DNA of 64,000 nucleotides, from positions 473,737-537,736 of the forward strand of contig RDEW01000036.1 in the NCBI GenBank assembly GCA_011109175.1. Reading direction: 5' to 3'. The notes under the pieces were generated by a model. The model did not search any database. It was given only the letters and a program-made list of their open reading frames with translations, and had not been told where the DNA came from. Source of the DNA: Dicyema japonicum (taxonomy: Eukaryota > Dicyemida > Rhombozoa > Dicyemidae). This document shows positions 1 through 64,000 of this stretch, one piece after another; positions within the stretch are counted from its first letter, which is position 1, and each line of letters begins with the position of its first letter. A program made the translations under genes and the position numbers.

Positions 1-470
1 CTAGTATATGACAGATAGCAAAAGTGAGAGGGAGTCCCCTTGAGGAGTACCCACATTATATAGGAATTCTCTTGACGTAGTTTTTTTCAATTCGATTTCT
101 TAACTTTGTTTGGATATGAGAACTCTATCATTTTCAAAGATTCAGAGTCCAGAAATTCTTCCACTGTCTTCAGTAGTGGATCTCGACGCACCGTGTCAAA
201 GGCCCTCGATAAGTCTAAACCAAGGATAGTCTATGCGAGGTATCATTGATTTACAGCGCAACGTTACTTGTGGCTCCATAATAAATCCGCCGTTGATCTC
301 CCTGTTCTGAATCCACTATGACTTGGTGAACAAGTGCTGAATCCACTATTAGGTTTTCCATTGGCTTGTTTCGTTTCTGGATTTGGATTAGGAGTTCAGA
401 TCCAAGCAATAAGTATTCAATTCTGGCAAACATCGTTTTTCTAAGCGGCAAATAATGTAGTCAATTTAAT
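1..470 (-). mobile_element. LINE reverse transcriptase fragment (EN+RT family A)
   Basis: Read on the minus strand, positions 1-45 encode the RT catalytic-core motif GTPQGDSLS. About 170-235 encode AFDTVRRDPLL followed by EEFLDSESLKMI, matching the same parts of the nearly intact element at 29.4-32.4 kb (AFDTVRRGKLIEVLESFLDKDS). The reading frame changes between these blocks, so the copy is dead, and it runs off the left edge of the window. The 251-451 reading frame lies in the same decayed copy. Confidence 0.75.
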
Positions 471-2560
471 TGAAGTTATTGATTATTTTCCCCGTGGAAC
501 AAATTCTTCTTCCAGTCCCGTAGTTTTATGACAAGTGAAATACTTACAACAAGTGTTGGTTAAAGAAGACTAAATGATTGGCAAAAGTGGGTCAGTGTCG
601 ATCCAGGGAATTTTCTGATTCCTTTTCCATGCCGACCGATAGGTCAATTCACTCATTCAGTTGACCTTGGATTACGGAAATATCCCCGATATGATCGGCC
701 TCAGGAAAAAGCTGAATTGCAAGTCTTTTAAGTACATCCCTCCCAGTTTAACCCAAAGAGGGTTAGGAAGTCGGGACAGTTTAATATCACCCCAATAAAT
801 TTTATAGATAATAACCGTCGACACTGAGTTAAGTATGGACCACCAGCTAACGAATCCAATGTGATTATTTCCTTTTTGGATTGGACGTGCGACGAAACGG
901 GGGATGCAAAGGTTTATTGCTGAATTAAATCAGAGTTGGTTTTACTTGAAGGAAAACAAACTCAGACGAAATGATTTATGTCTTACATATTTTGGGGGTT
1001 TCTTTGTGGAGGAACGCAAGGATTGTAATAACTACCAAATATTCATCCACGTTGTCTTTCATTCCAGAAATCAGACTTTCTCGTGCAACCAAAAAGTCAA
1101 GGATGCGTGGCTGTGAATGCCGAAACCAGAAGCTTAGAGATGATGGAATGCGGGGACCCGAACAATAAGTGGTCTTTTACTTAATTTATTATCTCCCTTT
1201 GAATAAATAAATTTTTATTAATACAGATTTGGTGAGGTTAAACGTGAGGGGTAGATGAAATATCATAGATCCTTGATGCGTCTGGACTTCTCTCTGGGAT
1301 CTCTCGTAGACCAGTCATTATTAAATAGATTTGGTGTATGAAGGCAGGTCATAGCCCTTCAGACGGAAGACCGCTATTTTCTTCACAGTCACTCCCAGTG
1401 GTATTAATAGATTCTGGTTTTCATTCAACTTCGAGTCAGATCTATAATGAGAGCAAACTTTATAGTGGATCCCATGCTCTTTTCAACAAGATAATTTTTC
1501 ATGGCACAGCATCGCTTAAAGGCTTTTTTCCTCCTAGCCTCAATATCTTATCTACCTTTGTCTCGGATATAATTAACATTTAGTTCTCCAAGTCGATAAT
1601 TCCTCCCATGATCAACAGTATGTCTGGAATATTCTTACCCCAAACGGATAGAGATACCGATGCAGACCCCTCATCATAAAGATGCGTGCAATGTTCCCAA
1701 CTGGGCAAACGTCAATTCATTCTCCGCCTCCTTCAAATCTCCAAGAGATCAGACAGTGTCGATTCAAATTTATCTTCACATATGATTTATAGTCGTCTTT
1801 CTGTTTCATCTTGGTTTTGGATGATTGAATCCCATCTGTTAGCCAAATAAAGCATACTCCGTTTTATTGGTCGTCGATCCTGTGGGGATATCGATTGATT
1901 GGTTAATCCCACTGACACTGGAAAAGCCAAAGTCCCTCCCACAATCAAATAGATTCGATTTCTGTATCTTCTACAAAACTCACCACTTTCTGGAAGGGAT
2001 TTTCGTCGACCTGGATACCCTTTTCCGTTAAAGAATTTATCGAATACGTGATCTTCACTAATCTGTTTTATAAAACGTTTTTCTCAATTCGTTGTGTGAC
2101 GATTCGTCAGCTGACTTTATTTTATGGAAACAACATCCTAGCAACTCTGAAATCTAGGTACCTTGACACTTTGCCGCACAAGCTTATTTGTAACTTTCCC
2201 GGCCAAAGATTGTTAATTTTGTGAATTAAAGTTAATTTGGAACTCGTTTATGGGTTCACGATTTATTACTTATTTTCAAGCTCTGTTATCACTGAAATAA
2301 ATCAGAATTTAAAGAAAAAGTTATTTGGAAACGATTTGATTGATATTTTTGAAGGATACTATATTCAGTTTCGCGAACTGTTTCACAAACAAACACGTGG
2401 ATATACATTCATTGTTATGAGGATAACCAACCAATCAAAATAATGTTAACTATTTATGTTTGATATCTCTTAACCTAACGAAATGTTCGAATTAAATTTA
2501 TTTATATTTAATTTTAAAATCAAATTTCAAAGTTTAAATAAAATAAATAAATTTTCTCAT
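471..2560. other. No recognisable gene; decayed sequence
   Basis: Only short open frames occur (1338-1583 plus, 81 codons; 2237-2443 plus, 68 codons), and none resembles a family I know. I tried joining across 20-27 nt GT...AG gaps and found no convincing protein. The stretch is probably old LINE debris, but nothing in it can be named. Confidence 0.4.
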
Positions 2561-2561
2561 A

Positions 2562-2866
2562 TCGAGCTATGCTAATTGGTTGAAGTTTCTGTTTGTTCGT
2601 ATGTTCCTCATCTCTCTTATTAGAGTGGCGTCATGTGATCCACCTGTCTGGGTGGCGCCCAGTACTAGGCCGGCACGAAAAAGGATCATCTCCTCTCCCC
2701 TACTCCACTGGAGGGGTTTTTACAACTGCAACTATGGACGTCTTTTACTCTTTATGTTGATTCCGGATGGACTCCGTAGAAGTGGAAACTGGATACACTC
2801 AATTAGTTGTTTACTTTAACTTCTTTCTCGGTGTATCCGGGGTTAATAATAAATAAATAATAAAAA
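2562..2866 (+). repeat. SINE-like ribozyme repeat, copy A
   Basis: About 300 bp, shared with copies at 26.8, 41.6, 42.1 and (degenerate) 50.1 kb. It starts with a tRNA A-box-like stretch (GCTAATTGGTTGAAG), continues with a pyrimidine-rich tract and TTAGAGTGGCGTC, then the HDV-like ribozyme core. It ends with CGGTGTATCCGGGGTTAATA plus AAATAAATAA, a LINE-type simple tail. It has no coding capacity (its 79-codon frame is not conserved between copies). The shared tail suggests mobilisation in trans by a LINE. Confidence 0.75.
2627..2689 (+). ncRNA. HDV-like self-cleaving ribozyme candidate (copy A)
   Basis: Strand order matches the HDV nested double pseudoknot. P1 GGCGTC (2627-2632) pairs with GGCGCC (2654-2659). 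P2 GTGATCC (2635-2641) pairs with GGATCAT (2683-2689). P3 ACC/GGT closes a 6-nt loop. P4 GTACT/GGCAC has one mismatch and loop AGGCC. J4/2 is C-GAAAAA, placing a C followed by G-A-A where HDV has its catalytic C75. Folding was done by eye; activity is inferred. Confidence 0.6.
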
Positions 2867-3192
2867 AACGAATTGGCCGTCAAAGGGAACATAATCTTTT
2901 TGAAAGAAAAAGAATATGCCTGCGTGTATTTCAATGACGGAGATATAGTAGCGGTTGAGATGGGATACTAACGGAGAGTCCAAGCCACCAAGACAAGACT
3001 CCTTGTATTCAATTCCCTCATGAACTGCCCTAACTTATCTTTCCTTGCAACTACTACGTTACATTGAAAACTAAGGAATAAATGTTGGGACTTGTAATAT
3101 AATAGAGAAATGTTAGAGACGAGGGAAATCAATGTATTAGAGAATTAGTAATTACCGACTCTATTTTAACAACTACGGTGGTTTGATTCTAT
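2867..3192. other. Intergenic, nothing recognised
   Basis: AT-rich spacer between the ribozyme repeat and the 3' end of the lectin gene. No frame, repeat or RNA gene could be supported. Confidence 0.4.
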
Positions 3193-3711
3193 TTAATGCC
3201 AAATTGTACCTCCAAGAAGAATATCATTAATTTCACAGAGAAAGGGTCGTTTTCTGTCTCAACTTATATCATTCCAGCGTCCACAATGATTAGTAATGAC
3301 GGTACAGTCCTCATTCCCATAATTGTTTGGCTCTCGTTTTATCCAATTGGAGTATTTCTATGTTATCTATCGATTTACTAGATCGTCTCCCAAAGAATCA
3401 ACGAATTTCCCTTCCTCAGCGATATCGTTAACCCCAATGTAAAATGATTTCCTGTACTTCTTCAGAAATGTCTCTACACAATAAAAATCACTCAGCTCAC
3501 CAAAAATGTACTTTTGAGTCTCCTTGCTGTCGACGTTGGCCAAATCTCCCCCCATATTTCTACAAATTTTTTAGCGTTTTTATAGCTTTGGCACTGTTTT
3601 ATGAAAGCGTAACACTTTTCGTTAAAACAGTCTAAATTCATCTCAAACACAACATTTTTCTGAAAGAATAGTCGAGACTGATAAAACTGAGAGAACGACA
3701 AGACTGAACAT
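3193..3711 (-). pseudogene. C-type lectin domain protein, frameshifted and with an internal TGA
   Basis: Minus-strand exons start at ATG 3711. An intron of 19 or 28 nt (both in phase, same acceptor) follows a short hydrophobic leader (MFSLVVLSVLS). The body reads CFNEKCYAFIKQC, then GGDLANVDS, KSFYIGVNDIAEEGKF, then a 21-nt intron at 3358-3378, then REPNNYGNEDC and GRWNDIS. WIGxND-EG, EPN and WND are the core CTLD/Ca-site motifs; EPN suggests mannose-type specificity. Two lesions occur. One base is missing near 3551-3556, in a run of six G, between FVEI and GGDLA. A TGA replaces the conserved Cys right after WNDIS; the frame then continues DRKRPFLCEIND to a TAA at 3193. It is either a secreted lectin pseudogene or two sequence errors. 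Confidence 0.75.
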
Positions 3712-4965
3712 TAATCTTCTCGTCTGTACCACAAATATATATAAATAATACAACACATGTCGTTTTTGATAACAACAGTCTGGATTCACATTATAAATAA
3801 TTGAAAATTAAAAAAAGACAGTCTACATATTGCTTATAAGGTAAATCTAGTTTACACGGTATGAATGCTTTCTTTCTAGGGACCAGGTCTATCAACATCT
3901 CCCATGTAGCAACCCTTCGTGTAGGGTAGAGATGAGAGATTTTTTGGAAGATGGAGGTCTCCTGAGAGAAGTGAATGACGTGATGACTCTAAAGGAGTCA
4001 ATAAGCAGAACTGAATCCTGTAGGAAGTGTTGTAAGAATCAAACCATGAAACTCAGTGACTATTACAGTTCATATCTATTACTACCATTTGGAACTACCG
4101 CGTCAATTATGTCTGGGAAAATCAATAATTAAAACTTAGTGCTTTTGTAAAAATAAAAATAACTAAATTATCCGATAAAAACAAAACCGATCATGAATAC
4201 CCTATTTCCTTTTTCTCGATGTGCAAATACAGCAGGCCATATTCGACGCTAAAATTCCTGGGTCGTCTAGGAAATCGGATTTCTACACTAACAAGACATT
4301 TACGTGAACGCTCTGGCTTTTGAGCGAGTCTCACTAGCCATCCAGAGAGGGAATAGTCATTCAGCCGGGCGGTTACTGTATGATCCTCAGTTGATTGTTT
4401 CTTTCACATACGTGGATATCATGATTCTACGAAATGGAATAATAATACTCTATGTTATTTACGAACACAAGCGCCAATTTATAAGCCTTCCTTCTTGTGA
4501 GTCAGGGAGAAATGACGGACTAGGGAGAAACGAAATCTGATGTTATGAAATTAAGAAAACCTTAAGAATGAAGTATACAAGTTCTAATTCTGTCAGACCC
4601 GAAATTGAAAGGACTTGGAAGATCATCTGTCTCAAACTGTATAGAATGAACAAGGAATACTAATATACTGGTGCACATTTCATTTTTGGACCAGTCGTCT
4701 TCGAAACATGAGAGTCATTGGAAGGAGATCACTAACCTTACTGAAACACATTGGATCGCTGTCGTAAGGAGGAAAAAATAAGAGATAAAGGAACAGGCTT
4801 ATAAATCTATTTCTTTACGAATCGTAACGAAATGCGATTTCAATTCTGAGAGCGGCGAACCTTGACTGAAAAAAATATCCGTAAAGAGATATTATGTACC
4901 CTAACATATTCTGATATATTGACGATTATATTATTAAGAACGTTTGAGAAATAATAATTTAACTT
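3712..4965. other. No recognised gene
   Basis: Upstream of the lectin gene lies AT-rich spacer. Open frames of 66 and 78 codons (3932-4132 and 4304-4540, plus) match no family I recognise. The Lys/Cys-rich frame at 3932 could be LINE-derived, but there is no diagnostic motif. Confidence 0.35.
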
Positions 4966-5150
4966 TTAATTCCCGTTGCTCACTTTGGGATACCCGGAGG
5001 ATATCAGCAGAAGGAAGTTACTGGGCACTATCTTTAAGAAAATTTGGAATATTTGTACGAAGAAGGCACATCTCACTCGGACTAGGACTAAATTTTATAA
5101 AACGTTTATCCGATCCATTCTGTTATACGTGAACCTGAAGGAAAGTAAAC
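4966..5150 (+). mobile_element. LINE RT C-terminal fragment (family A)
   Basis: The plus-strand translation contains PEDISRRKLLGTIFKKIW and FYKTFIRSILLY. These match the post-RT segment of the 29.4-kb element (SEDIARRKLLSTV ... LYEAFVRPILTYN). The fragment ends before the next conserved block, so it is a short relic. Confidence 0.65.
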
Positions 5151-5286
5151 AGGAGCTTGAAAACATACAGGTTTCATCGGCGTCACCTCTCAAAATACAA
5201 TGTCCGAGGAAAATATAAATGAAAAATTATGTAAAATAGGAAATACTTAACTAACAAGCCATCAATAGTTGACGTCAAAAGAACAG

Positions 5287-5357
5287 TCCGCGTTGGTCTA
5301 GTGGTTAAGATTTCGGATTTTCATTTCGGATACCCGGGTTCTATTCCCGGACCCTAA
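5287..5357 (+). tRNA. tRNA-Glu(TTC)-like sequence, acceptor stem not paired
   Basis: TGGTCTAGTGG gives the A box, and CCGGGTTCTATTCCCGG forms a perfect T arm with the B box. The anticodon arm TCGGA-TTTTCAT-TTCGG pairs with wobbles and presents TTC. The layout is that of eukaryotic tRNA-Glu (D arm GGTCTAGTGGTTA). The 5' seven bases (TCCGCGT) do not pair with the 3' seven (ACCCTAA), so this is likely a tRNA pseudogene or SINE head rather than a working tRNA. Confidence 0.55.
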
Positions 5358-5559
5358 ATTTTTTGAAATTTATAATTCCATTATATTAACTCTAGAGCAG
5401 CCACACTTAATTAAAGATATGTTAAGTTATTTAATAATTTTGATTTATAGAACCACGACACTTTTATAAAGGAAAAAGCTATTACAATTGATTCTATGTT
5501 GAAAGTACGAACACATAAATTGGAAGTAGTTATTTTAATTTTTTATATAATAAAATATA

Positions 5560-6110
5560 TAAAGCTAAAGGAGAGACTCTTTTTTACAGCGAGTCGGACT
5601 ACTTGCCAATTTTAATTATGGCCTCTCCTCTTGTGTTCACCTTTAACCTACTCCTATTTAAATCCAATAATAATTGATCGATTGATTGCTTTGTTAGTTT
5701 GACGTTGTAATAATCTCAAAAGGCCGCTGTCTTGTTGTATGAAGTTTTGATATACTATAATCCCGTACAATATCTTTTATGAAGTCAATATAACTTCCAA
5801 TATCCCTTGAATGAACTCGTGGAAAAAACCCATCTTTTAATTAATTGGTTAAATCTATTGAGATAAAAAACAAAAACCGCTCTACTTGTCCTTGTATCCA
5901 AGGAGCTCGTGGACGTCCTGTGACATGCGAAATGGAAAATTTATCGCGTAACTCTTGCAAGTGCTGATTCTAAGTTCTATACCATTTTTTATAATGTAGG
6001 GTCTTTGAAAATGAATTGTTCGGCACATCATTTGATTTTTGCCCGTTCTCTCCAGTCTCATATCTATCTTACCAGTAGCACAGTAAATCTAATTTTTTCC
6101 AAGGTATCAC
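5560..6110 (-). mobile_element. Retroviral-type integrase fragment (Ginger or LTR-element origin)
   Basis: The minus strand encodes LQELRDKFSISHVTG followed by RPRAPWIQGQVERF, the segment around the catalytic Glu of DDE integrases (family pattern: GRPxxPQxQGxVERFN). Downstream, SKLHTTRQRPFEII resembles the N-x-T-x-H-x-T-P-F/Y-E segment that ends these integrases. Frames shift between blocks, and no zinc-binding domain or flanking LTR/TIR was found. The Ginger-like element at 61.5 kb encodes a related product. Confidence 0.55.
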
Positions 6111-8925
6111 GTGTTAGGTTCACTAGATAAATGTTTTATAATTAATATTTTAAATAAAATATGTACTATATGTAATTTTAATATTATTAATAATTTTTTT
6201 CAATTAAAGTTTTACTAAGAAATTTTTTTTTGTATTTTGTGATGAATCTCGCATTTACGGCGTCTCGCGTGTATGGACTGTAACAAATAATTTATTAATA
6301 AAAACGAAGTAAAAATAGATTTGGCGTTTTTTGTGTAAATCACATGCTAGCATGAGTTGGTGACTTTGCGAGAACTTTACCGCTTTATTACCTTGATGAA
6401 CAAATCATTAAGAATTCGCAGAAATTTGTTAAAATGGTGGTTTTTACTGTTTCCGACAAGTCAGAGGTGATTATTCTGGTAGTTCCTAGCACAACGTTTA
6501 TTATTTTGTCCCCGTGAAGGGTGATTCAAATTGTTTTGAAGTTAGCCGACTCTTTTACTTGAATGAGATTGAATGTACGTTGTTACGCTTGAATTGCATT
6601 GAATTAAAATTTCGTGCTAAAGGTGAGACTTGAGTCACCCACGTAGCATTTTTTACCAACTATGGGAGATCTATCAGACTAGGAGGAAGGGATCAAGAGG
6701 TTGACCTTGAACATTGAAGATCCTCTCACAGAAAATTACACCAGGTGCTTCTCACAGAGTTAGCTATTCAATTTGAGATAATAGTGATAGAGACGATTTC
6801 TAGTGAGAGATTCAAACCACGTGCTAGGTTTTTTGGGACATCATTGCACGTGTGTTGGAATCAGAAGATCGTCTCACTTTAAATAATATCAAACACATAT
6901 TTAGATATGACCACGCGGGTTTGTTAATTTTATCTACGATGTGGGCACCACCCCTATCTACCTCTATTCCTTTTTATTAACCAAAAACCACCGTCATAAC
7001 CAGAATGAAAAAATTCAGGTGATCTCGGTATCCCTAGCAGTCTTCGCATTTTTTCCTGGTGTTCAGACTGTGTTCTTGTACATTTTCGATAAGGACGAGG
7101 TTCACATGTGTGAATCTTCTACCAGAAATTGCCACTGTTAACCCTATTTTGAAAGCTTCTGACCAAGTGTTATCCAACCGAGTGTTCGCAGGACACAGCA
7201 TCGTTTGTATGGTATTCGTATATATCGACGAGTCCGAGGTGTGCTCGATATTTTTCATTCCTAGTCGGGTAGAATTCCATATGCAGACTGTCTCTCGTCG
7301 AGGCTTGTTTCATTATTTCCGATGAAGGTATTGATCCGTAAGCCGGAGTCGATTCGACCTTTTCAATTGTCTCTCAAAATGATCTTCTTACATTTATTTC
7401 TGTTCTAGCGGTCGACCTTCTAAGTACTTCGTATCACTTGTTGATGATTCAGTTGGGAGGTAAAGGATCAGCCTTTATTTGAGTTCGGAGAAGATAAGAA
7501 CGGGTAGAGTCGCTTGGTCCAATTGAACGTTTGTAGGACGTTTGATTACGGAACTGTTGCGCTCTCGAAAAATGAGGTCCACGTGGTTATGTTTTGAGCA
7601 GATATGGGGTTCCTCAGATGGAAGAAAGATATGGGATGCAGAATACGGTGACACGGCTGATTCTGAAGCTGAAAAAAAATTTTCCGTGGTTAATTAGATA
7701 AAAGTTCGAGGTGGTGGCGTAACTTTGCAAGAAATGTCTACTTAGCTGCGTGGGGGATAAAAGGGCTTATCTTCCTCTTTCTCATGATCACTGTCGAGAC
7801 GTCGGAAATCCGAAGTTTCCAACTAAGTGTCTGATGTGAGTAGGACCTGGTTCTAATCTCGTCCAACCAAACCGGGAGTAAATAAATAAACAGTAATTTC
7901 ATTCCCTCGCAAAACGAGAAATCTGATATAAGCTTGCACGTGATTGATTAAACATACAACATACAACGCTACGAATAGACGCAATATTTTTAACCCGTCG
8001 ACTGCAATTCCACTCTTGAATGATATTTTGGCACTGGAAATGTCTCCACTGAATTTTGCATAGTTCTTCGAATCGGACTTCATCCTAGTTGGACAGGGGA
8101 ATAAGAAGAACAGAAAACCCAAACCCACAATGTTACCTACTTACTCTTTGCCTTCTTCAATTCCTAAGAGGAGCCATGCGGTTTACCTTTCCAAGGAGAT
8201 TCCCAGTAGCTGGCTTGCATTCTAAAAATCTATCTCTTCTTTAGGGTTTTAGAAAGGACGAGATCAGACGTGCATTCTCTACTTCCATTGTTCAGAACTT
8301 TGGTTTTCCAATGCCTCCTGCCCCGAAACCTTTTCCGTGCTCACGGAGAGAATGAAGACAGGATGACCAACCCACGTGGCAAAATACCACCAAATATCGT
8401 AAGTCAGCTTACATCATAGACTAACCCACGACCACCCCTCACTTGGGCTCAAACGTCCTCCCCCTAAAATGAACAACTAATGCTTACAAGGCTGTCTTCT
8501 CCACAGGTTTTTCATATTTGCACCGTCTTATCCTCTTCATCAACCAACACTCTGGTCCCTAAGTCTCGATATGAAGAACATCTAAGAATCACCCACATCT
8601 CCCACATAGAAGTTGGTGACCCAATATCTGCAAGCATGCGACTTTTTGGTGGGAGCTGTCTAAAAAAATAATCGAATATAAAAAGAACTATCTAATAAAC
8701 CTGGAGTCTTTGTCTGTTAAAATACGAATAATCTAAACTGCCATGACTATAGGATGTTCATTGCAAAAGAGTTAATGTTAGGCCACAGTGAGCCTAAGAT
8801 TCCTCTGGAAATTGATAAAACAAGTAAACGATTAACGGATCTGATATTATACTGTCTGGATAATGTTGCCAGAAAAATATACTAAAGAAACTATGTTGTC
8901 CATTTTCCCTGGCACATCAAGAAGA
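6111..8925. other. No recognised gene over 2.8 kb
   Basis: AT-rich at 6.1-6.4 kb, then mixed composition. Frames at 7059-7325 (plus, 88 codons) and 7853-8128 (minus, 91 codons, hydrophobic) carry no family motif I can identify. No tiny-intron gene could be assembled. It is probably decayed transposon sequence. Confidence 0.35.
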
Positions 8926-9770
8926 TTGTGTTGATAAGAAGTAATCTAAAGAATAAACTGAGGAGATGCATAGATCTACAGGACCGCCTAGACTTTTCTC
9001 CCAAAATCAGTGACCTCCTTGTTATGAACCAGTGTTGAGAAAACAGCATTTATAGAGATCTATCTAGAAGATTTGAAGATGGCAAAAGAGCTGTCAAGAA
9101 TAAACTCCTGGCAGTGATTTCATCAAAGTCAGGATGTTCAAAAAAGGCCCCCAAAAAGTTCTCAAGGACATGTTCAATGCAAGTATTAAGATTGGTCAAG
9201 TTCCACGCGAGCGGAAGAAGACGATTCTACGGATGGTAGCGAAGACAGGAAGGCCAAAGAAGGATCCAGCTAGCTACCGTCCGATCAGCCTTATTCGATC
9301 AATATCATATGCAGGCCAGAGAATCCAAATGTTTAATGAATGGGAATCTCACAAGGACCTCTATTATTTAATGTTCTAATGGCCGGTTTCCCGTCTCCGA
9401 GGTCACCAAGTACGAGATCTCTGATATACGAAGACGACGTGCTACAATCTGATGTGTCGAGATCGAATATGATCTCGGAGAGGAGACTCAATGTGTATAT
9501 GGAAAAGATAAAAGACTGGTGCGGACTCCTAGGATTAAAACTGTTTAATGCAATGGGTATTTTCGGTCGACTCCAGATATGGCAGGAGTTGTGGTGAGAA
9601 GCCAATACCCTCTACTTTTCGTTAAGGAAACCATTTATCATATGGCTATTCAAAGTCCAAAGGATCCACATAAACCCTTGTGTTTGCAATGTGGTGGGGA
9701 TATTTCTAATGAAGCGATGAAGCCATCTCGCTTATTAGAAGACGCATAACGCAAGCAACCTCAATCACTA
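8926..9770 (+). mobile_element. LINE RT fragment (family B)
   Basis: Plus-strand blocks in shifting frames: FKKGPQKVLKDMFNASIKIG, then KDPASYRPISLI (the PxxYRPI RT motif), then SLIYEDDVLQSDVSRSNMI (the YxDD box altered to YEDD), then NVYMEKIKDWCGLLGLKL. The RT region from the end of domain 2 to the DD box is missing. It matches the minus-strand copy near 52.3-53.4 kb (RTLIYADDVLLSIVSRSSMI). Confidence 0.7.
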
Positions 9771-10110
9771 GGAAGAGATATTGAATCTTTTATAATTCTA
9801 AACCAAAACTATAACAAAAGAATAAAAAATAACTTATTAATAAATGCGATCGTCTTCCCCGTGAATATTGTATTGAACAAGGGAAGATTATGTTATTTTG
9901 CTTCTACAGAAATTAGATGGTTATTAAAAGGAAAAAGATTGGATAGATTTGTTATAATATTTGATTCCATTGTTACTTTTTTGAAATCACATATGAGTTT
10001 TGGTAAGCCACCCTTCTGAAGATCGCAGAAAGGTAGGGAAAGTCGAACGGCTCTCTTCCATTCAGAACTTGCACTGAGCGCAACCACAACTATGATTTGT
10101 GCCAATAACA

Positions 10111-10190
10111 CGAAAATATATTTTATACTTTATTATTATTACAGCACTTATCGCCTTGCCATAATAGTTATAGCAAAGCATGTGCAATAN
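10111..10190 (-). repeat. Isolated 3' tail of LINE family A
   Basis: On the minus strand, CACATGCTTTGCTATAAC and GATAAGTGCTGTAATAATAA match the 3' end of the fragment at 32.5-32.6 kb (GATAAGTGCTTATAATAATAA). It marks the terminus of a family A insertion. Base 10190 is an N. Confidence 0.55.
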
Positions 10191-10341
10191 TTTGTGTAAC
10201 GTTAGGATTTATTGTTGACAACTGTATCTTCATATCAGGGAAGTTTTGGTAGATGTATACATTGAAAACCCGACTCACATAAGTAAGTCGCTGGGAAAGG
10301 TAATAGTTTACGTATAGCTTTTCCTAAGATATCATGATATT

Positions 10342-10572
10342 TTAAAATGTATGCTCTCCAAATATTAAAAAGGGATTTATTTTATATATCTGATTTGACG
10401 TCAAATCAATATGATGTTCACATTCAATTGATGTTAGATTTGCTTGTATTAGTTTAACTTTGAACGGATCTTGAACCCAATTGTCATCAAATTTATCAGG
10501 AAAATATTTCGCAATGTTATCATCCAAAATTACTAAATTATATTTGATGTCCTGAAGTAATGTATCATCCAA
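10342..10572 (-). mobile_element. hAT transposase fragment (ZBED/SCAND3-like)
   Basis: The minus frame reads LLQDIKYNLVILDDNIAKYF, PDKFDDNWVQDPF, then KPF-less ECEHHIDLTSNQIYKI. The YFP...WVxDPF pattern is typical of the region before the hAT dimerisation domain in SCAND3/ZBED-like transposases. There is no start or end motif, so it is a relic. Confidence 0.5.
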
Positions 10573-10689
10573 TGCGTAGTTTGATTCATCATTACTCCCC
10601 TTTTTTTATTACTCCCCTTTAATTTAATAATAATGTTTCCCTTAATAAAATGTTTAATTTTCAATGCACTCATCCGTGGATGAACTTAA

Positions 10690-11020
10690 AAAATCCCTGA
10701 CGTGTGTGTCTTTCATTGAAAAGCTGGTAATTTGGAAAATTAGACCTCACTTGCTTTCTTGCCACTTCCAACATGGATTCAGATCGGGGAGATCTACAAC
10801 AACACATTTAACCTTTTTGACACAATTTATTTAGGAAGCTTAAACAAACCCGGGCAGCATACGGAAATATTAATCTCGTTGGACATTTAAACGGTCTTTG
10901 ACTCAGTCCCGAGAAACTTACTAACGAAAAAGTCCTTTTATTTTATTTTAGTAAACCAATAGCCAATTTCCTCACCGGACAAAAGGGCCGTTAAATCGTA
11001 CAAGATCAAGATTAAAATGA
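10690..11020 (+). mobile_element. LINE RT fragment (jockey-like)
   Basis: The plus strand encodes SFIEKLVIWKIRPHLLSCHF followed by QHGFRSGRSTTTHL, RT domains 1-2a (family pattern QxGFRxGRST). The rest is frameshifted, with stops in the segment that should be the first catalytic Asp block. Confidence 0.65.
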
Positions 11021-11320
11021 TTGCCATTTTCTTCTAAACTTTTCACCTTATTCTTACACGATTTAACATGCCCTGAAGGAGGTAATGCAACGTTCATAAC
11101 CCACGGGCTGATTTAATTATTGCAAATCGAAACAAATCCGTGGATATTTACTTCTATTGAAAAGTGGATGTATCATTTTCCAACTGATTTGGAAAGAAAA
11201 CTGGATATTTCGATAAAAATGGAATCTACCAGGTTTTGAACAAGTTAATATGAAGACTATCAGAGAAAGTCAGGAGTAAGTCCTGATTGATTCTATTGCG
11301 AAAAAGTCGCTTTACTCTAT
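11021..11320. other. Spacer, nothing recognised
   Basis: No frame or repeat could be supported between the jockey-like RT fragment and the 3' end of the RLE-type LINE. Confidence 0.3.
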
Positions 11321-11324
11321 GCTT

Positions 11325-14300
11325 TTAAGCATTTACGAAGATGGAAACGTTGATCATGCCGTGGAAATAACAACCCGAGATCAGATAGGATGTATTGTTT
11401 ATCAAGAATCCTATTGGGCATGAAGATAGAGAGAGACGTAGATATTTGCAATGTTGCAAATCCGCTTTTAATGTTCCATCGTTTATTAGTGATTGTAGTT
11501 TTGAGGAGAATACAAAATCTATGTTATCCTCTCTATCACATTCTCCTTCTCTTATGGCCCAACCCGACCAACAACACAGACTCGTCCTGAATAACATATA
11601 AAGTCTTCGTTGTCCCAATTTGTCAATTTTGTTCCTTTCCAAAGTAGCATATTTGGGTCGTTAGTCCTTTTTTAATGGTAACGTCCATCAATCCTTTTTC
11701 AAGAGTAAGTCCATATTTGTGTTCTACTCGCATGCTCTCCAAGGTCTTCTTGATTAATTGAGATTGGATGTACGCTCCTATAGGACTCTCCACGTTAAGC
11801 GAAGCATGATGATGTTTATAAAACCTTGATACAATTCCATCCCAGAAAAGCACTATTGGCACAATGTTAACCTTAGTATTATGTATTAGTCTCAATTCGC
11901 CTGAAAGCAGGTCATATTTGTGCAATTTTTCCACTTCGACTTACTTTAGTTTCTGCTGGGAAGTGATGCCAATCTTAAATAAGTGTAATCATGTTCTTCA
12001 GTTTATCGAGAACAAATATATCAGGTTTGTTATGCTCAATATTTGTCTCGGTATTAATTGTGGTGTCCACACGAATTTCAACATTGTCATTGGCAACTAT
12101 TGATTGCATAGAGTGTGTTTTGAACTTATTCGAGTGTTTTATCCCATATAATCGACATCGATGCAGATGAAAACATCTCACTACTTCGTTGTGTCGTCGA
12201 AGATAGTCACTGTTCAGCATTCGACCACACCTTGTATCCAAATGATCACACTTTTTTAGGAGTGCTACAGTGACTACAATTAGAGCCAATACTATCGAAG
12301 AATAAATTACGATCTTGAGTGAGGCACAACATTCCTTCGGATTTGGGTGAATTGTTTCCATGCAAAAGTCAACGGGAAGATTTTTTATATCAACATTGTT
12401 ATCATCAAGACAGTTGAAAAGTATTTCATGCAATGGTCTTGCATGTATTTGTTCCAATAAACAATTTTTCTGTAGTTCTTTCAATGTGTCCATTTTGAGA
12501 ATATCGGATTCTTGAATTTTATATTTTCGGTTGAGGAATTCTATGATTGTGGCCATATGAGTTTTCTTTGATTTGATGGGCTGTAGAATTCCTGCCTTCC
12601 TCAGACAATAGCATGATTTCTTTCCAACATCCTGTAGGAATTGGAGCAGCATGCGTTCACTTTTGTGTTTAATGGAGACTAGACCCTTCCAAGCTGATCT
12701 CTTGGTAAATAAAGTCGTTCTTTGTTTCCGAGTTTAAAGTGAATCCTATGATTTACAAGGATTTTGCGTATATCCTTGTCAATGAGTTCAAATTCAGTTG
12801 GTTCGATGTCAATTAATCTGATGTAATAGTTGTAGAGAGATAAAGCATGCTTATTCATGGCCTTGAACAAGTTCTCAGAATTTAATTTTATCACTGCCAA
12901 GTTGTCAATTCTTTCTTAACTCCATCAAAAATCGTCTTTACAACTTCGTTTTTCAAGACGATGCTATTTTTGTCCTCCAACATACCAAGGTATCGACATC
13001 CCTCCATTCCATCCAGCAGTTTGGCTTGGGAGCTCAACCCAGAAACATTAGTAGCCGATTTTTATGCTTTGGTTCAAGTCCAGCAGCTTCGAAGAACATA
13101 TTAACTTCATTTATCATAAACAACGTTGTATCTCTTTGTGGGAAAATATTTTCAAGTCGACCATGAACAGTAGATGATTTGTGGCGTACACAAGAGATCC
13201 TCGATCATGGCAATCTATAGTCACCTTTGGGTATTTTGCATTCAAAATCCTGCTGAGAGGATCCAACAGAAGTATAAATATTTGTGGTGACAACGAATCA
13301 CTTTGCTAAAATCCCTCGCTTCAATTCAACTTGTTCAATTTATTTTTGATTAAAGTTGAGTCTGATTTTCCATTTGGTTACCAAATTCTTAATGAAACAA
13401 TATGGGAGTCCAGAGTTGTCCAAGACTTTGTATAAAAAGTCATGATTTACAGAATCGAATGCTTTCTTAACATCTATCCATGTCGAAGACAAATTGTTCC
13501 CATTCTTTTTAGCTATACACTGGTTAATGATTGTCTGTTCTTTAGCCACGTGACACATCCTTTTAGTTCCCAGTTGATTTTCACTCACAAGATCGAATGC
13601 TTCAATATAGTCGGACTATTAACGGTTAACACATTTTGTCACTAACTTATATAAGTTAGTCATGCATATAATCGGCCTCAGGTCTTTCGGGGATTGACAT
13701 ATATCTCTCTTCGGGATAAGATATGTAATCCCTGTGTAAAACCACTCATCAGAGGTATGATCACTTATTTTGCCAACCTCTTCACAGAGTTTATCATGGA
13801 TTGAAGTAAATCTTTTAAGAAAGGAGTTGTACACCCCATCACACCCACTGGCTTTCCAATTAGGCAGGAGTTTAATTAATTCAAGGATATCTTCTTTCCT
13901 GCAGTCTACAAATGTGTCTTCTATTCCAGTAACTCTTCTAATCATCGTTTATGTGTTCTCCTTGATATCATGCTCCTTCCAAATATTTTCCCAAAATGCT
14001 AGACATTCACTTTCATTAAAACAGAATATGGCATCCCTGGTTTCTCCATTTAACTTTCGGTAAAAAAGCCTCCGATTGAGTTCGAAACACCAATTTTGTT
14101 TCCTGAATTCTTTCCGGGATTCATGTACTCTGAGTTTTTTTCCACGATATTTATTTCATCCTGAATGCAACTAACTATTCTTCCCAATTCACCCTTCTTC
14201 GACTTTCGATGTCCATATTGGCACAGTGTATCCCTCGTATCGTTATCGAATTTCTTATTTCCCTTCTGTTCGACAAGCACTGAGATTTGCTTGAGCTGTT

Positions 14301-15016
14301 TATTCAACTTCAGAAGTCTTCCTTGCATGCACTCAACCCACTGGCTCTTCTTTATCGTAGATTGAGAGAGCATCATATGTTAACTGCCCACATAAATGAT
14401 ATCTGTAATATCATTCAAATTAGCAGGAGGGTAGGAATTGATATATTGCCATATTGGAGAGGTAATCCCCGAGAGAATTCTTTGTTGAGAAGTTGGAAGG
14501 GGACTTTTTGGTAGGCTTCCGTAATACACGAGGAATGGATTTTACTCAATTAATTTGGACATGAAATTCATTTGAACAAACTCTAAAATTAGAGATTTCT
14601 GTGCTGTATGCATTATTCCCAGGATCAATATTTATAGAGGGCTTGGAGTTTGACGACTTTAACTTGACAAAACTCTTCAAGTTTGCAATCGATTTGGACA
14701 TAACAAACTTCTCATTAAAAGTCCGAGTGATTAACGGCCAGCCACCACGAGGAATTCTCCCGAATCTTGCTTGAGCAGCTCGAACAATTTCAGACGTCCA
14801 TTCAACTCTGTCTTTATAATCCACTTGGTCGATAATAGCATTTAAGAGAGAAGATTTGCACGGTAATCTGGCTGTGACACCAGAGTAGGAGGTAGTCCTT
14901 TTTCTTGAGTCCCATAGAGCCCATGGACCACTTGGTCTACAATACAATTGGCATCTATCAAAATCTTTCGTAGAATAGGTCCGATAAAAATGCTTATTTT
15001 TCAACAGTAGAAACAA
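11325..15016 (-). mobile_element. Non-LTR retrotransposon with restriction-like endonuclease (RLE), decayed
   Basis: Minus-strand blocks in order. 15016-14546: N-terminal region. 14376-14050: Lys-rich linker. 13945-13619: RT start (ELIKLLPNWKASGCDGVYNS, ITYLIPKRD, LRPIICM). 13588-13340: WIDVKKAFDSVNHDFLYKVL. About 13240-13160: LLFMVDLKIF in place of the YxDD box. About 13050-12930: EGCRYLGML. 12900-11975: thumb, then LNSDYLRRHNEVVRC and NKPDIFVLDK. 11934-11623: KLHKYDLL and PIVLFWDG. Cys-His-rich sequence plus PD...E fits the PD-(D/E)xK nuclease of R2/NeSL-type elements. Multiple frameshifts make it inactive. The sister copy is at 57.3-59.3 kb. Confidence 0.75.
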
Positions 15017-15277
15017 GCATGCACGTCACCACAAAAAAATAATAATTAGATTTACAATAAATATAAATTTTTATATGAAAAAAAACTTTAGTTTTAAAAA
15101 CAAAAATTAGAGAACCACCGCCTTAACAGTTTGGATAAATTACAGGCAAATTATGATCTAATTCACCATTGGGTAAATAAAACTCACAAAGAATTTATTT
15201 TGATAATTTTTTTCGAAATTTTTTATCTAAAAATATTAATGATTTTATATAAATAAGTTTACTTTAAATTTTTATTT

Positions 15278-17070
15278 ATGTGTGGTAGTTTTTTGTCTGT
15301 AAAATTAGACCTAAATGGAAATCAAACAAATTTCGCAGAGACTGACAAGCTTGAGGACAGTATAACAGATCTACGGGAGAAAGCCAGCGTTTAATGAGGC
15401 AATTAATGATTAGATCCTCCGTAAAAACTTAGTTCATGAGTTTGATTCCTTTCTTGTCAAACATTTGGACGATTTCGTCAATGAACTGACTAAAGACAGT
15501 TTGCAGCCAACTTTTAAAAGACAATCGTACTATTATATTTAATTTGTAGAAAAAATGCAAAAATTCCAGCCAAAGATTTTATTGCACGTGAGTCTATTAT
15601 TACGTTGTGCTTAGTTTTCACTCTTTAGACGCCTTTTAAGACTTCAGCACTTTGAGACAGTTTTTAATATCTTCATTGGACTGGCTGTTTTGCTTTTTTT
15701 GAATAATCTGTTCTCCAAGGGAAGTTTACGGTTGATGTCTTACTGATTATTAGTTCTCTAAATACAGTTTTCGGGTACTTCACTCACTTAGATTTTGTCC
15801 TCAAAATAGAATTCGTCATGGTCTTCTTCAGTCTCATCTTCACCTACATTCTATCACGACTGTGGACCTTGGTTAGACCCAGTACACATAAATGTACTCA
15901 TGTATATCATATTAGTCGCTAAATTGGACTATTTCTTCCTTGTGGTGTATTCTCTGTACTATCTGTGTTTCTGGATGATTCCTCCGTGGGTGATTTTCAG
16001 AATAAACCCTTCATTATGCTCCAGAACTGTTATTTTGTGCGAACAAGTCAGAATGATGATGAAAATGCACTCATTTGTTCGCCATGTGATTTCACATGTC
16101 TTTAAAATCGATCAAAGCACCAATTCATCTACAACGGAAGGGAAATTTCCATCATTTTCTAGTTATTGCTATTTCTTTCTCGCACCATGTTTGCTGTACA
16201 GACAGAAGTATCCTCGGTTCACTGAATAGCTGAATCTTTAGATCTCCCAACCTTAGAGTAAACTGGTTGAGGGTTCTACATTATTTGGCACAATTTATAT
16301 GCTGTGTGTTTATATTTCAAACCATATTTTCTCAGTATGTACTCGTCTACTTGCAGCAGTTCAGAGATGATGTTAAGAGTCTTGAAAACCTGTGTATTAT
16401 GTTTCTTCGAGTGACACTACCTTCCATTCTTATTGTCTTTGTGGGTTTACTGTGTTTTTACTTTAGTATTCTACAGCTTCCAGCATTGTTGGTTAAACAT
16501 GTTTGCTGAACTACTGCTATTTGGTGATCGTTACTTCTACAAGGTTATGGTCTGTTTATTTTAGGAATGGTGGAGATCTGTTCATTTTGCAGAGTTTTTT
16601 AGGTCTTGGAACCTCGTTGTGCATGACTGGTTGCATTGTCACGTGTATAGAGATATTTGTTTGGTTATTATTGAATTTATTGAAAGGTGATGGGGATTCA
16701 GTTTAAAGTATTTGGAAAGATTTGTGTGTTTGTGGTATCTGCGGTTGTTCATGATTACATTGTTTATGTGGCTTTGGGGTTTTATTCCCCTATTTTGCTG
16801 TTTCTGTTCTTGGGATTGGGGAGTTTGTGGTGCTGTTATTTGTAGCTTTAATGAGCTTCCTTCCGAAAGTAGACATGTTTGCCCAGTTTGCCAATGTAAT
16901 GTTTATTCTGTCGATGTCTTTGGGGTTCTCTTTATTCTTTATATTTTACACATTTGAGTTTAACACGAGACAGAACTGTGTGCCTATTAATGTAATGGTT
17001 GCTTGTATTTTAGTTATCTTTTTGGAAGTCTCTGTTGCCTAGTATTTTTCTATGTAATATCAGCGTATAG
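15278..17070 (+). CDS. SOAT: Sterol O-acyltransferase (SOAT/ACAT, MBOAT family), 12 exons
   Basis: Multi-pass ER enzyme that esterifies cholesterol with fatty acyl-CoA. Exons: 15278-15388, 15414-15526, 15550-15606, 15629-15730, 15754-15893, 15916-16216, 16242-16451, 16477-16543, 16565-16663, 16687-16822, 16846-16991, 17014-17070. All eleven introns are GT...AG, 21-25 nt, and phases agree throughout, giving 1539 nt = 512 aa (human SOAT1: 550). Landmarks: acidic coiled N-terminus ([15 protein letters not shown]); [79 protein letters not shown]; catalytic-His motif [18 protein letters not shown] near the end. The family motif FYxDWWN is FYKEWWR here. The start is the first ATG in frame. Function follows from the family; intron removal is inferred. 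Confidence 0.93.
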
Positions 17071-18002
17071 GATTTACTAAATTTAATACTTTTAATATTA
17101 TTTTCCTAATTTAGTGAAAAATTTTACGTTTTACAAGTTCCATAGTTGCCAAATATAGGTTAATAAATTATCATTGATTTATCTAGTAACAGGCATTATT
17201 TAGATTAAGACTTACCAGTGAGATAAAAAAGGAAAGCAGTTTCAGAAATTTAAATACATTTACCAAAAAAATTAAAATTTTTTTGCTATTTTTCATTAAT
17301 TTTACTTAATGAAAATGTCACCGTGGAAATCCACATTGTCATCATCCCCTGTCATGCAAGCTGAGTGTGTCTCCTCGGCATGCCTCTCTCAACGTGATGT
17401 TAAAAAGTGAACATCCTCTGCTGGTCATCACTGCTTTTTAGAGCCCGCTGGTCTCTCCCATAGTGATGGCAGATACCTCGGCAGGATTACAAATTTCCCA
17501 TTTGCTAATGATCGATATTAGGTTTGAGATGATATGCGTGTTGACACGTACTTTCCTAAAAAAATTGTCTCTAGCCTCGGACCTATTCCATGCTTCTGAC
17601 CCGAAGATCAAAAGAAAGAAGTAGTGAATTATTACGGAGGATTATTTGTTTGTCTCTTTTGCTGTTGAGACGTCAGGACACAAAAGGACAGCCTAGATCA
17701 ACTCAATGATCCAAAGGGTTATAGAGGATCTACGTGAGACTGTATAGCTTCGAAAGATAGCATCTAGTCATCATTGGCCCTTTTAAACCGTCTAGATTAA
17801 AATTAATTTTGTTGTTTTTGTTAAAAAAAAGATCAAGAATTAAATTTTATTTATTGGAGGTGTATTTTTTTGTAAACAAAATAAGGCAATATTGCTATTT
17901 TGTGAATTATCTGCGTGTTTTCATTATGTGTTAATTAATAAGCATAAATATAATAAAATTTATAAATCATTAAGAATAGTAAATTTATTTTCAATGAGGT
18001 AA
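17071..18002. other. Intergenic region between converging SOAT and protocadherin genes
   Basis: About 0.93 kb. Its flanks (17.07-17.33 and 17.8-18.0 kb) are AT-rich with several AATAAA-like stretches that could serve 3' ends of both genes. The middle (17.33-17.78 kb) has higher GC and may be an old insertion, but contains no recognisable frame. Confidence 0.4.
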
Positions 18003-20316
18003 TTACAATTCACTTTTAGTTTTTATAAATTTACGTGAGTTAATAGAATTAGCTCCGTTTCCACGAACACTTTCAATACTGTTGTCCAATTCGAATGAAG
18101 TCAGTCTGATTGTAGTGCATTTTGTTTGATTGTTCTTAAAATTAACAACTTTCTTCATTCCAGGTTTTTTGATAAGAAATACAAAAGTGGTAATCATAAT
18201 TACAACTGCCACCACACAAAAGTGCAATTCCCCATGGTGTTACAATAAAGGAACTAAACACATGACTGTATTCCCCAACTACTGATTTTTTTGGAATACA
18301 AAATTGTGACGAATTGCTTTCGCATCTCACCATTACTTTGTATATTGAGATTTTGGTGGTAGAACATAACATACCAACATCACATGCGGTGACCCACAAT
18401 TCTGACAATGTAGGTAAGTCTCCGAAATGAGACTTATTGTATGTGATAAGTCCATTTGTGTTTATTTTGAATGTTTTGGAATACATTTTGTTGGTTATTC
18501 TGTATTTAATTTGATTGTACTGTCCAGAATCCTTGTCTATAGCTGTTATTTTGCCAACTGTCGAATTTAGATAATTTATTTCGAATTTATACAATTTATC
18601 AAAAATAGGTCTCTCATCATTACTATCCATTACTTTTAGAAGTAATAAAGCTGATCCGGTTAACGGTGGATTCCAATTGTCATTAGCGTATAACTCAACA
18701 GCATAGGAAGTGACGGATTCATAATCAAACATAATTTTACTATAAATTTCCCCACTTTGAACTCCAATGGCTAGTATATCTGTTCTGTTAAGGGAGTAGG
18801 TAATTGTATTGTTAGGATCGGCGTCTTTAGCTCGGACTGTTAAGATGTATTGCCCAATGACGTTATTTTCTATTATATTTGCTGAATATACAGCACGGTC
18901 GAATCGTGGAGTATTGTCGTTAACATTAATTATTTTATTGATATTGATTTCTGAGATTGTGTATTCTTGTGGGTGCATGTTATGTGAGTACTGACTTGCT
19001 GAGTTTGTTCGTAATCAAAGACTTGATTACTCAGAATAATAAATTGCTTTGCTTTGGAAATAAAAATCAACTGAAAATATGAATTGTCCAATTTACAATT
19101 TGCAAAGCCATGACTTTTAGAATTTGGGGGAAATACAGCCACTTCGGCCACTTCTTGTCCATGTTCTTGGTTTTCCACAATGTGACTAATGATCTGTCGA
19201 ATAATTATTATTAAAGAATCAGCAGGTCTGGGAATATCCAAATGAATAAACACGTGTGTACTACTTTTCATTTCAGCTGACTTTTTGACGTTTTCCGCAA
19301 TTACCTTTAGTTCATACACAATTAAAGGGTCTTGAGTGATCTTATCTGATTTCAGTAAAAACAAATATCCTTTGTCCTATAAAATACAGAACAGAAATTG
19401 TACTTGAATTTCAAAGTGATCAGCGTAATACCAAGGAATATCCTCATCAATTTTGTATCGAATTTCAGCATTCTCGTTCACATCAAAATCGTGAGCCTCC
19501 ACCGTTCCAACATATATTTTTCCATTGATAGGACACTCCAGAAAACTTTGTCGACTTATTATAAATGAATAATTATTTGTTGGAAAGACAGGTTTGTTGT
19601 CGTTTTCATCTAACACTTTGATTATTAGTTCAGTCGACCCCTTCAGTGGTGGTTCACCTTTATCCACAGCCGTCAAAGTCAAACATATTTTGGCCACCTA
19701 AATGTTTGAGAGATCCATACCTGTTCTCTGTCGATTGGATTTAAACTCACAAGAAATGGTTTGTTATGGTCTCCAGTCTTTAATCTGAAATATTCATTTT
19801 CACTGAGGACATAATGATTCACTCCGAACTGTGAATCCTCATCAATTGCTGACGGAATTGGGTGAATTGACCCTGAAGGATTGTTTTCCAACACCTTCGA
19901 TTATTTCATATCAAACAAACTTCTATTTTATACGATTTCTGTTCAAAATAGGGAGAGTTGTCGTTTATGTCGACTACAACCAGCTTTGTTTCATAAATAG
20001 AATTGGTATTAGGTTGATTTTCATGGAATACATAGATTTGCATGTCCAGAATACAGTCGACGACACGTGGACATATTTCTTCACGATCAAAGTTCTTAAT
20101 AGTCTTTATTAGTCCACTCTCTTCGTCGATTTGAATCATGTCCCCAAATACTTTTTCGTTTATTGGGTTGGTTAAAATAACGGCATAATTATTTCCTAAA
20201 TTAATGGGAACCCCAAAGTCCCTGTGGATTTGTCCAATAACAAGTCCAGGACCACTTTCTTCAATAATTTCAAACTTGTGTAAAATCACAATATTAGCCA
20301 GTAATAAACAAAGCAT
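18003..20316 (-). CDS. Prot ocadherin-like adhesion receptor, 6 cadherin repeats, TM, 5 exons (1-nt frame error)
   Basis: Ca-dependent cell adhesion protein at the plasma membrane, protocadherin-like. Minus-strand exons: 20316-19921, 19894-19721, 19697-19404, 19376-18992, 18965-18003. Introns are 26, 23, 27 and 26 nt, all GT...AG and in phase. Signal peptide MLCLLLANIVILHKF; EC1 begins EESGPGLVIGQIHRDFG as in protocadherins. EC boundaries carry VDINDNSPYF, VLDENDNKPVF, VNDNTPRF and DSNDERPIF; LDRE/DYE-type motifs and ENxxxG occur (VLENNPSGS restored across intron 1). EC3/4 are divergent. One transmembrane helix (AVVIMITTFVFLIKK), then a ~55-aa basic tail ending KSEL. The exon sum is 2212 nt, one base more than 737 codons. 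The shift lies around the T4 run at 18218-18221, just before the TM helix. It could be a sequencing slip or a real frameshift. Confidence 0.9.
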
Positions 20317-20950
20317 GAATTAATGATAAAACGAGAATTTAGTTAATAAGTATTTGTGTATCGGCATATCAGCTGCCTCAAATTAATAGCCTGCTGAAAT
20401 CCCAGCTGGAAATTACAGCATAATCTTACTTATATTTAAGTGAAGTGTGATTGAATTATGGCAATCCTCCTCTCAACAGCACTTGTATTCAAACTGTTAT
20501 TATTTTACAAATGTTACATTTGGGATTATTAAAGGAATATAATTGACAAAAATGGGATCATGTCAATCAATAATACATTACGATAATTTGGGAGTACCGA
20601 ACTGTATTTATTCCTCTGAGAGTTATAATTGGTGTAATCAATATTATTTCTACCATTAATTCAAGACAATGTGAAATGTTGCTGTGACAAGTACTCTTAG
20701 AAAAAATATGGTCTACAATTGAATTATTATTCAATTTTTGTTAAGCCCAGCACAAACAGTCATAATTAATCAATCAAGGGACCAAATTCATTTTCAATAG
20801 TACGCTACAGGCTTCCGTTTCCGAAAATAAGTGGAACAGTAGGTCTGCCCTCTTTCATTTTTGTTGCACGTAGTACCGTCCCGGACATCACTTCATTCAT
20901 CTGCGGAATAGTTTTCATAATGTAATCTTTTTTATGGGGAAAGACCTGGC
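20317..20950. promoter_or_regulatory. Upstream region of the protocadherin gene
   Basis: No coding signal. AT-rich sequence, about 0.6 kb, between the protocadherin start codon (20316, minus) and the LINE beginning near 20.95 kb. It presumably includes the promoter, but no specific element could be identified. Confidence 0.3.
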
Positions 20951-23345
20951 AACCTACCCTGTATTTAAATGCCAAGAAAAATATTATGAGCAAACTCTCC
21001 TACGATCTAATTGGATGCAACGTTACTGCAAAACATCAAATCTCGAGTCTTCGTCACACAGAATCTCAAAATTTCGCAACATGGAACGAAAGAGGCTTAA
21101 ACGAAGGGAAACTAGAAGTCGTAAAAAGAGAAATATGAAGGCTTGACCTGCTTGGAGTAAGCGAACTTCATTGGATTGACAGTGGTTTTTTTCGTTCTGA
21201 TGATTTCATCATATATTATTCTGGTAACATTAATGCAAGAGAAACGGAGTGGCCTTCATTGCTTCAAAGAAAATTGCACCTGCTATTGAAAGTCATAGAA
21301 TATTTAATGATCGGATAATACTAATCCACGTCCGTGGACGACCATTGAATATTACGGTCATGCAAGTGTATGCCCCAACATCTATTGCCAAGGATGACGA
21401 AATTGACCAATTTTATTATGAATTTCAAGCAGCACTAATACCCAAAAAGGACATAATCTACATAATAGGGGATTTCAATTCAAAGGCTGGGTGTATGCCA
21501 CATACGGATATTGTGGGAAGTTTTGGTTTGGGAAAAAAGAAATGATGCTGGGGATCGACTGGTCCAATTCTGTCAGGAAAATGGATTTCAGATAACTAGC
21601 ACATGGTTCAAACAGCACAAACGACGATTATACACTTGGACGTCGCCAAATGGAATGTCTAGGAACCAGATTGATTATATTTTGTGCGCCAAACGTTGGA
21701 AAAGCTCTATAACAGCCGTCAAAACATATCCAGTGGCAGACTGTGGAACAGACCATCAGCTACTTGTTCAAAAATTAGGACGAAATTTAGTAACACTTGG
21801 AATACCCCCGAGTAAAAAAATTCGATGTCTCAAACATACCACCAGAATACGCAATGGAAGTTAAGCACAATATTGGATTACTGGATTTGAACGGAAGGAT
21901 GCCTGATGAATTATGGAATGATATGCAGTTGGTTATCAGGAAAACGCCGGCCAAGTGCTCTGAGTGGCTCTCTGCCAACACCCTAAACATTGCTGAGGCT
22001 CGTAAAGCTGCTAAAGTCTCTGGGAATATAGACGAGATAAGAAAACATAACTCTGAATTCAAAAAGGCAGCCAAAAAGGATTAAGAAGACTAAAAAAGTG
22101 GATAGCAAGGACTTTTCAAACTATCGTACAATAGCCTTAATTCCCCACGTCAGAAAAATACTTCTAAAGATAATACAACATCGTCTAATGCCAAATGCCG
22201 AAATGATTCTACCGGATGTCCAAGCAGGATTCAGGAAGGGACGAGGCACACGTGATCATATAGCTAATGTCCTGGTGGATTATGGAGAAAGCCCATGAAT
22301 CTTAAAAGAGTGTATACATGTGCTTCATTGACTATCGGAAAGCTTTTGATTCCGTTATACATGACAAGCTGTGGTCCGTTTTAAAAGAATTTGGATTCGA
22401 TGTTCATCTGATATTGCTTATCAAATCTCTTTTAAGGATTAAGAAGTTATTGTTAGAACAGTGAATGGAAATACCGATTGGTTCAAAATTTGTAAAGGAG
22501 TAAGACAAGGTATCTATTCAATATTTATGCCGAAATGATCATGACTAAATTGGATACTGTATCAAATAACAGGATTAAAATTGGAGGCAGGAACATCAAT
22601 AATTTGCGCTATGCTGACGATACAACCTTACTGGCTGAAACAGAGGATGGCCTCAGGGAGTTGATTCTAAATTCAGAGAAAAGAGCGCCGTCTTTGGTTT
22701 ATTACTAAATATCAAGAAGACCAAAATTATGACGACTGCTAATAATGAAACTAAAAATTGGTAATGAGAAAATAGATAGTTGCGATAATGTTGTCTTTCT
22801 GAGATGTCTAATTAATCGGAATGGTGACGGAGGCTTGGAAATCAAGAGGCGTATTGCCATGGGACGAGACACCTTCCAGAGAATGAATAGAATTTGGAAA
22901 AGCAAAGATATTTACTTAAGGACCAAATGCAGACTAGTTAATGCAATCGTGTTCCCGGTTTTTCTATACGGCGCAGAATCATGGATACTGAAAAAGGCGG
23001 ATAGACAAAAATTGATGCTTTTGAGCTGTGGTGCTGAGGAAGTTACTAAGAATCCTTGGACTTCCAAAATAACAAACATCGATGTACTCAAACGGGTAGA
23101 GATTGACATTTCGTAGAAGGAAAAATCGTAAAACCAGATCGGCGTTCTTTGGGCATGTTGTCCGCTCTGATTCACTGGAAAGAACCATTATGCTGAGCAT
23201 ATTACTGGGAAGAGAGACCTGGCCGACCAAAGACTCGGTGGCTATCCACGGTGGAAGACGTCGCGGGAATGCCTATATCAAGGCTACTCCAAATTGTAAC
23301 GGATCGAGGAGAGTGGAGGAAACTCGTTCATGAGATCTCCAAAAA
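20951..23345 (+). mobile_element. RTE/BovB-like LINE with internal deletion
   Basis: Plus-strand apurinic endonuclease region: LDLLGVSELHWIDSGFF, INARNGVAFIASKKIAPAIE (across a small indel at about 21245), QVYAPTS, IIGDFNSKAG, QHKRRLYTWTSPNGMSRNQI, DYILCAKRW, ADCGTDHQLL. These are RTE/BovB hallmarks. After KCSEWLSANTLNIAEARKAA the EN-RT linker stops at about 22.08 kb. It is joined directly to RT domain 2 (NYRTIALIPHVRKILLKII, QAGFRKGRGTRDHI). Then come YRKAFDSVIHDKLW, LRYADDTTLLAETEDGLREL (intact YADD), YGAESWILKKADRQKL and FFGHVVRSDSLERTIM. Several stops and frameshifts; inactive. The 3' end is near 23.35 kb. Confidence 0.85.
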
Positions 23346-23500
23346 TCGGACAAGACTTAATTTGACAACATAACATAATCTTTACCAGAGTATTTGGTCA
23401 GGGAGATAGTAGGAAGATTTCTTTCGACTACTATGTCATGCCAGAAGAACTCGTCGCCTCATTGGTAAGATCTGTTTGATAAGAATTGAACTTCCATGAA

Positions 23501-23575
23501 ACTCCATCTTTCGGATTCGAACCCACGATTTTCAGATCCGATGTCAAACGTTACGTTCAGCCAGAAGGCCCAACA
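23501..23575 (-). tRNA. tRNA-like sequence (internal A and B boxes), probable pseudogene
   Basis: The minus strand has A-box-like TGGCTGAACGTAACG and the exact B box GGTTCGAATCC, spaced as in a tRNA. The presumed anticodon loop is CTGAAAA (anticodon GAA, Phe, if the loop is placed correctly), but neither the T stem nor the acceptor stem pairs well. A tRNA-derived SINE head is equally possible. Confidence 0.35.
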
Positions 23576-23696
23576 ATTTAAACAAATACAAGAACAGATA
23601 TAAAACTTCAATTTGCTGACCATGTATATTCAATGAAAGTAGTATTAACAAAATTTATATTATTGTTAACAGAACGTTGATAATTAATAATCAAAT

Positions 23697-23748
23697 AATA
23701 AAGAAGTGGCCTATGCGAGGTGTTCAGCGCATAGGCCACTTCTTTATT
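23697..23748. repeat. Perfect 21-bp inverted repeat (hairpin)
   Basis: AATAAAGAAGTGGCCTATGC-G at 23697-23717 is exactly complementary to 23728-23748, around a 10-nt spacer (AGGTGTTCAG). It lies just before a LINE family A fragment, in an AT-rich context. It could be a snap-back duplication or the remnant of a small palindromic element. Confidence 0.85.
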
Positions 23749-23754
23749 TTTTAT

Positions 23755-24015
23755 TAAGCTTAGATATTATTGAATTTAGACGAAAACTTTTGGGACACAT
23801 ATTACGCTTCGCAGAGCAACCTCTGCCTACAGGGGTATAGAGGACTATTTCATGTCGGATGGCATGAAATACTGCGGTCAATCGCGTGTAACTTTGCCAT
23901 CTGTCTTTGACAACGATTTAAAGCCCAATAAACGACAACTGAAAACGGATGTCCTGAGAAGCATCACCTAGAACAAATAGGAGTCGGAAGAGGCTGGTGA
24001 AGAGGGTAATTATGT
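23755..24015 (+). mobile_element. LINE family A C-terminal fragment
   Basis: The plus strand encodes RRKLLGHILRFAEQPLPTG, then (frame +1) YFMSDGMKYCGQSRVTLPSV, aligning with LFGHILRLEQDTPANVVMEE and FRGRPRITLPEV near the end of the 29.4-kb element. Frameshifted relic. Confidence 0.65.
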
Positions 24016-24149
24016 TTCCGCATGTGTGGAAATATTACTTTTTATGTTTATACTTAATGTTACATTTAATAATAAATTCTTTATTCCTACAAGTTTCTCC
24101 AATTTTTCCTGCCACATAAAACATAATTATTAGACAAAGGAAACAAATC

Positions 24150-25780
24150 ATACACAGCTGAAAATTTAAGCGTAGCGGCATGCGGTTCACCTGTTGTTGT
24201 GGTGGCGCCCGGTGCAAGTTATGCACTAAAGAGAACCGTTTGAACTTCTCCTCCACTCTACGTCCTTTGGAAGGGTGGCCTATTAACTTCAAATTGCTAC
24301 TCCAATCTGGCGACATCAAACCTATCCCGGGTCCTGATTCCACGCTGGTCATTCTCCAACTCAATGTCAATGAAATCCGTAATAAAGTGCTGGAGCTACG
24401 TTCCCTCTTGGCTCGTTTGAAAGTGGACATTGCCATTATTCAGGAGTCTAAACTCTCACGTCAGCCGCCACCCCACGCTTCCCTGGACACAATATACTCC
24501 GAAAGGACCGGAAAAGAAGTCTCGGTGGAGGATTATTGACGTTTGTTAGGGAGGGTCTTTTGTTCACCGATGTCACCCCGTTTATATCTTCTCTTGGCAA
24601 AGGAGACCCTTTTCTGGAACAAATCTCTATCGAAGTTCCTTTCTCATCCTCAAGACGTTTTACACTATGTAATATTTATATTCCACTCAGAAGTTCGTCG
24701 ACTTCCCTTATTCCAAAGATGTTCCAAACTTATCGAAACTTTTTGAACTGAAAGTCCTGGCATTATGCGGCGACCTAAATGCCAACTCTGGCTCCTGACA
24801 CAATCAGCTGACAGTCACGGAGAGTACATCCTTTCCTTACTTAATAATTTGACTATCCTCAATGATTCGTACGCTTACACAAGAACCCCGGCTTGCAGAA
24901 GGGACAGTCCAACATCCTCGGACCTGTCTTTCTGCTCTCCTTCTATGGCTGGATGTATTACATGGAATGTTCGTTATGGTTTCTCAAGCGACCATAACCC
25001 CATTGTGTTGAGACTTAGAAGGCCTATTTGTTCACTGTGTTGTTCTACAAAGTTCAAAAATTATTTGAAAGCTGACTGGCAAGGTTTCAAGGCGTATGTG
25101 GACAATAGTCTGTTTGACTTACTATGGTTAGTTGTACAGTAGATAAGACGGCCAAGATTTTCTCTGCTATCATTTTGAAAGCTGATAAACTATTTATACC
25201 TGTCGCCTCTTACATGAAGTTCAATCCAAGATTATCATCGCAAATTGTGTCACTCATCAAGAAACGAGATGCGCCGAAGAGAAAAAGAACGCAGTCCAAT
25301 AACTCTTTTATTCTATACGTTCACTGAATACTAAATTATCTGAGCTTATCCGAATTAATAACAGACTCAAATGGAGCCGTCTAGTTGGACGACTATGTCA
25401 CAAAAACTCTTGCGCCACATTTTCGGATAACGCTAAGAAGGATCAATAGCCTCATCAATTAGGAGGACTGCGGTACTGGGGCCGTCACTCGCAACGCTTC
25501 GGAACCTACTCGCAAACAAGATTATGAAGTACTACGTATCGATCATCCATAAAGATTTTTCTCGCTCTACACATGTGGAACGGCGCAGGCCGCAACAAAA
25601 ACCGCTTCACCCCATAATGTTGACAAGGCTATTTAAATTGCTAAGTCCCATCGTGCTTGTGGTCCCGACGGTATTTGCAGTATTCATCTCAAACACCTTG
25701 GATCTCAGGCACGAGCCATACTATCAAGACTGTACAACGATTTTCCTTATGGATCTTTAATTCAGGATGCGACAAATAAC
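24150..25780 (+). mobile_element. LINE with 5' HDV-like ribozyme and 2A-like motif before the endonuclease, 3' truncated
   Basis: The plus-strand frame 24180-24539 begins MRFTCCCGGARCKLCTKEN (Cys-rich), then INFKLLLQSGDIKPIPGP, close to the 2A consensus D-x-E-x-N-P-G-P. It continues directly into endonuclease VILQLNVNEIRNKVLELRSL and IAIIQESKL. Frameshifted EN blocks follow: ALCGDLNANSGS (about 24765), FSSDHNPIVLRLRRP (about 24985) and a basic linker to 25.3 kb. The RT start is SHRACGPDGICSIHLKHLG (about 25645), and the copy ends near 25.78 kb. Arrangement and 2A placement recall CR1-like and trypanosome ingi/L1Tc elements. Dead copy. Confidence 0.75.
24174..24239 (+). ncRNA. HDV-like ribozyme fold overlapping the LINE start codon
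   Basis: Same architecture as the SINE-like repeats but with different bases. P2 is GCGGTTC (24182-24188) with GAACCGT (24233-24239), seven pairs. P3 is ACC/GGT around a 9-nt loop. P1' is GGCGCC (24204-24209). P4 is GTGCA/TGCAC, fully paired with loop AGTTA, followed by C-TAAAGA. The P1 5' strand (AGCGGC) makes only four of six pairs, so this copy is probably weak or dead. Covariation in P2 and P4 relative to the repeats supports the fold. Confidence 0.55.
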
Positions 25781-25784
25781 CTGC

Positions 25785-26725
25785 GGTTAATGGATGGCTA
25801 TGTCACAAAAACTTTGAAAGTTATGAGAAGGATTGATAGTGAGACCAAGTGATCGTTCCAGATATTGTAAGCTACGAATTTCAAGGTGATCTCTATGCCA
25901 TTTTAAAAACCCAGTGTAGATTTCAATGCTCAGTTCTGCATCTGCTATAGCTTTTGTATGTTGGTGAATGGTATCTTGAAAAGGCTTAATTAACAGTTGT
26001 CTTGATGAATTGCTTGAATACATGTGGTTATGTTGTCTGGTCCTTTAGCCTCTAAGTTGTTGACTTTGGATATGGATCTGCGAACATCCTGACTAATAAA
26101 TAGGATTTAGTCATCGGAGCGTTTCGGTTCAATCTTTTTCAGGAATACTTGGTGTTTTTTGAAAACTTCTTGTAGGATATAGACGTGTAGTATTTTATCA
26201 GAATGTCTGGTTTTATATAGACTTCGACTTTTCTCTCTGGGGAGGATCTTTTGATGTTCTTGATCCACTTCCAGACTGTCTGCATTAGGGGGTTTTTGCA
26301 GAGAGCCTTTGATAGTCTCGTCCATCTATTTGCATTTTCTGCCTTTATGTTATTGTCGATCTCTCTGTTCAATTCTCGAATTTTTCTGATGTTCTCTTCT
26401 GTTGGCGATTTTACCATTTTAAGATTATTTTGTTCTCTGATCAGATGTTTCGTCGTTGTGTTGAAACGTTTTGATGACGTAGGTTGTCTCCTCATAGGAA
26501 TGTACTTCTTTTTCGCAGCGTTTATGGTAGAGTTGAACCATTTTACTAATTGTTCGACGGAGGGAGGAGTGGAGAAATTTAATAGTCCAATGCAATTATC
26601 GACGTATTCCTTGAATTTTCTCCAATTCGCAAGGCTGTAATTAGTTATTGTTAGGCATTGTCCTTTTATCCGTGACCTCGTTTTGACCTCCAAAAATATT
26701 GGATTGTGGTCACTCCTGGTGGATT
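25785..26725 (-). mobile_element. LINE EN-RT linker fragment
   Basis: On the minus strand, SDHNPIFLEVKTRSR (the end of the endonuclease domain; its coding sequence is partly duplicated at 26694-26725) leads into a 180-codon basic linker. This has LANWRKFKEYVDNCIGL and ENANRWTRLSKALCKNP, typical of the segment between EN and RT in jockey/CR1-type elements. No RT core follows. The frame at 25787-26023 is unexplained flank. Confidence 0.65.
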
Positions 26726-26835
26726 GTGGTCACATTAAATAATTCAATACAATTAATGTCGGAAAATCTATTAAACAATTAAATAAAAAAAACTAAGCGA
26801 AAATTAACTTTTAATATTAAAAAATTATAGAAATA

Positions 26836-27136
26836 GCCGCGTGGCTCCATGTGTTGCTTCGTGGCTAATTAGTTGAAGTTACAGTTTCTGTTCCTCCTCT
26901 TTCTTCTTATTAGAGTGGCGTCATGTGATCCACCTGTCTTGGTGGCGCCCAGTGATAAAGGATCATTTGCTCTCCCCCACTCTACTGGAGGGTTTTCCAC
27001 AACTGCAACTATGGACGTCTTTTACCTTATGTTGATTTCTGGATGGACTGTTTCTGTAGAAGTGCAAACTGGATACACTTAATTAGTTGTTTACTTTAAC
27101 TTATTTCTCGGTGTATCCGGGGTTAATAGATAACAA
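26836..27136 (+). repeat. SINE-like ribozyme repeat, copy B
   Basis: Begins GCGTGGCTCCATGTGTTGC, with A-box-like TGGCTAATTAGTTGAAG. It ends CGGTGTATCCGGGGTTAATA. Its ribozyme region (26917-26966) keeps P1 GGCGTC/GGCGCC, P2 GTGATCC/GGATCAT and P3, but a deletion removes nearly all of P4 and its loop, so self-cleavage is unlikely in this copy. Confidence 0.75.
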
Positions 27137-27690
27137 TATTAAAAGATTATTATTTTCTTATCCCTTTCCCTTACTAACTAAATTAAGTTCCATACCGTTA
27201 AAACTCCTACTCAAACATAAAACTTAAACCCTAACCTTAATCCCAAAACCCAATCTTTAGCTCTAATCCCTAAATATATACCCTAACGTTAAACCGTAAT
27301 TTTTATTCTTAAACCTAGTAATATAATAAAACCTATCTCTTAACCATCCATGTCTAATTCTAATTATAACCATAACTTTGACGAAATCAAATCCCTCTCC
27401 TAAAAATACCTAAGCGTGTAATTTTTTTTATTTTTAAACATTAATAAAGTTTTTTGTTAATTAAGAATAATAAAATATCATTAAAATAACACTCTATTCA
27501 TATTGACTGTTTTTTTTGCTACTTTATGTTTTTAAATATTAACGATTTTAAACTAAAAATTACACCATTCAACTCAGAAAAATCTGAAATATCCAGAGAA
27601 CTAATTTTTTATTTTCATTGGTTCTTGTGGAGTTCTACGTATGGCGGAGTTCCACGTACGGACGATGAAAATATATAAAGAAAAAAATAA
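27137..27690. other. AT-rich stretch, no gene
   Basis: Simple, A/T-dominated sequence. Several CCCTAA and CCCTAAC words occur at 27.22-27.29 kb, but in no regular array. Nothing codes. Confidence 0.4.
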
Positions 27691-28005
27691 TAAATAAAAA
27701 GGGATCTTCCTACCTTTCTCCCTGACCAAATCCTCTAATAAAAATAGCATAATGAAAACTATCCGCTAAAGAATGAAGTGATGTCTGCGACAGTAGGACA
27801 TAATGTAGAAGAGAGGTTGAAAAGTAAAGACTTGCATAGTTAATTGTGGTTCGAATGAATTGTTCATATATGATGGTTAGGGTCTCTTTGCTTTGGCCGA
27901 AGGAATGGCCTGACACAGCTTTCAGTATGTTGAACTTGCGATAGGCATTTGTGAATTGTTCCTCCACATGTTTCGAGAAAGTTAGTAGGTGGTCGAAAAT
28001 GACTC
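27690..28005 (-). mobile_element. LINE RT C-terminal fragment (jockey-like)
   Basis: The minus frame EEQFTNAYRKFNILKAVSGH, FGQSKETLTIIYEQFIRTTI and NYASLYFSTSLL matches the post-RT region of jockey-like elements (NALKALAGxxWGxxKExLxxxYKxxxRSxxxYAxPxW). A second short piece of the same 3' region is at 35.14-35.26 kb. Confidence 0.65.
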
Positions 28006-28009
28006 AAGT

Positions 28010-29110
28010 ATTTTGGCATGTTTCGTATTTGTCTGTATGCCTTGTTTTTGCAGATTCTTGTTCACTGATTTTTTTAATCTTCTAAAGAATTTTGATTTTC
28101 AATAAATGTTTTATTTTCCGTGTATTCTATATTTAAAAAATCTTCAACTTTGAGAGGATCGAAAATGTCTGTTCTTCTGATTATTGTGTCATTAATATCA
28201 ATTTCAAGAATTTCGTTATTGGAGTTATTAAAAACTTAGAAACAATTCCTGATCGTCTCTTGGGATACGTCTTCCCAATCCATTTTTGTAAAAAAGACCG
28301 TATCCCTTACATTCTATTTCTTGTAAGAATTATAGACCGAAATATTTTGAGTTTCCAATAATTTCGTCAAATAGATTAACTGGTATAATTACTTTAGAAA
28401 GATTTTATGATGCCAATATATATGGGTTGAAACAACCCATTACTATTTTTGGAAAAAACAATATTTTTATATATTCCAAATTCGGCGGGATACAATGCGC
28501 AGGGCAGTTGTCAATCAGTATTAAAATTCGTTTTTTTATTCTTGAGCCGAACATCAAAATTAATCAACTAATCCATAAATATAGATCCAGTCACCTAAGC
28601 TCTTTGTGAACTATAGTAAGAAACTGAGCATCTATAGTCATAATTTCGAAAACATCGAGGCATTTTTTTGTCTTGAAATCATCACTGGTTTTAACTTATG
28701 CGTTCCGCTCATGTTTGAACATAGCATAATTGAAATGGTCTTTAAAATTTTTGTAATTTTGAAATCTGTTTCTGCAGATGCTTTTCGATGAAATGAGCTT
28801 ATAGTAAAACCCAGTTTCATCCAGATTATAGATTTGGTAAAGTTTATATGCTTTTGAAATTTCTTTAAATTCTTCAAGAATGGATTCAACGTCGACAGAT
28901 TCATCAGTTTGCATTTCCCCGTGTAACTTGTGCATTCTGAATCCGTGTCTCTTTTTGAATTTATCCAAGAATCCATTAGAATTTTTTGAACCGTCCGAGA
29001 AAGGAATTGAAAGACATGTGTTAAATAAATTTTTATTATTAAAAAATTTAAAAATTGTAAAAATTGTGGCCAATTTAAAAATAGGTCAATTTGCGAGGGT
29101 CGAGTGTATT
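28010..29110 (-). mobile_element. pogo/Tigger-like DNA transposon, transposase pseudogene
   Basis: Minus strand: FKKRHGFRMHKLHGEMQTDE (CENP-B-type DNA-binding half), YQIYNLDETGFYYKL (first catalytic Asp of the DDE domain), GTHKLKPVMISRQKNA, then frameshifted RILILIDNCPAHCIPPNL (second Asp). The 5' flank reads CGACCCTCGCAAATTGACC on the minus strand, resembling Tigger/Jerky terminal sequence. Several frame breaks; inactive. Confidence 0.75.
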
Positions 29111-29119
29111 TGTTTATAA

Positions 29120-29330
29120 CGAGTAAATTAACTAATTAAGCGGATTGTGATCCAGATTGTTGGTAATCCCTCTTCTTCTCTTCTCTTAGAAGAAGAGTGT
29201 GCCATCAACTCCCTCTTATTCCCTATCTACACATCAGAGTCAGTCGAAATATCTCTATAAAATCCAGTGGGATGTCTTCACGGAATGCCAGTACCACAAG
29301 TTGAGTAGTAGTAGAGGTGTATTCTTCATC
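29120..29330 (-). mobile_element. 3' fragment of the RLE-type LINE
   Basis: Near-duplicate of 57.32-57.53 kb: both start GTAAATTAACTAATTAAGC, contain CTTCTTCTCTTAGAAGAA and TCCAGTG, and encode the C-terminal tail on the minus strand. This locates the family's 3' end at about 29.12 / 57.31 kb. Confidence 0.7.
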
Positions 29331-29429
29331 AGATTTCAAAATACCTTGATATTTCAAAGGCTATACGTAAACTGATATTCAAGGCTATACGTATTTTGGT
29401 TGAGGTGGTGACGTCCCTCTATAGCACAT

Positions 29430-32400
29430 ATGTCTAATACGTATTTGAATAATCCTTACTGGTTTTCTACCCTTACCTTCAATGCCAGGGGCCTTAATGA
29501 CTGGTCGAAGAGGCACCAACTATGTCTGGACCTTGCAAAATATGGATGCTCTGTTTGCTGTCTCCAAGAGACGAAGCTCAGAAAAGGACTCGATGAAAAC
29601 CTTGGAGACTACAGACTAATCCTCCTTCCATCGTACTGTAAACACTATGGACAGGGTTTCGCTGTTCACAAGAATTTGCTCCCCAGATTACATCGATATT
29701 GGAAAATTGATGACAGGATATGTGTTATTCAATTTTTTATTGGACCCAAAGGGAAGTCCAGGCAACTAATTTCCATTGTGAACGTGTACGCCCCACATAG
29801 TGGCCGTGTTTCCAAAAACCCAGAGGAATTGGACGTTTTCTACGAAGAACTTGTCGAGGTCGTATCTTCTCTGAAGTTTTCATCGTTCCTCTTTATCGCT
29901 GGTGATTGGAATGCTAAAGCTGGGGTACATCAAGGACACGAACGTTTTATTGGACCACATGGAAGGGGGATCAGGAACTATTCTGGTACTGCTCTGGCAT
30001 ATTTCTGCGAATCCTTTGATTTATTCCTGTGCAATACTCAATTCCAACATTCCGCACGCCACAAGACAACGTGGATGGGCACTAGACTATCGACCACCGG
30101 AAATCTGATAAGGATTTATAATCAGATCGATTATATTCTGTGTCGAGTAAAAGACAAATCTCTCTTACGGGACTCGAGATCTTATGGAGGACTAACTGTT
30201 AACAGTGATCACAAAATTGTGTCAGCAAGATTCAGCTTAAGACTTGGTCCAACTGCGGAGGAGTTCCTCTACGGGATAACTAATAGAAGATGCTTCTTCC
30301 AAACACATCGTGGTGGAGATTCCACGCGATCAAGAAGGTATATGACTGAACTCTTGGGCTCTTCACCAAAAGTACAAGCAGACTATAAAGAATGTGTATC
30401 GGATTCAATTAATAATACGGCATCGGATCTTTCACCAGGAAAGGCATGGCTCGAAACTAGAGAGGGATCATTTCCGCTGCTGACAAACATTTGGGGGAAC
30501 TTAAACCCCATAGCAGTCAGCGTCACCCGGAAGTGTCAGCCCTATTGAATTTGCAGAAGAACTTAAGGCTTAGATCCGAAAATACTGTCGATCCTCAGAC
30601 TGTTTGCAAACTGAAACAAGAACGAAGGCAAATTGAGAGAAAAATCAAACTCCTAAACAGACTACATCACACTAGTCAGTTGGAAAGCAAGATCAGAGAG
30701 GTAGAAAACCTTAAAGACAATGCTGCGACATTCATGGCTATACGACTAATACGGAGGAAGAGCCAATCAGTGAAACTTATTTTGCATGACAGAAATGGAA
30801 AAACAATAGGAAATGTTGCAGAACAGACAGAGTTCATAGCATCGCATATTGAACAACTGTTCTTTGTAAAAGGAGAAAAATCAGATTTCACGCCTAAGAA
30901 CACAACACTTGAACGGATCATTTCACCGGAGGAGGTTTGCATGGCGATAAGGAAACTTAAATCTGGGCGCTCTCCAGGACCAGATAATATACCATCTGAA
31001 TTGCTAAAATTTGGCCCTCCAGAACTTGCAGATAAACTCTCAAAATTGCTGAATGACATGATAGAAAACAAGGACTTTTCAGAAATTGGAAAGGGGATAC
31101 TAGTACCAGTTCAAAAAGGTAATAAACCCCCTGGGCCAGTTGAAAACCTGCGCCCTGTCATCCTTCTAAACACCTTAAGGAAGATCCTTGCCCTAATTAC
31201 TCTTAATCGGATCCAAGAGCCGGTGGACGGGTACTTGGCCCAGAGCCAGAGTGGTTTTAGGACAGGGAGATCAACGGCTGATGTAGTATGGTGCCATAGA
31301 TGGCAATGTGCTATTCAACAAAGATTCCGGAGCTCAAAGACTATCCTTGGAATTGATCTGACCAGAGCTTTCGACACTGTCCGTCGGGGAAAACTCATTG
31401 AAGTGCTTGAAAGTTTCCTGGATAAGGACTCGGTTATTCTGATACGGATACTCTTATCAAACACGAGGTTACGAGTGCGTATTGGAAAATGTTTGTCACG
31501 GGAAATTATTTCAACAGTGGGCACACCCCAAGGAGATTCCCTTTCCCCAGTATTGTTTGCTATATACCTTGAATCGGCTCTGCAAGACCTCCGGAAGTAT
31601 TACAACAATGATATTATGGAGATCGTGTATGCCGATGATGTTGACTTTATCTCGACTGACAAAGAAGCACTCTTACGTCTCTTGGAGGTTGCATCAGGCT
31701 GTTTGGCCAAATGGTGTCTATCACTGAATGTTCAGAAAACGGATATTGTTGAAATTAAGCGGATGGAACTACGCAATAGTGAATGTTGGAGGAAGACCGT
31801 AAAGCTTGGCTCTCTTCTCGGAGACTCCGAAGACATTGCAAGAAGAAAATTGTTATCTACGGTTACTATGCAAAAACTTATGAAATGTTGGATAAGAAAA
31901 TGCTCGGTCGGGCCATCACTCCGACTCAGGTTGTATGAGGCGTTCGTGAGGCCCATACTAACATACAACTCTGGGACGTGGGGAATTTCGAAAACGGACG
32001 AACAAAACCTTGACTCCTTTCACAGAAGGCAACTTCGGTCTCTCTTGGGACTAAAGTGGCCAATGCGTGTAGGGAGTGAAAATTTATATAGAAGATGCGG
32101 TTCCGGACCTCTGAGCACCATGATCATGAAGGCTCGCTGGAGATTGTTTGGCCATATTCTCAGATTGGAACAAGACACGCCAGCAAACGTCGTCATGGAA
32201 GAATACTTCGATACGTCAGGGGAGAAGTTCAGAGGTCGTCCAAGAATAACTCTTCCGGAAGTCCTTAATGGTGACCTGAGATCAGTAACCAGACTACTAA
32301 AGGACGGTGAAGACCTTAGTAGTCTGCGGCACTTGGCATCGGACAGGAGGGGATGGGAAAGGCTAATTAAGAGGATTGTTCAGACGCGGCACGAATAGAA

Positions 32401-32450
32401 TTATAGTTTATATGATTCTATGTAGTTGCTTATAATAATAATAATACGTA
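29430..32450 (+). mobile_element. Nearly intact EN+RT LINE (family A), one frameshift
   Basis: Frame 1 (29430-30548) is an apurinic endonuclease: LTFNARGLNDWSKRHQ, CCLQETKL, VYAPHSG, IAGDWNAKAG, NQIDYILCR, NSDHKIV. Frame 2 (to 32398) starts with a coiled basic linker (QERRQIERKIKLLNRLHH) and then RT: GRSPGPDNIPSELLKFGP, NLRPVILLNTLRKILALI, QSGFRTGRSTADVVW, GIDLTRAFDTVRRGKL, STVGTPQGDSLSPVL, EIVYADDVDFIS. It ends FGHILRL and RGRPRITLP. The frames meet at about 30465-30475, where one base appears to be missing (WLETREG joins IISAADKHLGEL). The 3' tail is GCTTATAATAATAATAA. No ORF1 or zinc knuckle was found upstream. It is the best-preserved element here and was probably recently active. Confidence 0.88.
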
Positions 32451-32529
32451 AACTATTACCTTTTCCAGCGAATTACTTATGAGTCTGGGTTTTCAATATA
32501 TACATCTTGGGAACCACTGATTTAGAGAT

Positions 32530-33027
32530 CCTTATTATTATTATTCTTATTATTATTATTATAAGCACTTATCGCTATGTCATAGGACTTGACAAAGCAT
32601 GTGCAACACGAGTTAGCAAAGCACTGGTTAGTTTCATCCACTTTTTCCTATTCAAAGCCTCAGTGCGCAACCAGTCAAGATCCTCTCCACTTCCAAGATG
32701 CCGTCCCATTTCTTTGAGGTCCTCGTCGAGAACGACTGCCAGTGTCGTCCTTGGGCGACCATGGAAACGGGGGGCCTCCAACATGAAGTAATCCTCCATG
32801 GCTACGTTCGCGGGGGCATCTAGGTCCAGTCGCAGAATATGGCCGAAAAGCCTCCATCGTGTATCCAGAATCTCATTAGAAATTTCTGAGGTCTTCGTCC
32901 TCTTATAAAGAAGATTAGATGACATCCTCGTATCACTTCTTTCGAACATCATATGCCCTAGTTGGTATCTATGAAACGCATTAAGCCTCTTCAGTTCATT
33001 TCTTGAGCAGGCCCAGGTACCAGCCAT
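32530..33027 (-). mobile_element. LINE family A 3' fragment, inverted
   Basis: A 150-codon open minus frame: WACSRNELKRLNAFHRYQLG, RWRLFGHILRLDLDAPANVA, MEDYFMLEAPRFHGRPRTTL, then the same TAATAATAATAA tail at 32.53 kb. It is about 60% like the end of the neighbouring element, so a different subfamily member inserted tail to tail with it. Confidence 0.75.
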
Positions 33028-33164
33028 CCTTGTTACGTAATAAATTGTTTTATATTAAAAACATTACATCCATAAATTGAAAATAATTAATATTTTTATT
33101 CAGTTTATAATGAATTATTAATTATTTAATTTAAAAATATAAAATCTTATCCTTTTTGTTGTGT

Positions 33165-34408
33165 ATGTCAAATCAGAATCGACCCAATCCCGACATACAC
33201 TCAAGAATGTATAATCAGTCTCAAAATGACCCCTCGTATGTTTCTCCAACAATTCAACGCACTCAATCGGAAATGAATAACTATGAGAACGATATTCAAA
33301 GTAAAGCAATATATTATAGCACTAGGAGTACTAAAGTGTCGCACATTCTTCACCAATCTAATTTCCCTGTGTAATAACGAGCAATACAAAGGTAAACAAA
33401 CCATGATTATTGACTATATCCAACGACTCATAGTATTACCTATTTATTATCATAGAACAACGAAATCGACGTTCTTTCATTTATGAATATGCTTAAATCT
33501 AACTTTAAGACAGAGGCCTCTTTCATAGACATTGAAATACTTATTAAGGTGGTTATTAGTCTCATAGTAGGACTCCATTAACTCCATTAGGAGGTCTTTA
33601 CTATCAGGAAACGTGGAAATCTCTGGAATTCGGCCTCCCCCACACTTATTCGGTTATAGACCGTCCAGACCTGTGCAGTTACCTCAAAGACTGGAAGAAC
33701 CAAGAGATGAGGTAGAATCTATGGACAGAAGAGATTGGAGTCAAGTTCGACCTGATATGGAAGACTGTGTTGAGATAACAGAGAACTGTAACAGAGGTAT
33801 TCCACATAACTACCAAGAGGAGTTATTTCTAGTTGCAGATGTGCTTCTTAAACGATTCACAGCTATAGGTAGTGATCCTAGTAAACTTAGCTGGGCAGTT
33901 CAACATTCAGGAGATCCCATTGGAGACCATGAATTTACTATCACGTGCAACACAGTGTTTTATGAGGCAGATTGTTGAACAGGCCATTGTGGTCTCAGAA
34001 CTAAGAGCTGACAAGCATATTGTAGATATTTATATTTAAGTTAGAACGACCCAAGGTATGAGATGGTGGATGACGTGAAGGCCCAATTGCGCTGTATTGA
34101 TGACTATAATGAATTGGAGCATCGAAGGAGGGAGGAATCGACTATGGAGAGTTTAAATAAGGCTTCAAAGGTTGTCTTTCTTATTATTGAAGAGTCGGGC
34201 GAGGACATCTGATCCTGAATTTTTGGAGATGAAGAAGAAAGTGAAGAAAGTAGTACTGTAGTGAGACTTGCAGTGGCAACAAGAACACGAGGATTTGTTA
34301 AGAAACAAGGAGTCAAATGAGACAGCTTTGGCAGCGTTGGGACAGAGAAAAAGACTAAGTTCAATGAGAATGGGGGATCAGTTTGGTAATCAGAGTGTTA
34401 GTTTGTGA
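33165..34408 (+). CDS. TAF4: TFIID subunit TAF4 homolog (TAFH + TAF4 histone-fold domain), 9 exons
   Basis: Nuclear core component of TFIID. Exons: 33165-33300, 33326-33432, 33456-33548, 33571-33796, 33818-33868, 33891-34021, 34045-34170, 34193-34249, 34274-34408. Introns are 25, 23, 22, 21, 22, 23, 22 and 24 nt, GT...AG, all in phase; total 1062 nt = 353 aa. The TAFH domain begins KCRTFFTNLISLCN and continues MIIDYIQRLINNEIDVLSF (restored across intron 2). The C-terminal TAF4 domain includes EELFLVADVLLKRF, IPLETMNLLSRATQ, then RYEMVDDVKAQLRCIDDYNE, SRARTSDPEFLEMKKK and ETALAALGQRKR. The last matches the LTALAAIGPRKKRK landmark of animal TAF4. The protein stops ~20 residues later, lacking the usual final helix (RVNLRDLIFCLE). 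Intron 4 (33797-33817) has no stop and could be coding. Start is the first in-frame ATG. Confidence 0.88.
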
Positions 34409-35501
34409 TAATATGTTTGTAGAAAGTTAAGAAAATATCAATGAGGGATATTTTTGCTTGTTTTAAAGAAGGAAGAATATCCTATTAGTAATAATACTAA
34501 GTTTAATATACTCTTTTCATCATAAATTATGGTGGTATTACATTAACTGTATTTGGGTTACTTATAAATTTTGACTTTGAATTATTTACTTTTTCAAATT
34601 TACCTGCGGGAATAAAGTTGTATAAGTAAATCAAAATCTTCATCATGGGTAGCTCACTAATTAATGACGATCATCAACGTAACTGATTTTAAAGGCAAAA
34701 TTTTTCTCATTTCCAGCCCTTTCTCTGGAAGCAGTTTTTCTATGTGCTCAAGAAATTCATAGTTGGATCGAGAAGTGGAGAGTGAGGGGTAGTGGAACAT
34801 GGAGATTTGGTACTTCAATAAATTCTTTAATGTCCGTATAATTATGAATACGGGCTTTTAAGGATTTTAGAAAAATTAATCATTGATATAACAACTGATA
34901 TATTTCTGGTTCTGATGGCATCTACAGGAATGTAGGCAAAAAATCCTGAAACTTCTTCCACGTCTTGGTCTTTAGGATACTGAAAATCCGACCTCATGAG
35001 TTTTGAGATGTTCTTTTATATCCAATGAAAGTAATGCTAATGAAGAAAAACCTAATAAAAATAATCCGAAAGATGGAGTTTTCGGCGAATTCTCGTCAAA
35101 TGAATCCCACCCGTGAGGCAACAAGTCCTCTGGCACGTTGAAAGGGATCTTCTTACCTTCTCCCTAATCAAATCCACTGGTGAAGATTGCCATTATCAAA
35201 ACTCTTACGCCGAAGAATAAAGTGATGTCCGCTACGGTAGGACGTGTGATGATTGAAAAGGAGGAACTTCCCATCGAAAGATCAAAGGCCATCCACCACG
35301 AGGTACTCTCATCAGTCGTGTTGGAGCAGCCTGAACCACGTCATAGACATACTTGACATTGTCTCCCCGCTTTACTTATAGATGATTGTAGAGAAGGTTA
35401 TTCATAGATATTGGTAATGTTTATAGAAAGCAACATGAGCGTCATCGAAAGAATATTGATTATTATTCTTATATAAATAAAATTTATTAATATTTATTAC
35501 A
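34409..35501 (-). other. Unresolved coding-like sequence plus LINE scrap
   Basis: On the minus strand, 35.01-34.63 kb holds open blocks in different frames: MRSDFQYPKDQDVEEVSGFF, AYIPVDAIRTRNISVV, then MFHYPSLSTSRSNYEFLEHI and LLPEKGLEMRKIL. No family was recognised and the 20-27 nt intron trick did not join them convincingly. 35.14-35.26 kb repeats the jockey-like 3' region seen at 27.7 kb. It could be one decayed LINE C-terminus or a fast-evolving gene. Confidence 0.3.
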
Positions 35502-35847
35502 ATGAGAAAGTTAATAAGGAAATTGAAAATTGACTTTTTAAGTAAGAATAAACCAGGTAATAAAAGATACCTCACTCAAAAATATGATGTTGATAAAATA
35601 TCAGAAACAAGGGACAAAACCAAAATTGAAAACTATATAATCCAACAAATTCAACAAATTAGAAATGTAAGGTTTATATTATTTTAAGGATTTTGAGGAT
35701 GAAGAATTAGAATCGTGCATATCAGAAATGTGGAATTGTAACAACTATAAAGAAATAGAAAATTTTATAAGAGTAAATATGATTTTTATTGTTTAGAGTA
35801 AAACCACTGATATTACAAATACAGAAGACTTGGATGTATTCATTTAG
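35502..35847 (+). CDS. Small orphan protein, 99 aa, three exons
   Basis: Exons 35502-35666, 35689-35772, 35797-35847; introns of 22 and 24 nt, GT...AG, phase 0. The first ATG gives MRKLIRKLKIDFLSKNKPGN, a strongly basic N-terminus. A Lys/Gln-rich helix follows (KIENYIIQQIQQIRN), then an acidic segment starting at exon 2 (DFEDEELESCISEMW). No signal peptide, TM or known motif. The two clean in-phase introns of host size argue for a real gene rather than chance. It lies 1.1 kb downstream of TAF4 on the same strand. Family unknown; the basic-to-acidic helical layout could suit a small scaffold or nucleic-acid-associated protein, but that is only a guess. Confidence 0.65.
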
Positions 35848-36380
35848 TATTTATTATAGAATGTAATTAAACAAATTATAATACACATACAAAGGTCATC
35901 AATTAAATTGAATGGTTAATTCACTAATTTATCATTTTAATGACTAATCAAATTATTTGTAATTCAATTAATCAATATGACATTTATTAGAGAGTAATTC
36001 AGATTACAACCCAGACATTTATTTCTTAAGATTTATTGTAATTCCGAATAACCAATCTATCTCCTGGACAAATTCCATAAAAATCGAAGCTAGTCAAAAA
36101 AGGGCTTCCAAAATTACAAAAGATGGACTTCTGGAAAGTCCCAGTCTCCAATGCCTCTCGAATCTTTAATACTTAAGAACAGAGAAACGTGCCGTTTGCC
36201 ACTACCAGAAACCAGTTACACGGCCGATGCTTACTTGCGCTGGTTCATGTGAGGATCATCATGCCAAACTGAAGTTTCTTTTGGAGCGTGGTGAGATCAG
36301 GTGATTAGTTAATTTGTGTACCGTGTTCTTTAGAATTTATTATTATTAAAGGTCCAAGTCCATAAATATTCTTTGTTATT
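35848..36380. other. AT-rich intergenic sequence
   Basis: Downstream of the orphan gene. No frame or recognisable repeat was found up to the LINE debris at 36.38 kb. Confidence 0.35.
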
Positions 36381-37770
36381 CTAAATTTCATAATGAGACC
36401 ACCGGATTCTCAGAATATAATGATCAAATTGGATCTCCCGTTGCCTTTAATAGTATTCGCAACGACGGAATCATTGAAATGTGGCTATCAGGATTCCTAA
36501 AATAAGGAGAATAATAAACCTCTCATAAGGTTTACATCACTCATTGATTTTTGGACACTATATTCTGAAATCCATGACACGAGTGTTACAAGGTGACCCA
36601 TTCGGACCTTTGCTCTTTTCCCTGGGAATTAACCCCGCTGCTTCGTCAATTAGAGCTCCATTGAATATGGCACAATTGGATGAGATTGGAAAACGGTGGT
36701 TACGTAAATAATCTCTTCTTTCGCATGCCTTGGACTATTGCTAAATCCTTCCAAATGCGAGATTCTCAATGTTGATTGCACTGAAAAAGAATTCTCTTAA
36801 ACCTCTCGATACGGTTTCTGCCTTCCTTCCGGAGATATCAGTCATTGAGAGAGATGATGTTATTTTCCTAGGATCCCCTCCATGCTATAGAAAAGTGTCA
36901 TCTATCCTATATAAAAAATTGAGTCTGAAGAACTTTTCTTCAACAACCAATGCTACTTGAGTCCACTATTTTTCTTACGTAACTTTCATCTTGTGTCACG
37001 AGTATTGTTTTTATTGCGAACTTCCGGATGTTTCGCGAATACAGATGTATTGGAAAGGATTGATAACAAGATAATGACTACAATAGAGAAGGTATTAAAT
37101 AATTTTTCTCAATGGCACCGGGTGGTTGCAGTGTAGCTCCCAATTTGATTTGGAAGAGTTGGGATCCGATTACCGATGGAATTGGCTCTTTCAGCGTTTC
37201 TGAGTTAGGTCAATTCCCCTAACAATTTAGTGCACCAGATCCTACCCTACCTAAACGGATCTCGGCTGGACTATTAGAGTGTTTGGTCAAGAAACTTGTA
37301 CTCTCTTAATAGATCCCCGAATCATCCTATGAAACAAAGTGACTTGGATGAACAGCTCTTCATACATACCATCTCGCATCCTTGACTCTGCATCAGCAGG
37401 CGATAGCGGTGGTTTGTTGAGAGCCCTCCCGTGCGCCTTCCTCAGGACTGTCCTTGACAATTATTCCACAAGGATAAGAGTGTGCGTTTGACTCGTTCTA
37501 TATGTTTGTGTAGCTCACCGTTACAGATGCGGAAGGATTGTCGGCGTTACGGACCTTCACGCCCTCTCGTACAAGAGAAGCGCGGGAAGGAGTTGAGAGC
37601 TATTGTGAGTGTACTGGATTGCATAGGATTGGGATTAGCAAACAAGATGCCTGACTGGACCACTCTTTTTTTGTGGTAAATTGGGAAATATCACGCTTGG
37701 ACTGTTAATTCTGCATACGACTTCTCTCTCTCTCCAACCTTGCTATGATAGCAACTCATTCAGGTTCAGC
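36380..37770 (+). mobile_element. Decayed LINE with fragmentary RT and C-terminal region
   Basis: Plus-strand scraps: DPFGPLLFSLGINPA in broken frame (RT QGDPxGPLLF motif), LPMELALSAFLSSV-like text at about 37.17 kb (IRLPMELALSAFLS), and DCIGLGLANKMPDWTT with TLFLW at 37.62-37.68 kb. The last resembles the GL-x(n)-RPDGxTLxPW segment of the long C-terminal region of some LINEs. Stops and frame changes are dense. Confidence 0.5.
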
Positions 37771-37789
37771 CTCAAAAAAGGTCTGTCTT

Positions 37790-38585
37790 TAACATGGATT
37801 CCGAGTTAACCATTCAACTTCGACATTCTTGACGACCCCCTCGCAATTTATCTCAGAAGGATTCAACGTTCAAAAACCACATTTAATGGCTTTTCTTGTT
37901 TCTCTTGACATTACTAAGGATTCAGTCTCAAGAAAGTCTTTAACGAAAAAAATATTTGAAAAGGATATCCACCTTTACCTGAAAAGATGGCTCTCTAACT
38001 CTGAGTGGAAGATGAGCAGGTAAACTGCAGCAACATGAAATCGATGATACTTTCTCAAATGGGTTGCCCCAAGAATTTCCACTATCACTAAGACTTTTCA
38101 ATTTTTATATACGAGACATACCACAACCCTAAGAAAACTGTCTCCTCCTTTCATATGGGATCCTTGCCACGATTTACAAGCAATTTATCCGACCAACGAT
38201 GACGTATGCAAGTCCTTCATGGGCAATGCAAATATCACGATCTTCCACATTGAAATTATCTGCAATCGAGGAGACTGCAATAAGGTTAATTGGACCAGAT
38301 CACAATATCCAACCTATTGAAAACTTTTTAATTGAACTACAACGGAAACTATTAGAGGAGGCTGTTCTACCGAGCTGCCCTCTATTCCAAATACTATCGA
38401 ATTATCTACAATCATACAGAAATTTTGAGCCGATGCCATGTCCAATGGGAAGAGCTGTTCAGGATTATCGACCTCGCCGGACTCGTCCTCACCTTTGTCG
38501 GTCTGGGATCACTTAGTTAGATGAGAACTTTTATTTCTTTCTCTTTGACCCAGTGATCCTGGGGGTAATAATAATAATAATGCGA
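37790..38585 (+). mobile_element. Jockey-like LINE 3' half (family B2) with structured tail
   Basis: RT blocks: VSLDITKDSVSRKSLTKKIF (first catalytic Asp region, altered from AFDSV), then frame-shifted GLPQEFPLSLRLFNF at about 38.05 kb and the C-terminal frame 38199-38516 (MTYASPSWAMQISRSSTLKL, EETAIRLIGPDHNIQPIENF). The 3' end is TTTGACCCAGTGATCCTGGG followed by (TAA)n. A similar but truncated end occurs at 41.43-41.47 kb. Confidence 0.7.
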
Positions 38586-38844
38586 ACAACATAGTCATTG
38601 CTGCAAGGGACATAGGATACAAAGTCAGGAATGCTCAATTCTTTAATTCAATGGTTGGAAAGGCTATGTCTGGAGATGCCCCAAATTCCTTCAGTTTTTG
38701 CGCCAAACCCCATACTTTTGTACATTCTCTGAGTCAATTACGGCATTTATACAAAATAGCTGCATTAGTTAAGTATGGATCAAACTTAATATAAATTTAA
38801 ATAAAATGACTCAAAATTAGTGAAAAGTTAATAATAGTAGAGAA
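38586..38844. other. Spacer
   Basis: Short region between the LINE tail and the 3' end of the MBT gene; nothing recognised. Confidence 0.3.
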
Positions 38845-40294
38845 TTAGTCCTTAGGCAAGTCAAAATGGTGACCCACAGCCTGACACCATCCAATAGGAT
38901 ACAAATACGTGCTCCTGACATCTACCCACTGGTCAAAAGAATCTGACCAGCCGATAAAGTGCAATAATAAGAGCCTCCAAACAATTCGTACAATCTTGGC
39001 AGCACAGACAAGTCTACAATGAACCATCAAGACAACTCAGGCTCTACAGAATCTACAGCCTCGAGGACCATTCCAACCTCAAAGTTAGTGTCAAAATAAT
39101 CCTAAAATAAAAAAAATAGTAAACAGAAGAAAAACAGTAGTGGGGACTAATCTTTAAACCCAACAATAACACAGTAGAAAACACACTAATATTCTTATAT
39201 TCTATCTTTATCCCATGAACAAACCATTGGGAAGTTCAAGGGGGATGTCATTCTGTAGACAAAATCCAATTGGGAGAATATAAGGAGACTGAAAACTAAA
39301 GTAGAAGAACTCATCTGAGCATAAATTCTAAACACAAATGACTCCATAGTTAAGAACCCGTTCAATCACTCCCAGACAGATTTTATTATTCCCAAAAGGA
39401 TGGACAAATTCCACACCCATTTGAGGCTCAAATAAACAGGTTTTCGGAGTTTTGTAAGAAATTGAATCAACGATCGAATTGTGCCACTCCCAAACGTTGT
39501 CATCCGATTTTGGTCTCTCAATTAATTTATCTAGACATTATATAACATAATACTTTTTATCTTACAACCAATCTTCTGACTCCATTTTATGGGATGTAGA
39601 GAATCTGAGCAGTCATCGTAGACGTAGTAGAGGTCATCATCTTCGTCCTGTAGTTTAGTACCATAACTTATACGTCCAAATAAGTTAGGAAAAGACGCCG
39701 ACCGACTATTTTAAGTATTTTTGCGGTCCTCATTTGACTGTGATTCTCACAGTCAGCAACCTCCATCAGCTGACCAACTTTAAACCGACTGACAGTGAGT
39801 CTGGTGCTCAGCTATAATTACTGAAGTAAAAAAACTATCTCTTTAAAGTCGGATGGGAAAAGTTTTCGATGCCTCATCCTTTTGAAAAAACTTTCCTTGA
39901 ATTGACTCTGAACAAAATCAGAGGGTTGAGAGAAGACAGAGTAGTATCTTATCTTTGGTTTAAGTTTGGGATCCAAAATGTCCACAACGAGATTCATAAT
40001 ATGAACCCACACATATTTTGGACTCCAGGACATAACAAGTAACTCCACTTGTACAAAAAAACCTAAATATCCAATTTAATATACCAGAATGACTGACAAT
40101 AATCCCAATATTATAAACCTCTTCATCATTTTCATTGAAAGGTATAAGAACGAGGAAACCAATTATTAGATCGTCATTAAGGTCATCAATGTTCAGCTAT
40201 AGCTTAATTTATAAACAACGTGTTTAAAACTCCAAAATGAGGGTGACTTGGTTAAATCATTTGATAGTAAATCAACCCAGTTGTCAAATGTCAT
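38845..40294 (-). CDS. Four-MBT-repeat chromatin protein (SFMBT/L3MBTL2/MBTD1-like), 11 exons
   Basis: Nuclear methyl-lysine reader of Polycomb-type repression, judging from the family. Minus exons: 40294-40220, 40196-40085, 40062-39836, 39811-39674, 39647-39554, 39530-39336, 39314-39225, 39201-39173, 39151-39125, 39101-39037, 39013-38845. Ten introns of 21-26 nt, GT...AG, all in phase; 1221 nt = 406 aa. Repeat 1 (aa ~1-105) is divergent. Repeat 2: FKVGQLMEVADCENHSQMRT, HPIKWSQKIG. Repeat 3: NVWEWHNSIVD, MGVEFVHPFGNNKICLGV, YILPIGFCLQNDIPL. Repeat 4: SPHYCFSSDYFDTNFEVGMV, LLLLHFIGWSDSFDQWVDVR, YPIGWCQAVGHHFDLP. Repeat 4 keeps the aromatic cage (D, W, Y/F positions), so it is the likely ligand site. 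No SAM domain or zinc finger was seen. Exons 8 and 9 are only 29 and 27 nt. Confidence 0.9.
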
Positions 40295-40429
40295 TTGATG
40301 CGCGAAATTTTATTTCTTCCCAAATTAAAACAATAAATTATTTTTATTAATAAATAATACATTAATTTTATTTCTTGATGTATGATGTGGATCCTATGTG
40401 GATCATCCCAGAGGTAAAAGACCAGACAA

Positions 40430-41475
40430 CATAACCACATGAGAACTGAAACACCTAGGTCATCAAGCCCTGGAACTATTATCCTATATCTTCAATTTAT
40501 CCATCAACACTAACACAATCTCTGAAATATGGAAGAACTCTTTAATTAAACCTAATCGAAAACCTAACAAACCAATAAATGAACCATCATCCCATCTTCC
40601 TACAACAACATCAAATCAAGATCTCGTTAGCTTCCAAATGGAGTCCCTCAATGGTCCCCACTATCCCCCAACTCTTCAACTTATACATAAATACGACATG
40701 CCACAAACCTGTAATGAGAACTGTCTAATCCTCTCCTACGCCGATGATATCATTTGCCTCCATGGATAGAAGCACTCAATCAGCGACTCAATCCGCTTAA
40801 AATACTTGACAAGCTGTAACTATGGATCTCGAAGCGGAGGCTTGATATATCAGCAACAAAGTCTTCTGTCACGCTGTTTACCATGTAGAAAAGGCAGCTC
40901 TTTTTCAAACCAAAAAATCCTTATGAAAAACGAGGCTATTCCTATTAACAAAACACCGAGGATTCAGGGGGTCACCTTTGATCTGGGACTCTCTTTTATC
41001 CGACATGTTGAGAACAAAGTAACTTTTGCTCTTAAGAAAATGAGCATTTTAAAAGTACTCTCAAAAACTTAAAGACCAAACTGAGAGCCTGTCACAGTTT
41101 ATGAACAATTTATCCGACACGATGACTTCGTGCGCAATGCAAATTTCACGCTCTTTGTCATAGAAACTATCCGCAATCAAGAGACTGCAGTAAAGTTGAT
41201 TGGACCAGAACAAGATCCAGCATATTGACAATCTTATAATTGAATTAAAACGACAATTTTTATAGGCGGCCAGTCTACCAAGCTGCCCCCTGTTTCATAT
41301 ACTATCAAGATATCTATAAACATGCAAAAAGTTCGAGACAATGCCATTTCGGATGAGAAGTGCTGTACGTAATTCTCGACTCCTTTGGGCTCGTCCTCTA
41401 CCTTGTCGGTCTGGGATCAGTTAGTTAGTTGAGAACTTTTATTTCTTTCTCTTTGACCCAGTGATTCTAGGGCTG
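40430..41475 (+). mobile_element. Jockey-like LINE RT fragment
   Basis: Plus strand: HLGHQALELLSYIFNLSINT, frame change, LILSYADDIICLHG (intact YADD), then GVTFDLGLSFIRHVENKVTF. Its C-terminus parallels 38.2-38.5 kb in shifted frames, and it ends TTTGACCCAGTGATTCTAGG at about 41.47 kb without the (TAA)n tail. The RT middle is deleted. Confidence 0.7.
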
Positions 41476-41605
41476 GCGAACAGGATGGCGAGGAAGGTTG
41501 TGATTACTAAATTTTAACTTGTTATTGTTGGTTAAATAAAGTGGGGTTAAGATAACATTTATATTATATTAAAAATATAACATTTATATTTATTTCAAAA
41601 TAGAA

Positions 41606-41893
41606 ATACCCGCGTGGCGCCATGTGGTGCTTCGTGACTAATTGGTTGAAGTTTCAGTTTTGTTCGTCTGTTCCTCCTCTTTCTTCCTATTAGAGTGGTG
41701 TCATGTGATCCACCTGTCTAGGTGGCGCCCAGTGCCAGGCCGGCACGAAAAAAGGATCATTTGCTCTCCCCCACTCCACTGGAGGGGTTTTCACAACTGC
41801 AACCATGGACGTCTTTTACCTTTTATGTTGATTCCGGATGGAATCTGTAGAAGTGGAAACTGGATACACTTAATTAATTGTTTACTTTAACTT
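41606..41893 (+). repeat. SINE-like ribozyme repeat, copies C (and D at 42074-42361)
   Basis: Begins GCGTGGCGCCATGTGGTGC, has A-box-like GACTAATTGGTTGAAG and the complete ribozyme core. It then breaks off at CTTATTTCTTCGTGGG, where copies A and B have CTCGGTGTATCC, i.e. the tail is lost at the LINE junction. Copy D is the duplicate 468 bp downstream. Confidence 0.75.
41697..41760 (+). ncRNA. HDV-like self-cleaving ribozyme candidate (copy C, best folded)
   Basis: P1 GGTGTC/GGCGCC (six pairs, two G-U). P2 GTGATCC (41705-41711) with GGATCAT (41754-41760), seven pairs. P3 ACC/GGT around TGTCTA. P4 GTGCC/GGCAC perfect around AGGCC. J4/2 is C-GAAAAAA. Everything needed for the HDV double-pseudoknot core is present and in the right order. 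Confidence 0.65.
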
Positions 41894-42164
41894 ATTTCTT
41901 CGTGGGAAATGTAGATTTCACGATCCTTCTCATTGAAACTATCCATAATCGAGGAGACTGCAATAAGGTTAATTGGACCAGAACACAAAATCCAGTCCAT
42001 TAAAAATTTCTGGGTTAAGATAACATTTATATTATATTAAAAATATAACATTTATATTTATTTCAAAATAGAAATACCCGCGTGGCGCCATGTGGTGCTT
42101 CGTGACTAATTGGTTGAAGTTTCAGTTTTGTTCGTCTGTTCCTCCTCTTTCTTCCTATTAGAGT

Positions 42165-42228
42165 GGTGTCATGTGATCCACCTGTCTAGGTGGCGCCCAG
42201 TGCCAGGCCGGCACGAAAAAAGGATCAT
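42165..42228 (+). ncRNA. HDV-like ribozyme candidate (copy D)
   Basis: Identical to the 41697-41760 copy, by tandem duplication. Confidence 0.62.
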
Positions 42229-42479
42229 TTGCTCTCCCCCACTCCACTGGAGGGGTTTTCACAACTGCAACCATGGACGTCTTTTACCTTTTATGTTGAT
42301 TCCGGATGGAATCTGTAGAAGTGGAAACTGGATACACTTAATTAATTGTTTACTTTAACTTATTTCTTCGTGGGAAATGTAGATTTCACGATCCTTCTCA
42401 TTGAAACTATCCATAATCGAGGAGACTGCAATAAGGTTAATTGGACCAGAACACAAAATCCAGTCCATTAAAAATTTCT

Positions 42480-42700
42480 TAATCGAATTACAAAGGAAAC
42501 TCTTAAAAGAGGCTAGTTTACCGAGCTGCCCTCTATTCCATACATTATCGTAATGTCCACAATCATACAGAAATTTTGAGCCGATGCCATGTCCGATGAG
42601 AAGAGATGTTCAGGATTCTCGACCCCGCCGGACTCGTCGTCTTCCTTGTCGGTCTTGGATCACTTAGTTAGCTGAGAACTAAAATCATTCTATGTTTTCC
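42480..42700 (+). mobile_element. Jockey-like LINE C-terminal fragment
   Basis: Continues the LINE piece at the end of the duplication: ACAAAGGAAACTCTTAAAAG, CCGAGCTGCCCTCTATTCC and TCGGTCTTGGATCACTTAG correspond to 38.34-38.52 kb. Frames are interrupted. Confidence 0.6.
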
Positions 42701-43200
42701 GAATTCATATTGCATGGAAAGAGGATTTAACACTCTCAACAATGTCATCGGGAAAAAAACAAAACAAAATAAATGTACAATAGGAGATATAAGGATTGCA
42801 CTTAAGAAAAGAAAGGCAAATTTAGAGAATCATGTGAATACTCATCAACCACAGAGATCTCATTAAAACTATGATTTTTAAATAAAAAAATATTTCTAAA
42901 ATAATTATGTACGTCTTGCGAGAACTCAGAGGATTGCTTGCCAGAAAGAAAAGGGATCAACAGAAGGGTTATGGCTAAGACAAAAGATTGGAATAGCCAT
43001 ACTCCGAGGGAACTCGTTCGCAATCCACGCAGCAGGCTTCCTCAATTGAAATTTGTTTAATTGTTAAAAAAATTTTTTGTTAAAAAAAAATTATGTGGTA
43101 ATAACTTTTTGACTTGTGAAATATAGGGCAAAAAAAATTCGCGAGTGTGATTAAAAAAGGTTAAGAATCACTGATCTAGGCATTGAGGTCAACATAAAAA
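42701..43200. other. No recognised gene
   Basis: A minus frame at 42802-43023 (73 codons, hydrophobic start LFQSFVLAITLLLIPFLSGK) was not assignable. The rest is A-rich. Confidence 0.3.
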
Positions 43201-44310
43201 TCGGAATTCATCAATATTTCATACCTGAATAACGATTTCCTCCGCGTGGCAGGAATATTTAACAGTTTACCTGGAATATCCGTCTTCCCCCGTGAGCAAG
43301 TCTATTTTCTTGGATACCAACCTGAATGAAGAATTACGGAAATACTTTAGTCCGAAGCGGAAAAGCTTTCCCTTTTTAAGAAAAAAACTTGCTCCAGATT
43401 CGTGGAAAGTTTTACGTAGATTCTCTTCAGACGAAATGGATTTCAGCGTGTTCCAAAACTCGATCGGCTTGGTCCGATGGTCCAGATGTGAGACAAACTC
43501 CTTCCACCTCGACCTTTTGTTTTGGAAAATATTGTCTGAAATCATCAGGTTAATGAAACGTAGTCTGAGTTGGTGTCCCGGACGCCACTCTTTTTTTTAT
43601 AGCACGCCTCTCTTTTATGAGGCCGATGATCTCCTTGGTGAAGTGAGGTTTTGCCACAGGGATAAATCCCTGGGAACGTATTTTCGGTCTGCTGTGAGTA
43701 ATATTTGTTGAAGTTTTTAATTACGGAATCAATCGAGCGGAAATTTTTGACTTCAAATCGGAAAGGCATTGTTCAGTTTCTTGTTCGAATTTGGACCACA
43801 AACTTCGTTTGTAATTGATGAAGGTCTTTTAGGCGAATCTACTTTGATTTAATCTTTTGACCTTCAATAATATCGGGTTGTGGTCAGAAGGAAGTTCATA
43901 ATGTGACCAGGAAGTCTGGAGAGTGATGTTCAGAGAGATATGGAGATATCGGATCAGCTGTTGGATTCGTCGTTGTCGTAAAGCTGTACGTGTGTGCTCA
44001 AGAAGTTCATTTAGGACGACGAGATATCCTACCCTCGTTGATCCAGTTTCCCGTCTACAGACCATAGAGGATGAATAAGTATTCCTTGAATCAATGAGTA
44101 AGACGTTATGACAATTGGGTTTACTGTATTAATGCAATATCCACGTCGTGAGAGGAAAAATTCATCAGCTCGTCTCTTTTTCAAGAGATCCTGTAAATGT
44201 TTAGTTGCAGGATTGTAAGGTATTCCGATAAGATCGAGTAAGGTTAGACGTCTCCGGAGAGGGTAAGGAACATATGGAAAGGGGCTGAACGTCCCCTTGA
44301 AGGCAGCCAT
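43200..44310 (-). mobile_element. LINE endonuclease end and EN-RT linker, decayed
   Basis: On the minus strand, LDLIGIPYNPATKHLQDLLK (44.2 kb) is followed by YELPSDHNPILLKVKRL (about 43.88 kb, end of the endonuclease). Then come a basic linker, and WKEFVSHLDHRTKPIEFWNT and LKSISSEENLRK (about 43.45 kb), the pre-RT segment of jockey-like elements. Frames change several times. Confidence 0.6.
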
Positions 44311-44369
44311 AAAATCATAAATTAGATCTTTCGGTCTTTATGTAAAAAAAACATCTAATTTTCGCAGCG

Positions 44370-44620
44370 AGGAGATATTGCATTAATACAGTAAACCACC
44401 TATCAGAGCATATACAGTGAGAGAAAGCTGTCCAGCATTCAACAACTCTGCACGCTCCTTTTAAATTGATGTTCGGAGCTTCTGCCAATGAAACAATAAA
44501 TAATCATTACTCAGAAGATGAAATGAATGAAATATTCAAGCAAATTGATTCATGGAATGAAGAAACACAAACTGAAGCAACTGAATATCTTGCATGGTTT
44601 TGGTCATCAAGTTAAAAACA
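44370..44620 (+). mobile_element. Integrase C-terminal fragment
   Basis: The plus strand encodes THSTTLHAPFKLMFG-like text (STTLHAPFKLMFGASANETI), the segment after the integrase core in KRBA2/Ginger-like and LTR elements (TxHxxTxxxPFxLxFG). Then an acidic tail (YSEDEMNEIFKQIDSWNEE) to a stop at 44.615 kb. No core domain is present. Confidence 0.45.
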
Positions 44621-44639
44621 AAATCTAGCATTATAGCAC

Positions 44640-45345
44640 TTAAATTGCCATATTCAACCCTTTGTGAGTCCATAACCCTTTGTGAGTCCAGCGTGAGGAT
44701 GTAGAGGTACTAAGAACTTCAGTAAATAAAGCCACAACGGTTCTGGAGAGGTGGTTTTTGAAGATCAATTCAGAAAAAACAGAGTTAATACTTTACCTCT
44801 GACAAAAGATTAGGAAGGAAGACAGTCACTTTGAAGTTAAACAAGGTCGGCATCCCCTTCAACAGATGTCATAAGATCTTGGGTGTGACAATGTGATGTG
44901 CATCTCTGTTTGACACCACATGTAGAAAACATTCTATTGAAATGCATGAAGAAACCGAACGTATTGAAAAGTTTATCGGGAATATGGAAGAGTGGTAATC
45001 ACCCAATCTTGATGAACGTGTACAAACAGTACATCGAGCCATATTTCTCATATGTATGCGCCGTGTGGAGGCCGTCCATATCTTGGACAAATATGAGGAA
45101 ATGCAAAAGAGGCTTACAGAGTAATGGAGCGTTGGAGTTGTGAAGATCACCGAACCGGACCTACGCCTCTGGAGGCCCTTATGAGACTAGACTCTAGATC
45201 ACGGAAGGTGAACTTGAAAATTCAGGCAGTCCTGTACGTTCAGCGTAGGCACGAAGGAAGAATACAGGGCAAAGATGAGGTCTCTGTTAGAATGCATCGG
45301 GATCACGTGATAATTAGTTTGGTTTACCGTGGTCTTGGGTTAAAT
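44640..45345 (+). mobile_element. LINE RT C-terminal fragment
   Basis: The plus strand has HVENILLKCMKKPNVLKSLS, GIWKSGNHPILMNVYKQYIE and PYFSYVCAVWRP. This is the post-RT 'thumb' segment of jockey-like elements, preceded by LINSEKTELILYL-like text at 44.76 kb. Degenerate. Confidence 0.6.
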
Positions 45346-45608
45346 AAATAAAAATTGAAATTTATTGCAATTAGTTGGCCTACTGATTACTAATCAGTGA
45401 GAACCGAGGGACGTGCCTGTGCAACTATGGATATCCAATTCTACGTCCTATACGTGCTGTCTGGTTTTGGGGAAGGAACATTAGACCAAGATGAGGTCAC
45501 TGTTGCAGCATGTCTGAATCACGTGATTAGTTAGTTCATAAGTCTCTCTGCTGTCTATTCCAGCTGAATATTAAATGCATCTACCACGCTTCTTCCATGA
45601 CGAGTGAC

Positions 45609-47135
45609 CAGTGGTTCCCAACTTTTTGAGAGCACGAAACCCTATCGACATTTTTCATTTTATGCTGAACCCTTATATAGTTTTTAGCAATTATCAGTAT
45701 TTTACTAATATAAAAAAATAAAATACTAGTTGTGATATTGTTGAGGCTGATGTCTCTTGCATAACTATGTGATATTTGGCCTTGTCTTTGACAGGGATAA
45801 ACGTAGGTTTTCATCCACATACAGTAAATTCGCGCGTTTTTATGGTTTATATTGTTAAAGCAGAACATCCACTTTCACAGAGATATGTCGTTGAAAACTG
45901 CATCACACCCCTTAAAGCTTTGTTTGTCAGAATAGGATATTATTTTTTAATGATCAGATAAAAAAGAATCAACATCAAGCTGTAAATATTCCATTTTAAA
46001 CGTTCTGTCACTTGAAACAAACGCAAGTTCTTCTTCCTCTTTTAATGATAGCTCGTTTCCAGTAGTTTCGTACTCAGCAAAAGGATTCCTTACCCTATCA
46101 TAGTGTTCAACTGATTTGAATGGAAAATAATTTTTGTACATGTAAATAGTGACTCCAAATAGTCTACAAATTGTGGAACAATTTCTTTAAAATTTCTTTC
46201 TTTCAAATGAGGGAACATTTCCAAGTTTCCATTCTTGATATGTCGTTTCCATATTTGTAGTTTTTTTCAGAAAAGCAGTTATTTTGTTGCGCAACTCAAT
46301 AGATTATCATTTGTTCCTTTGAAAACACTCACATGCTACCATTGAAAACATTGAGTTCATGAAAAATATCGATGAGGTATGCTAATTTGCCACACCAACA
46401 TTCAGGCATTCAATAAAGTCATCCAACGTGTCTTGTATACAAAAAACCAACAATTCGTGTCTTAGTTCATAGAAACGAATTAACATGTTTCCCTTTGAGA
46501 GTCATCTTACATCAGATCCAAAATCAAAACTGAATGTTCTGCATTTTCAAAGTTTTGAGAACTGTCGCAATTTCAACGACTTCATTTTTATGTAATTAAT
46601 TATTTTTACAACCATGTCCAAACACTCAAAAATATGAATTTATAAGATTGAAAATGTCATCCCTTTTTTCCGAGCAACTCTTTGCAGCAAAGAAAATCTT
46701 CAACAATGAATTCATCGATCATATATCCAACGAAAACAAGGAGTGAATTCTTCCCGTCATATCTAAGCTTTCATCCACTTAAGCGCAAAAAACACAGATT
46801 TTTTTTCGCTTAACCAATGTGGTTTAATATCATCAGACATATTCTTGATTTGTCTGCTCACAGAATTATTAGAAATAGGAATTAAGTCGAGCTCAGCGGC
46901 AGCAATTTCTCCGAACATTATCTTTACTACTTTTTTGTTTGCAGGTAAAATAACAGTTTCGGCGAGGATATGTGATTTCATATTTTAGCGAAAATCAACA
47001 GCATAACTAGCATGCACTACTTTTTCGTTTATTTTGAATTTTTTGTAAAACGGGAAGCTTGAACTTTATTTTGGTCCAATTTCCGCATAAAATATTTTTT
47101 TTCTTTGACATCTTTATCTGTGACTCCAGTTTCTC
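45609..47135 (-). mobile_element. hAT transposon remnant (SCAND3/ZBED-like)
   Basis: The left end carries CAGTGGTTCCCAACTTTTTG at 45612, a typical hAT terminus. Minus-strand transposase scraps: ETVILPANKKVVKIMFGEIA, AAELDLIPISNNSVSRQIKN and MSDDI at 46981-46763; NPFAEYETTGNELSLKEEEE at 46.1 kb, the pre-dimerisation region. Middle frames are broken. The right terminus and target duplication could not be fixed. Confidence 0.7.
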
Positions 47136-47137
47136 TT

Positions 47138-47204
47138 GTTATAGTCTTTTTCGATTAGTTTTTTTGTATGGATTTCCTTTAACTCTTTTGCTAATTCTTT
47201 TACT
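47138..47204. repeat. Segment shared with 55.39-55.47 kb
   Basis: CTCTTGTTATAGTCTTTTTC and GGATTTCCTTTAACTC recur at 55392-55470, which lies upstream of a minus-strand family A LINE. It is a small LINE scrap left beside the hAT copy. Confidence 0.6.
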
Positions 47205-47523
47205 AGAGCTAGACGGTCCTATGAAGCATAGCATATGAAATGAATGGTTTGACGTAATGCATATCATGTTTTCGACTCGACGTGAGTTACGCATGCGCAT
47301 TTTGAATGTGACTCACAGAAATTTACCGGTGTTGCCAAATGGGATTTATGGTTTTCTAATATNAGAGCTAGACGGGCCTATGAAGCATACCATATGAAAT
47401 GAATGGTTTGACGTAATGCTCGTATCATGTTTTCGACTCGACGTGAGTAACGCGTGCGCATTTTGAATGTGACTCACAGAAATTTACCGATGTTGCCAAA
47501 TGGGATTTATGGTTTTCTAATAT
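47205..47523. repeat. 159-bp tandem duplication with an N at the junction
   Basis: Unit 1 is 47205-47363 and unit 2 is 47364-47522, both beginning AGAGCTAGACGG and ending GGTTTTCTAATAT. They differ at about eight positions (for example a 3-nt insertion in CTCGTATC). Base 47363, exactly at the junction, is N, so an assembly join is possible. Confidence 0.75.
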
Positions 47524-48095
47524 GAAGAATATCAACGACGAGTTTTTGGAAAGAAAATCCAGAAAAGAAAATTTCTAAACTTTATGAGAACCTTATTCTT
47601 CCCAATACCTTTCCTAATCCAAAAACCAAGGAAAAAGTATTGATATGTTATGGATATAAGAAATTTGAGAAAGGCGAGCTAACATAGGTTTTTATTATTA
47701 TCAAGCACAGAATCAAGATATTGAGAAAATAATCATTTTATGAAGAGAAGAATGCACTCAGGAATGATAATTGTGCTTTTTTAGAAAATTGTGGAGAGTC
47801 TATTCTAACCCTACCAATGAGGACCAGAGAACTGAGTTTGGATTTGAAAATGACAAATACTTCTCGTTTTGGGAGACGGTGTGGGAATAGATAAAAATTT
47901 AAAGTCGCTCAATATCATTGGAAGGCAGATTACTGAAGTAGATTACTCTCTCTTAGTAAACCAAAATAGAAAAAGTTTGTTCAACAGTTTAATTGATGTA
48001 AAGAAAGGGTACGATCGGTAGACCATAGCTTTCTCTATAATGTTTGGACTGTTCTAGCCTGAACGTGGATTGGGGGGGTTTAAATGGACTAATTA
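47524..48095. other. No recognised gene
   Basis: A short open stretch KLYENLILPNTFPNPKTKEK was seen on the plus strand at 47.58-47.64 kb, but it could not be placed in a family or extended. Confidence 0.3.
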
Positions 48096-49500
48096 GCTAA
48101 TGGAAAGTTATTCTAAATTTCAAAGGGGACAGCTTGTTCCAATTTCTTATAAAATTGAGTGTATGTTGTATCAGTTCATGACTGATTTGAAACGAAAGTT
48201 TGACATTCGTCTCAGAAAGAATGGAATCCTGCGGTTCCATGAATCTAGGAAAACACATATTGCCACAATCGATTCAGTGGAGGAAACGTGGTCACTTACG
48301 AATGGATGCGAAGAGTGCCTTTGATTTGCTATAGCTGCCAACAAATCGGACACTTGGCATACAAATGCAATGAGAGGAAGAAGTTTTTCCGATGTCCAGA
48401 GGAACACGATATCTCCGAATGCAATATAGATCCGAGATCGAAAACAAACTGTGTCGACTGTTGATCTTCTAAACACGGGGCAAATATGGAGGATGCCCAG
48501 TGATATTAGAAGCTATACAAAAATTTGATACTCGCAACAATAAAATGGAATTAAGACAGAAGGTAAGAAATATTGGCCCACCAAGATTAACTTCCTGGTC
48601 GTCAACGAGACAAAGATAAAAAAGACCAATACTACTACAACAGAGGAATGTAACTCGATAGCAATACCATTGTCGGTACAGGAACCTTTCTCTTCTACCG
48701 TGATGACCTACTAGCACGGAACCCGAATATCGTCTCAGCTACACAATGCGCATTTGTGTCAATTGCAATACGTTGCTGCGGTTCGTGGATAAATATCTGG
48801 GGTCTGTATCGATGGATATAAAAAACTGTTCTACAGAGATTAACGAATTCTTTGAAAGAAATGCAATATCTATTCTGGTGGGCGACCTAAATGCCAAGAA
48901 CGTGAGTTACGGATACTACAAAACCAATGGTGACGGGCGAAGACTGAAAATCTTAACTGAGAAGCTGGTCTTGAGGTCATGACATCAGATGAGCCTATCC
49001 AATTCTCTCACCATGATGAGACATGCGTGGTGTTACTTTGTGTCACCGCTACTGTACACCAATGTGAAGAGACCAGAAATTATGCAGGATATCGGTAGTG
49101 ACTATATAACACAAGAAATAGTCTGTACCTCGTACCAGATGTCATCGAAGACGTCTTCATAAAATACGACATATCACATATTGACTGGGAACATTACCGG
49201 AATTATCTTACAAGAACCTTCAAACGTGGACGAAGGATCCCATGTCAACAAATGAAATTGAAAATATGAACCGGGATCTTACAAACATCATAGTGACTTA
49301 CAACTAAGAAGATATTCTCCAATGGAAATCGTAAGAAAAGAATTGACATTTCACCTAAGAAAGTCACATTACAAGACGAAGGAACATATTACAAGACAAA
49401 GGGTCATATTATAGAACGAAGGAACCTATTGAAAAGCGTAGTAACCCAAATGGGTGAAATTTCTGGATATTTTCCAAGTTGGACCTGGCCCACATCACTT
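48096..49500 (+). mobile_element. LINE ORF1 zinc-knuckle and endonuclease fragments
   Basis: Plus strand at 48.31-48.46 kb: ICYSCQQIGHLAYKC is a CCHC knuckle (C-x2-C-x4-H-x4-C). It is followed by RCPEEHDISECNIDPRSKTN, a second Cys/His unit, as in ORF1 of jockey-type LINEs. 48746-48982: SILVGDLNAKNVSYGYYKTN, the endonuclease GDxNAK motif. Later frames are broken. The 48.1-48.3 kb frame (FDIRLRKNGILRFHES) fits the RRM-like/esterase part of ORF1. Confidence 0.65.
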
Positions 49501-49537
49501 GACCCAACATACGATTTGGAGTCTACAAGACTATGTT

Positions 49538-49803
49538 ACACACATCATTGGTCCCTACATGAGAAGTGGAACTAGTTGGGAAATACATATGGGGAATAAA
49601 CTTCTGTAGAATAACTAACTGCCGGAAGACTTACTAGCATAGGACTTAACAGGTCGTAGACATAGGTTTAACACACATCATTGGTCCCTACATGAGAAGT
49701 GGAACTAGTTGGGAAATACATATGGGGAATAAACTTCTGTAGAATAACTAACTGCCGGAAGACTTACTAGCATAGGACTTAATAGGTCGTAGACATAGGT
49801 TAA
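49538..49803. repeat. 133-bp tandem duplication
   Basis: Units 49538-49670 and 49671-49803, starting ACACACATCATTGGTCCCTA, nearly identical. No coding role visible. Confidence 0.85.
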
Positions 49804-50127
49804 ATAATGGAGATGAAGTACGTGTGGACTGTCCAGGCCATTATGGCGAGAACTAGATAAAACCTTTTAATTACCTCCTGTTTACAGTTGTTATGATTAT
49901 GGTTTATGGTTTTTTTAAAGTGAAGTTTTTGAACGTTTGCCTTTGTTGCATTTTCAATCTTTTTGATAATGTAAAAATTTTTCAATTCTTTAGGTTATCA
50001 TGGAAATATATTGTGATCCCCAGTTTCATTAATAACTCATGTAACCATATGTTTAGAAGTGATAGGTTTGACAAAAATGGCATCCATGACAACTAAAATT
50101 AAAAAAAATGACATTTATGTTGAGCCA
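49804..50127. other. Spacer, nothing recognised
   Basis: AT-rich; two overlapping 60-codon frames on opposite strands have no family match. Confidence 0.3.
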
Positions 50128-50610
50128 CGTGGCGCCAAGTAGTACTGCATGGCTAATTGGTTAAATTTTTCTGATTGTTTCTCTGTTCCTTTTCTCTCTT
50201 CCTATTAGAGTAGTGTCAAGTGATCCACCTGTCTAGGTATTCCCCAGCGCCNTGATTCGGAATACGGCACAAGGGAAACTTAACTAATTTTATGCTTTCT
50301 CGGGAATGTTTGTAATAATCATAATTAATCACACGAGATAAATCATTCTTATGGATTTCAATGCTTGCGGGAACCCCCAAGAGGTGTGGAAGAAGTTATT
50401 GGTTCTTTCGTTTCTTTCTGGAATGGGTGTCACCTTATCGGGTGAGCCACAAGACACCACGTTAACTATGTCTTTTATCAAACACGAAAAATGGAGATAC
50501 ACAGGCTTAGGATGGCACGTTTGGTTGCGGAAACAGGGATAATCAAACTAGTTGACATTACTTTTGTCTTTTTTTCTCGGTAATCCCAGGGTTAATAAAT
50601 AAATGGGTTT
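50128..50610 (+). repeat. SINE-like ribozyme repeat, divergent copy E
   Basis: Starts CACGTGGCGCCAAGTAGTAC, has A-box-like TGGCTAATTGG and TTAGAGTAGTGTC. The ribozyme region (from about 50211) has lost P1' (GGTATTCCCC for GGTGGCGCCC) and P2', and contains an N at 50252. The 3' half differs from copies A-D, but the end CTCGGTAATCCCAGGGTTAA plus TAAATAAAT is the same type of tail. Confidence 0.6.
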
Positions 50611-50871
50611 CTATAAACTGACAACACAAGAACTTAACAAAATTAAGATATTTCAGTCACAAGATGTATTTCCAAGCGATATTATGCCTAAAAAGAATGA
50701 AAATCAGATTTTTGGCAAAAATGCTAACATTCGAGGATGAAAATTGTTATTTCATCTCAGATAATGTAAAAATCCGAATTTTTTTACAATCCAAGAGAGA
50801 ACTGAAAATAGTATTTTTTTATGATAATAGTATGAACAGCAATTGATCCATTTCAGACGCGATCGACTATA

Positions 50872-52300
50872 CCAGGGGTGTCAAACTCATTTCGCTTCAA
50901 GGGCCGCATTTATTTTGTATCAAGGGAAGATTAGTTTTGATATGCAAGATTAAGGTCCCCATTCAAAATGGCCTCCGATTAATTTTTCAGGTTTTGGATA
51001 AGTTCATCAATAAACTTCACGAGATATTTTACAATGTGTTTGACATCCTTAGGTAAAAAAGTCATCTTTTTTAAATCTTATATAATTTGATTTTAAGGGG
51101 TCCTATGGGTAAGTGGAACATTTTACCAAGATCCTCGACATCTTTAGGTAAAAAAGTCATCTTTTTTAAATCTTATAAAAATCGATTTTAAGGGGTCCTA
51201 TGGGTAAGTGGAACATTTTACCAAGATCCTCGACATCCTTAGGTGAAAAAGTCATCTTTTTTAAATCTCATAAAAATCGATTATGAGAGGCCATTTTGAA
51301 TAGACACAAAGATTAGCCCTGATGTATTATTTTTTAAGAATATGTTTATTCATTATAATGAAAAACCAAAAATAAGAAAAAATTATTTAATCACCATCCT
51401 TTAATTTTGGTGAGTTTATTCCAGAAAATTGACATCTTTTTTTAATATGTGGGGGGGAGCTATTCGATTTTTATTAAAGCAAATAAATTTTCATCAGTGA
51501 GTCTTGTTCTTTTAGCAGTTTTTGTCAATTTCATAAATGAAAAAAGATGTTCACATACATATGTTGAACCAAACATAGCAATGTTTTTTGTCGCAAACTG
51601 TTTAAAGTTTTTAAACTTTTCAAGAGGATATGAACAGAAAACAGGTATTCCAACCTCCAAATATATAGCTTCAAGTATATAATCTGATTTGATTTCCAAT
51701 AGTTCCATTTGTAAGCTTTCTTTTGTATTGGAAACATTAAAAGAGAATGGCGCTGCGAATAATGAAAATTGTTGTTCAAAAGACGAGAAATCATTAAATC
51801 TTTCTTGAATTTCTTTCAACAACGATTCTAGTTGTCTTTATATTTGAGAAATTTCTTTACAGTATGTTCACAACAGTACTCCTGAGCTCTTTGCAAGTAG
51901 GAAAATAAACTAAATCTTCATTTAATACCTGAGAATTAAAACACTTGATATCACCTCTAAATGAGTTATGAGCTTGTCTTTGTCCATTCCAAATTAAGGG
52001 CGTTCATATGTGAGGTAATATCGACAAACTTTAATTGGTGCTTCAAATACATTTTATTAATTTGTTCGGCAACAGTGTTTCTGGTTAATTAATTATCTTT
52101 AAACAAATGATCTGGACAAATAATTTTTTGCTGTTTTTTACAAAACATTGCTTGATGAAATCACCTTCGCAATATGATTTTCCATTCATTGCAAACATTT
52201 TGCTAATTTCATAGCTAGCAGTATTTTGTAAGGCAATCTTGATTCCTGTTCTCCTCGATTTTTCAAGAAGCAAGATAAAAAGCTCTTTGTATGCATTGTA
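50872..52300 (-). mobile_element. hAT transposon remnant (GTF2IRD2-like transposase)
   Basis: The left end CAGGGGTGTCAAACTCATTT at 50873 is a classic hAT terminus. The minus-strand C-terminus (51822-51460) reads KFKNFKQFATKNIAMFGSTY, VCEHLFSFMKLTKTAKRTRL and TDENLFAL, the hAT dimerisation domain of GTF2IRD2-like transposases. The N-terminal piece at 52273-52085 has SYEISKMFAMNGKSYCEGDF. The catalytic middle is largely missing. Confidence 0.75.
51042..51326. repeat. Three tandem 95-bp repeats inside the hAT end
   Basis: Units start GACATC(C/T)TTAGGT at 51042, 51137 and 51232. Each contains AAAAAAGTCATCTTTTTTAA or a near variant, and GGGGTCCTATGGGTAAGTGG in the first two. Sub-terminal repeat array of the hAT element. 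Confidence 0.8.
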
Positions 52301-53420
52301 ATATCATCCTAACAGTCCATAAAGGAGTGATGGAATGATCGTACGTGAAAAATAAATAAATAAAATATACGTTTCGAGTCTCAATTTCTTCATAACAATA
52401 TCGCATGGTGGGCTTTTTTCCTTTTGAGTTTAAAATCGCATAATGTGATTCCAGATTTATCAAAATCTTTCCGAGATACTTCAGGGAGCTCACAATGTTA
52501 ATTACGAAGTCTTTCTGATTTCCTTTACCAATCCGATTTAAAAACCTCATAGCACTAAATTTTTCTTTTGACAGTTTTAATCCATGAAGACAGCACGAGT
52601 CTTTTATCTCTTCCATGTACACATTGAGTTCTTCTCAAGATCATGCTCGATCTTGACACAATAGACAGTAGCACGTCGTCTGCGTATATCAGAGTTCTCG
52701 TACTTGGTGTGGTCTGAGAGGGTAGCCGGTCCTTGTGGTACTCCTCTCTTCAATAACATCATATTTGAAAATTAGCGTCCGCATCTAGCATAGGATTTTC
52801 TTCCTACTTTCACCCAATTCACTAGTTTCTTTGGGCTTCCTGTCCGAGATAACTGACCTATTATGGCTCTGTGGTTAACACTGTCAAATGCTTTTGATAT
52901 GTCGAGAAATATGACATTCACGAAACATTTAGATTCTCTGTTTTGCATAACTTGGAGTTGAGATGAAATAACCAGTCTCCGAATGACCGCCCTGGGCGAA
53001 ATCAAATTGATCATTTCTGAAGTAGTCTTCTTTTCAGCTGATTTGTTAGCCTCCAGAAGACAATTTTTTCTATAATTTTCGAAATTGACCAAATCAGGTT
53101 GATAGGGCGATAATTGAAGATCATTCTTCGATTTTTTTGTCTTCGCTACCATCCATACAATTGTCTTCTTCCATTCGTGTGGAGTATAACCAATTTTTAT
53201 GCATGCGTTGAATATATCTTTGAGAACAGATTAAAATGTCCGGGTTTTCTTTGAACATCCTATCTTTGATGAAATCACTGCCCGAAGGATTTTTTCTTGT
53301 CAGCTCTTATTTCTATCTTCAGCTTTTTTAGAGAGATCTTTATAAATGCTGTTAGTAACCAAGATTCTTTAGGAGGATCATTGGGATCTTAGCCGGTCCG
53401 TTAGAATAAGTTGTTTTAAT
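52263..53420 (-). mobile_element. LINE RT fragment (family B), minus strand
   Basis: Minus strand: NLRRTQC-flanking TLIYADDVLLSIVSRSSMIL (52.68 kb, intact YADD), MEEIKDSCCLHGLKLSKEKF (52.6 kb), and upstream CFVNVIFLDISKAFDSVNHR and AIIGQLSRTGSPKKLVNWV (52.9 kb). It is the inverted relative of the 9-kb copy. Frameshifts separate the blocks. Confidence 0.75.
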
Positions 53421-53454
53421 GGCTTTCAATGCTGATTTAAGTTTCTTTATAATT

Positions 53455-55500
53455 ATTACTATTATTAGCACTTTCAAGAGAGCCATAATATTATAGCCCC
53501 GCATGTGCAGCAAAAAATATAAGAGAATTAGTTAGGTTGCTCCAGGTCTTGTGTTCTTTGCTAGGTCCCTCAGTGAATCCAGATCGTCACCAGATGCCAA
53601 TGTTTTCTTCACGGCTTTGTAGAACGACCGGAAGAGTAGTTCTCGGTCTTCCATGAAAGCGTTTTACATTGGAGGAGTAGTAATCTTCCATTGCAATATT
53701 CGGAGGGGATATCGGGTCCAACCTCAGGACGTGTCCAAAAAGTCTCCACCGAGAGCTAATGATCTTGTGGCTTAATAGTATACAGTCACACTTATTGTAC
53801 AGTCCATTCCGCGAGATCTTGGATGGCCAGGACATTCCAGTTATGTTTCATAGATGATTCCTGTGAAATGAGTCTAGCCTCTCCAATTCCTTTTTAGAGG
53901 TGTCCCAGGTCCCAGAGTTGTATAGTAGAATTGGTTTGATGAAAGTGTCGTACAACATCATCCTTTGTTTTATGTTATATCCTTTACGTTTTAGCCAAAG
54001 ATTCTTAAGCCTTTGCAATGTCATATTTTCCAATGTTTTTCTTTGTATGATATATTCGCTATCTCCTAGTAGTGTGCCAAGTTTCTTTATGTGTCTCCAT
54101 TTTTCTTCGAGTGTGTTGTTCATTCTTCTTATCTCTGTCCGTTCTGTTTTGTTCCCTGTTCACGGTAAGAAACTATTTCTCAAGTATATCTGGAGCATTT
54201 TCTAGTACATGCTCTTTGTCTTCAGAAATTAGGTCGACATCATCAGCATAAATCACTTCTTCTATTTTTACTTGATATAATGGTCTCAGTTCTCTCATAG
54301 CGGCCTTCAAGTATATTGTGAATAGTAGGGGAGAGAGGGAGTCTCCTTGAGGAGTGCCTGTGTTTGTTTCAAATTTTCTTGAGTAGGTTTTTCCAACTCT
54401 CACAAAAAGCTCTGTGTTAGATAGAAGGATTTGAATCATTCTTAGACTAATAGTAGGGAAGAGAGGGAGTCTCCTTGAGGAGTGCCTGTGTTTGTTTCAA
54501 ATTTTCTTGAGTAGGTTTTTCCAACTCTCACAAAAAGCTCTGTGTTAGATAGAAGGATTTGAATCATTCTTAGACTCGATTCGTCAATAAACCCTTCCAG
54601 CACTGTCATCAATTTTATCCTGTTAACCAAGTCAAAGGCTTTTGATAGATCTATTCCCAGAATGTGGATGGCATTGCAATATCTTTGATGTGTTGCACAT
54701 CTCCATCTGTGACTCCAGACTGCATCAGCTGTTGATCTTCTTTCTCTGAACCCACTTTGACTTTCGGGTAGGTATTCATAGGCGGGTCCTTTTATTCGTT
54801 CCAATACAATGTTAGCTAAGACTTTCCGTAGAGAATTTGATAATATAATAGGTCGTAAGTTTTCAACCGGTCCTTTGGGTTTATTGGGTTTTTGTATAGG
54901 TATTAGTAATCCCGTTCCCAGGGGCAAGGTTGAGTTAGTTGAAAACATTTCATTTAGTAGTGTAGCGATTTTTTCAAAAAGGGGGTCAGGCCCGTATTTC
55001 AGTAATTCTGGGTTTATCGTATCTGGTCCAGGGCTTCTGTTATTTTTTAGTTTTTGACATGCTGTTTTTACTTCCAAAATTGAAATTGGTTCTTTTAAAG
55101 GTCTAGGCTTTCCTTTGAATGGGGGGATTGCTGTAGCCACATTAAAAAGTTTCTCAAAATGTGTTGCAATTACCTCCGCTTGTTCTTCAGTATTCAGTAA
55201 TGTCTTGCCATTTTTGTCTTTGATGATTATTTGTTCCTTCCGGTTTGTGTGGCGTAGTAAACGAGCGGCCATATACATTTCTGAATTATCCTTTAGTTTG
55301 GATACTTCATTGATTTTACGAAGAAGTCTTCTTGGTGAAATGTCTGGTTCAGTCTCCTGATTTTTCTACGGATTTGGCCCTCTGCCCCTGAAAGACTTTC
55401 CTCTTGTTATAGTCTTTTTCGATTAGTTTTTTTTGTATGGATTTCCTTTAACTCCTTTTCTAATTCCTTTACTAGTTCAGTATGTGTCGTCAAACCTTTA
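53455..55500 (-). mobile_element. LINE family A, 5'-truncated RT copy, with 128-bp duplication
   Basis: Minus strand from 55278: EPISILEVKTACQKLKNNRS, PGPDTINPELLKYGPDPLFE, NLRPIILSNSLRKVLANIVL, QSGFRERRSTADAVWSHRW, GIDLSKAFDLVNRIKLM, NTGTPQGDSLS, EEVIYADDVDLIS (54.25 kb). It ends WRLFGHVLRLDPISPPNIAM and RFHGRPRTTLPVVL (53.7 kb). The tail GTGCTAATAATAGTAATAAT is at 53.46 kb. It lacks the endonuclease. A tandem duplication within the RT breaks the frame. Confidence 0.82.
54321..54576. repeat. 128-bp tandem duplication within the LINE RT
   Basis: Units 54321-54448 and 54449-54576, starting AATAGTAGGG and ending CTTAGACT, differing at about two positions. The duplicated block encodes the segment around TGTPQGDSLS; it adds 128 nt and so shifts the frame. 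Confidence 0.9.
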
Positions 55501-56235
55501 CTGGCCATCTCCCGCGTGCCGAGGTAGTTTCTTTATACCGCAATATTTCCACTTTTTGAGCAATTGAATGTATGGTGTAGCCTCCAACAAAAACATTCCG
55601 ACCTATGGTTGCTTTAAATTATTTCAATTTTTAAAAATATTTAAAAAATAAATAATTTTTTAAATGTTGCCAAATTTCAGAGTTGGCAAATATCATTGGA
55701 AAATAGAAAAAATCGATAAAAATGACAAATTTAAGAGTGGCATATTTGAGAGAGTTTACTGTATTATAAATTTCACGTCAATTTAATCCGTCGTCTTCAA
55801 AAGACGTTGGAGAGTATGTTTGGTTGAGTTAAATACGAAGTATCCACTATCGAGAACTTTGTTGCAGTAACCAATCACTTAATTGAACTAAAAACTCAGT
55901 TAGAAAACGATGGTGAGGAGGTAACGGAGAATTATCTGGTATTTGCTCCTCTTCTAAGAAGAGAAAGGTCTAGGTGGAAGAATCGAATAATAATTTTAAT
56001 TTAATTGGGTGGATTGTATTTAAAAATCTGCAGACGATAAATTTTTTATAATCAGAATAAAATATCCACAGTACTAAATAATCCATGCACCTCAGTATTT
56101 GGGATAACTAAATTCGGGAGTAACTGTGTATTCCCCATGATATGAACCAATTAATTTATCCTAAAGCTGATTATAAATAGCAAACTGATAAATAATCAGT
56201 AAAACACCAAATAAACCCATATTTAGAAAATAAAA
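55501..56235. other. Intergenic; partial TIR-like end
   Basis: On the minus strand, ACAGTAAACTCTCTCAAATA (ending at 55.76 kb) resembles a pogo/Tigger terminal repeat, with related AAATATGCCACTC sequence. No matching inverted partner was confirmed. The rest is AT-rich sequence downstream of the HtrL-like gene. Confidence 0.35.
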
Positions 56236-57292
56236 CTAAGTGTAACAATGATCAGATGATTCCACGTTTGTTAGAAGCGTGTAAATTGGATAATAATTGC
56301 ATTGATAGAGGCTCAGTCTAATTTTATTATCCAAAAGTCCGATTCCTTCGAGTGTGTACATTGAGAATAGTACTTGTTCGTCAGTCGCCATCAGTTTCAG
56401 AGATAACAATTTAAGAAAAAACTTTTCGTAATTATCACATAATTTGTACATTAGGTCAACAGGACCTATAAATACAGCTCCAGATACCCAAACTCTTGCA
56501 TTTTTTATGACATTTTCGATAGGATATTCTTCATATTTGTATACTTGACTCATAGTGACACGTGCATCGTACACGTATTTTGTTTTTTTCAGTTTATACA
56601 TTTTTGTAGTTTTCACGTGTCGGAAAAGACCGACATCAACCCAGGCGACGTATGAGAAATTATGGGAGAACATTACGATTGCTCTTTTCAAAATATCGTG
56701 TTTGGAATTCGTGGCAGCAGAGTAGTTATAATTTCCAGTTTCTTCAGGATACAAGCCAAATCCAGGAAGTGTGAAAATTTCCTTTATTTCTTCAATTTTT
56801 TTAAACCCAATCAATTCTGACCTGTTTAGGTTAATTAAAGTGGTAGGAAGGTTTTTTCTAATCTTACCCATGCGTCTGAGGATTTTCTCGTCGTCTGAGA
56901 AAAATACAAGATGGTTTTCAATAAAGGCAAATTTTTTCATAAACATAAAATACTCTTGAGATTTACGAAACCCACCTGGTTTCATAAAACTTCCTATATT
57001 ATAGTATCCACTGACTAATAAGATATCTTTGTTGTGAACTCTGTCATTTGTCTAAATATTATAAACTCTTTACATCAATCGTGAACAACAATATACAAAT
57101 AACGATCAAACAAAGCAAGAACTTGATTTTTTTGCTGATATGTCTAATACCCATGTGAATTTTATTTTTATTAACGATGAATAATTTATTTATATCAGTG
57201 ATGAATAATTTATCAGCGATGAATAATTTATTTATTTCAGAGTTGAATATTACATGCAGAAACTTTCTTGAATCTGCCATTTTTATCGTCAT
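56236..57292 (-). CDS. HtrL/YibB-WlaTC-like protein, type II membrane, 2 exons
   Basis: Exons 57292-57074 and 57051-56236; a 22-nt GT...AG intron (57052-57073), phase 0; 344 aa. The N-terminus contains an imperfect repeat (NKLFIADKLFITDINKLFIV), followed by a single signal-anchor helix (KFLLCLIVICILLFTID). A shorter start at ATG 57154 (MGIRHISKKIK...) would give a more usual short cytoplasmic tail and 298 aa. The luminal domain: ILLVSGYYNIGSF, KKFAFIENHLVFFSDDEKIL, NSKHDILKRAIVMFSHNFSY, VAWVDVGLFRH, ARVWVSGAVFIGP. This order (YxxIG, WxDxGLxRH, GGxF-like) is that of the HtrL/WlaTC family, which is thought to be glycosyltransferase-related. Role: probably Golgi glycan synthesis, inferred. Confidence 0.85.
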
Positions 57293-57309
57293 TTTCTATT
57301 TCTATAATA

Positions 57310-59300
57310 ATATTAACAAGTAAATTAACTAATTAAGCAAATTTTAATCCAGATTGCTGTTAATCCTTCTTCTTCTCTTAGAAGAATAGTGTGCCATAAA
57401 CTTTTTGTTACTTCCCATCTCCACCTCAGATTCAGTCAAAATATCTCTGTTAGAATCCAGTGAGCTGTTCTCACGACATGCCAGTTCTACAAGTTGGGAA
57501 ATAGCAGAGGCGTACTCTTCATCGTATACCTTCATTTCATGCTCATGTTCAATGAGCATACTTTCTAGCGATCTCTTCAGCACAACAGATTGGGTGTATA
57601 TCCTCGTTGATTCTTTAATAGATAATTTATGCATATGATTCTTGAAGCATCTTGAGACTACTCCATCCCATGTCAAAACCACTGGAATAATCATCACTTG
57701 GCATTACAGAGTAGCGAAAGTTCGTTTGCAGCAAGTCATATTTGTGAAGTTTCTCAACTTCAACTTGCTTTAGTCGGTTTGTGAGGTAATGCCCACTTCG
57801 ATTAAGGTTACTTCCTTCTTTATTTTGTTGTAAAAAAATATCAGGTTTATTTAATTTGACTTTTGTTTCTGTCATAATCGACGTGTCAACTCTGATTTGG
57901 ACATTTTGAGTCGTCAATATTGACTGAACCGAATTTCCTTTCAATTTCCTGCTTCTTTTGATTCCATAAACTCGAAAAAAATTAAAATGGATACACTTTC
58001 CTACTTCATTGTGTCTTCGGAGATAATCACTGTTTAGCATTTTACACTGAGTGGCCAATGATCTACATTTTTTCTGCTTTGTGTAATGGCTGCATAATGA
58101 CCACGTGTGTGCAAAAAACAAATTCATATTTTGCAAAAACACTACAATACTTCGCTCCGTGGGCCGTTATTTTCCTCTGATAACCATTCCGAGGGAGTAG
58201 ATATGTCGATATTTGGTTCATCCATACATTTTAACATTATAAAGTGTAGTGTTCTGCAATTAATTTTATTTAACAAATATTTCTTCTGAATGTCCTTGTG
58301 GGACTTAATATACATGCTTTCCATGTCGGCAATATTTTAGAGGCAAAAAATCCTGCGATTTAAGCCAAGTGTTATTTTTTGTTTTTATTTCTCACAGAAT
58401 CCCGACCTTCGCAAACACACAGTCGACTGTTTTCCAAACTTTTAAAAACTGGAATAGTATTACTTTGCTCTTAAACAAAATCGAGGTAAGTCGCTTTCCA
58501 AAAGTTTTCCTGTCCAAATACAGCCTATCTTTATTTGCAGGTTTGAGGTGCAACTTGAGTGACGCAAGCAGTTGCGTATTTGTTGGTCATTATCATCAAA
58601 TTCATTAAGGTTAATTAGTCCAATATAATAGTTAGGGACATTGCGTATTTATTTATTGCGCGAAATAAGTTCACAGAATTTAACTTTGTTTTTGAAAGCA
58701 TGGTTATTCTTTTTTTAACATTTTCAAGTATGGACTCCATAACTTTGCTTTTAAGAACATTACTTCCCTCATCTTCAAAAACACCCTAATATCGATATCC
58801 ATTGACTCCTTCCAGAGTCTCACAACATGAAAACGATTTAACATTAGAAACTGACTTTTCCGAATTCATCTCCAAGCCGGCAACATGAAAGAACTCGCGA
58901 ACAACTTTCATTAGTTTGATAACAGTATCTTCTTTTATTTTAAATATCTTTAGATCATCAATAAACAACATATGATTGGCAGAATAAGCCAGGGTATTAG
59001 GATTTTCCTGATTAATTAGGTGTCTTGGGAACATAGAGTTAAGGATCCTGCTCAAAGGTTCAATTACTATAACAAATAGTTAGGGGATAATGAATCTCCT
59101 TGCAGAATTCCACGTCCCAGTTTTACAGAACCAATTCTTCTTCCATCTAAGTGGAGATTTACAGTCCACTTCTTGACTATGGTCTTTACAAAGTTTACAA
59201 TCCAACGGGGTATTCTGAACAGTCTAATACATGAAATAAAAATTCATGGTCAACGGAATCAAAGGCCTTCTTCACATCAACCCAAATTTACCAATTCTGA
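57310..59300 (-). mobile_element. RLE-type LINE, second copy (5' truncated)
   Basis: Minus strand: WVDVKKAFDSVDHEF-like text at 59.28-59.22 kb, IKLMKVVREFFHVAGLEMNS with MLFIDDLKIFKIKEDT (YxDD box as FIDD, about 58.95 kb), and GVNGYRY at 58.79 kb. Then 58324-57344: MLNSDYLRRHNEVGKC, NKPDIF, TLIEVGITSQ-like text after a frame change, VEKLHKYDLLQ, VVLTWDGVVS. The PD-x14-E spacing fits the nuclease core of R2-like RLE elements. 3' end at about 57.31 kb, as in the 29.1-kb scrap. Confidence 0.75.
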
Positions 59301-61461
59301 AATTTGCCACAATTTTTGAAAAATATTTTCATTTTTTAATTTAATAAAGCGGTTTAATGCAAAAACAAATAGTTAACAACTACTGGCTGCTCTCTCAATT
59401 GAGAACGCATTTCCCCAGACGATTTGCAAGAAATGCATTCAACTAGCCTGCTCAGTGTTTCTCAGCCTTTTTTCGTATCGTCCCTATGAAAATATTTTCA
59501 ACGCAATATGATGTCGTAGACATGACAATATAGAAGACATATTTTCCCATAATTTCGGGAATTTTAGTTTGATAATTGTCCCACAGGTGGATATGTGCCA
59601 TGTTTCAACGATTCAGGAGTGATTTTAAGATTTTGGGAGTGGACATGTCTACTGCGCTTGAAACTGTCACAGAAAATCTACTCACATTTAATATCAGAGG
59701 GCAACACAATCATGGAAGAGAACAGCACTATGCGACGATCTGATAAAACAGAAAGTTAAAGTTGGATGCTTGCAGGAAACAAAACTGCACTATGGGCTAG
59801 AAGAGGAACTATTGGGCTATCAATTCATTTCGAAGTGAAAGCAGACACTTTGGCCAAGGATTTGTGATAAAGAAAAAGCTGAGACCAATGATTCCCGCTA
59901 TTGGAGCATAAACTACCGAATTTGCGTACTTTAGATATGTATGAACAAGCTCTGTTCATCTAAAGGTTTACTATCCATCATAAACGTGTCGCACCCCACA
60001 GTGGATGGATTAAAAAAGACTCTACGGAGATAGACCTGTTCTGCTCCTGTCTCTCTGAAGTTTACTCTAAACTTTTACATTCGTCGATAACTGTCATCGC
60101 TGGTGACCTTAACGCCAAAGTGGGAATACAAAAAGACCCGGATGAAACATTTATGGAAGAGGAATAAGGAACGTTGCAGGAACACTACTTCTAACTTCTG
60201 TCAGGCAAACAGACTATTCCTCTGTAACACTGCATTCATGCACCAAGACACAAAACTACCTGGACAGAATGTAGGAAGAATTCTTGTGGTGAATTTATAA
60301 ACATCTACAATCAGACTGACTATGTAATCTGTCAAGCCAAAGATAAAACTCTTGTGGAAACCCACCACAAAATGGTCATCGGAAAAATGTCACTGAATAG
60401 ACACCTAACCAGAAGTGAAAATAACTCCCGCAGAAGTGCGACAAGCCTATCTTAAGCTTAAAAACAACAAAAGTCCGGGACCAGACGGGCTAGAACCGGA
60501 GCTATTAAAGTATGGAAGTGAAAACCTACATACCCTCATTGCGAACTCTTCAATGGAATGTTTAAAACAAACAACCACTTACCTTTTGGACAAGGAATAC
60601 TGGTCCCTGTCCAAAAACAGAACGAAGCTAAGGGAAAAATGGAGAACCTCAGGCCAGTAATTCTTATGAACAGCATACGGAAAGTGCTTGCAATTATTAC
60701 TCTACAAAGGATAAATCATCGTACGGAACAATGTTTATCCGAGTTCCACAGCCGCTTTCGAGAAGGAAAATCGACTTCTGACATTGTGTGGAACAATAGA
60801 TGGCGTTGTTCCACTTTTCAAAAGTTCAAAAATGCGACAGAAATTCTTGGAATTGATATGTCAAAAGCTTTTGACTCAATCAATCGTCAGAAATTGATGG
60901 ATGTCCTCACAGAATTCCTTGACGAATCTTCTACCCGAATGGTAAGGGTACTTTTATCAGAAACTTACCTATCGGTCAGGATACGAAACAAATACTCTAG
61001 CCATTTGAAACAACATCTGGGATACCTCAAGGAGATCCGTTATCTCATACTATTTGTCATATACTTGGAAGCTGCATTTGAAAGCTAAAACCATACTATG
61101 AAGCAGAAAATCGATGTGGTGGCTTATGCGGATGACGTGGATTTCATTCTCTCGACATGAATGCTCTGAAAAGCCTATTGGAGGTGATGACAAAAAAACT
61201 TGCCGAGTGGTTCCTCAATGTAAATGTGGAGAAAACAAAATTGACTGAACTACAGTGGTGACACGTATATATGTGACAAAAAAGGGGTATTTAAAAAATC
61301 GTCCCATATAATATTTTAATTCTTTTTAATCAACAAATTTATTTCAAAGTTGAGCTTTGTATTTAATTACTCTAATAATTCCTATATCTAAAGGTTGAAT
61401 TACTGAACTGGTATTTGAAGTAATGAAATTAAATTTGATATTACCTGGCTCTTCAATATTA

Positions 61462-62933
61462 TGTCGCGAACGCTACTTGCAACTATGCACTACCTGCAAT
61501 ATCGATTTTTTAGCTCGAAATTAAACGAATAGTCTTAAGACACTCACAAAGTCGAACTTAGTTAACAGATAACATAATTTATTCGGAAAACCCCAACTAA
61601 CTAAACAAGGTAAGAGCCATTAACTAAAGAGGAAAGCCAAGATTTGGGGTCGTCTATATCGGGGCACTCTCATGAGACATCTTGAATTTATTTTTTAAAT
61701 TCTTAAATTATCTTAATATTAATAATACTGATAAGCACTCTAAATAATAAAAAATTGATAACCTGCCTCTCCACTTGATTTAACGAATCTCTCTGTTTCA
61801 ATTTGAGTTTCTAAATTTTCGCTTAACTTTCAAACCATTCACAACTGCTTCATCATTTTTTTCAATGTACCCCACATAGGGAGAATTGGATTAAATCCTT
61901 TGATGCCTCTGTAACGACGAAACGGATTGTCACCTAATTTATATATAAGGCCATACAACCTGTTGAACTTGATAACTAAGATTTGGACAGCTTTTTTAAT
62001 CTGTTTTTTCCAACATTTATTTGGATCATCGATAACATCTTCGACAAAGTTCGAGTGATTGAATCTTTCTACAATTCCTAAATAAAAATAATTCAATTGT
62101 ATACCTTGATTTGTTTTGGACGTGAATGAATTTGAATAATGTTATATTTCTTGCAAATTGCAGTGACATGTGAGTTTTTAAACTCGGAGCCATTGTCCGA
62201 CTGTAAATATAAACATGGTCCATAATCCATGAACATATTTTGAATAAATATCAATAGCCGTTAAAAGCCACGAATAACCATCATTATGCTCTCTAAACCT
62301 AGAGAATATAAAAAATTGATACCTTTTAAGATCAATTAAATCTATTTGAAACCTCTCATTGGGCCGATTTGCAATTATATGATTTTCTTCATATTCCTTA
62401 AGACTTCTGGCAAAAAGACATGTCTCACAATGGGAAAAAATATCGCGAATAACACCTCTTTTCACAAAAAAATATCGTTCTTTACAATGTTTCTAAAATG
62501 TTTTGGCCATAATGTGTTAAATCATGAATTTGAGTAGCGACAAACTTCATTTCCTCAACGTTGTCCGAAACAATAACCAATTTATTTCCTTCTGGGTCTT
62601 TTAGATCATTCTTCTTTTTTTAAGTATGAAGCTCTTGGACTTTTTTCAGATCCTGCACATAGCATATGCAGGCATAACAGAAGGTAAGATTCCTTCCAAA
62701 ATAATTTTGAGATTATCATATTCAACAGATGTCTTTGCAAACAAGCGTGACATAATAATTCAAATTAGTATTAATAGTTTATATTAATTTTATACAATAA
62801 AATTAATATTTTATCTTACTAAAAATTAGAATTTTAATCCAAAAGAACAATTTTTATAGATTCAAAAAAATTCAAAAAATTCAAAAAAATCGATATTGCA
62901 TGTAGTGCATAGTTGCAAGTAGCGCTCGTGACA
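61462..62933 (-). mobile_element. Ginger-like DNA transposon (integrase-encoding) with 50-bp TIRs and 5-bp TSD
   Basis: The 50-bp terminal inverted repeats (61462-61511 and 62884-62933) begin TGTC(G/A)CGA(A/G)CGC, ACTTGCAACTATGCACTAC, and differ at only three positions. They are flanked by the 5-bp direct repeat TATTA (61457-61461, 62934-62938). TGT...ACA ends, a 1.47-kb length and a retroviral-type integrase identify a Ginger-type cut-and-paste element. It sits inside the pogo transposase gene between codons for SSHN and IEEP; removing the element plus one TSD restores that frame. Confidence 0.9.
61839..62753 (-). pseudogene. Ginger-like integrase/transposase gene with host-type intron, frameshifted
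   Basis: From ATG 62753: MSRLFAKTSVEYDNLKIILE, then an apparent 26-nt GT...CAG intron (about 62675-62650), then DLKKVQELHT. After a 1-nt slip come VATQIHDLTHYG (HH of the zinc domain), RDIFSHCETCLFARSLKEYE (CC), ERFQIDLIDL (first Asp), DGYSWLLTAIDIYSKYVHG, SDNGSEFKN (second Asp) and GIVERFNHSN (catalytic Glu). All three DDE residues are present. Lesions: 1-nt slips near 62595 and 62490, and one around 62085-62115, where a 27-nt GT...AG stretch is out of phase. Ends at a stop at 61839. Confidence 0.75.
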
Positions 62934-64000
62934 TATTATGACTGCTAAAATTGTCCATTAACAAAAGAATGTGTCGATTTTCTTTAATTAAATTATTATT
63001 CAGTTCATTAATATATAGTGAGAAAATGTCTTTCGTTAACCAAGCAGTCTTATTTGCTACATACTTAATATTGTTAGCTTTAAGATCACATTGCTTAAAG
63101 CACCGAGGATCTTTACTTTTACCAATGGATTGCAAGTTTCTCCATTCATTGAACAACAAAACAATACTGTAATTTTTTCACTGTTTTTTCATTGCATTTT
63201 GATGACTGTAGTACATACGAATAGCTGTGTTGCCCTCTCAAATGCATGTTTAATCACAGTTATAAAATATTTTCTGGAGAATAAGCACGATTTAGACAAA
63301 ATGATTCTGCAAATATGAATGCAGATTCATGATCAGCACTTGCAGCTTCTCCTGATAACCTTTTATAGTTGATATTATGACATTTGAATAATGAAAACCA
63401 CTGTTTCAACCCTTGAGTGAATTATCATTATGTTTAAGTGTGAGAACTTTAATGTTAGAATAACTGAGAGCCACATTCTGCGATCTTAATTTTGAAATGG
63501 CCCCAATCAAATACTCGTTCAAAGAACCAAATCTTGGAATATATTTTGTTCGGATAACGTGCATGTTATCGAAATTTGTATATTTGTCTAAATTCTTAGC
63601 TATTCTTCCACGACTGTTTTGTTAGTTCCATATCGTTGGGCAATTACTCTATAAGAACTTTTTTGTTCTATGATTTCCTCAGCACTCTTGTTTTTGGTAT
63701 TAAAATCAAGTTCATTTCTCTTGTTTGACGTCATAGGGTTAATAACAAAAAATATTGATTTAATTCTTTAAAATTGTCCCATATATATTAGCAATATATT
63801 TAAAATTGTTAAATATATAAATTTACTACAAAAAATGCAAATATTGACAATTTTTAATAAATTGGTTAAAGTGTCCCATTTATACATTTTGTCCCGTCCC
63901 ATATAATTTTTTGTCCCATATAAATGTGTCCCCACTGTAGTCAGACAAAAATCCAAGCTGGATGAACATTGGAGAAAAGTAAAGAACTCGGATCGTTATT

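Follow-up and report, generated by a model that had tools for sequence, protein, structure and literature searches.

A set of SINE-like repeats and a LINE in the window (the whole 64,000-nt stretch of DNA analysed here) carry an RNA fold laid out like an HDV-like ribozyme, which raises the question of whether this fold cuts its own RNA, as a preliminary description had proposed, or serves the elements in another way. The reading put forward here, at a probability of roughly 0.45, is that the segment is a 5' module of RNA structure, and perhaps a delta-like one in which catalysis has mostly been lost. All of the named strands were found in the core (41697..41760; forward strand, as for all features unless stated) of a SINE-A copy at 41610..41904, namely P1 (41697-41702/41724-41729), P2 (41705-41711/41754-41760), P3 (41712-41715/41720-41723), P4 (41732-41736/41742-41746) and J4/2 (41747-41753). 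In this copy the 5' head carries GGCGCC close to its beginning and other sequence stands in place of the 3' end; the copy recurs exactly at 42078..42372 (core 42165..42228) within a tandem duplication of 468 bp (41544-42011 and 42012-42479, identical units), so that the two cores reflect one event and were rejected as two independent instances. A copy truncated in the 5' head (2571..2853) has a core at 2627-2689 with a damaged P4 (GTACT/GGCAC, containing an A-C mismatch); the complete strand order previously ascribed to all three cores therefore holds for the duplicates but not for this one. The copy at 26835..27133 lacks P4 in its core (26917-26966), as already described, along with most of J4/2, and a diverged SINE-A-related fragment with the head and the 5' half of the core (50123..50251) had been absent from the earlier account. 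The 5' end of a group I LINE (24169..24293) contains the fold at 24174-24239, with a mismatched P1, and a fragment akin to the 5' region of the LINE lies on the reverse strand at 10004..10090. An open frame of 119 codons in this LINE (24180..24536; translation MRFTCCCGGARCKLC...) has its ATG within the fold, includes the 2A-like SGDIKPIPGP (24306-24335) and runs on into the start of an endonuclease. Cadherin domains are also encoded within the window, and the host is probably an animal.

Genome searches, each scoring about 40 candidates so that the groups are samples of best matches and no census, gave 233 core matches. Of these, 175 lay within a locus and spanned 80% or more of the seed, and 170 distinct cores without N remained (56 SINE-A, 36 LINE-I, 31 LINE-II, 27 SINE-C and 20 group D). 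Their sequences support a predicted fold near the 5' end common to both groups of the LINE, to three groups of longer SINEs and to short copies that consist only of some 125 nt from the 5' end of the LINE. Target-site duplications support retroposition of some copies: among 45 SINE-A sequences they measured 24 nt (L095), 18 nt (L108) and 13 nt (L100), and among LINE-5'-only copies 12 nt (L135 and L142), 11 nt (L070, a copy truncated inside the core), 12 nt with one mismatch (L067) and an exact 9 nt (L144), while none was found in many other copies. Of 68 LINE-type copies, 32 were classed as solo by a script, although among these L047 in fact runs on into the LINE and L068 and L072 end earlier. 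As SINEs usually borrow the 3' ends of LINEs, retroposons of the LINE 5' end alone would be unusual. When the 3' tails of SINE-A and SINE-C were used to look for a partner LINE at the sampled loci, nothing came up beyond weaker matches and SINE copies of related sequence, and inspection by eye for pol III A and B boxes gave no convincing pair. Judged by its sequence, the LINE can be classed as a 2A-bearing APE-type element with a 2A-like motif, endonuclease and reverse transcriptase, spread over several copies and not all together in a single unbroken one (SGDVEPNPGP in L120, and pieces of L123 and L117 matching PF14529 and PF00078, respectively); L1Tc also carries a 2A sequence. A homologue search with the LINE N-terminus found two proteins among 153 candidates, one of which (P0002) aligned over the 2A motif and the first part of the endonuclease.

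The evidence for an RNA fold comes mainly from P2. Three versions of this helix were found (GTGATCC/GGATCAT, TGGATCC/GGATCCA and GCGGTTC/GAACCGT), and since each group consensus formed 7/7 pairs with its own partner strand and 3-6/7 with that of another version, a selected fold common to the SINE and LINE families is likely. The nested HDV-type strand order including P2, P3 and P4 was found across the 170 cores, with pairing of 94% for P2, 92% for P4 and 81% for P3 versus 20-51% and 17-71% for P2 and P4 in slid controls; P3 was mismatched at one end (A-A in SINE-C, T-T in the LINE groups). P2 and P4 are thereby supported as putative RNA helices in a three-way-junction layout, with P3 compatible. 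In alignment A1 (60 of the 170 cores, 12 per group, hand-picked for spread), 123 cells were changed on both sides against 52 ± 7 in shuffles and 85.1% of cells were paired against 78.9 ± 0.5 (0/500 as high in either case), with no excess in the two measures that shared ancestry of the cores inflates least, namely the number of pairs with both sides changed (10 against 8.7 ± 1.6, 144/500 shuffles) and further pair types (29 against 31.0 ± 2.0, 445/500 shuffles). P2 and P4 alone gave a like pattern (pair-count 89/500 and pair-type 498/500 shuffles). Compensatory change, formerly taken as strong evidence for a selected fold, stands for the versions of P2, and the LINE core at 24174 is compensated in P2 and P4 relative to the SINE, but the claim does not extend to the pair-count and pair-type measures or to P1, in which two of the six pairs of that LINE (AGCGGC against GGCGCC) are mismatched. 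Pseudoknot-free minimum-energy folds of six sequences were no better than those of shuffles (z -1.19 to 0.97), and RNAalifold predicted zero pairs on a five-group alignment in which one SINE group was one column off in P2'. A strand-order descriptor allowing any base at the J4/2 start matched 41697 and 42165 alone in the real window, missing the LINE, 2627 and 26917; as it also matched 116 times in 239 one-strand dinucleotide shuffles (~0.5 per strand), strand order by itself is weak evidence and was set aside as evidence in itself. A helix between the 5' leader GCGTGG and a downstream CTACGT, considered as a rival to P1, appeared by eye to be compensated between LINE-I and SINE-A, but no counterpart of it was seen in SINE-C, and it was left uncounted.

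P1 is the pseudoknot that would make the fold delta-ribozyme-like, and it bears directly on the unlikely alternative of an active HDV-like self-cleaving ribozyme, which would cut just 5' of GGTGTC or GGCGTC and in which the cytosine of J4/2 would serve as the general acid. The SINE-A consensus has all of the strands that such a ribozyme would call for, and P1 was paired in 87% of cells over the 170 cores versus 37-47% when slid by 1-2, the consensuses forming 6/6 pairs in four groups and 5/6 in the fifth. By eye, four group consensuses also offer a candidate P1.1 between L3 and J1/4, in which UG of L3 could pair with a CA or CG that follows P1'; in HDV numbering it would be displaced by one place. 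The pairing of P1 was nevertheless accompanied by no covariation in the 60 cores (86.6% against 86.1 ± 0.6, 141/500 shuffles); exchanging P1 strands between groups left it unchanged, and pair 5 was G-G in 27/36 LINE-I cores. Over the sampled genome copies, the comparison of P1 and P2 suggested earlier gave a split result, with compensation between groups in P2 but not in P1.

The proposed catalytic C was similarly divided. A cytosine occupied the position previously assigned to it in 76/170 cores and a U in 82/170, the C being frequent in SINE-A (48/56, including the core at 41697) and LINE-I (23/36), less so in group D (5/20), and absent from LINE-II (0/31) and SINE-C (0/27). In SINE-C a C lay one place later in 26/27 cores, which an active ribozyme might use, whereas J4/2 was devoid of any C in 31/31 LINE-II cores; counted as the first base after a 5-bp P4, C occurred in 27/170 cores. 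The base at the assigned position followed its P4 partner (GC 21, GU 18, AU 15 and other 6 in the 60 cores), so that on the alignment the putative "catalytic C" is a base behaving as the P4 closing base. A cytosine at the start of J4/2 is accordingly a feature of most SINE-A cores and not of the family. In the theta ribozymes tested (PMC10879173), a C-to-U change was inactivating.

Insertion starts and covariance models spoke against the same alternative. Starts at the predicted cut numbered 0/20 among SINE-A copies chosen by their 3' half (a best-scoring sample with BLAST boundaries, being the 20 of 41 matches outside the earlier-sampled set), 0/42 in another best-match sample, with one start within 2 nt, and 1/40 in a third, with three within 2 nt (BLAST boundaries in both); the one exact start, which would fit cleavage, was L129, a LINE-II match. 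Sequence upstream of the putative cut was kept in most sampled inserted copies, as was AGCGT directly upstream of the core in most other sampled genome LINE copies; the pattern of R2 or L1Tc, with copies beginning at the cleavage site, was not seen in these samples. Rfam searches gave no HDV-type and no hammerhead match over the whole window at E 1 or over eight loci and three short stretches at E 10, and the covariance search of the genome suggested earlier, run with RF00094 at E 10, gave no match among the 85 of 414 candidates scored, 14 control genomes likewise having none over the cut-off. The position near the LINE 5' end does resemble that of the ribozymes of L1Tc and R2 (PMC4035085 and PMC11331408). 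Taken across the family, neither self-cleavage nor the cut just 5' of GGTGTC was borne out. The SINE-A version at 41697, having every strand and the C, is another matter, and putative self-cleavage is possible there.

An ordinary three-way-junction RNA, with accidental P1 complementarity and conservation partly due to the LINE reading frame, is likewise improbable. It would accommodate the lack of covariation in P1, the chance rate of the strand order and the open frame that spans the LINE core in several copies, a frame leading in the LINE to a 2A-like peptide and an endonuclease, but not the pairing of P1 just where the HDV fold needs it, nor the agreement of the P1 consensuses. The LINE-I and LINE-II consensuses differ at 7/66 core positions, and the 20 codons in frame hold one synonymous and four non-synonymous differences, so that the reading frame alone is insufficient to explain core conservation. 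It is very improbable that an HDV-like fold in the SINEs takes its P1 5' strand from the GGCGCC of the head, with a long J1/2 and a cut close to the start of the SINE instead of 90 nt into it. GGCGCC does occur in SINE-A and SINE-C heads (GGTGCC or similar often in group D), by eye it pairs with the P1' GGCGCC no worse than the inner GGCGTC does, and it would recall the long structured J1/2 described for R2 (PMC11331408). Most copies reaching the head, however, retain CGT just upstream of this strand, so that those RNAs were uncut there.

We return to the structured 5' module. Because the cutting parts are not conserved across the family, the fold may have a structural role in place of ribozyme activity. 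It would serve the element RNA by protecting its 5' end or by being recognised during insertion. Judged by its layout, it may descend from an HDV-like ribozyme, a kind known from this site in R2 and L1Tc, most groups having lost cleavage or making no use of it. A broader picture, in which an animal LINE/SINE superfamily, in parallel to trypanosomatid Pr77/SIDER, kept an HDV-type 5' insertion module, lost cleavage in some groups and gave rise to LINE-5'-end-only retroposons, with SINE-A perhaps still self-cleaving internally, is unlikely as a whole.

Among known systems, animal hammerhead retrozymes are likewise short non-autonomous retroposons tied to a self-cleaving RNA (PMC7229834), although of another ribozyme class, for which the window, loci and stretches searched here gave no match. 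The literature searched reported no HDV-like ribozyme in an animal SINE besides R2-derived elements; these, the R2 and R2/R1 SIDEs, are also non-autonomous and derived from a LINE encoding a 5' ribozyme (PMC3414825), whereas the short copies here are only ~125 nt of a LINE 5' end. The Pr77 hallmark of trypanosomatid L1Tc/ingi elements (L1TcRz), NARTc and SIDER2 is similarly a 5' hallmark found in a LINE and in short elements alike. Two hallmarks stand in tandem in SIDER2, the first fitting an HDV-like fold (PMC5509151), while the SINEs here hold the whole fold in a second, inner copy and only its first strand in the head; the host here is probably an animal, and the likeness to Pr77 is one of description. 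The SIDER ribozymes of T. congolense and T. brucei that were assayed showed no activity (PMC4035085). The R2 ribozyme likewise lies close to the 5' end of a non-LTR element and has the strand order P1-P2-P3-P1'-P4-J4/2-P2', but in the elements here the C varies between groups, covariation is missing from P1, and sequence upstream of the predicted cut is retained in most of the sampled copies. In PMC11331408, the R2 5' ribozyme structure itself was concluded to raise insertion of engineered templates, and pseudouridine limited or abolished cleavage, yet insertion was not lowered. C98A, changing the catalytic cytosine, was severely inhibitory, as was deletion of a P2 strand, and a leaderless ribozyme retaining the C was intermediate, so that these templates do not demonstrate function of a fold lacking the C, as LINE-II would need. 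If the fold of these SINEs and LINEs works without cutting, it would provide a natural test of the idea of structure over cleavage drawn from engineered R2 templates.

The 64.7-Mb genome was searched with pieces of the repeat elements and, together with the fetched regions, this defined five groups, SINE-A, SINE-C, D (diverged), LINE-I and LINE-II, sharing the core fold P1-P2-P3-P3'-P1'-P4-P4'-J4/2-P2' (41697-41760 in a SINE-A copy, 24174-24239 in the LINE). There were 233 core hits, of which 175 passed a length filter and 170 were distinct (SINE-A 56, SINE-C 27, D 20, LINE-I 36, LINE-II 31). Genome and window matches placed SINE-A copies (~320 nt) at 2571-2853, 26835-27133, 41610-41904 and 42078-42372, with a diverged fragment at 50123; the copies at 41610 and 42078 occupy the first and second units of a 468-bp tandem duplication, in which sequence comparison showed 41544-42011 recurring exactly at 42012-42479. 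The LINE starts at ~24169. The window also encodes cadherin domains, which mark the genome as probably that of an animal, and carries another LINE (29430-32398, +) whose endonuclease (372 aa) and reverse transcriptase (635 aa) frames overlap, a near-perfect inverted repeat at 23697-23747 (weak mir-4657 score, 25.5 bits against a cut-off of 73) and a tRNA-like sequence with several non-standard pairs at 5287-5358 (+; Rfam tRNA score 40.6 bits).

The core is likely an RNA fold under selection. Consensus P2 is GTGATCC/GGATCAT in SINE-A and D, TGGATCC/GGATCCA in SINE-C and GCGGTTC/GAACCGT in LINE-I and LINE-II, and every version forms 7/7 pairs with its own partner versus 3-6/7 when strands are swapped between group consensuses. 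Consensus P4 is GTGCC/GGCAC in SINE-A, GTGCC/GGCAT in D, ATGCC/GGCAT in SINE-C, GTGCA/TGCAC in LINE-I and GTGCA/TGCAT in LINE-II, SINE-LINE swaps giving 3-4/5 pairs versus 5 unswapped. In a 60-sequence alignment, 85.1% of cells were paired (78.9 ± 0.5% shuffled) and 123 cells were changed on both sides (52 ± 7 shuffled), values reached by 0/500 shuffles on measures that are both inflated by kinship among the sequences; sliding the whole structure gave 31-47% paired. On two sturdier measures, the same sequences showed 10 pairs with change on both sides versus 8.7 shuffled (144/500 shuffles as high) and 29 further pair types versus 31 (445/500), with no excess for P2 and P4 alone (89/500 and 498/500). 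The compensated P2 and P4 changes advanced in the preliminary description are therefore borne out by the strand versions but not by the pair counts, and the case for the fold stands on a few group-level events, the three P2 versions, and on no large count. The complete strand order, also offered there as evidence of a ribozyme, is weak when taken by itself, arising at ~0.5 hits per shuffled strand.

The LINE core lies in a reading frame whose initial ATG falls inside the core. In the copy L120 the frame reads MRFTCCCGGAQCKFSMEENR..., then the 2A-like motif SGDVEPNPGP and the endonuclease start, and is open for 159 codons, the longest among the translated copies; stop-free pieces of two other copies, L123 and L117, match PF14529 (endonuclease) and PF00078 (reverse transcriptase), respectively. 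LINE-I and LINE-II consensus cores differ at 7/66 positions, and their 20 codons show one synonymous and four non-synonymous differences, so that protein constraint alone is insufficient to account for core conservation.

For SINE-A at least, ribozyme activity is possible, C occupying the proposed catalytic position in 48/56 SINE-A cores. The proportion falls to 23/36 in LINE-I, 5/20 in D, 0/27 in SINE-C and 0/31 in LINE-II, and over all 170 cores the position is T in 82, C in 76, A in 8, G in 1 and a gap in 3. This base, assigned to J4/2 as the catalytic C, forms the 3' side of the pair at the outer end of P4, which across 60 sequences is GC in 21, GU in 18, AU in 15 and other in 6, a series that is the pattern of base pairing; the assignment is not sustained across the family. 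If the base immediately following a 5-bp P4 is taken instead, C is present in 27/170 cores, 26 of these SINE-C; C is thus found in one register or the other in some groups and in neither in LINE-II. A C-to-U change abolished the activity of the theta ribozymes assayed in PMC10879173. Self-cleavage by the LINE-II fold is unlikely, and by the fold in general unproven.

Since a ribozyme forming the 5' end would leave copies beginning at GG, the start sites of the best-scoring copies were inspected. Among 20 SINE-A copies picked by their 3' half, 14 began within consensus bases 1-6, the other six at 13, 18, 32, 44, 83 and 155, and none at the predicted cut (position 90). LINE matches began exactly there in 0/42 cases in a first search (one within 2 nt) and 1/40 in a second (locus L129; three within 2 nt). 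In 32/36 LINE-I and 29/31 LINE-II cores, the five bases upstream of the cut departed from their group consensus at no more than one position. Judged by these best-scoring copies, most mobilised RNAs had not been cut at the predicted site, which speaks against the cleavage just 5' of GG that had been expected. Many copies (L093, L096, L104, L115 and several LINE-I) carry ATTTTGAAAATAG- or TTTTGAATTTTAG-like sequence, a variable AT-rich leader, directly upstream of the conserved 5' start.

About as likely as an active ribozyme is a P1 formed by chance on an ordinary junction. P1 alone was paired in 86.6% of cells versus 86.1 ± 0.6% shuffled (141/500 as high); when slid, P1 fell to 32-72%, below the unslid value. 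Against an active ribozyme, P1 pair 5 is G-G in 27/36 LINE-I cores. An HDV-like fold taking its P1 from the SINE head is a further, improbable option.

The LINE 5' end (~125 nt, ending near CCTACCAA) also occurs without the remainder of the LINE, a script labelling 32/68 copies as 5'-end-only, with L047, at the least, mislabelled. Target-site duplications are seen at L135 and L142 (12 nt; a single event or duplicate), at L067 (12 nt with one mismatch), at L070 (11 nt; this copy is truncated within the core) and at L144 (an exact 9 nt), and these copies are retroposons made from the LINE 5' end; the remaining 5'-end-only copies showed no target-site duplication, or short matches explicable by chance. 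At L046 and L072, paired LINE 5' regions lie nearby in tandem, ~121 and 176 bp apart.

The most likely reading, at a probability of roughly 0.45, is a structured 5' module, perhaps HDV-like in descent. In PMC11331408, 5' ribozyme structure is reported to have raised insertion from engineered R2 templates, pseudouridine limited cleavage yet did not lower insertion, and replacing the catalytic C severely inhibited it. Trypanosomatid SIDER2 elements, according to PMC5509151, carry two tandem hallmarks, of which the first fits an HDV-like fold and the second does not; the SINEs described here, with a partial head copy followed by a complete inner copy, show the opposite order.
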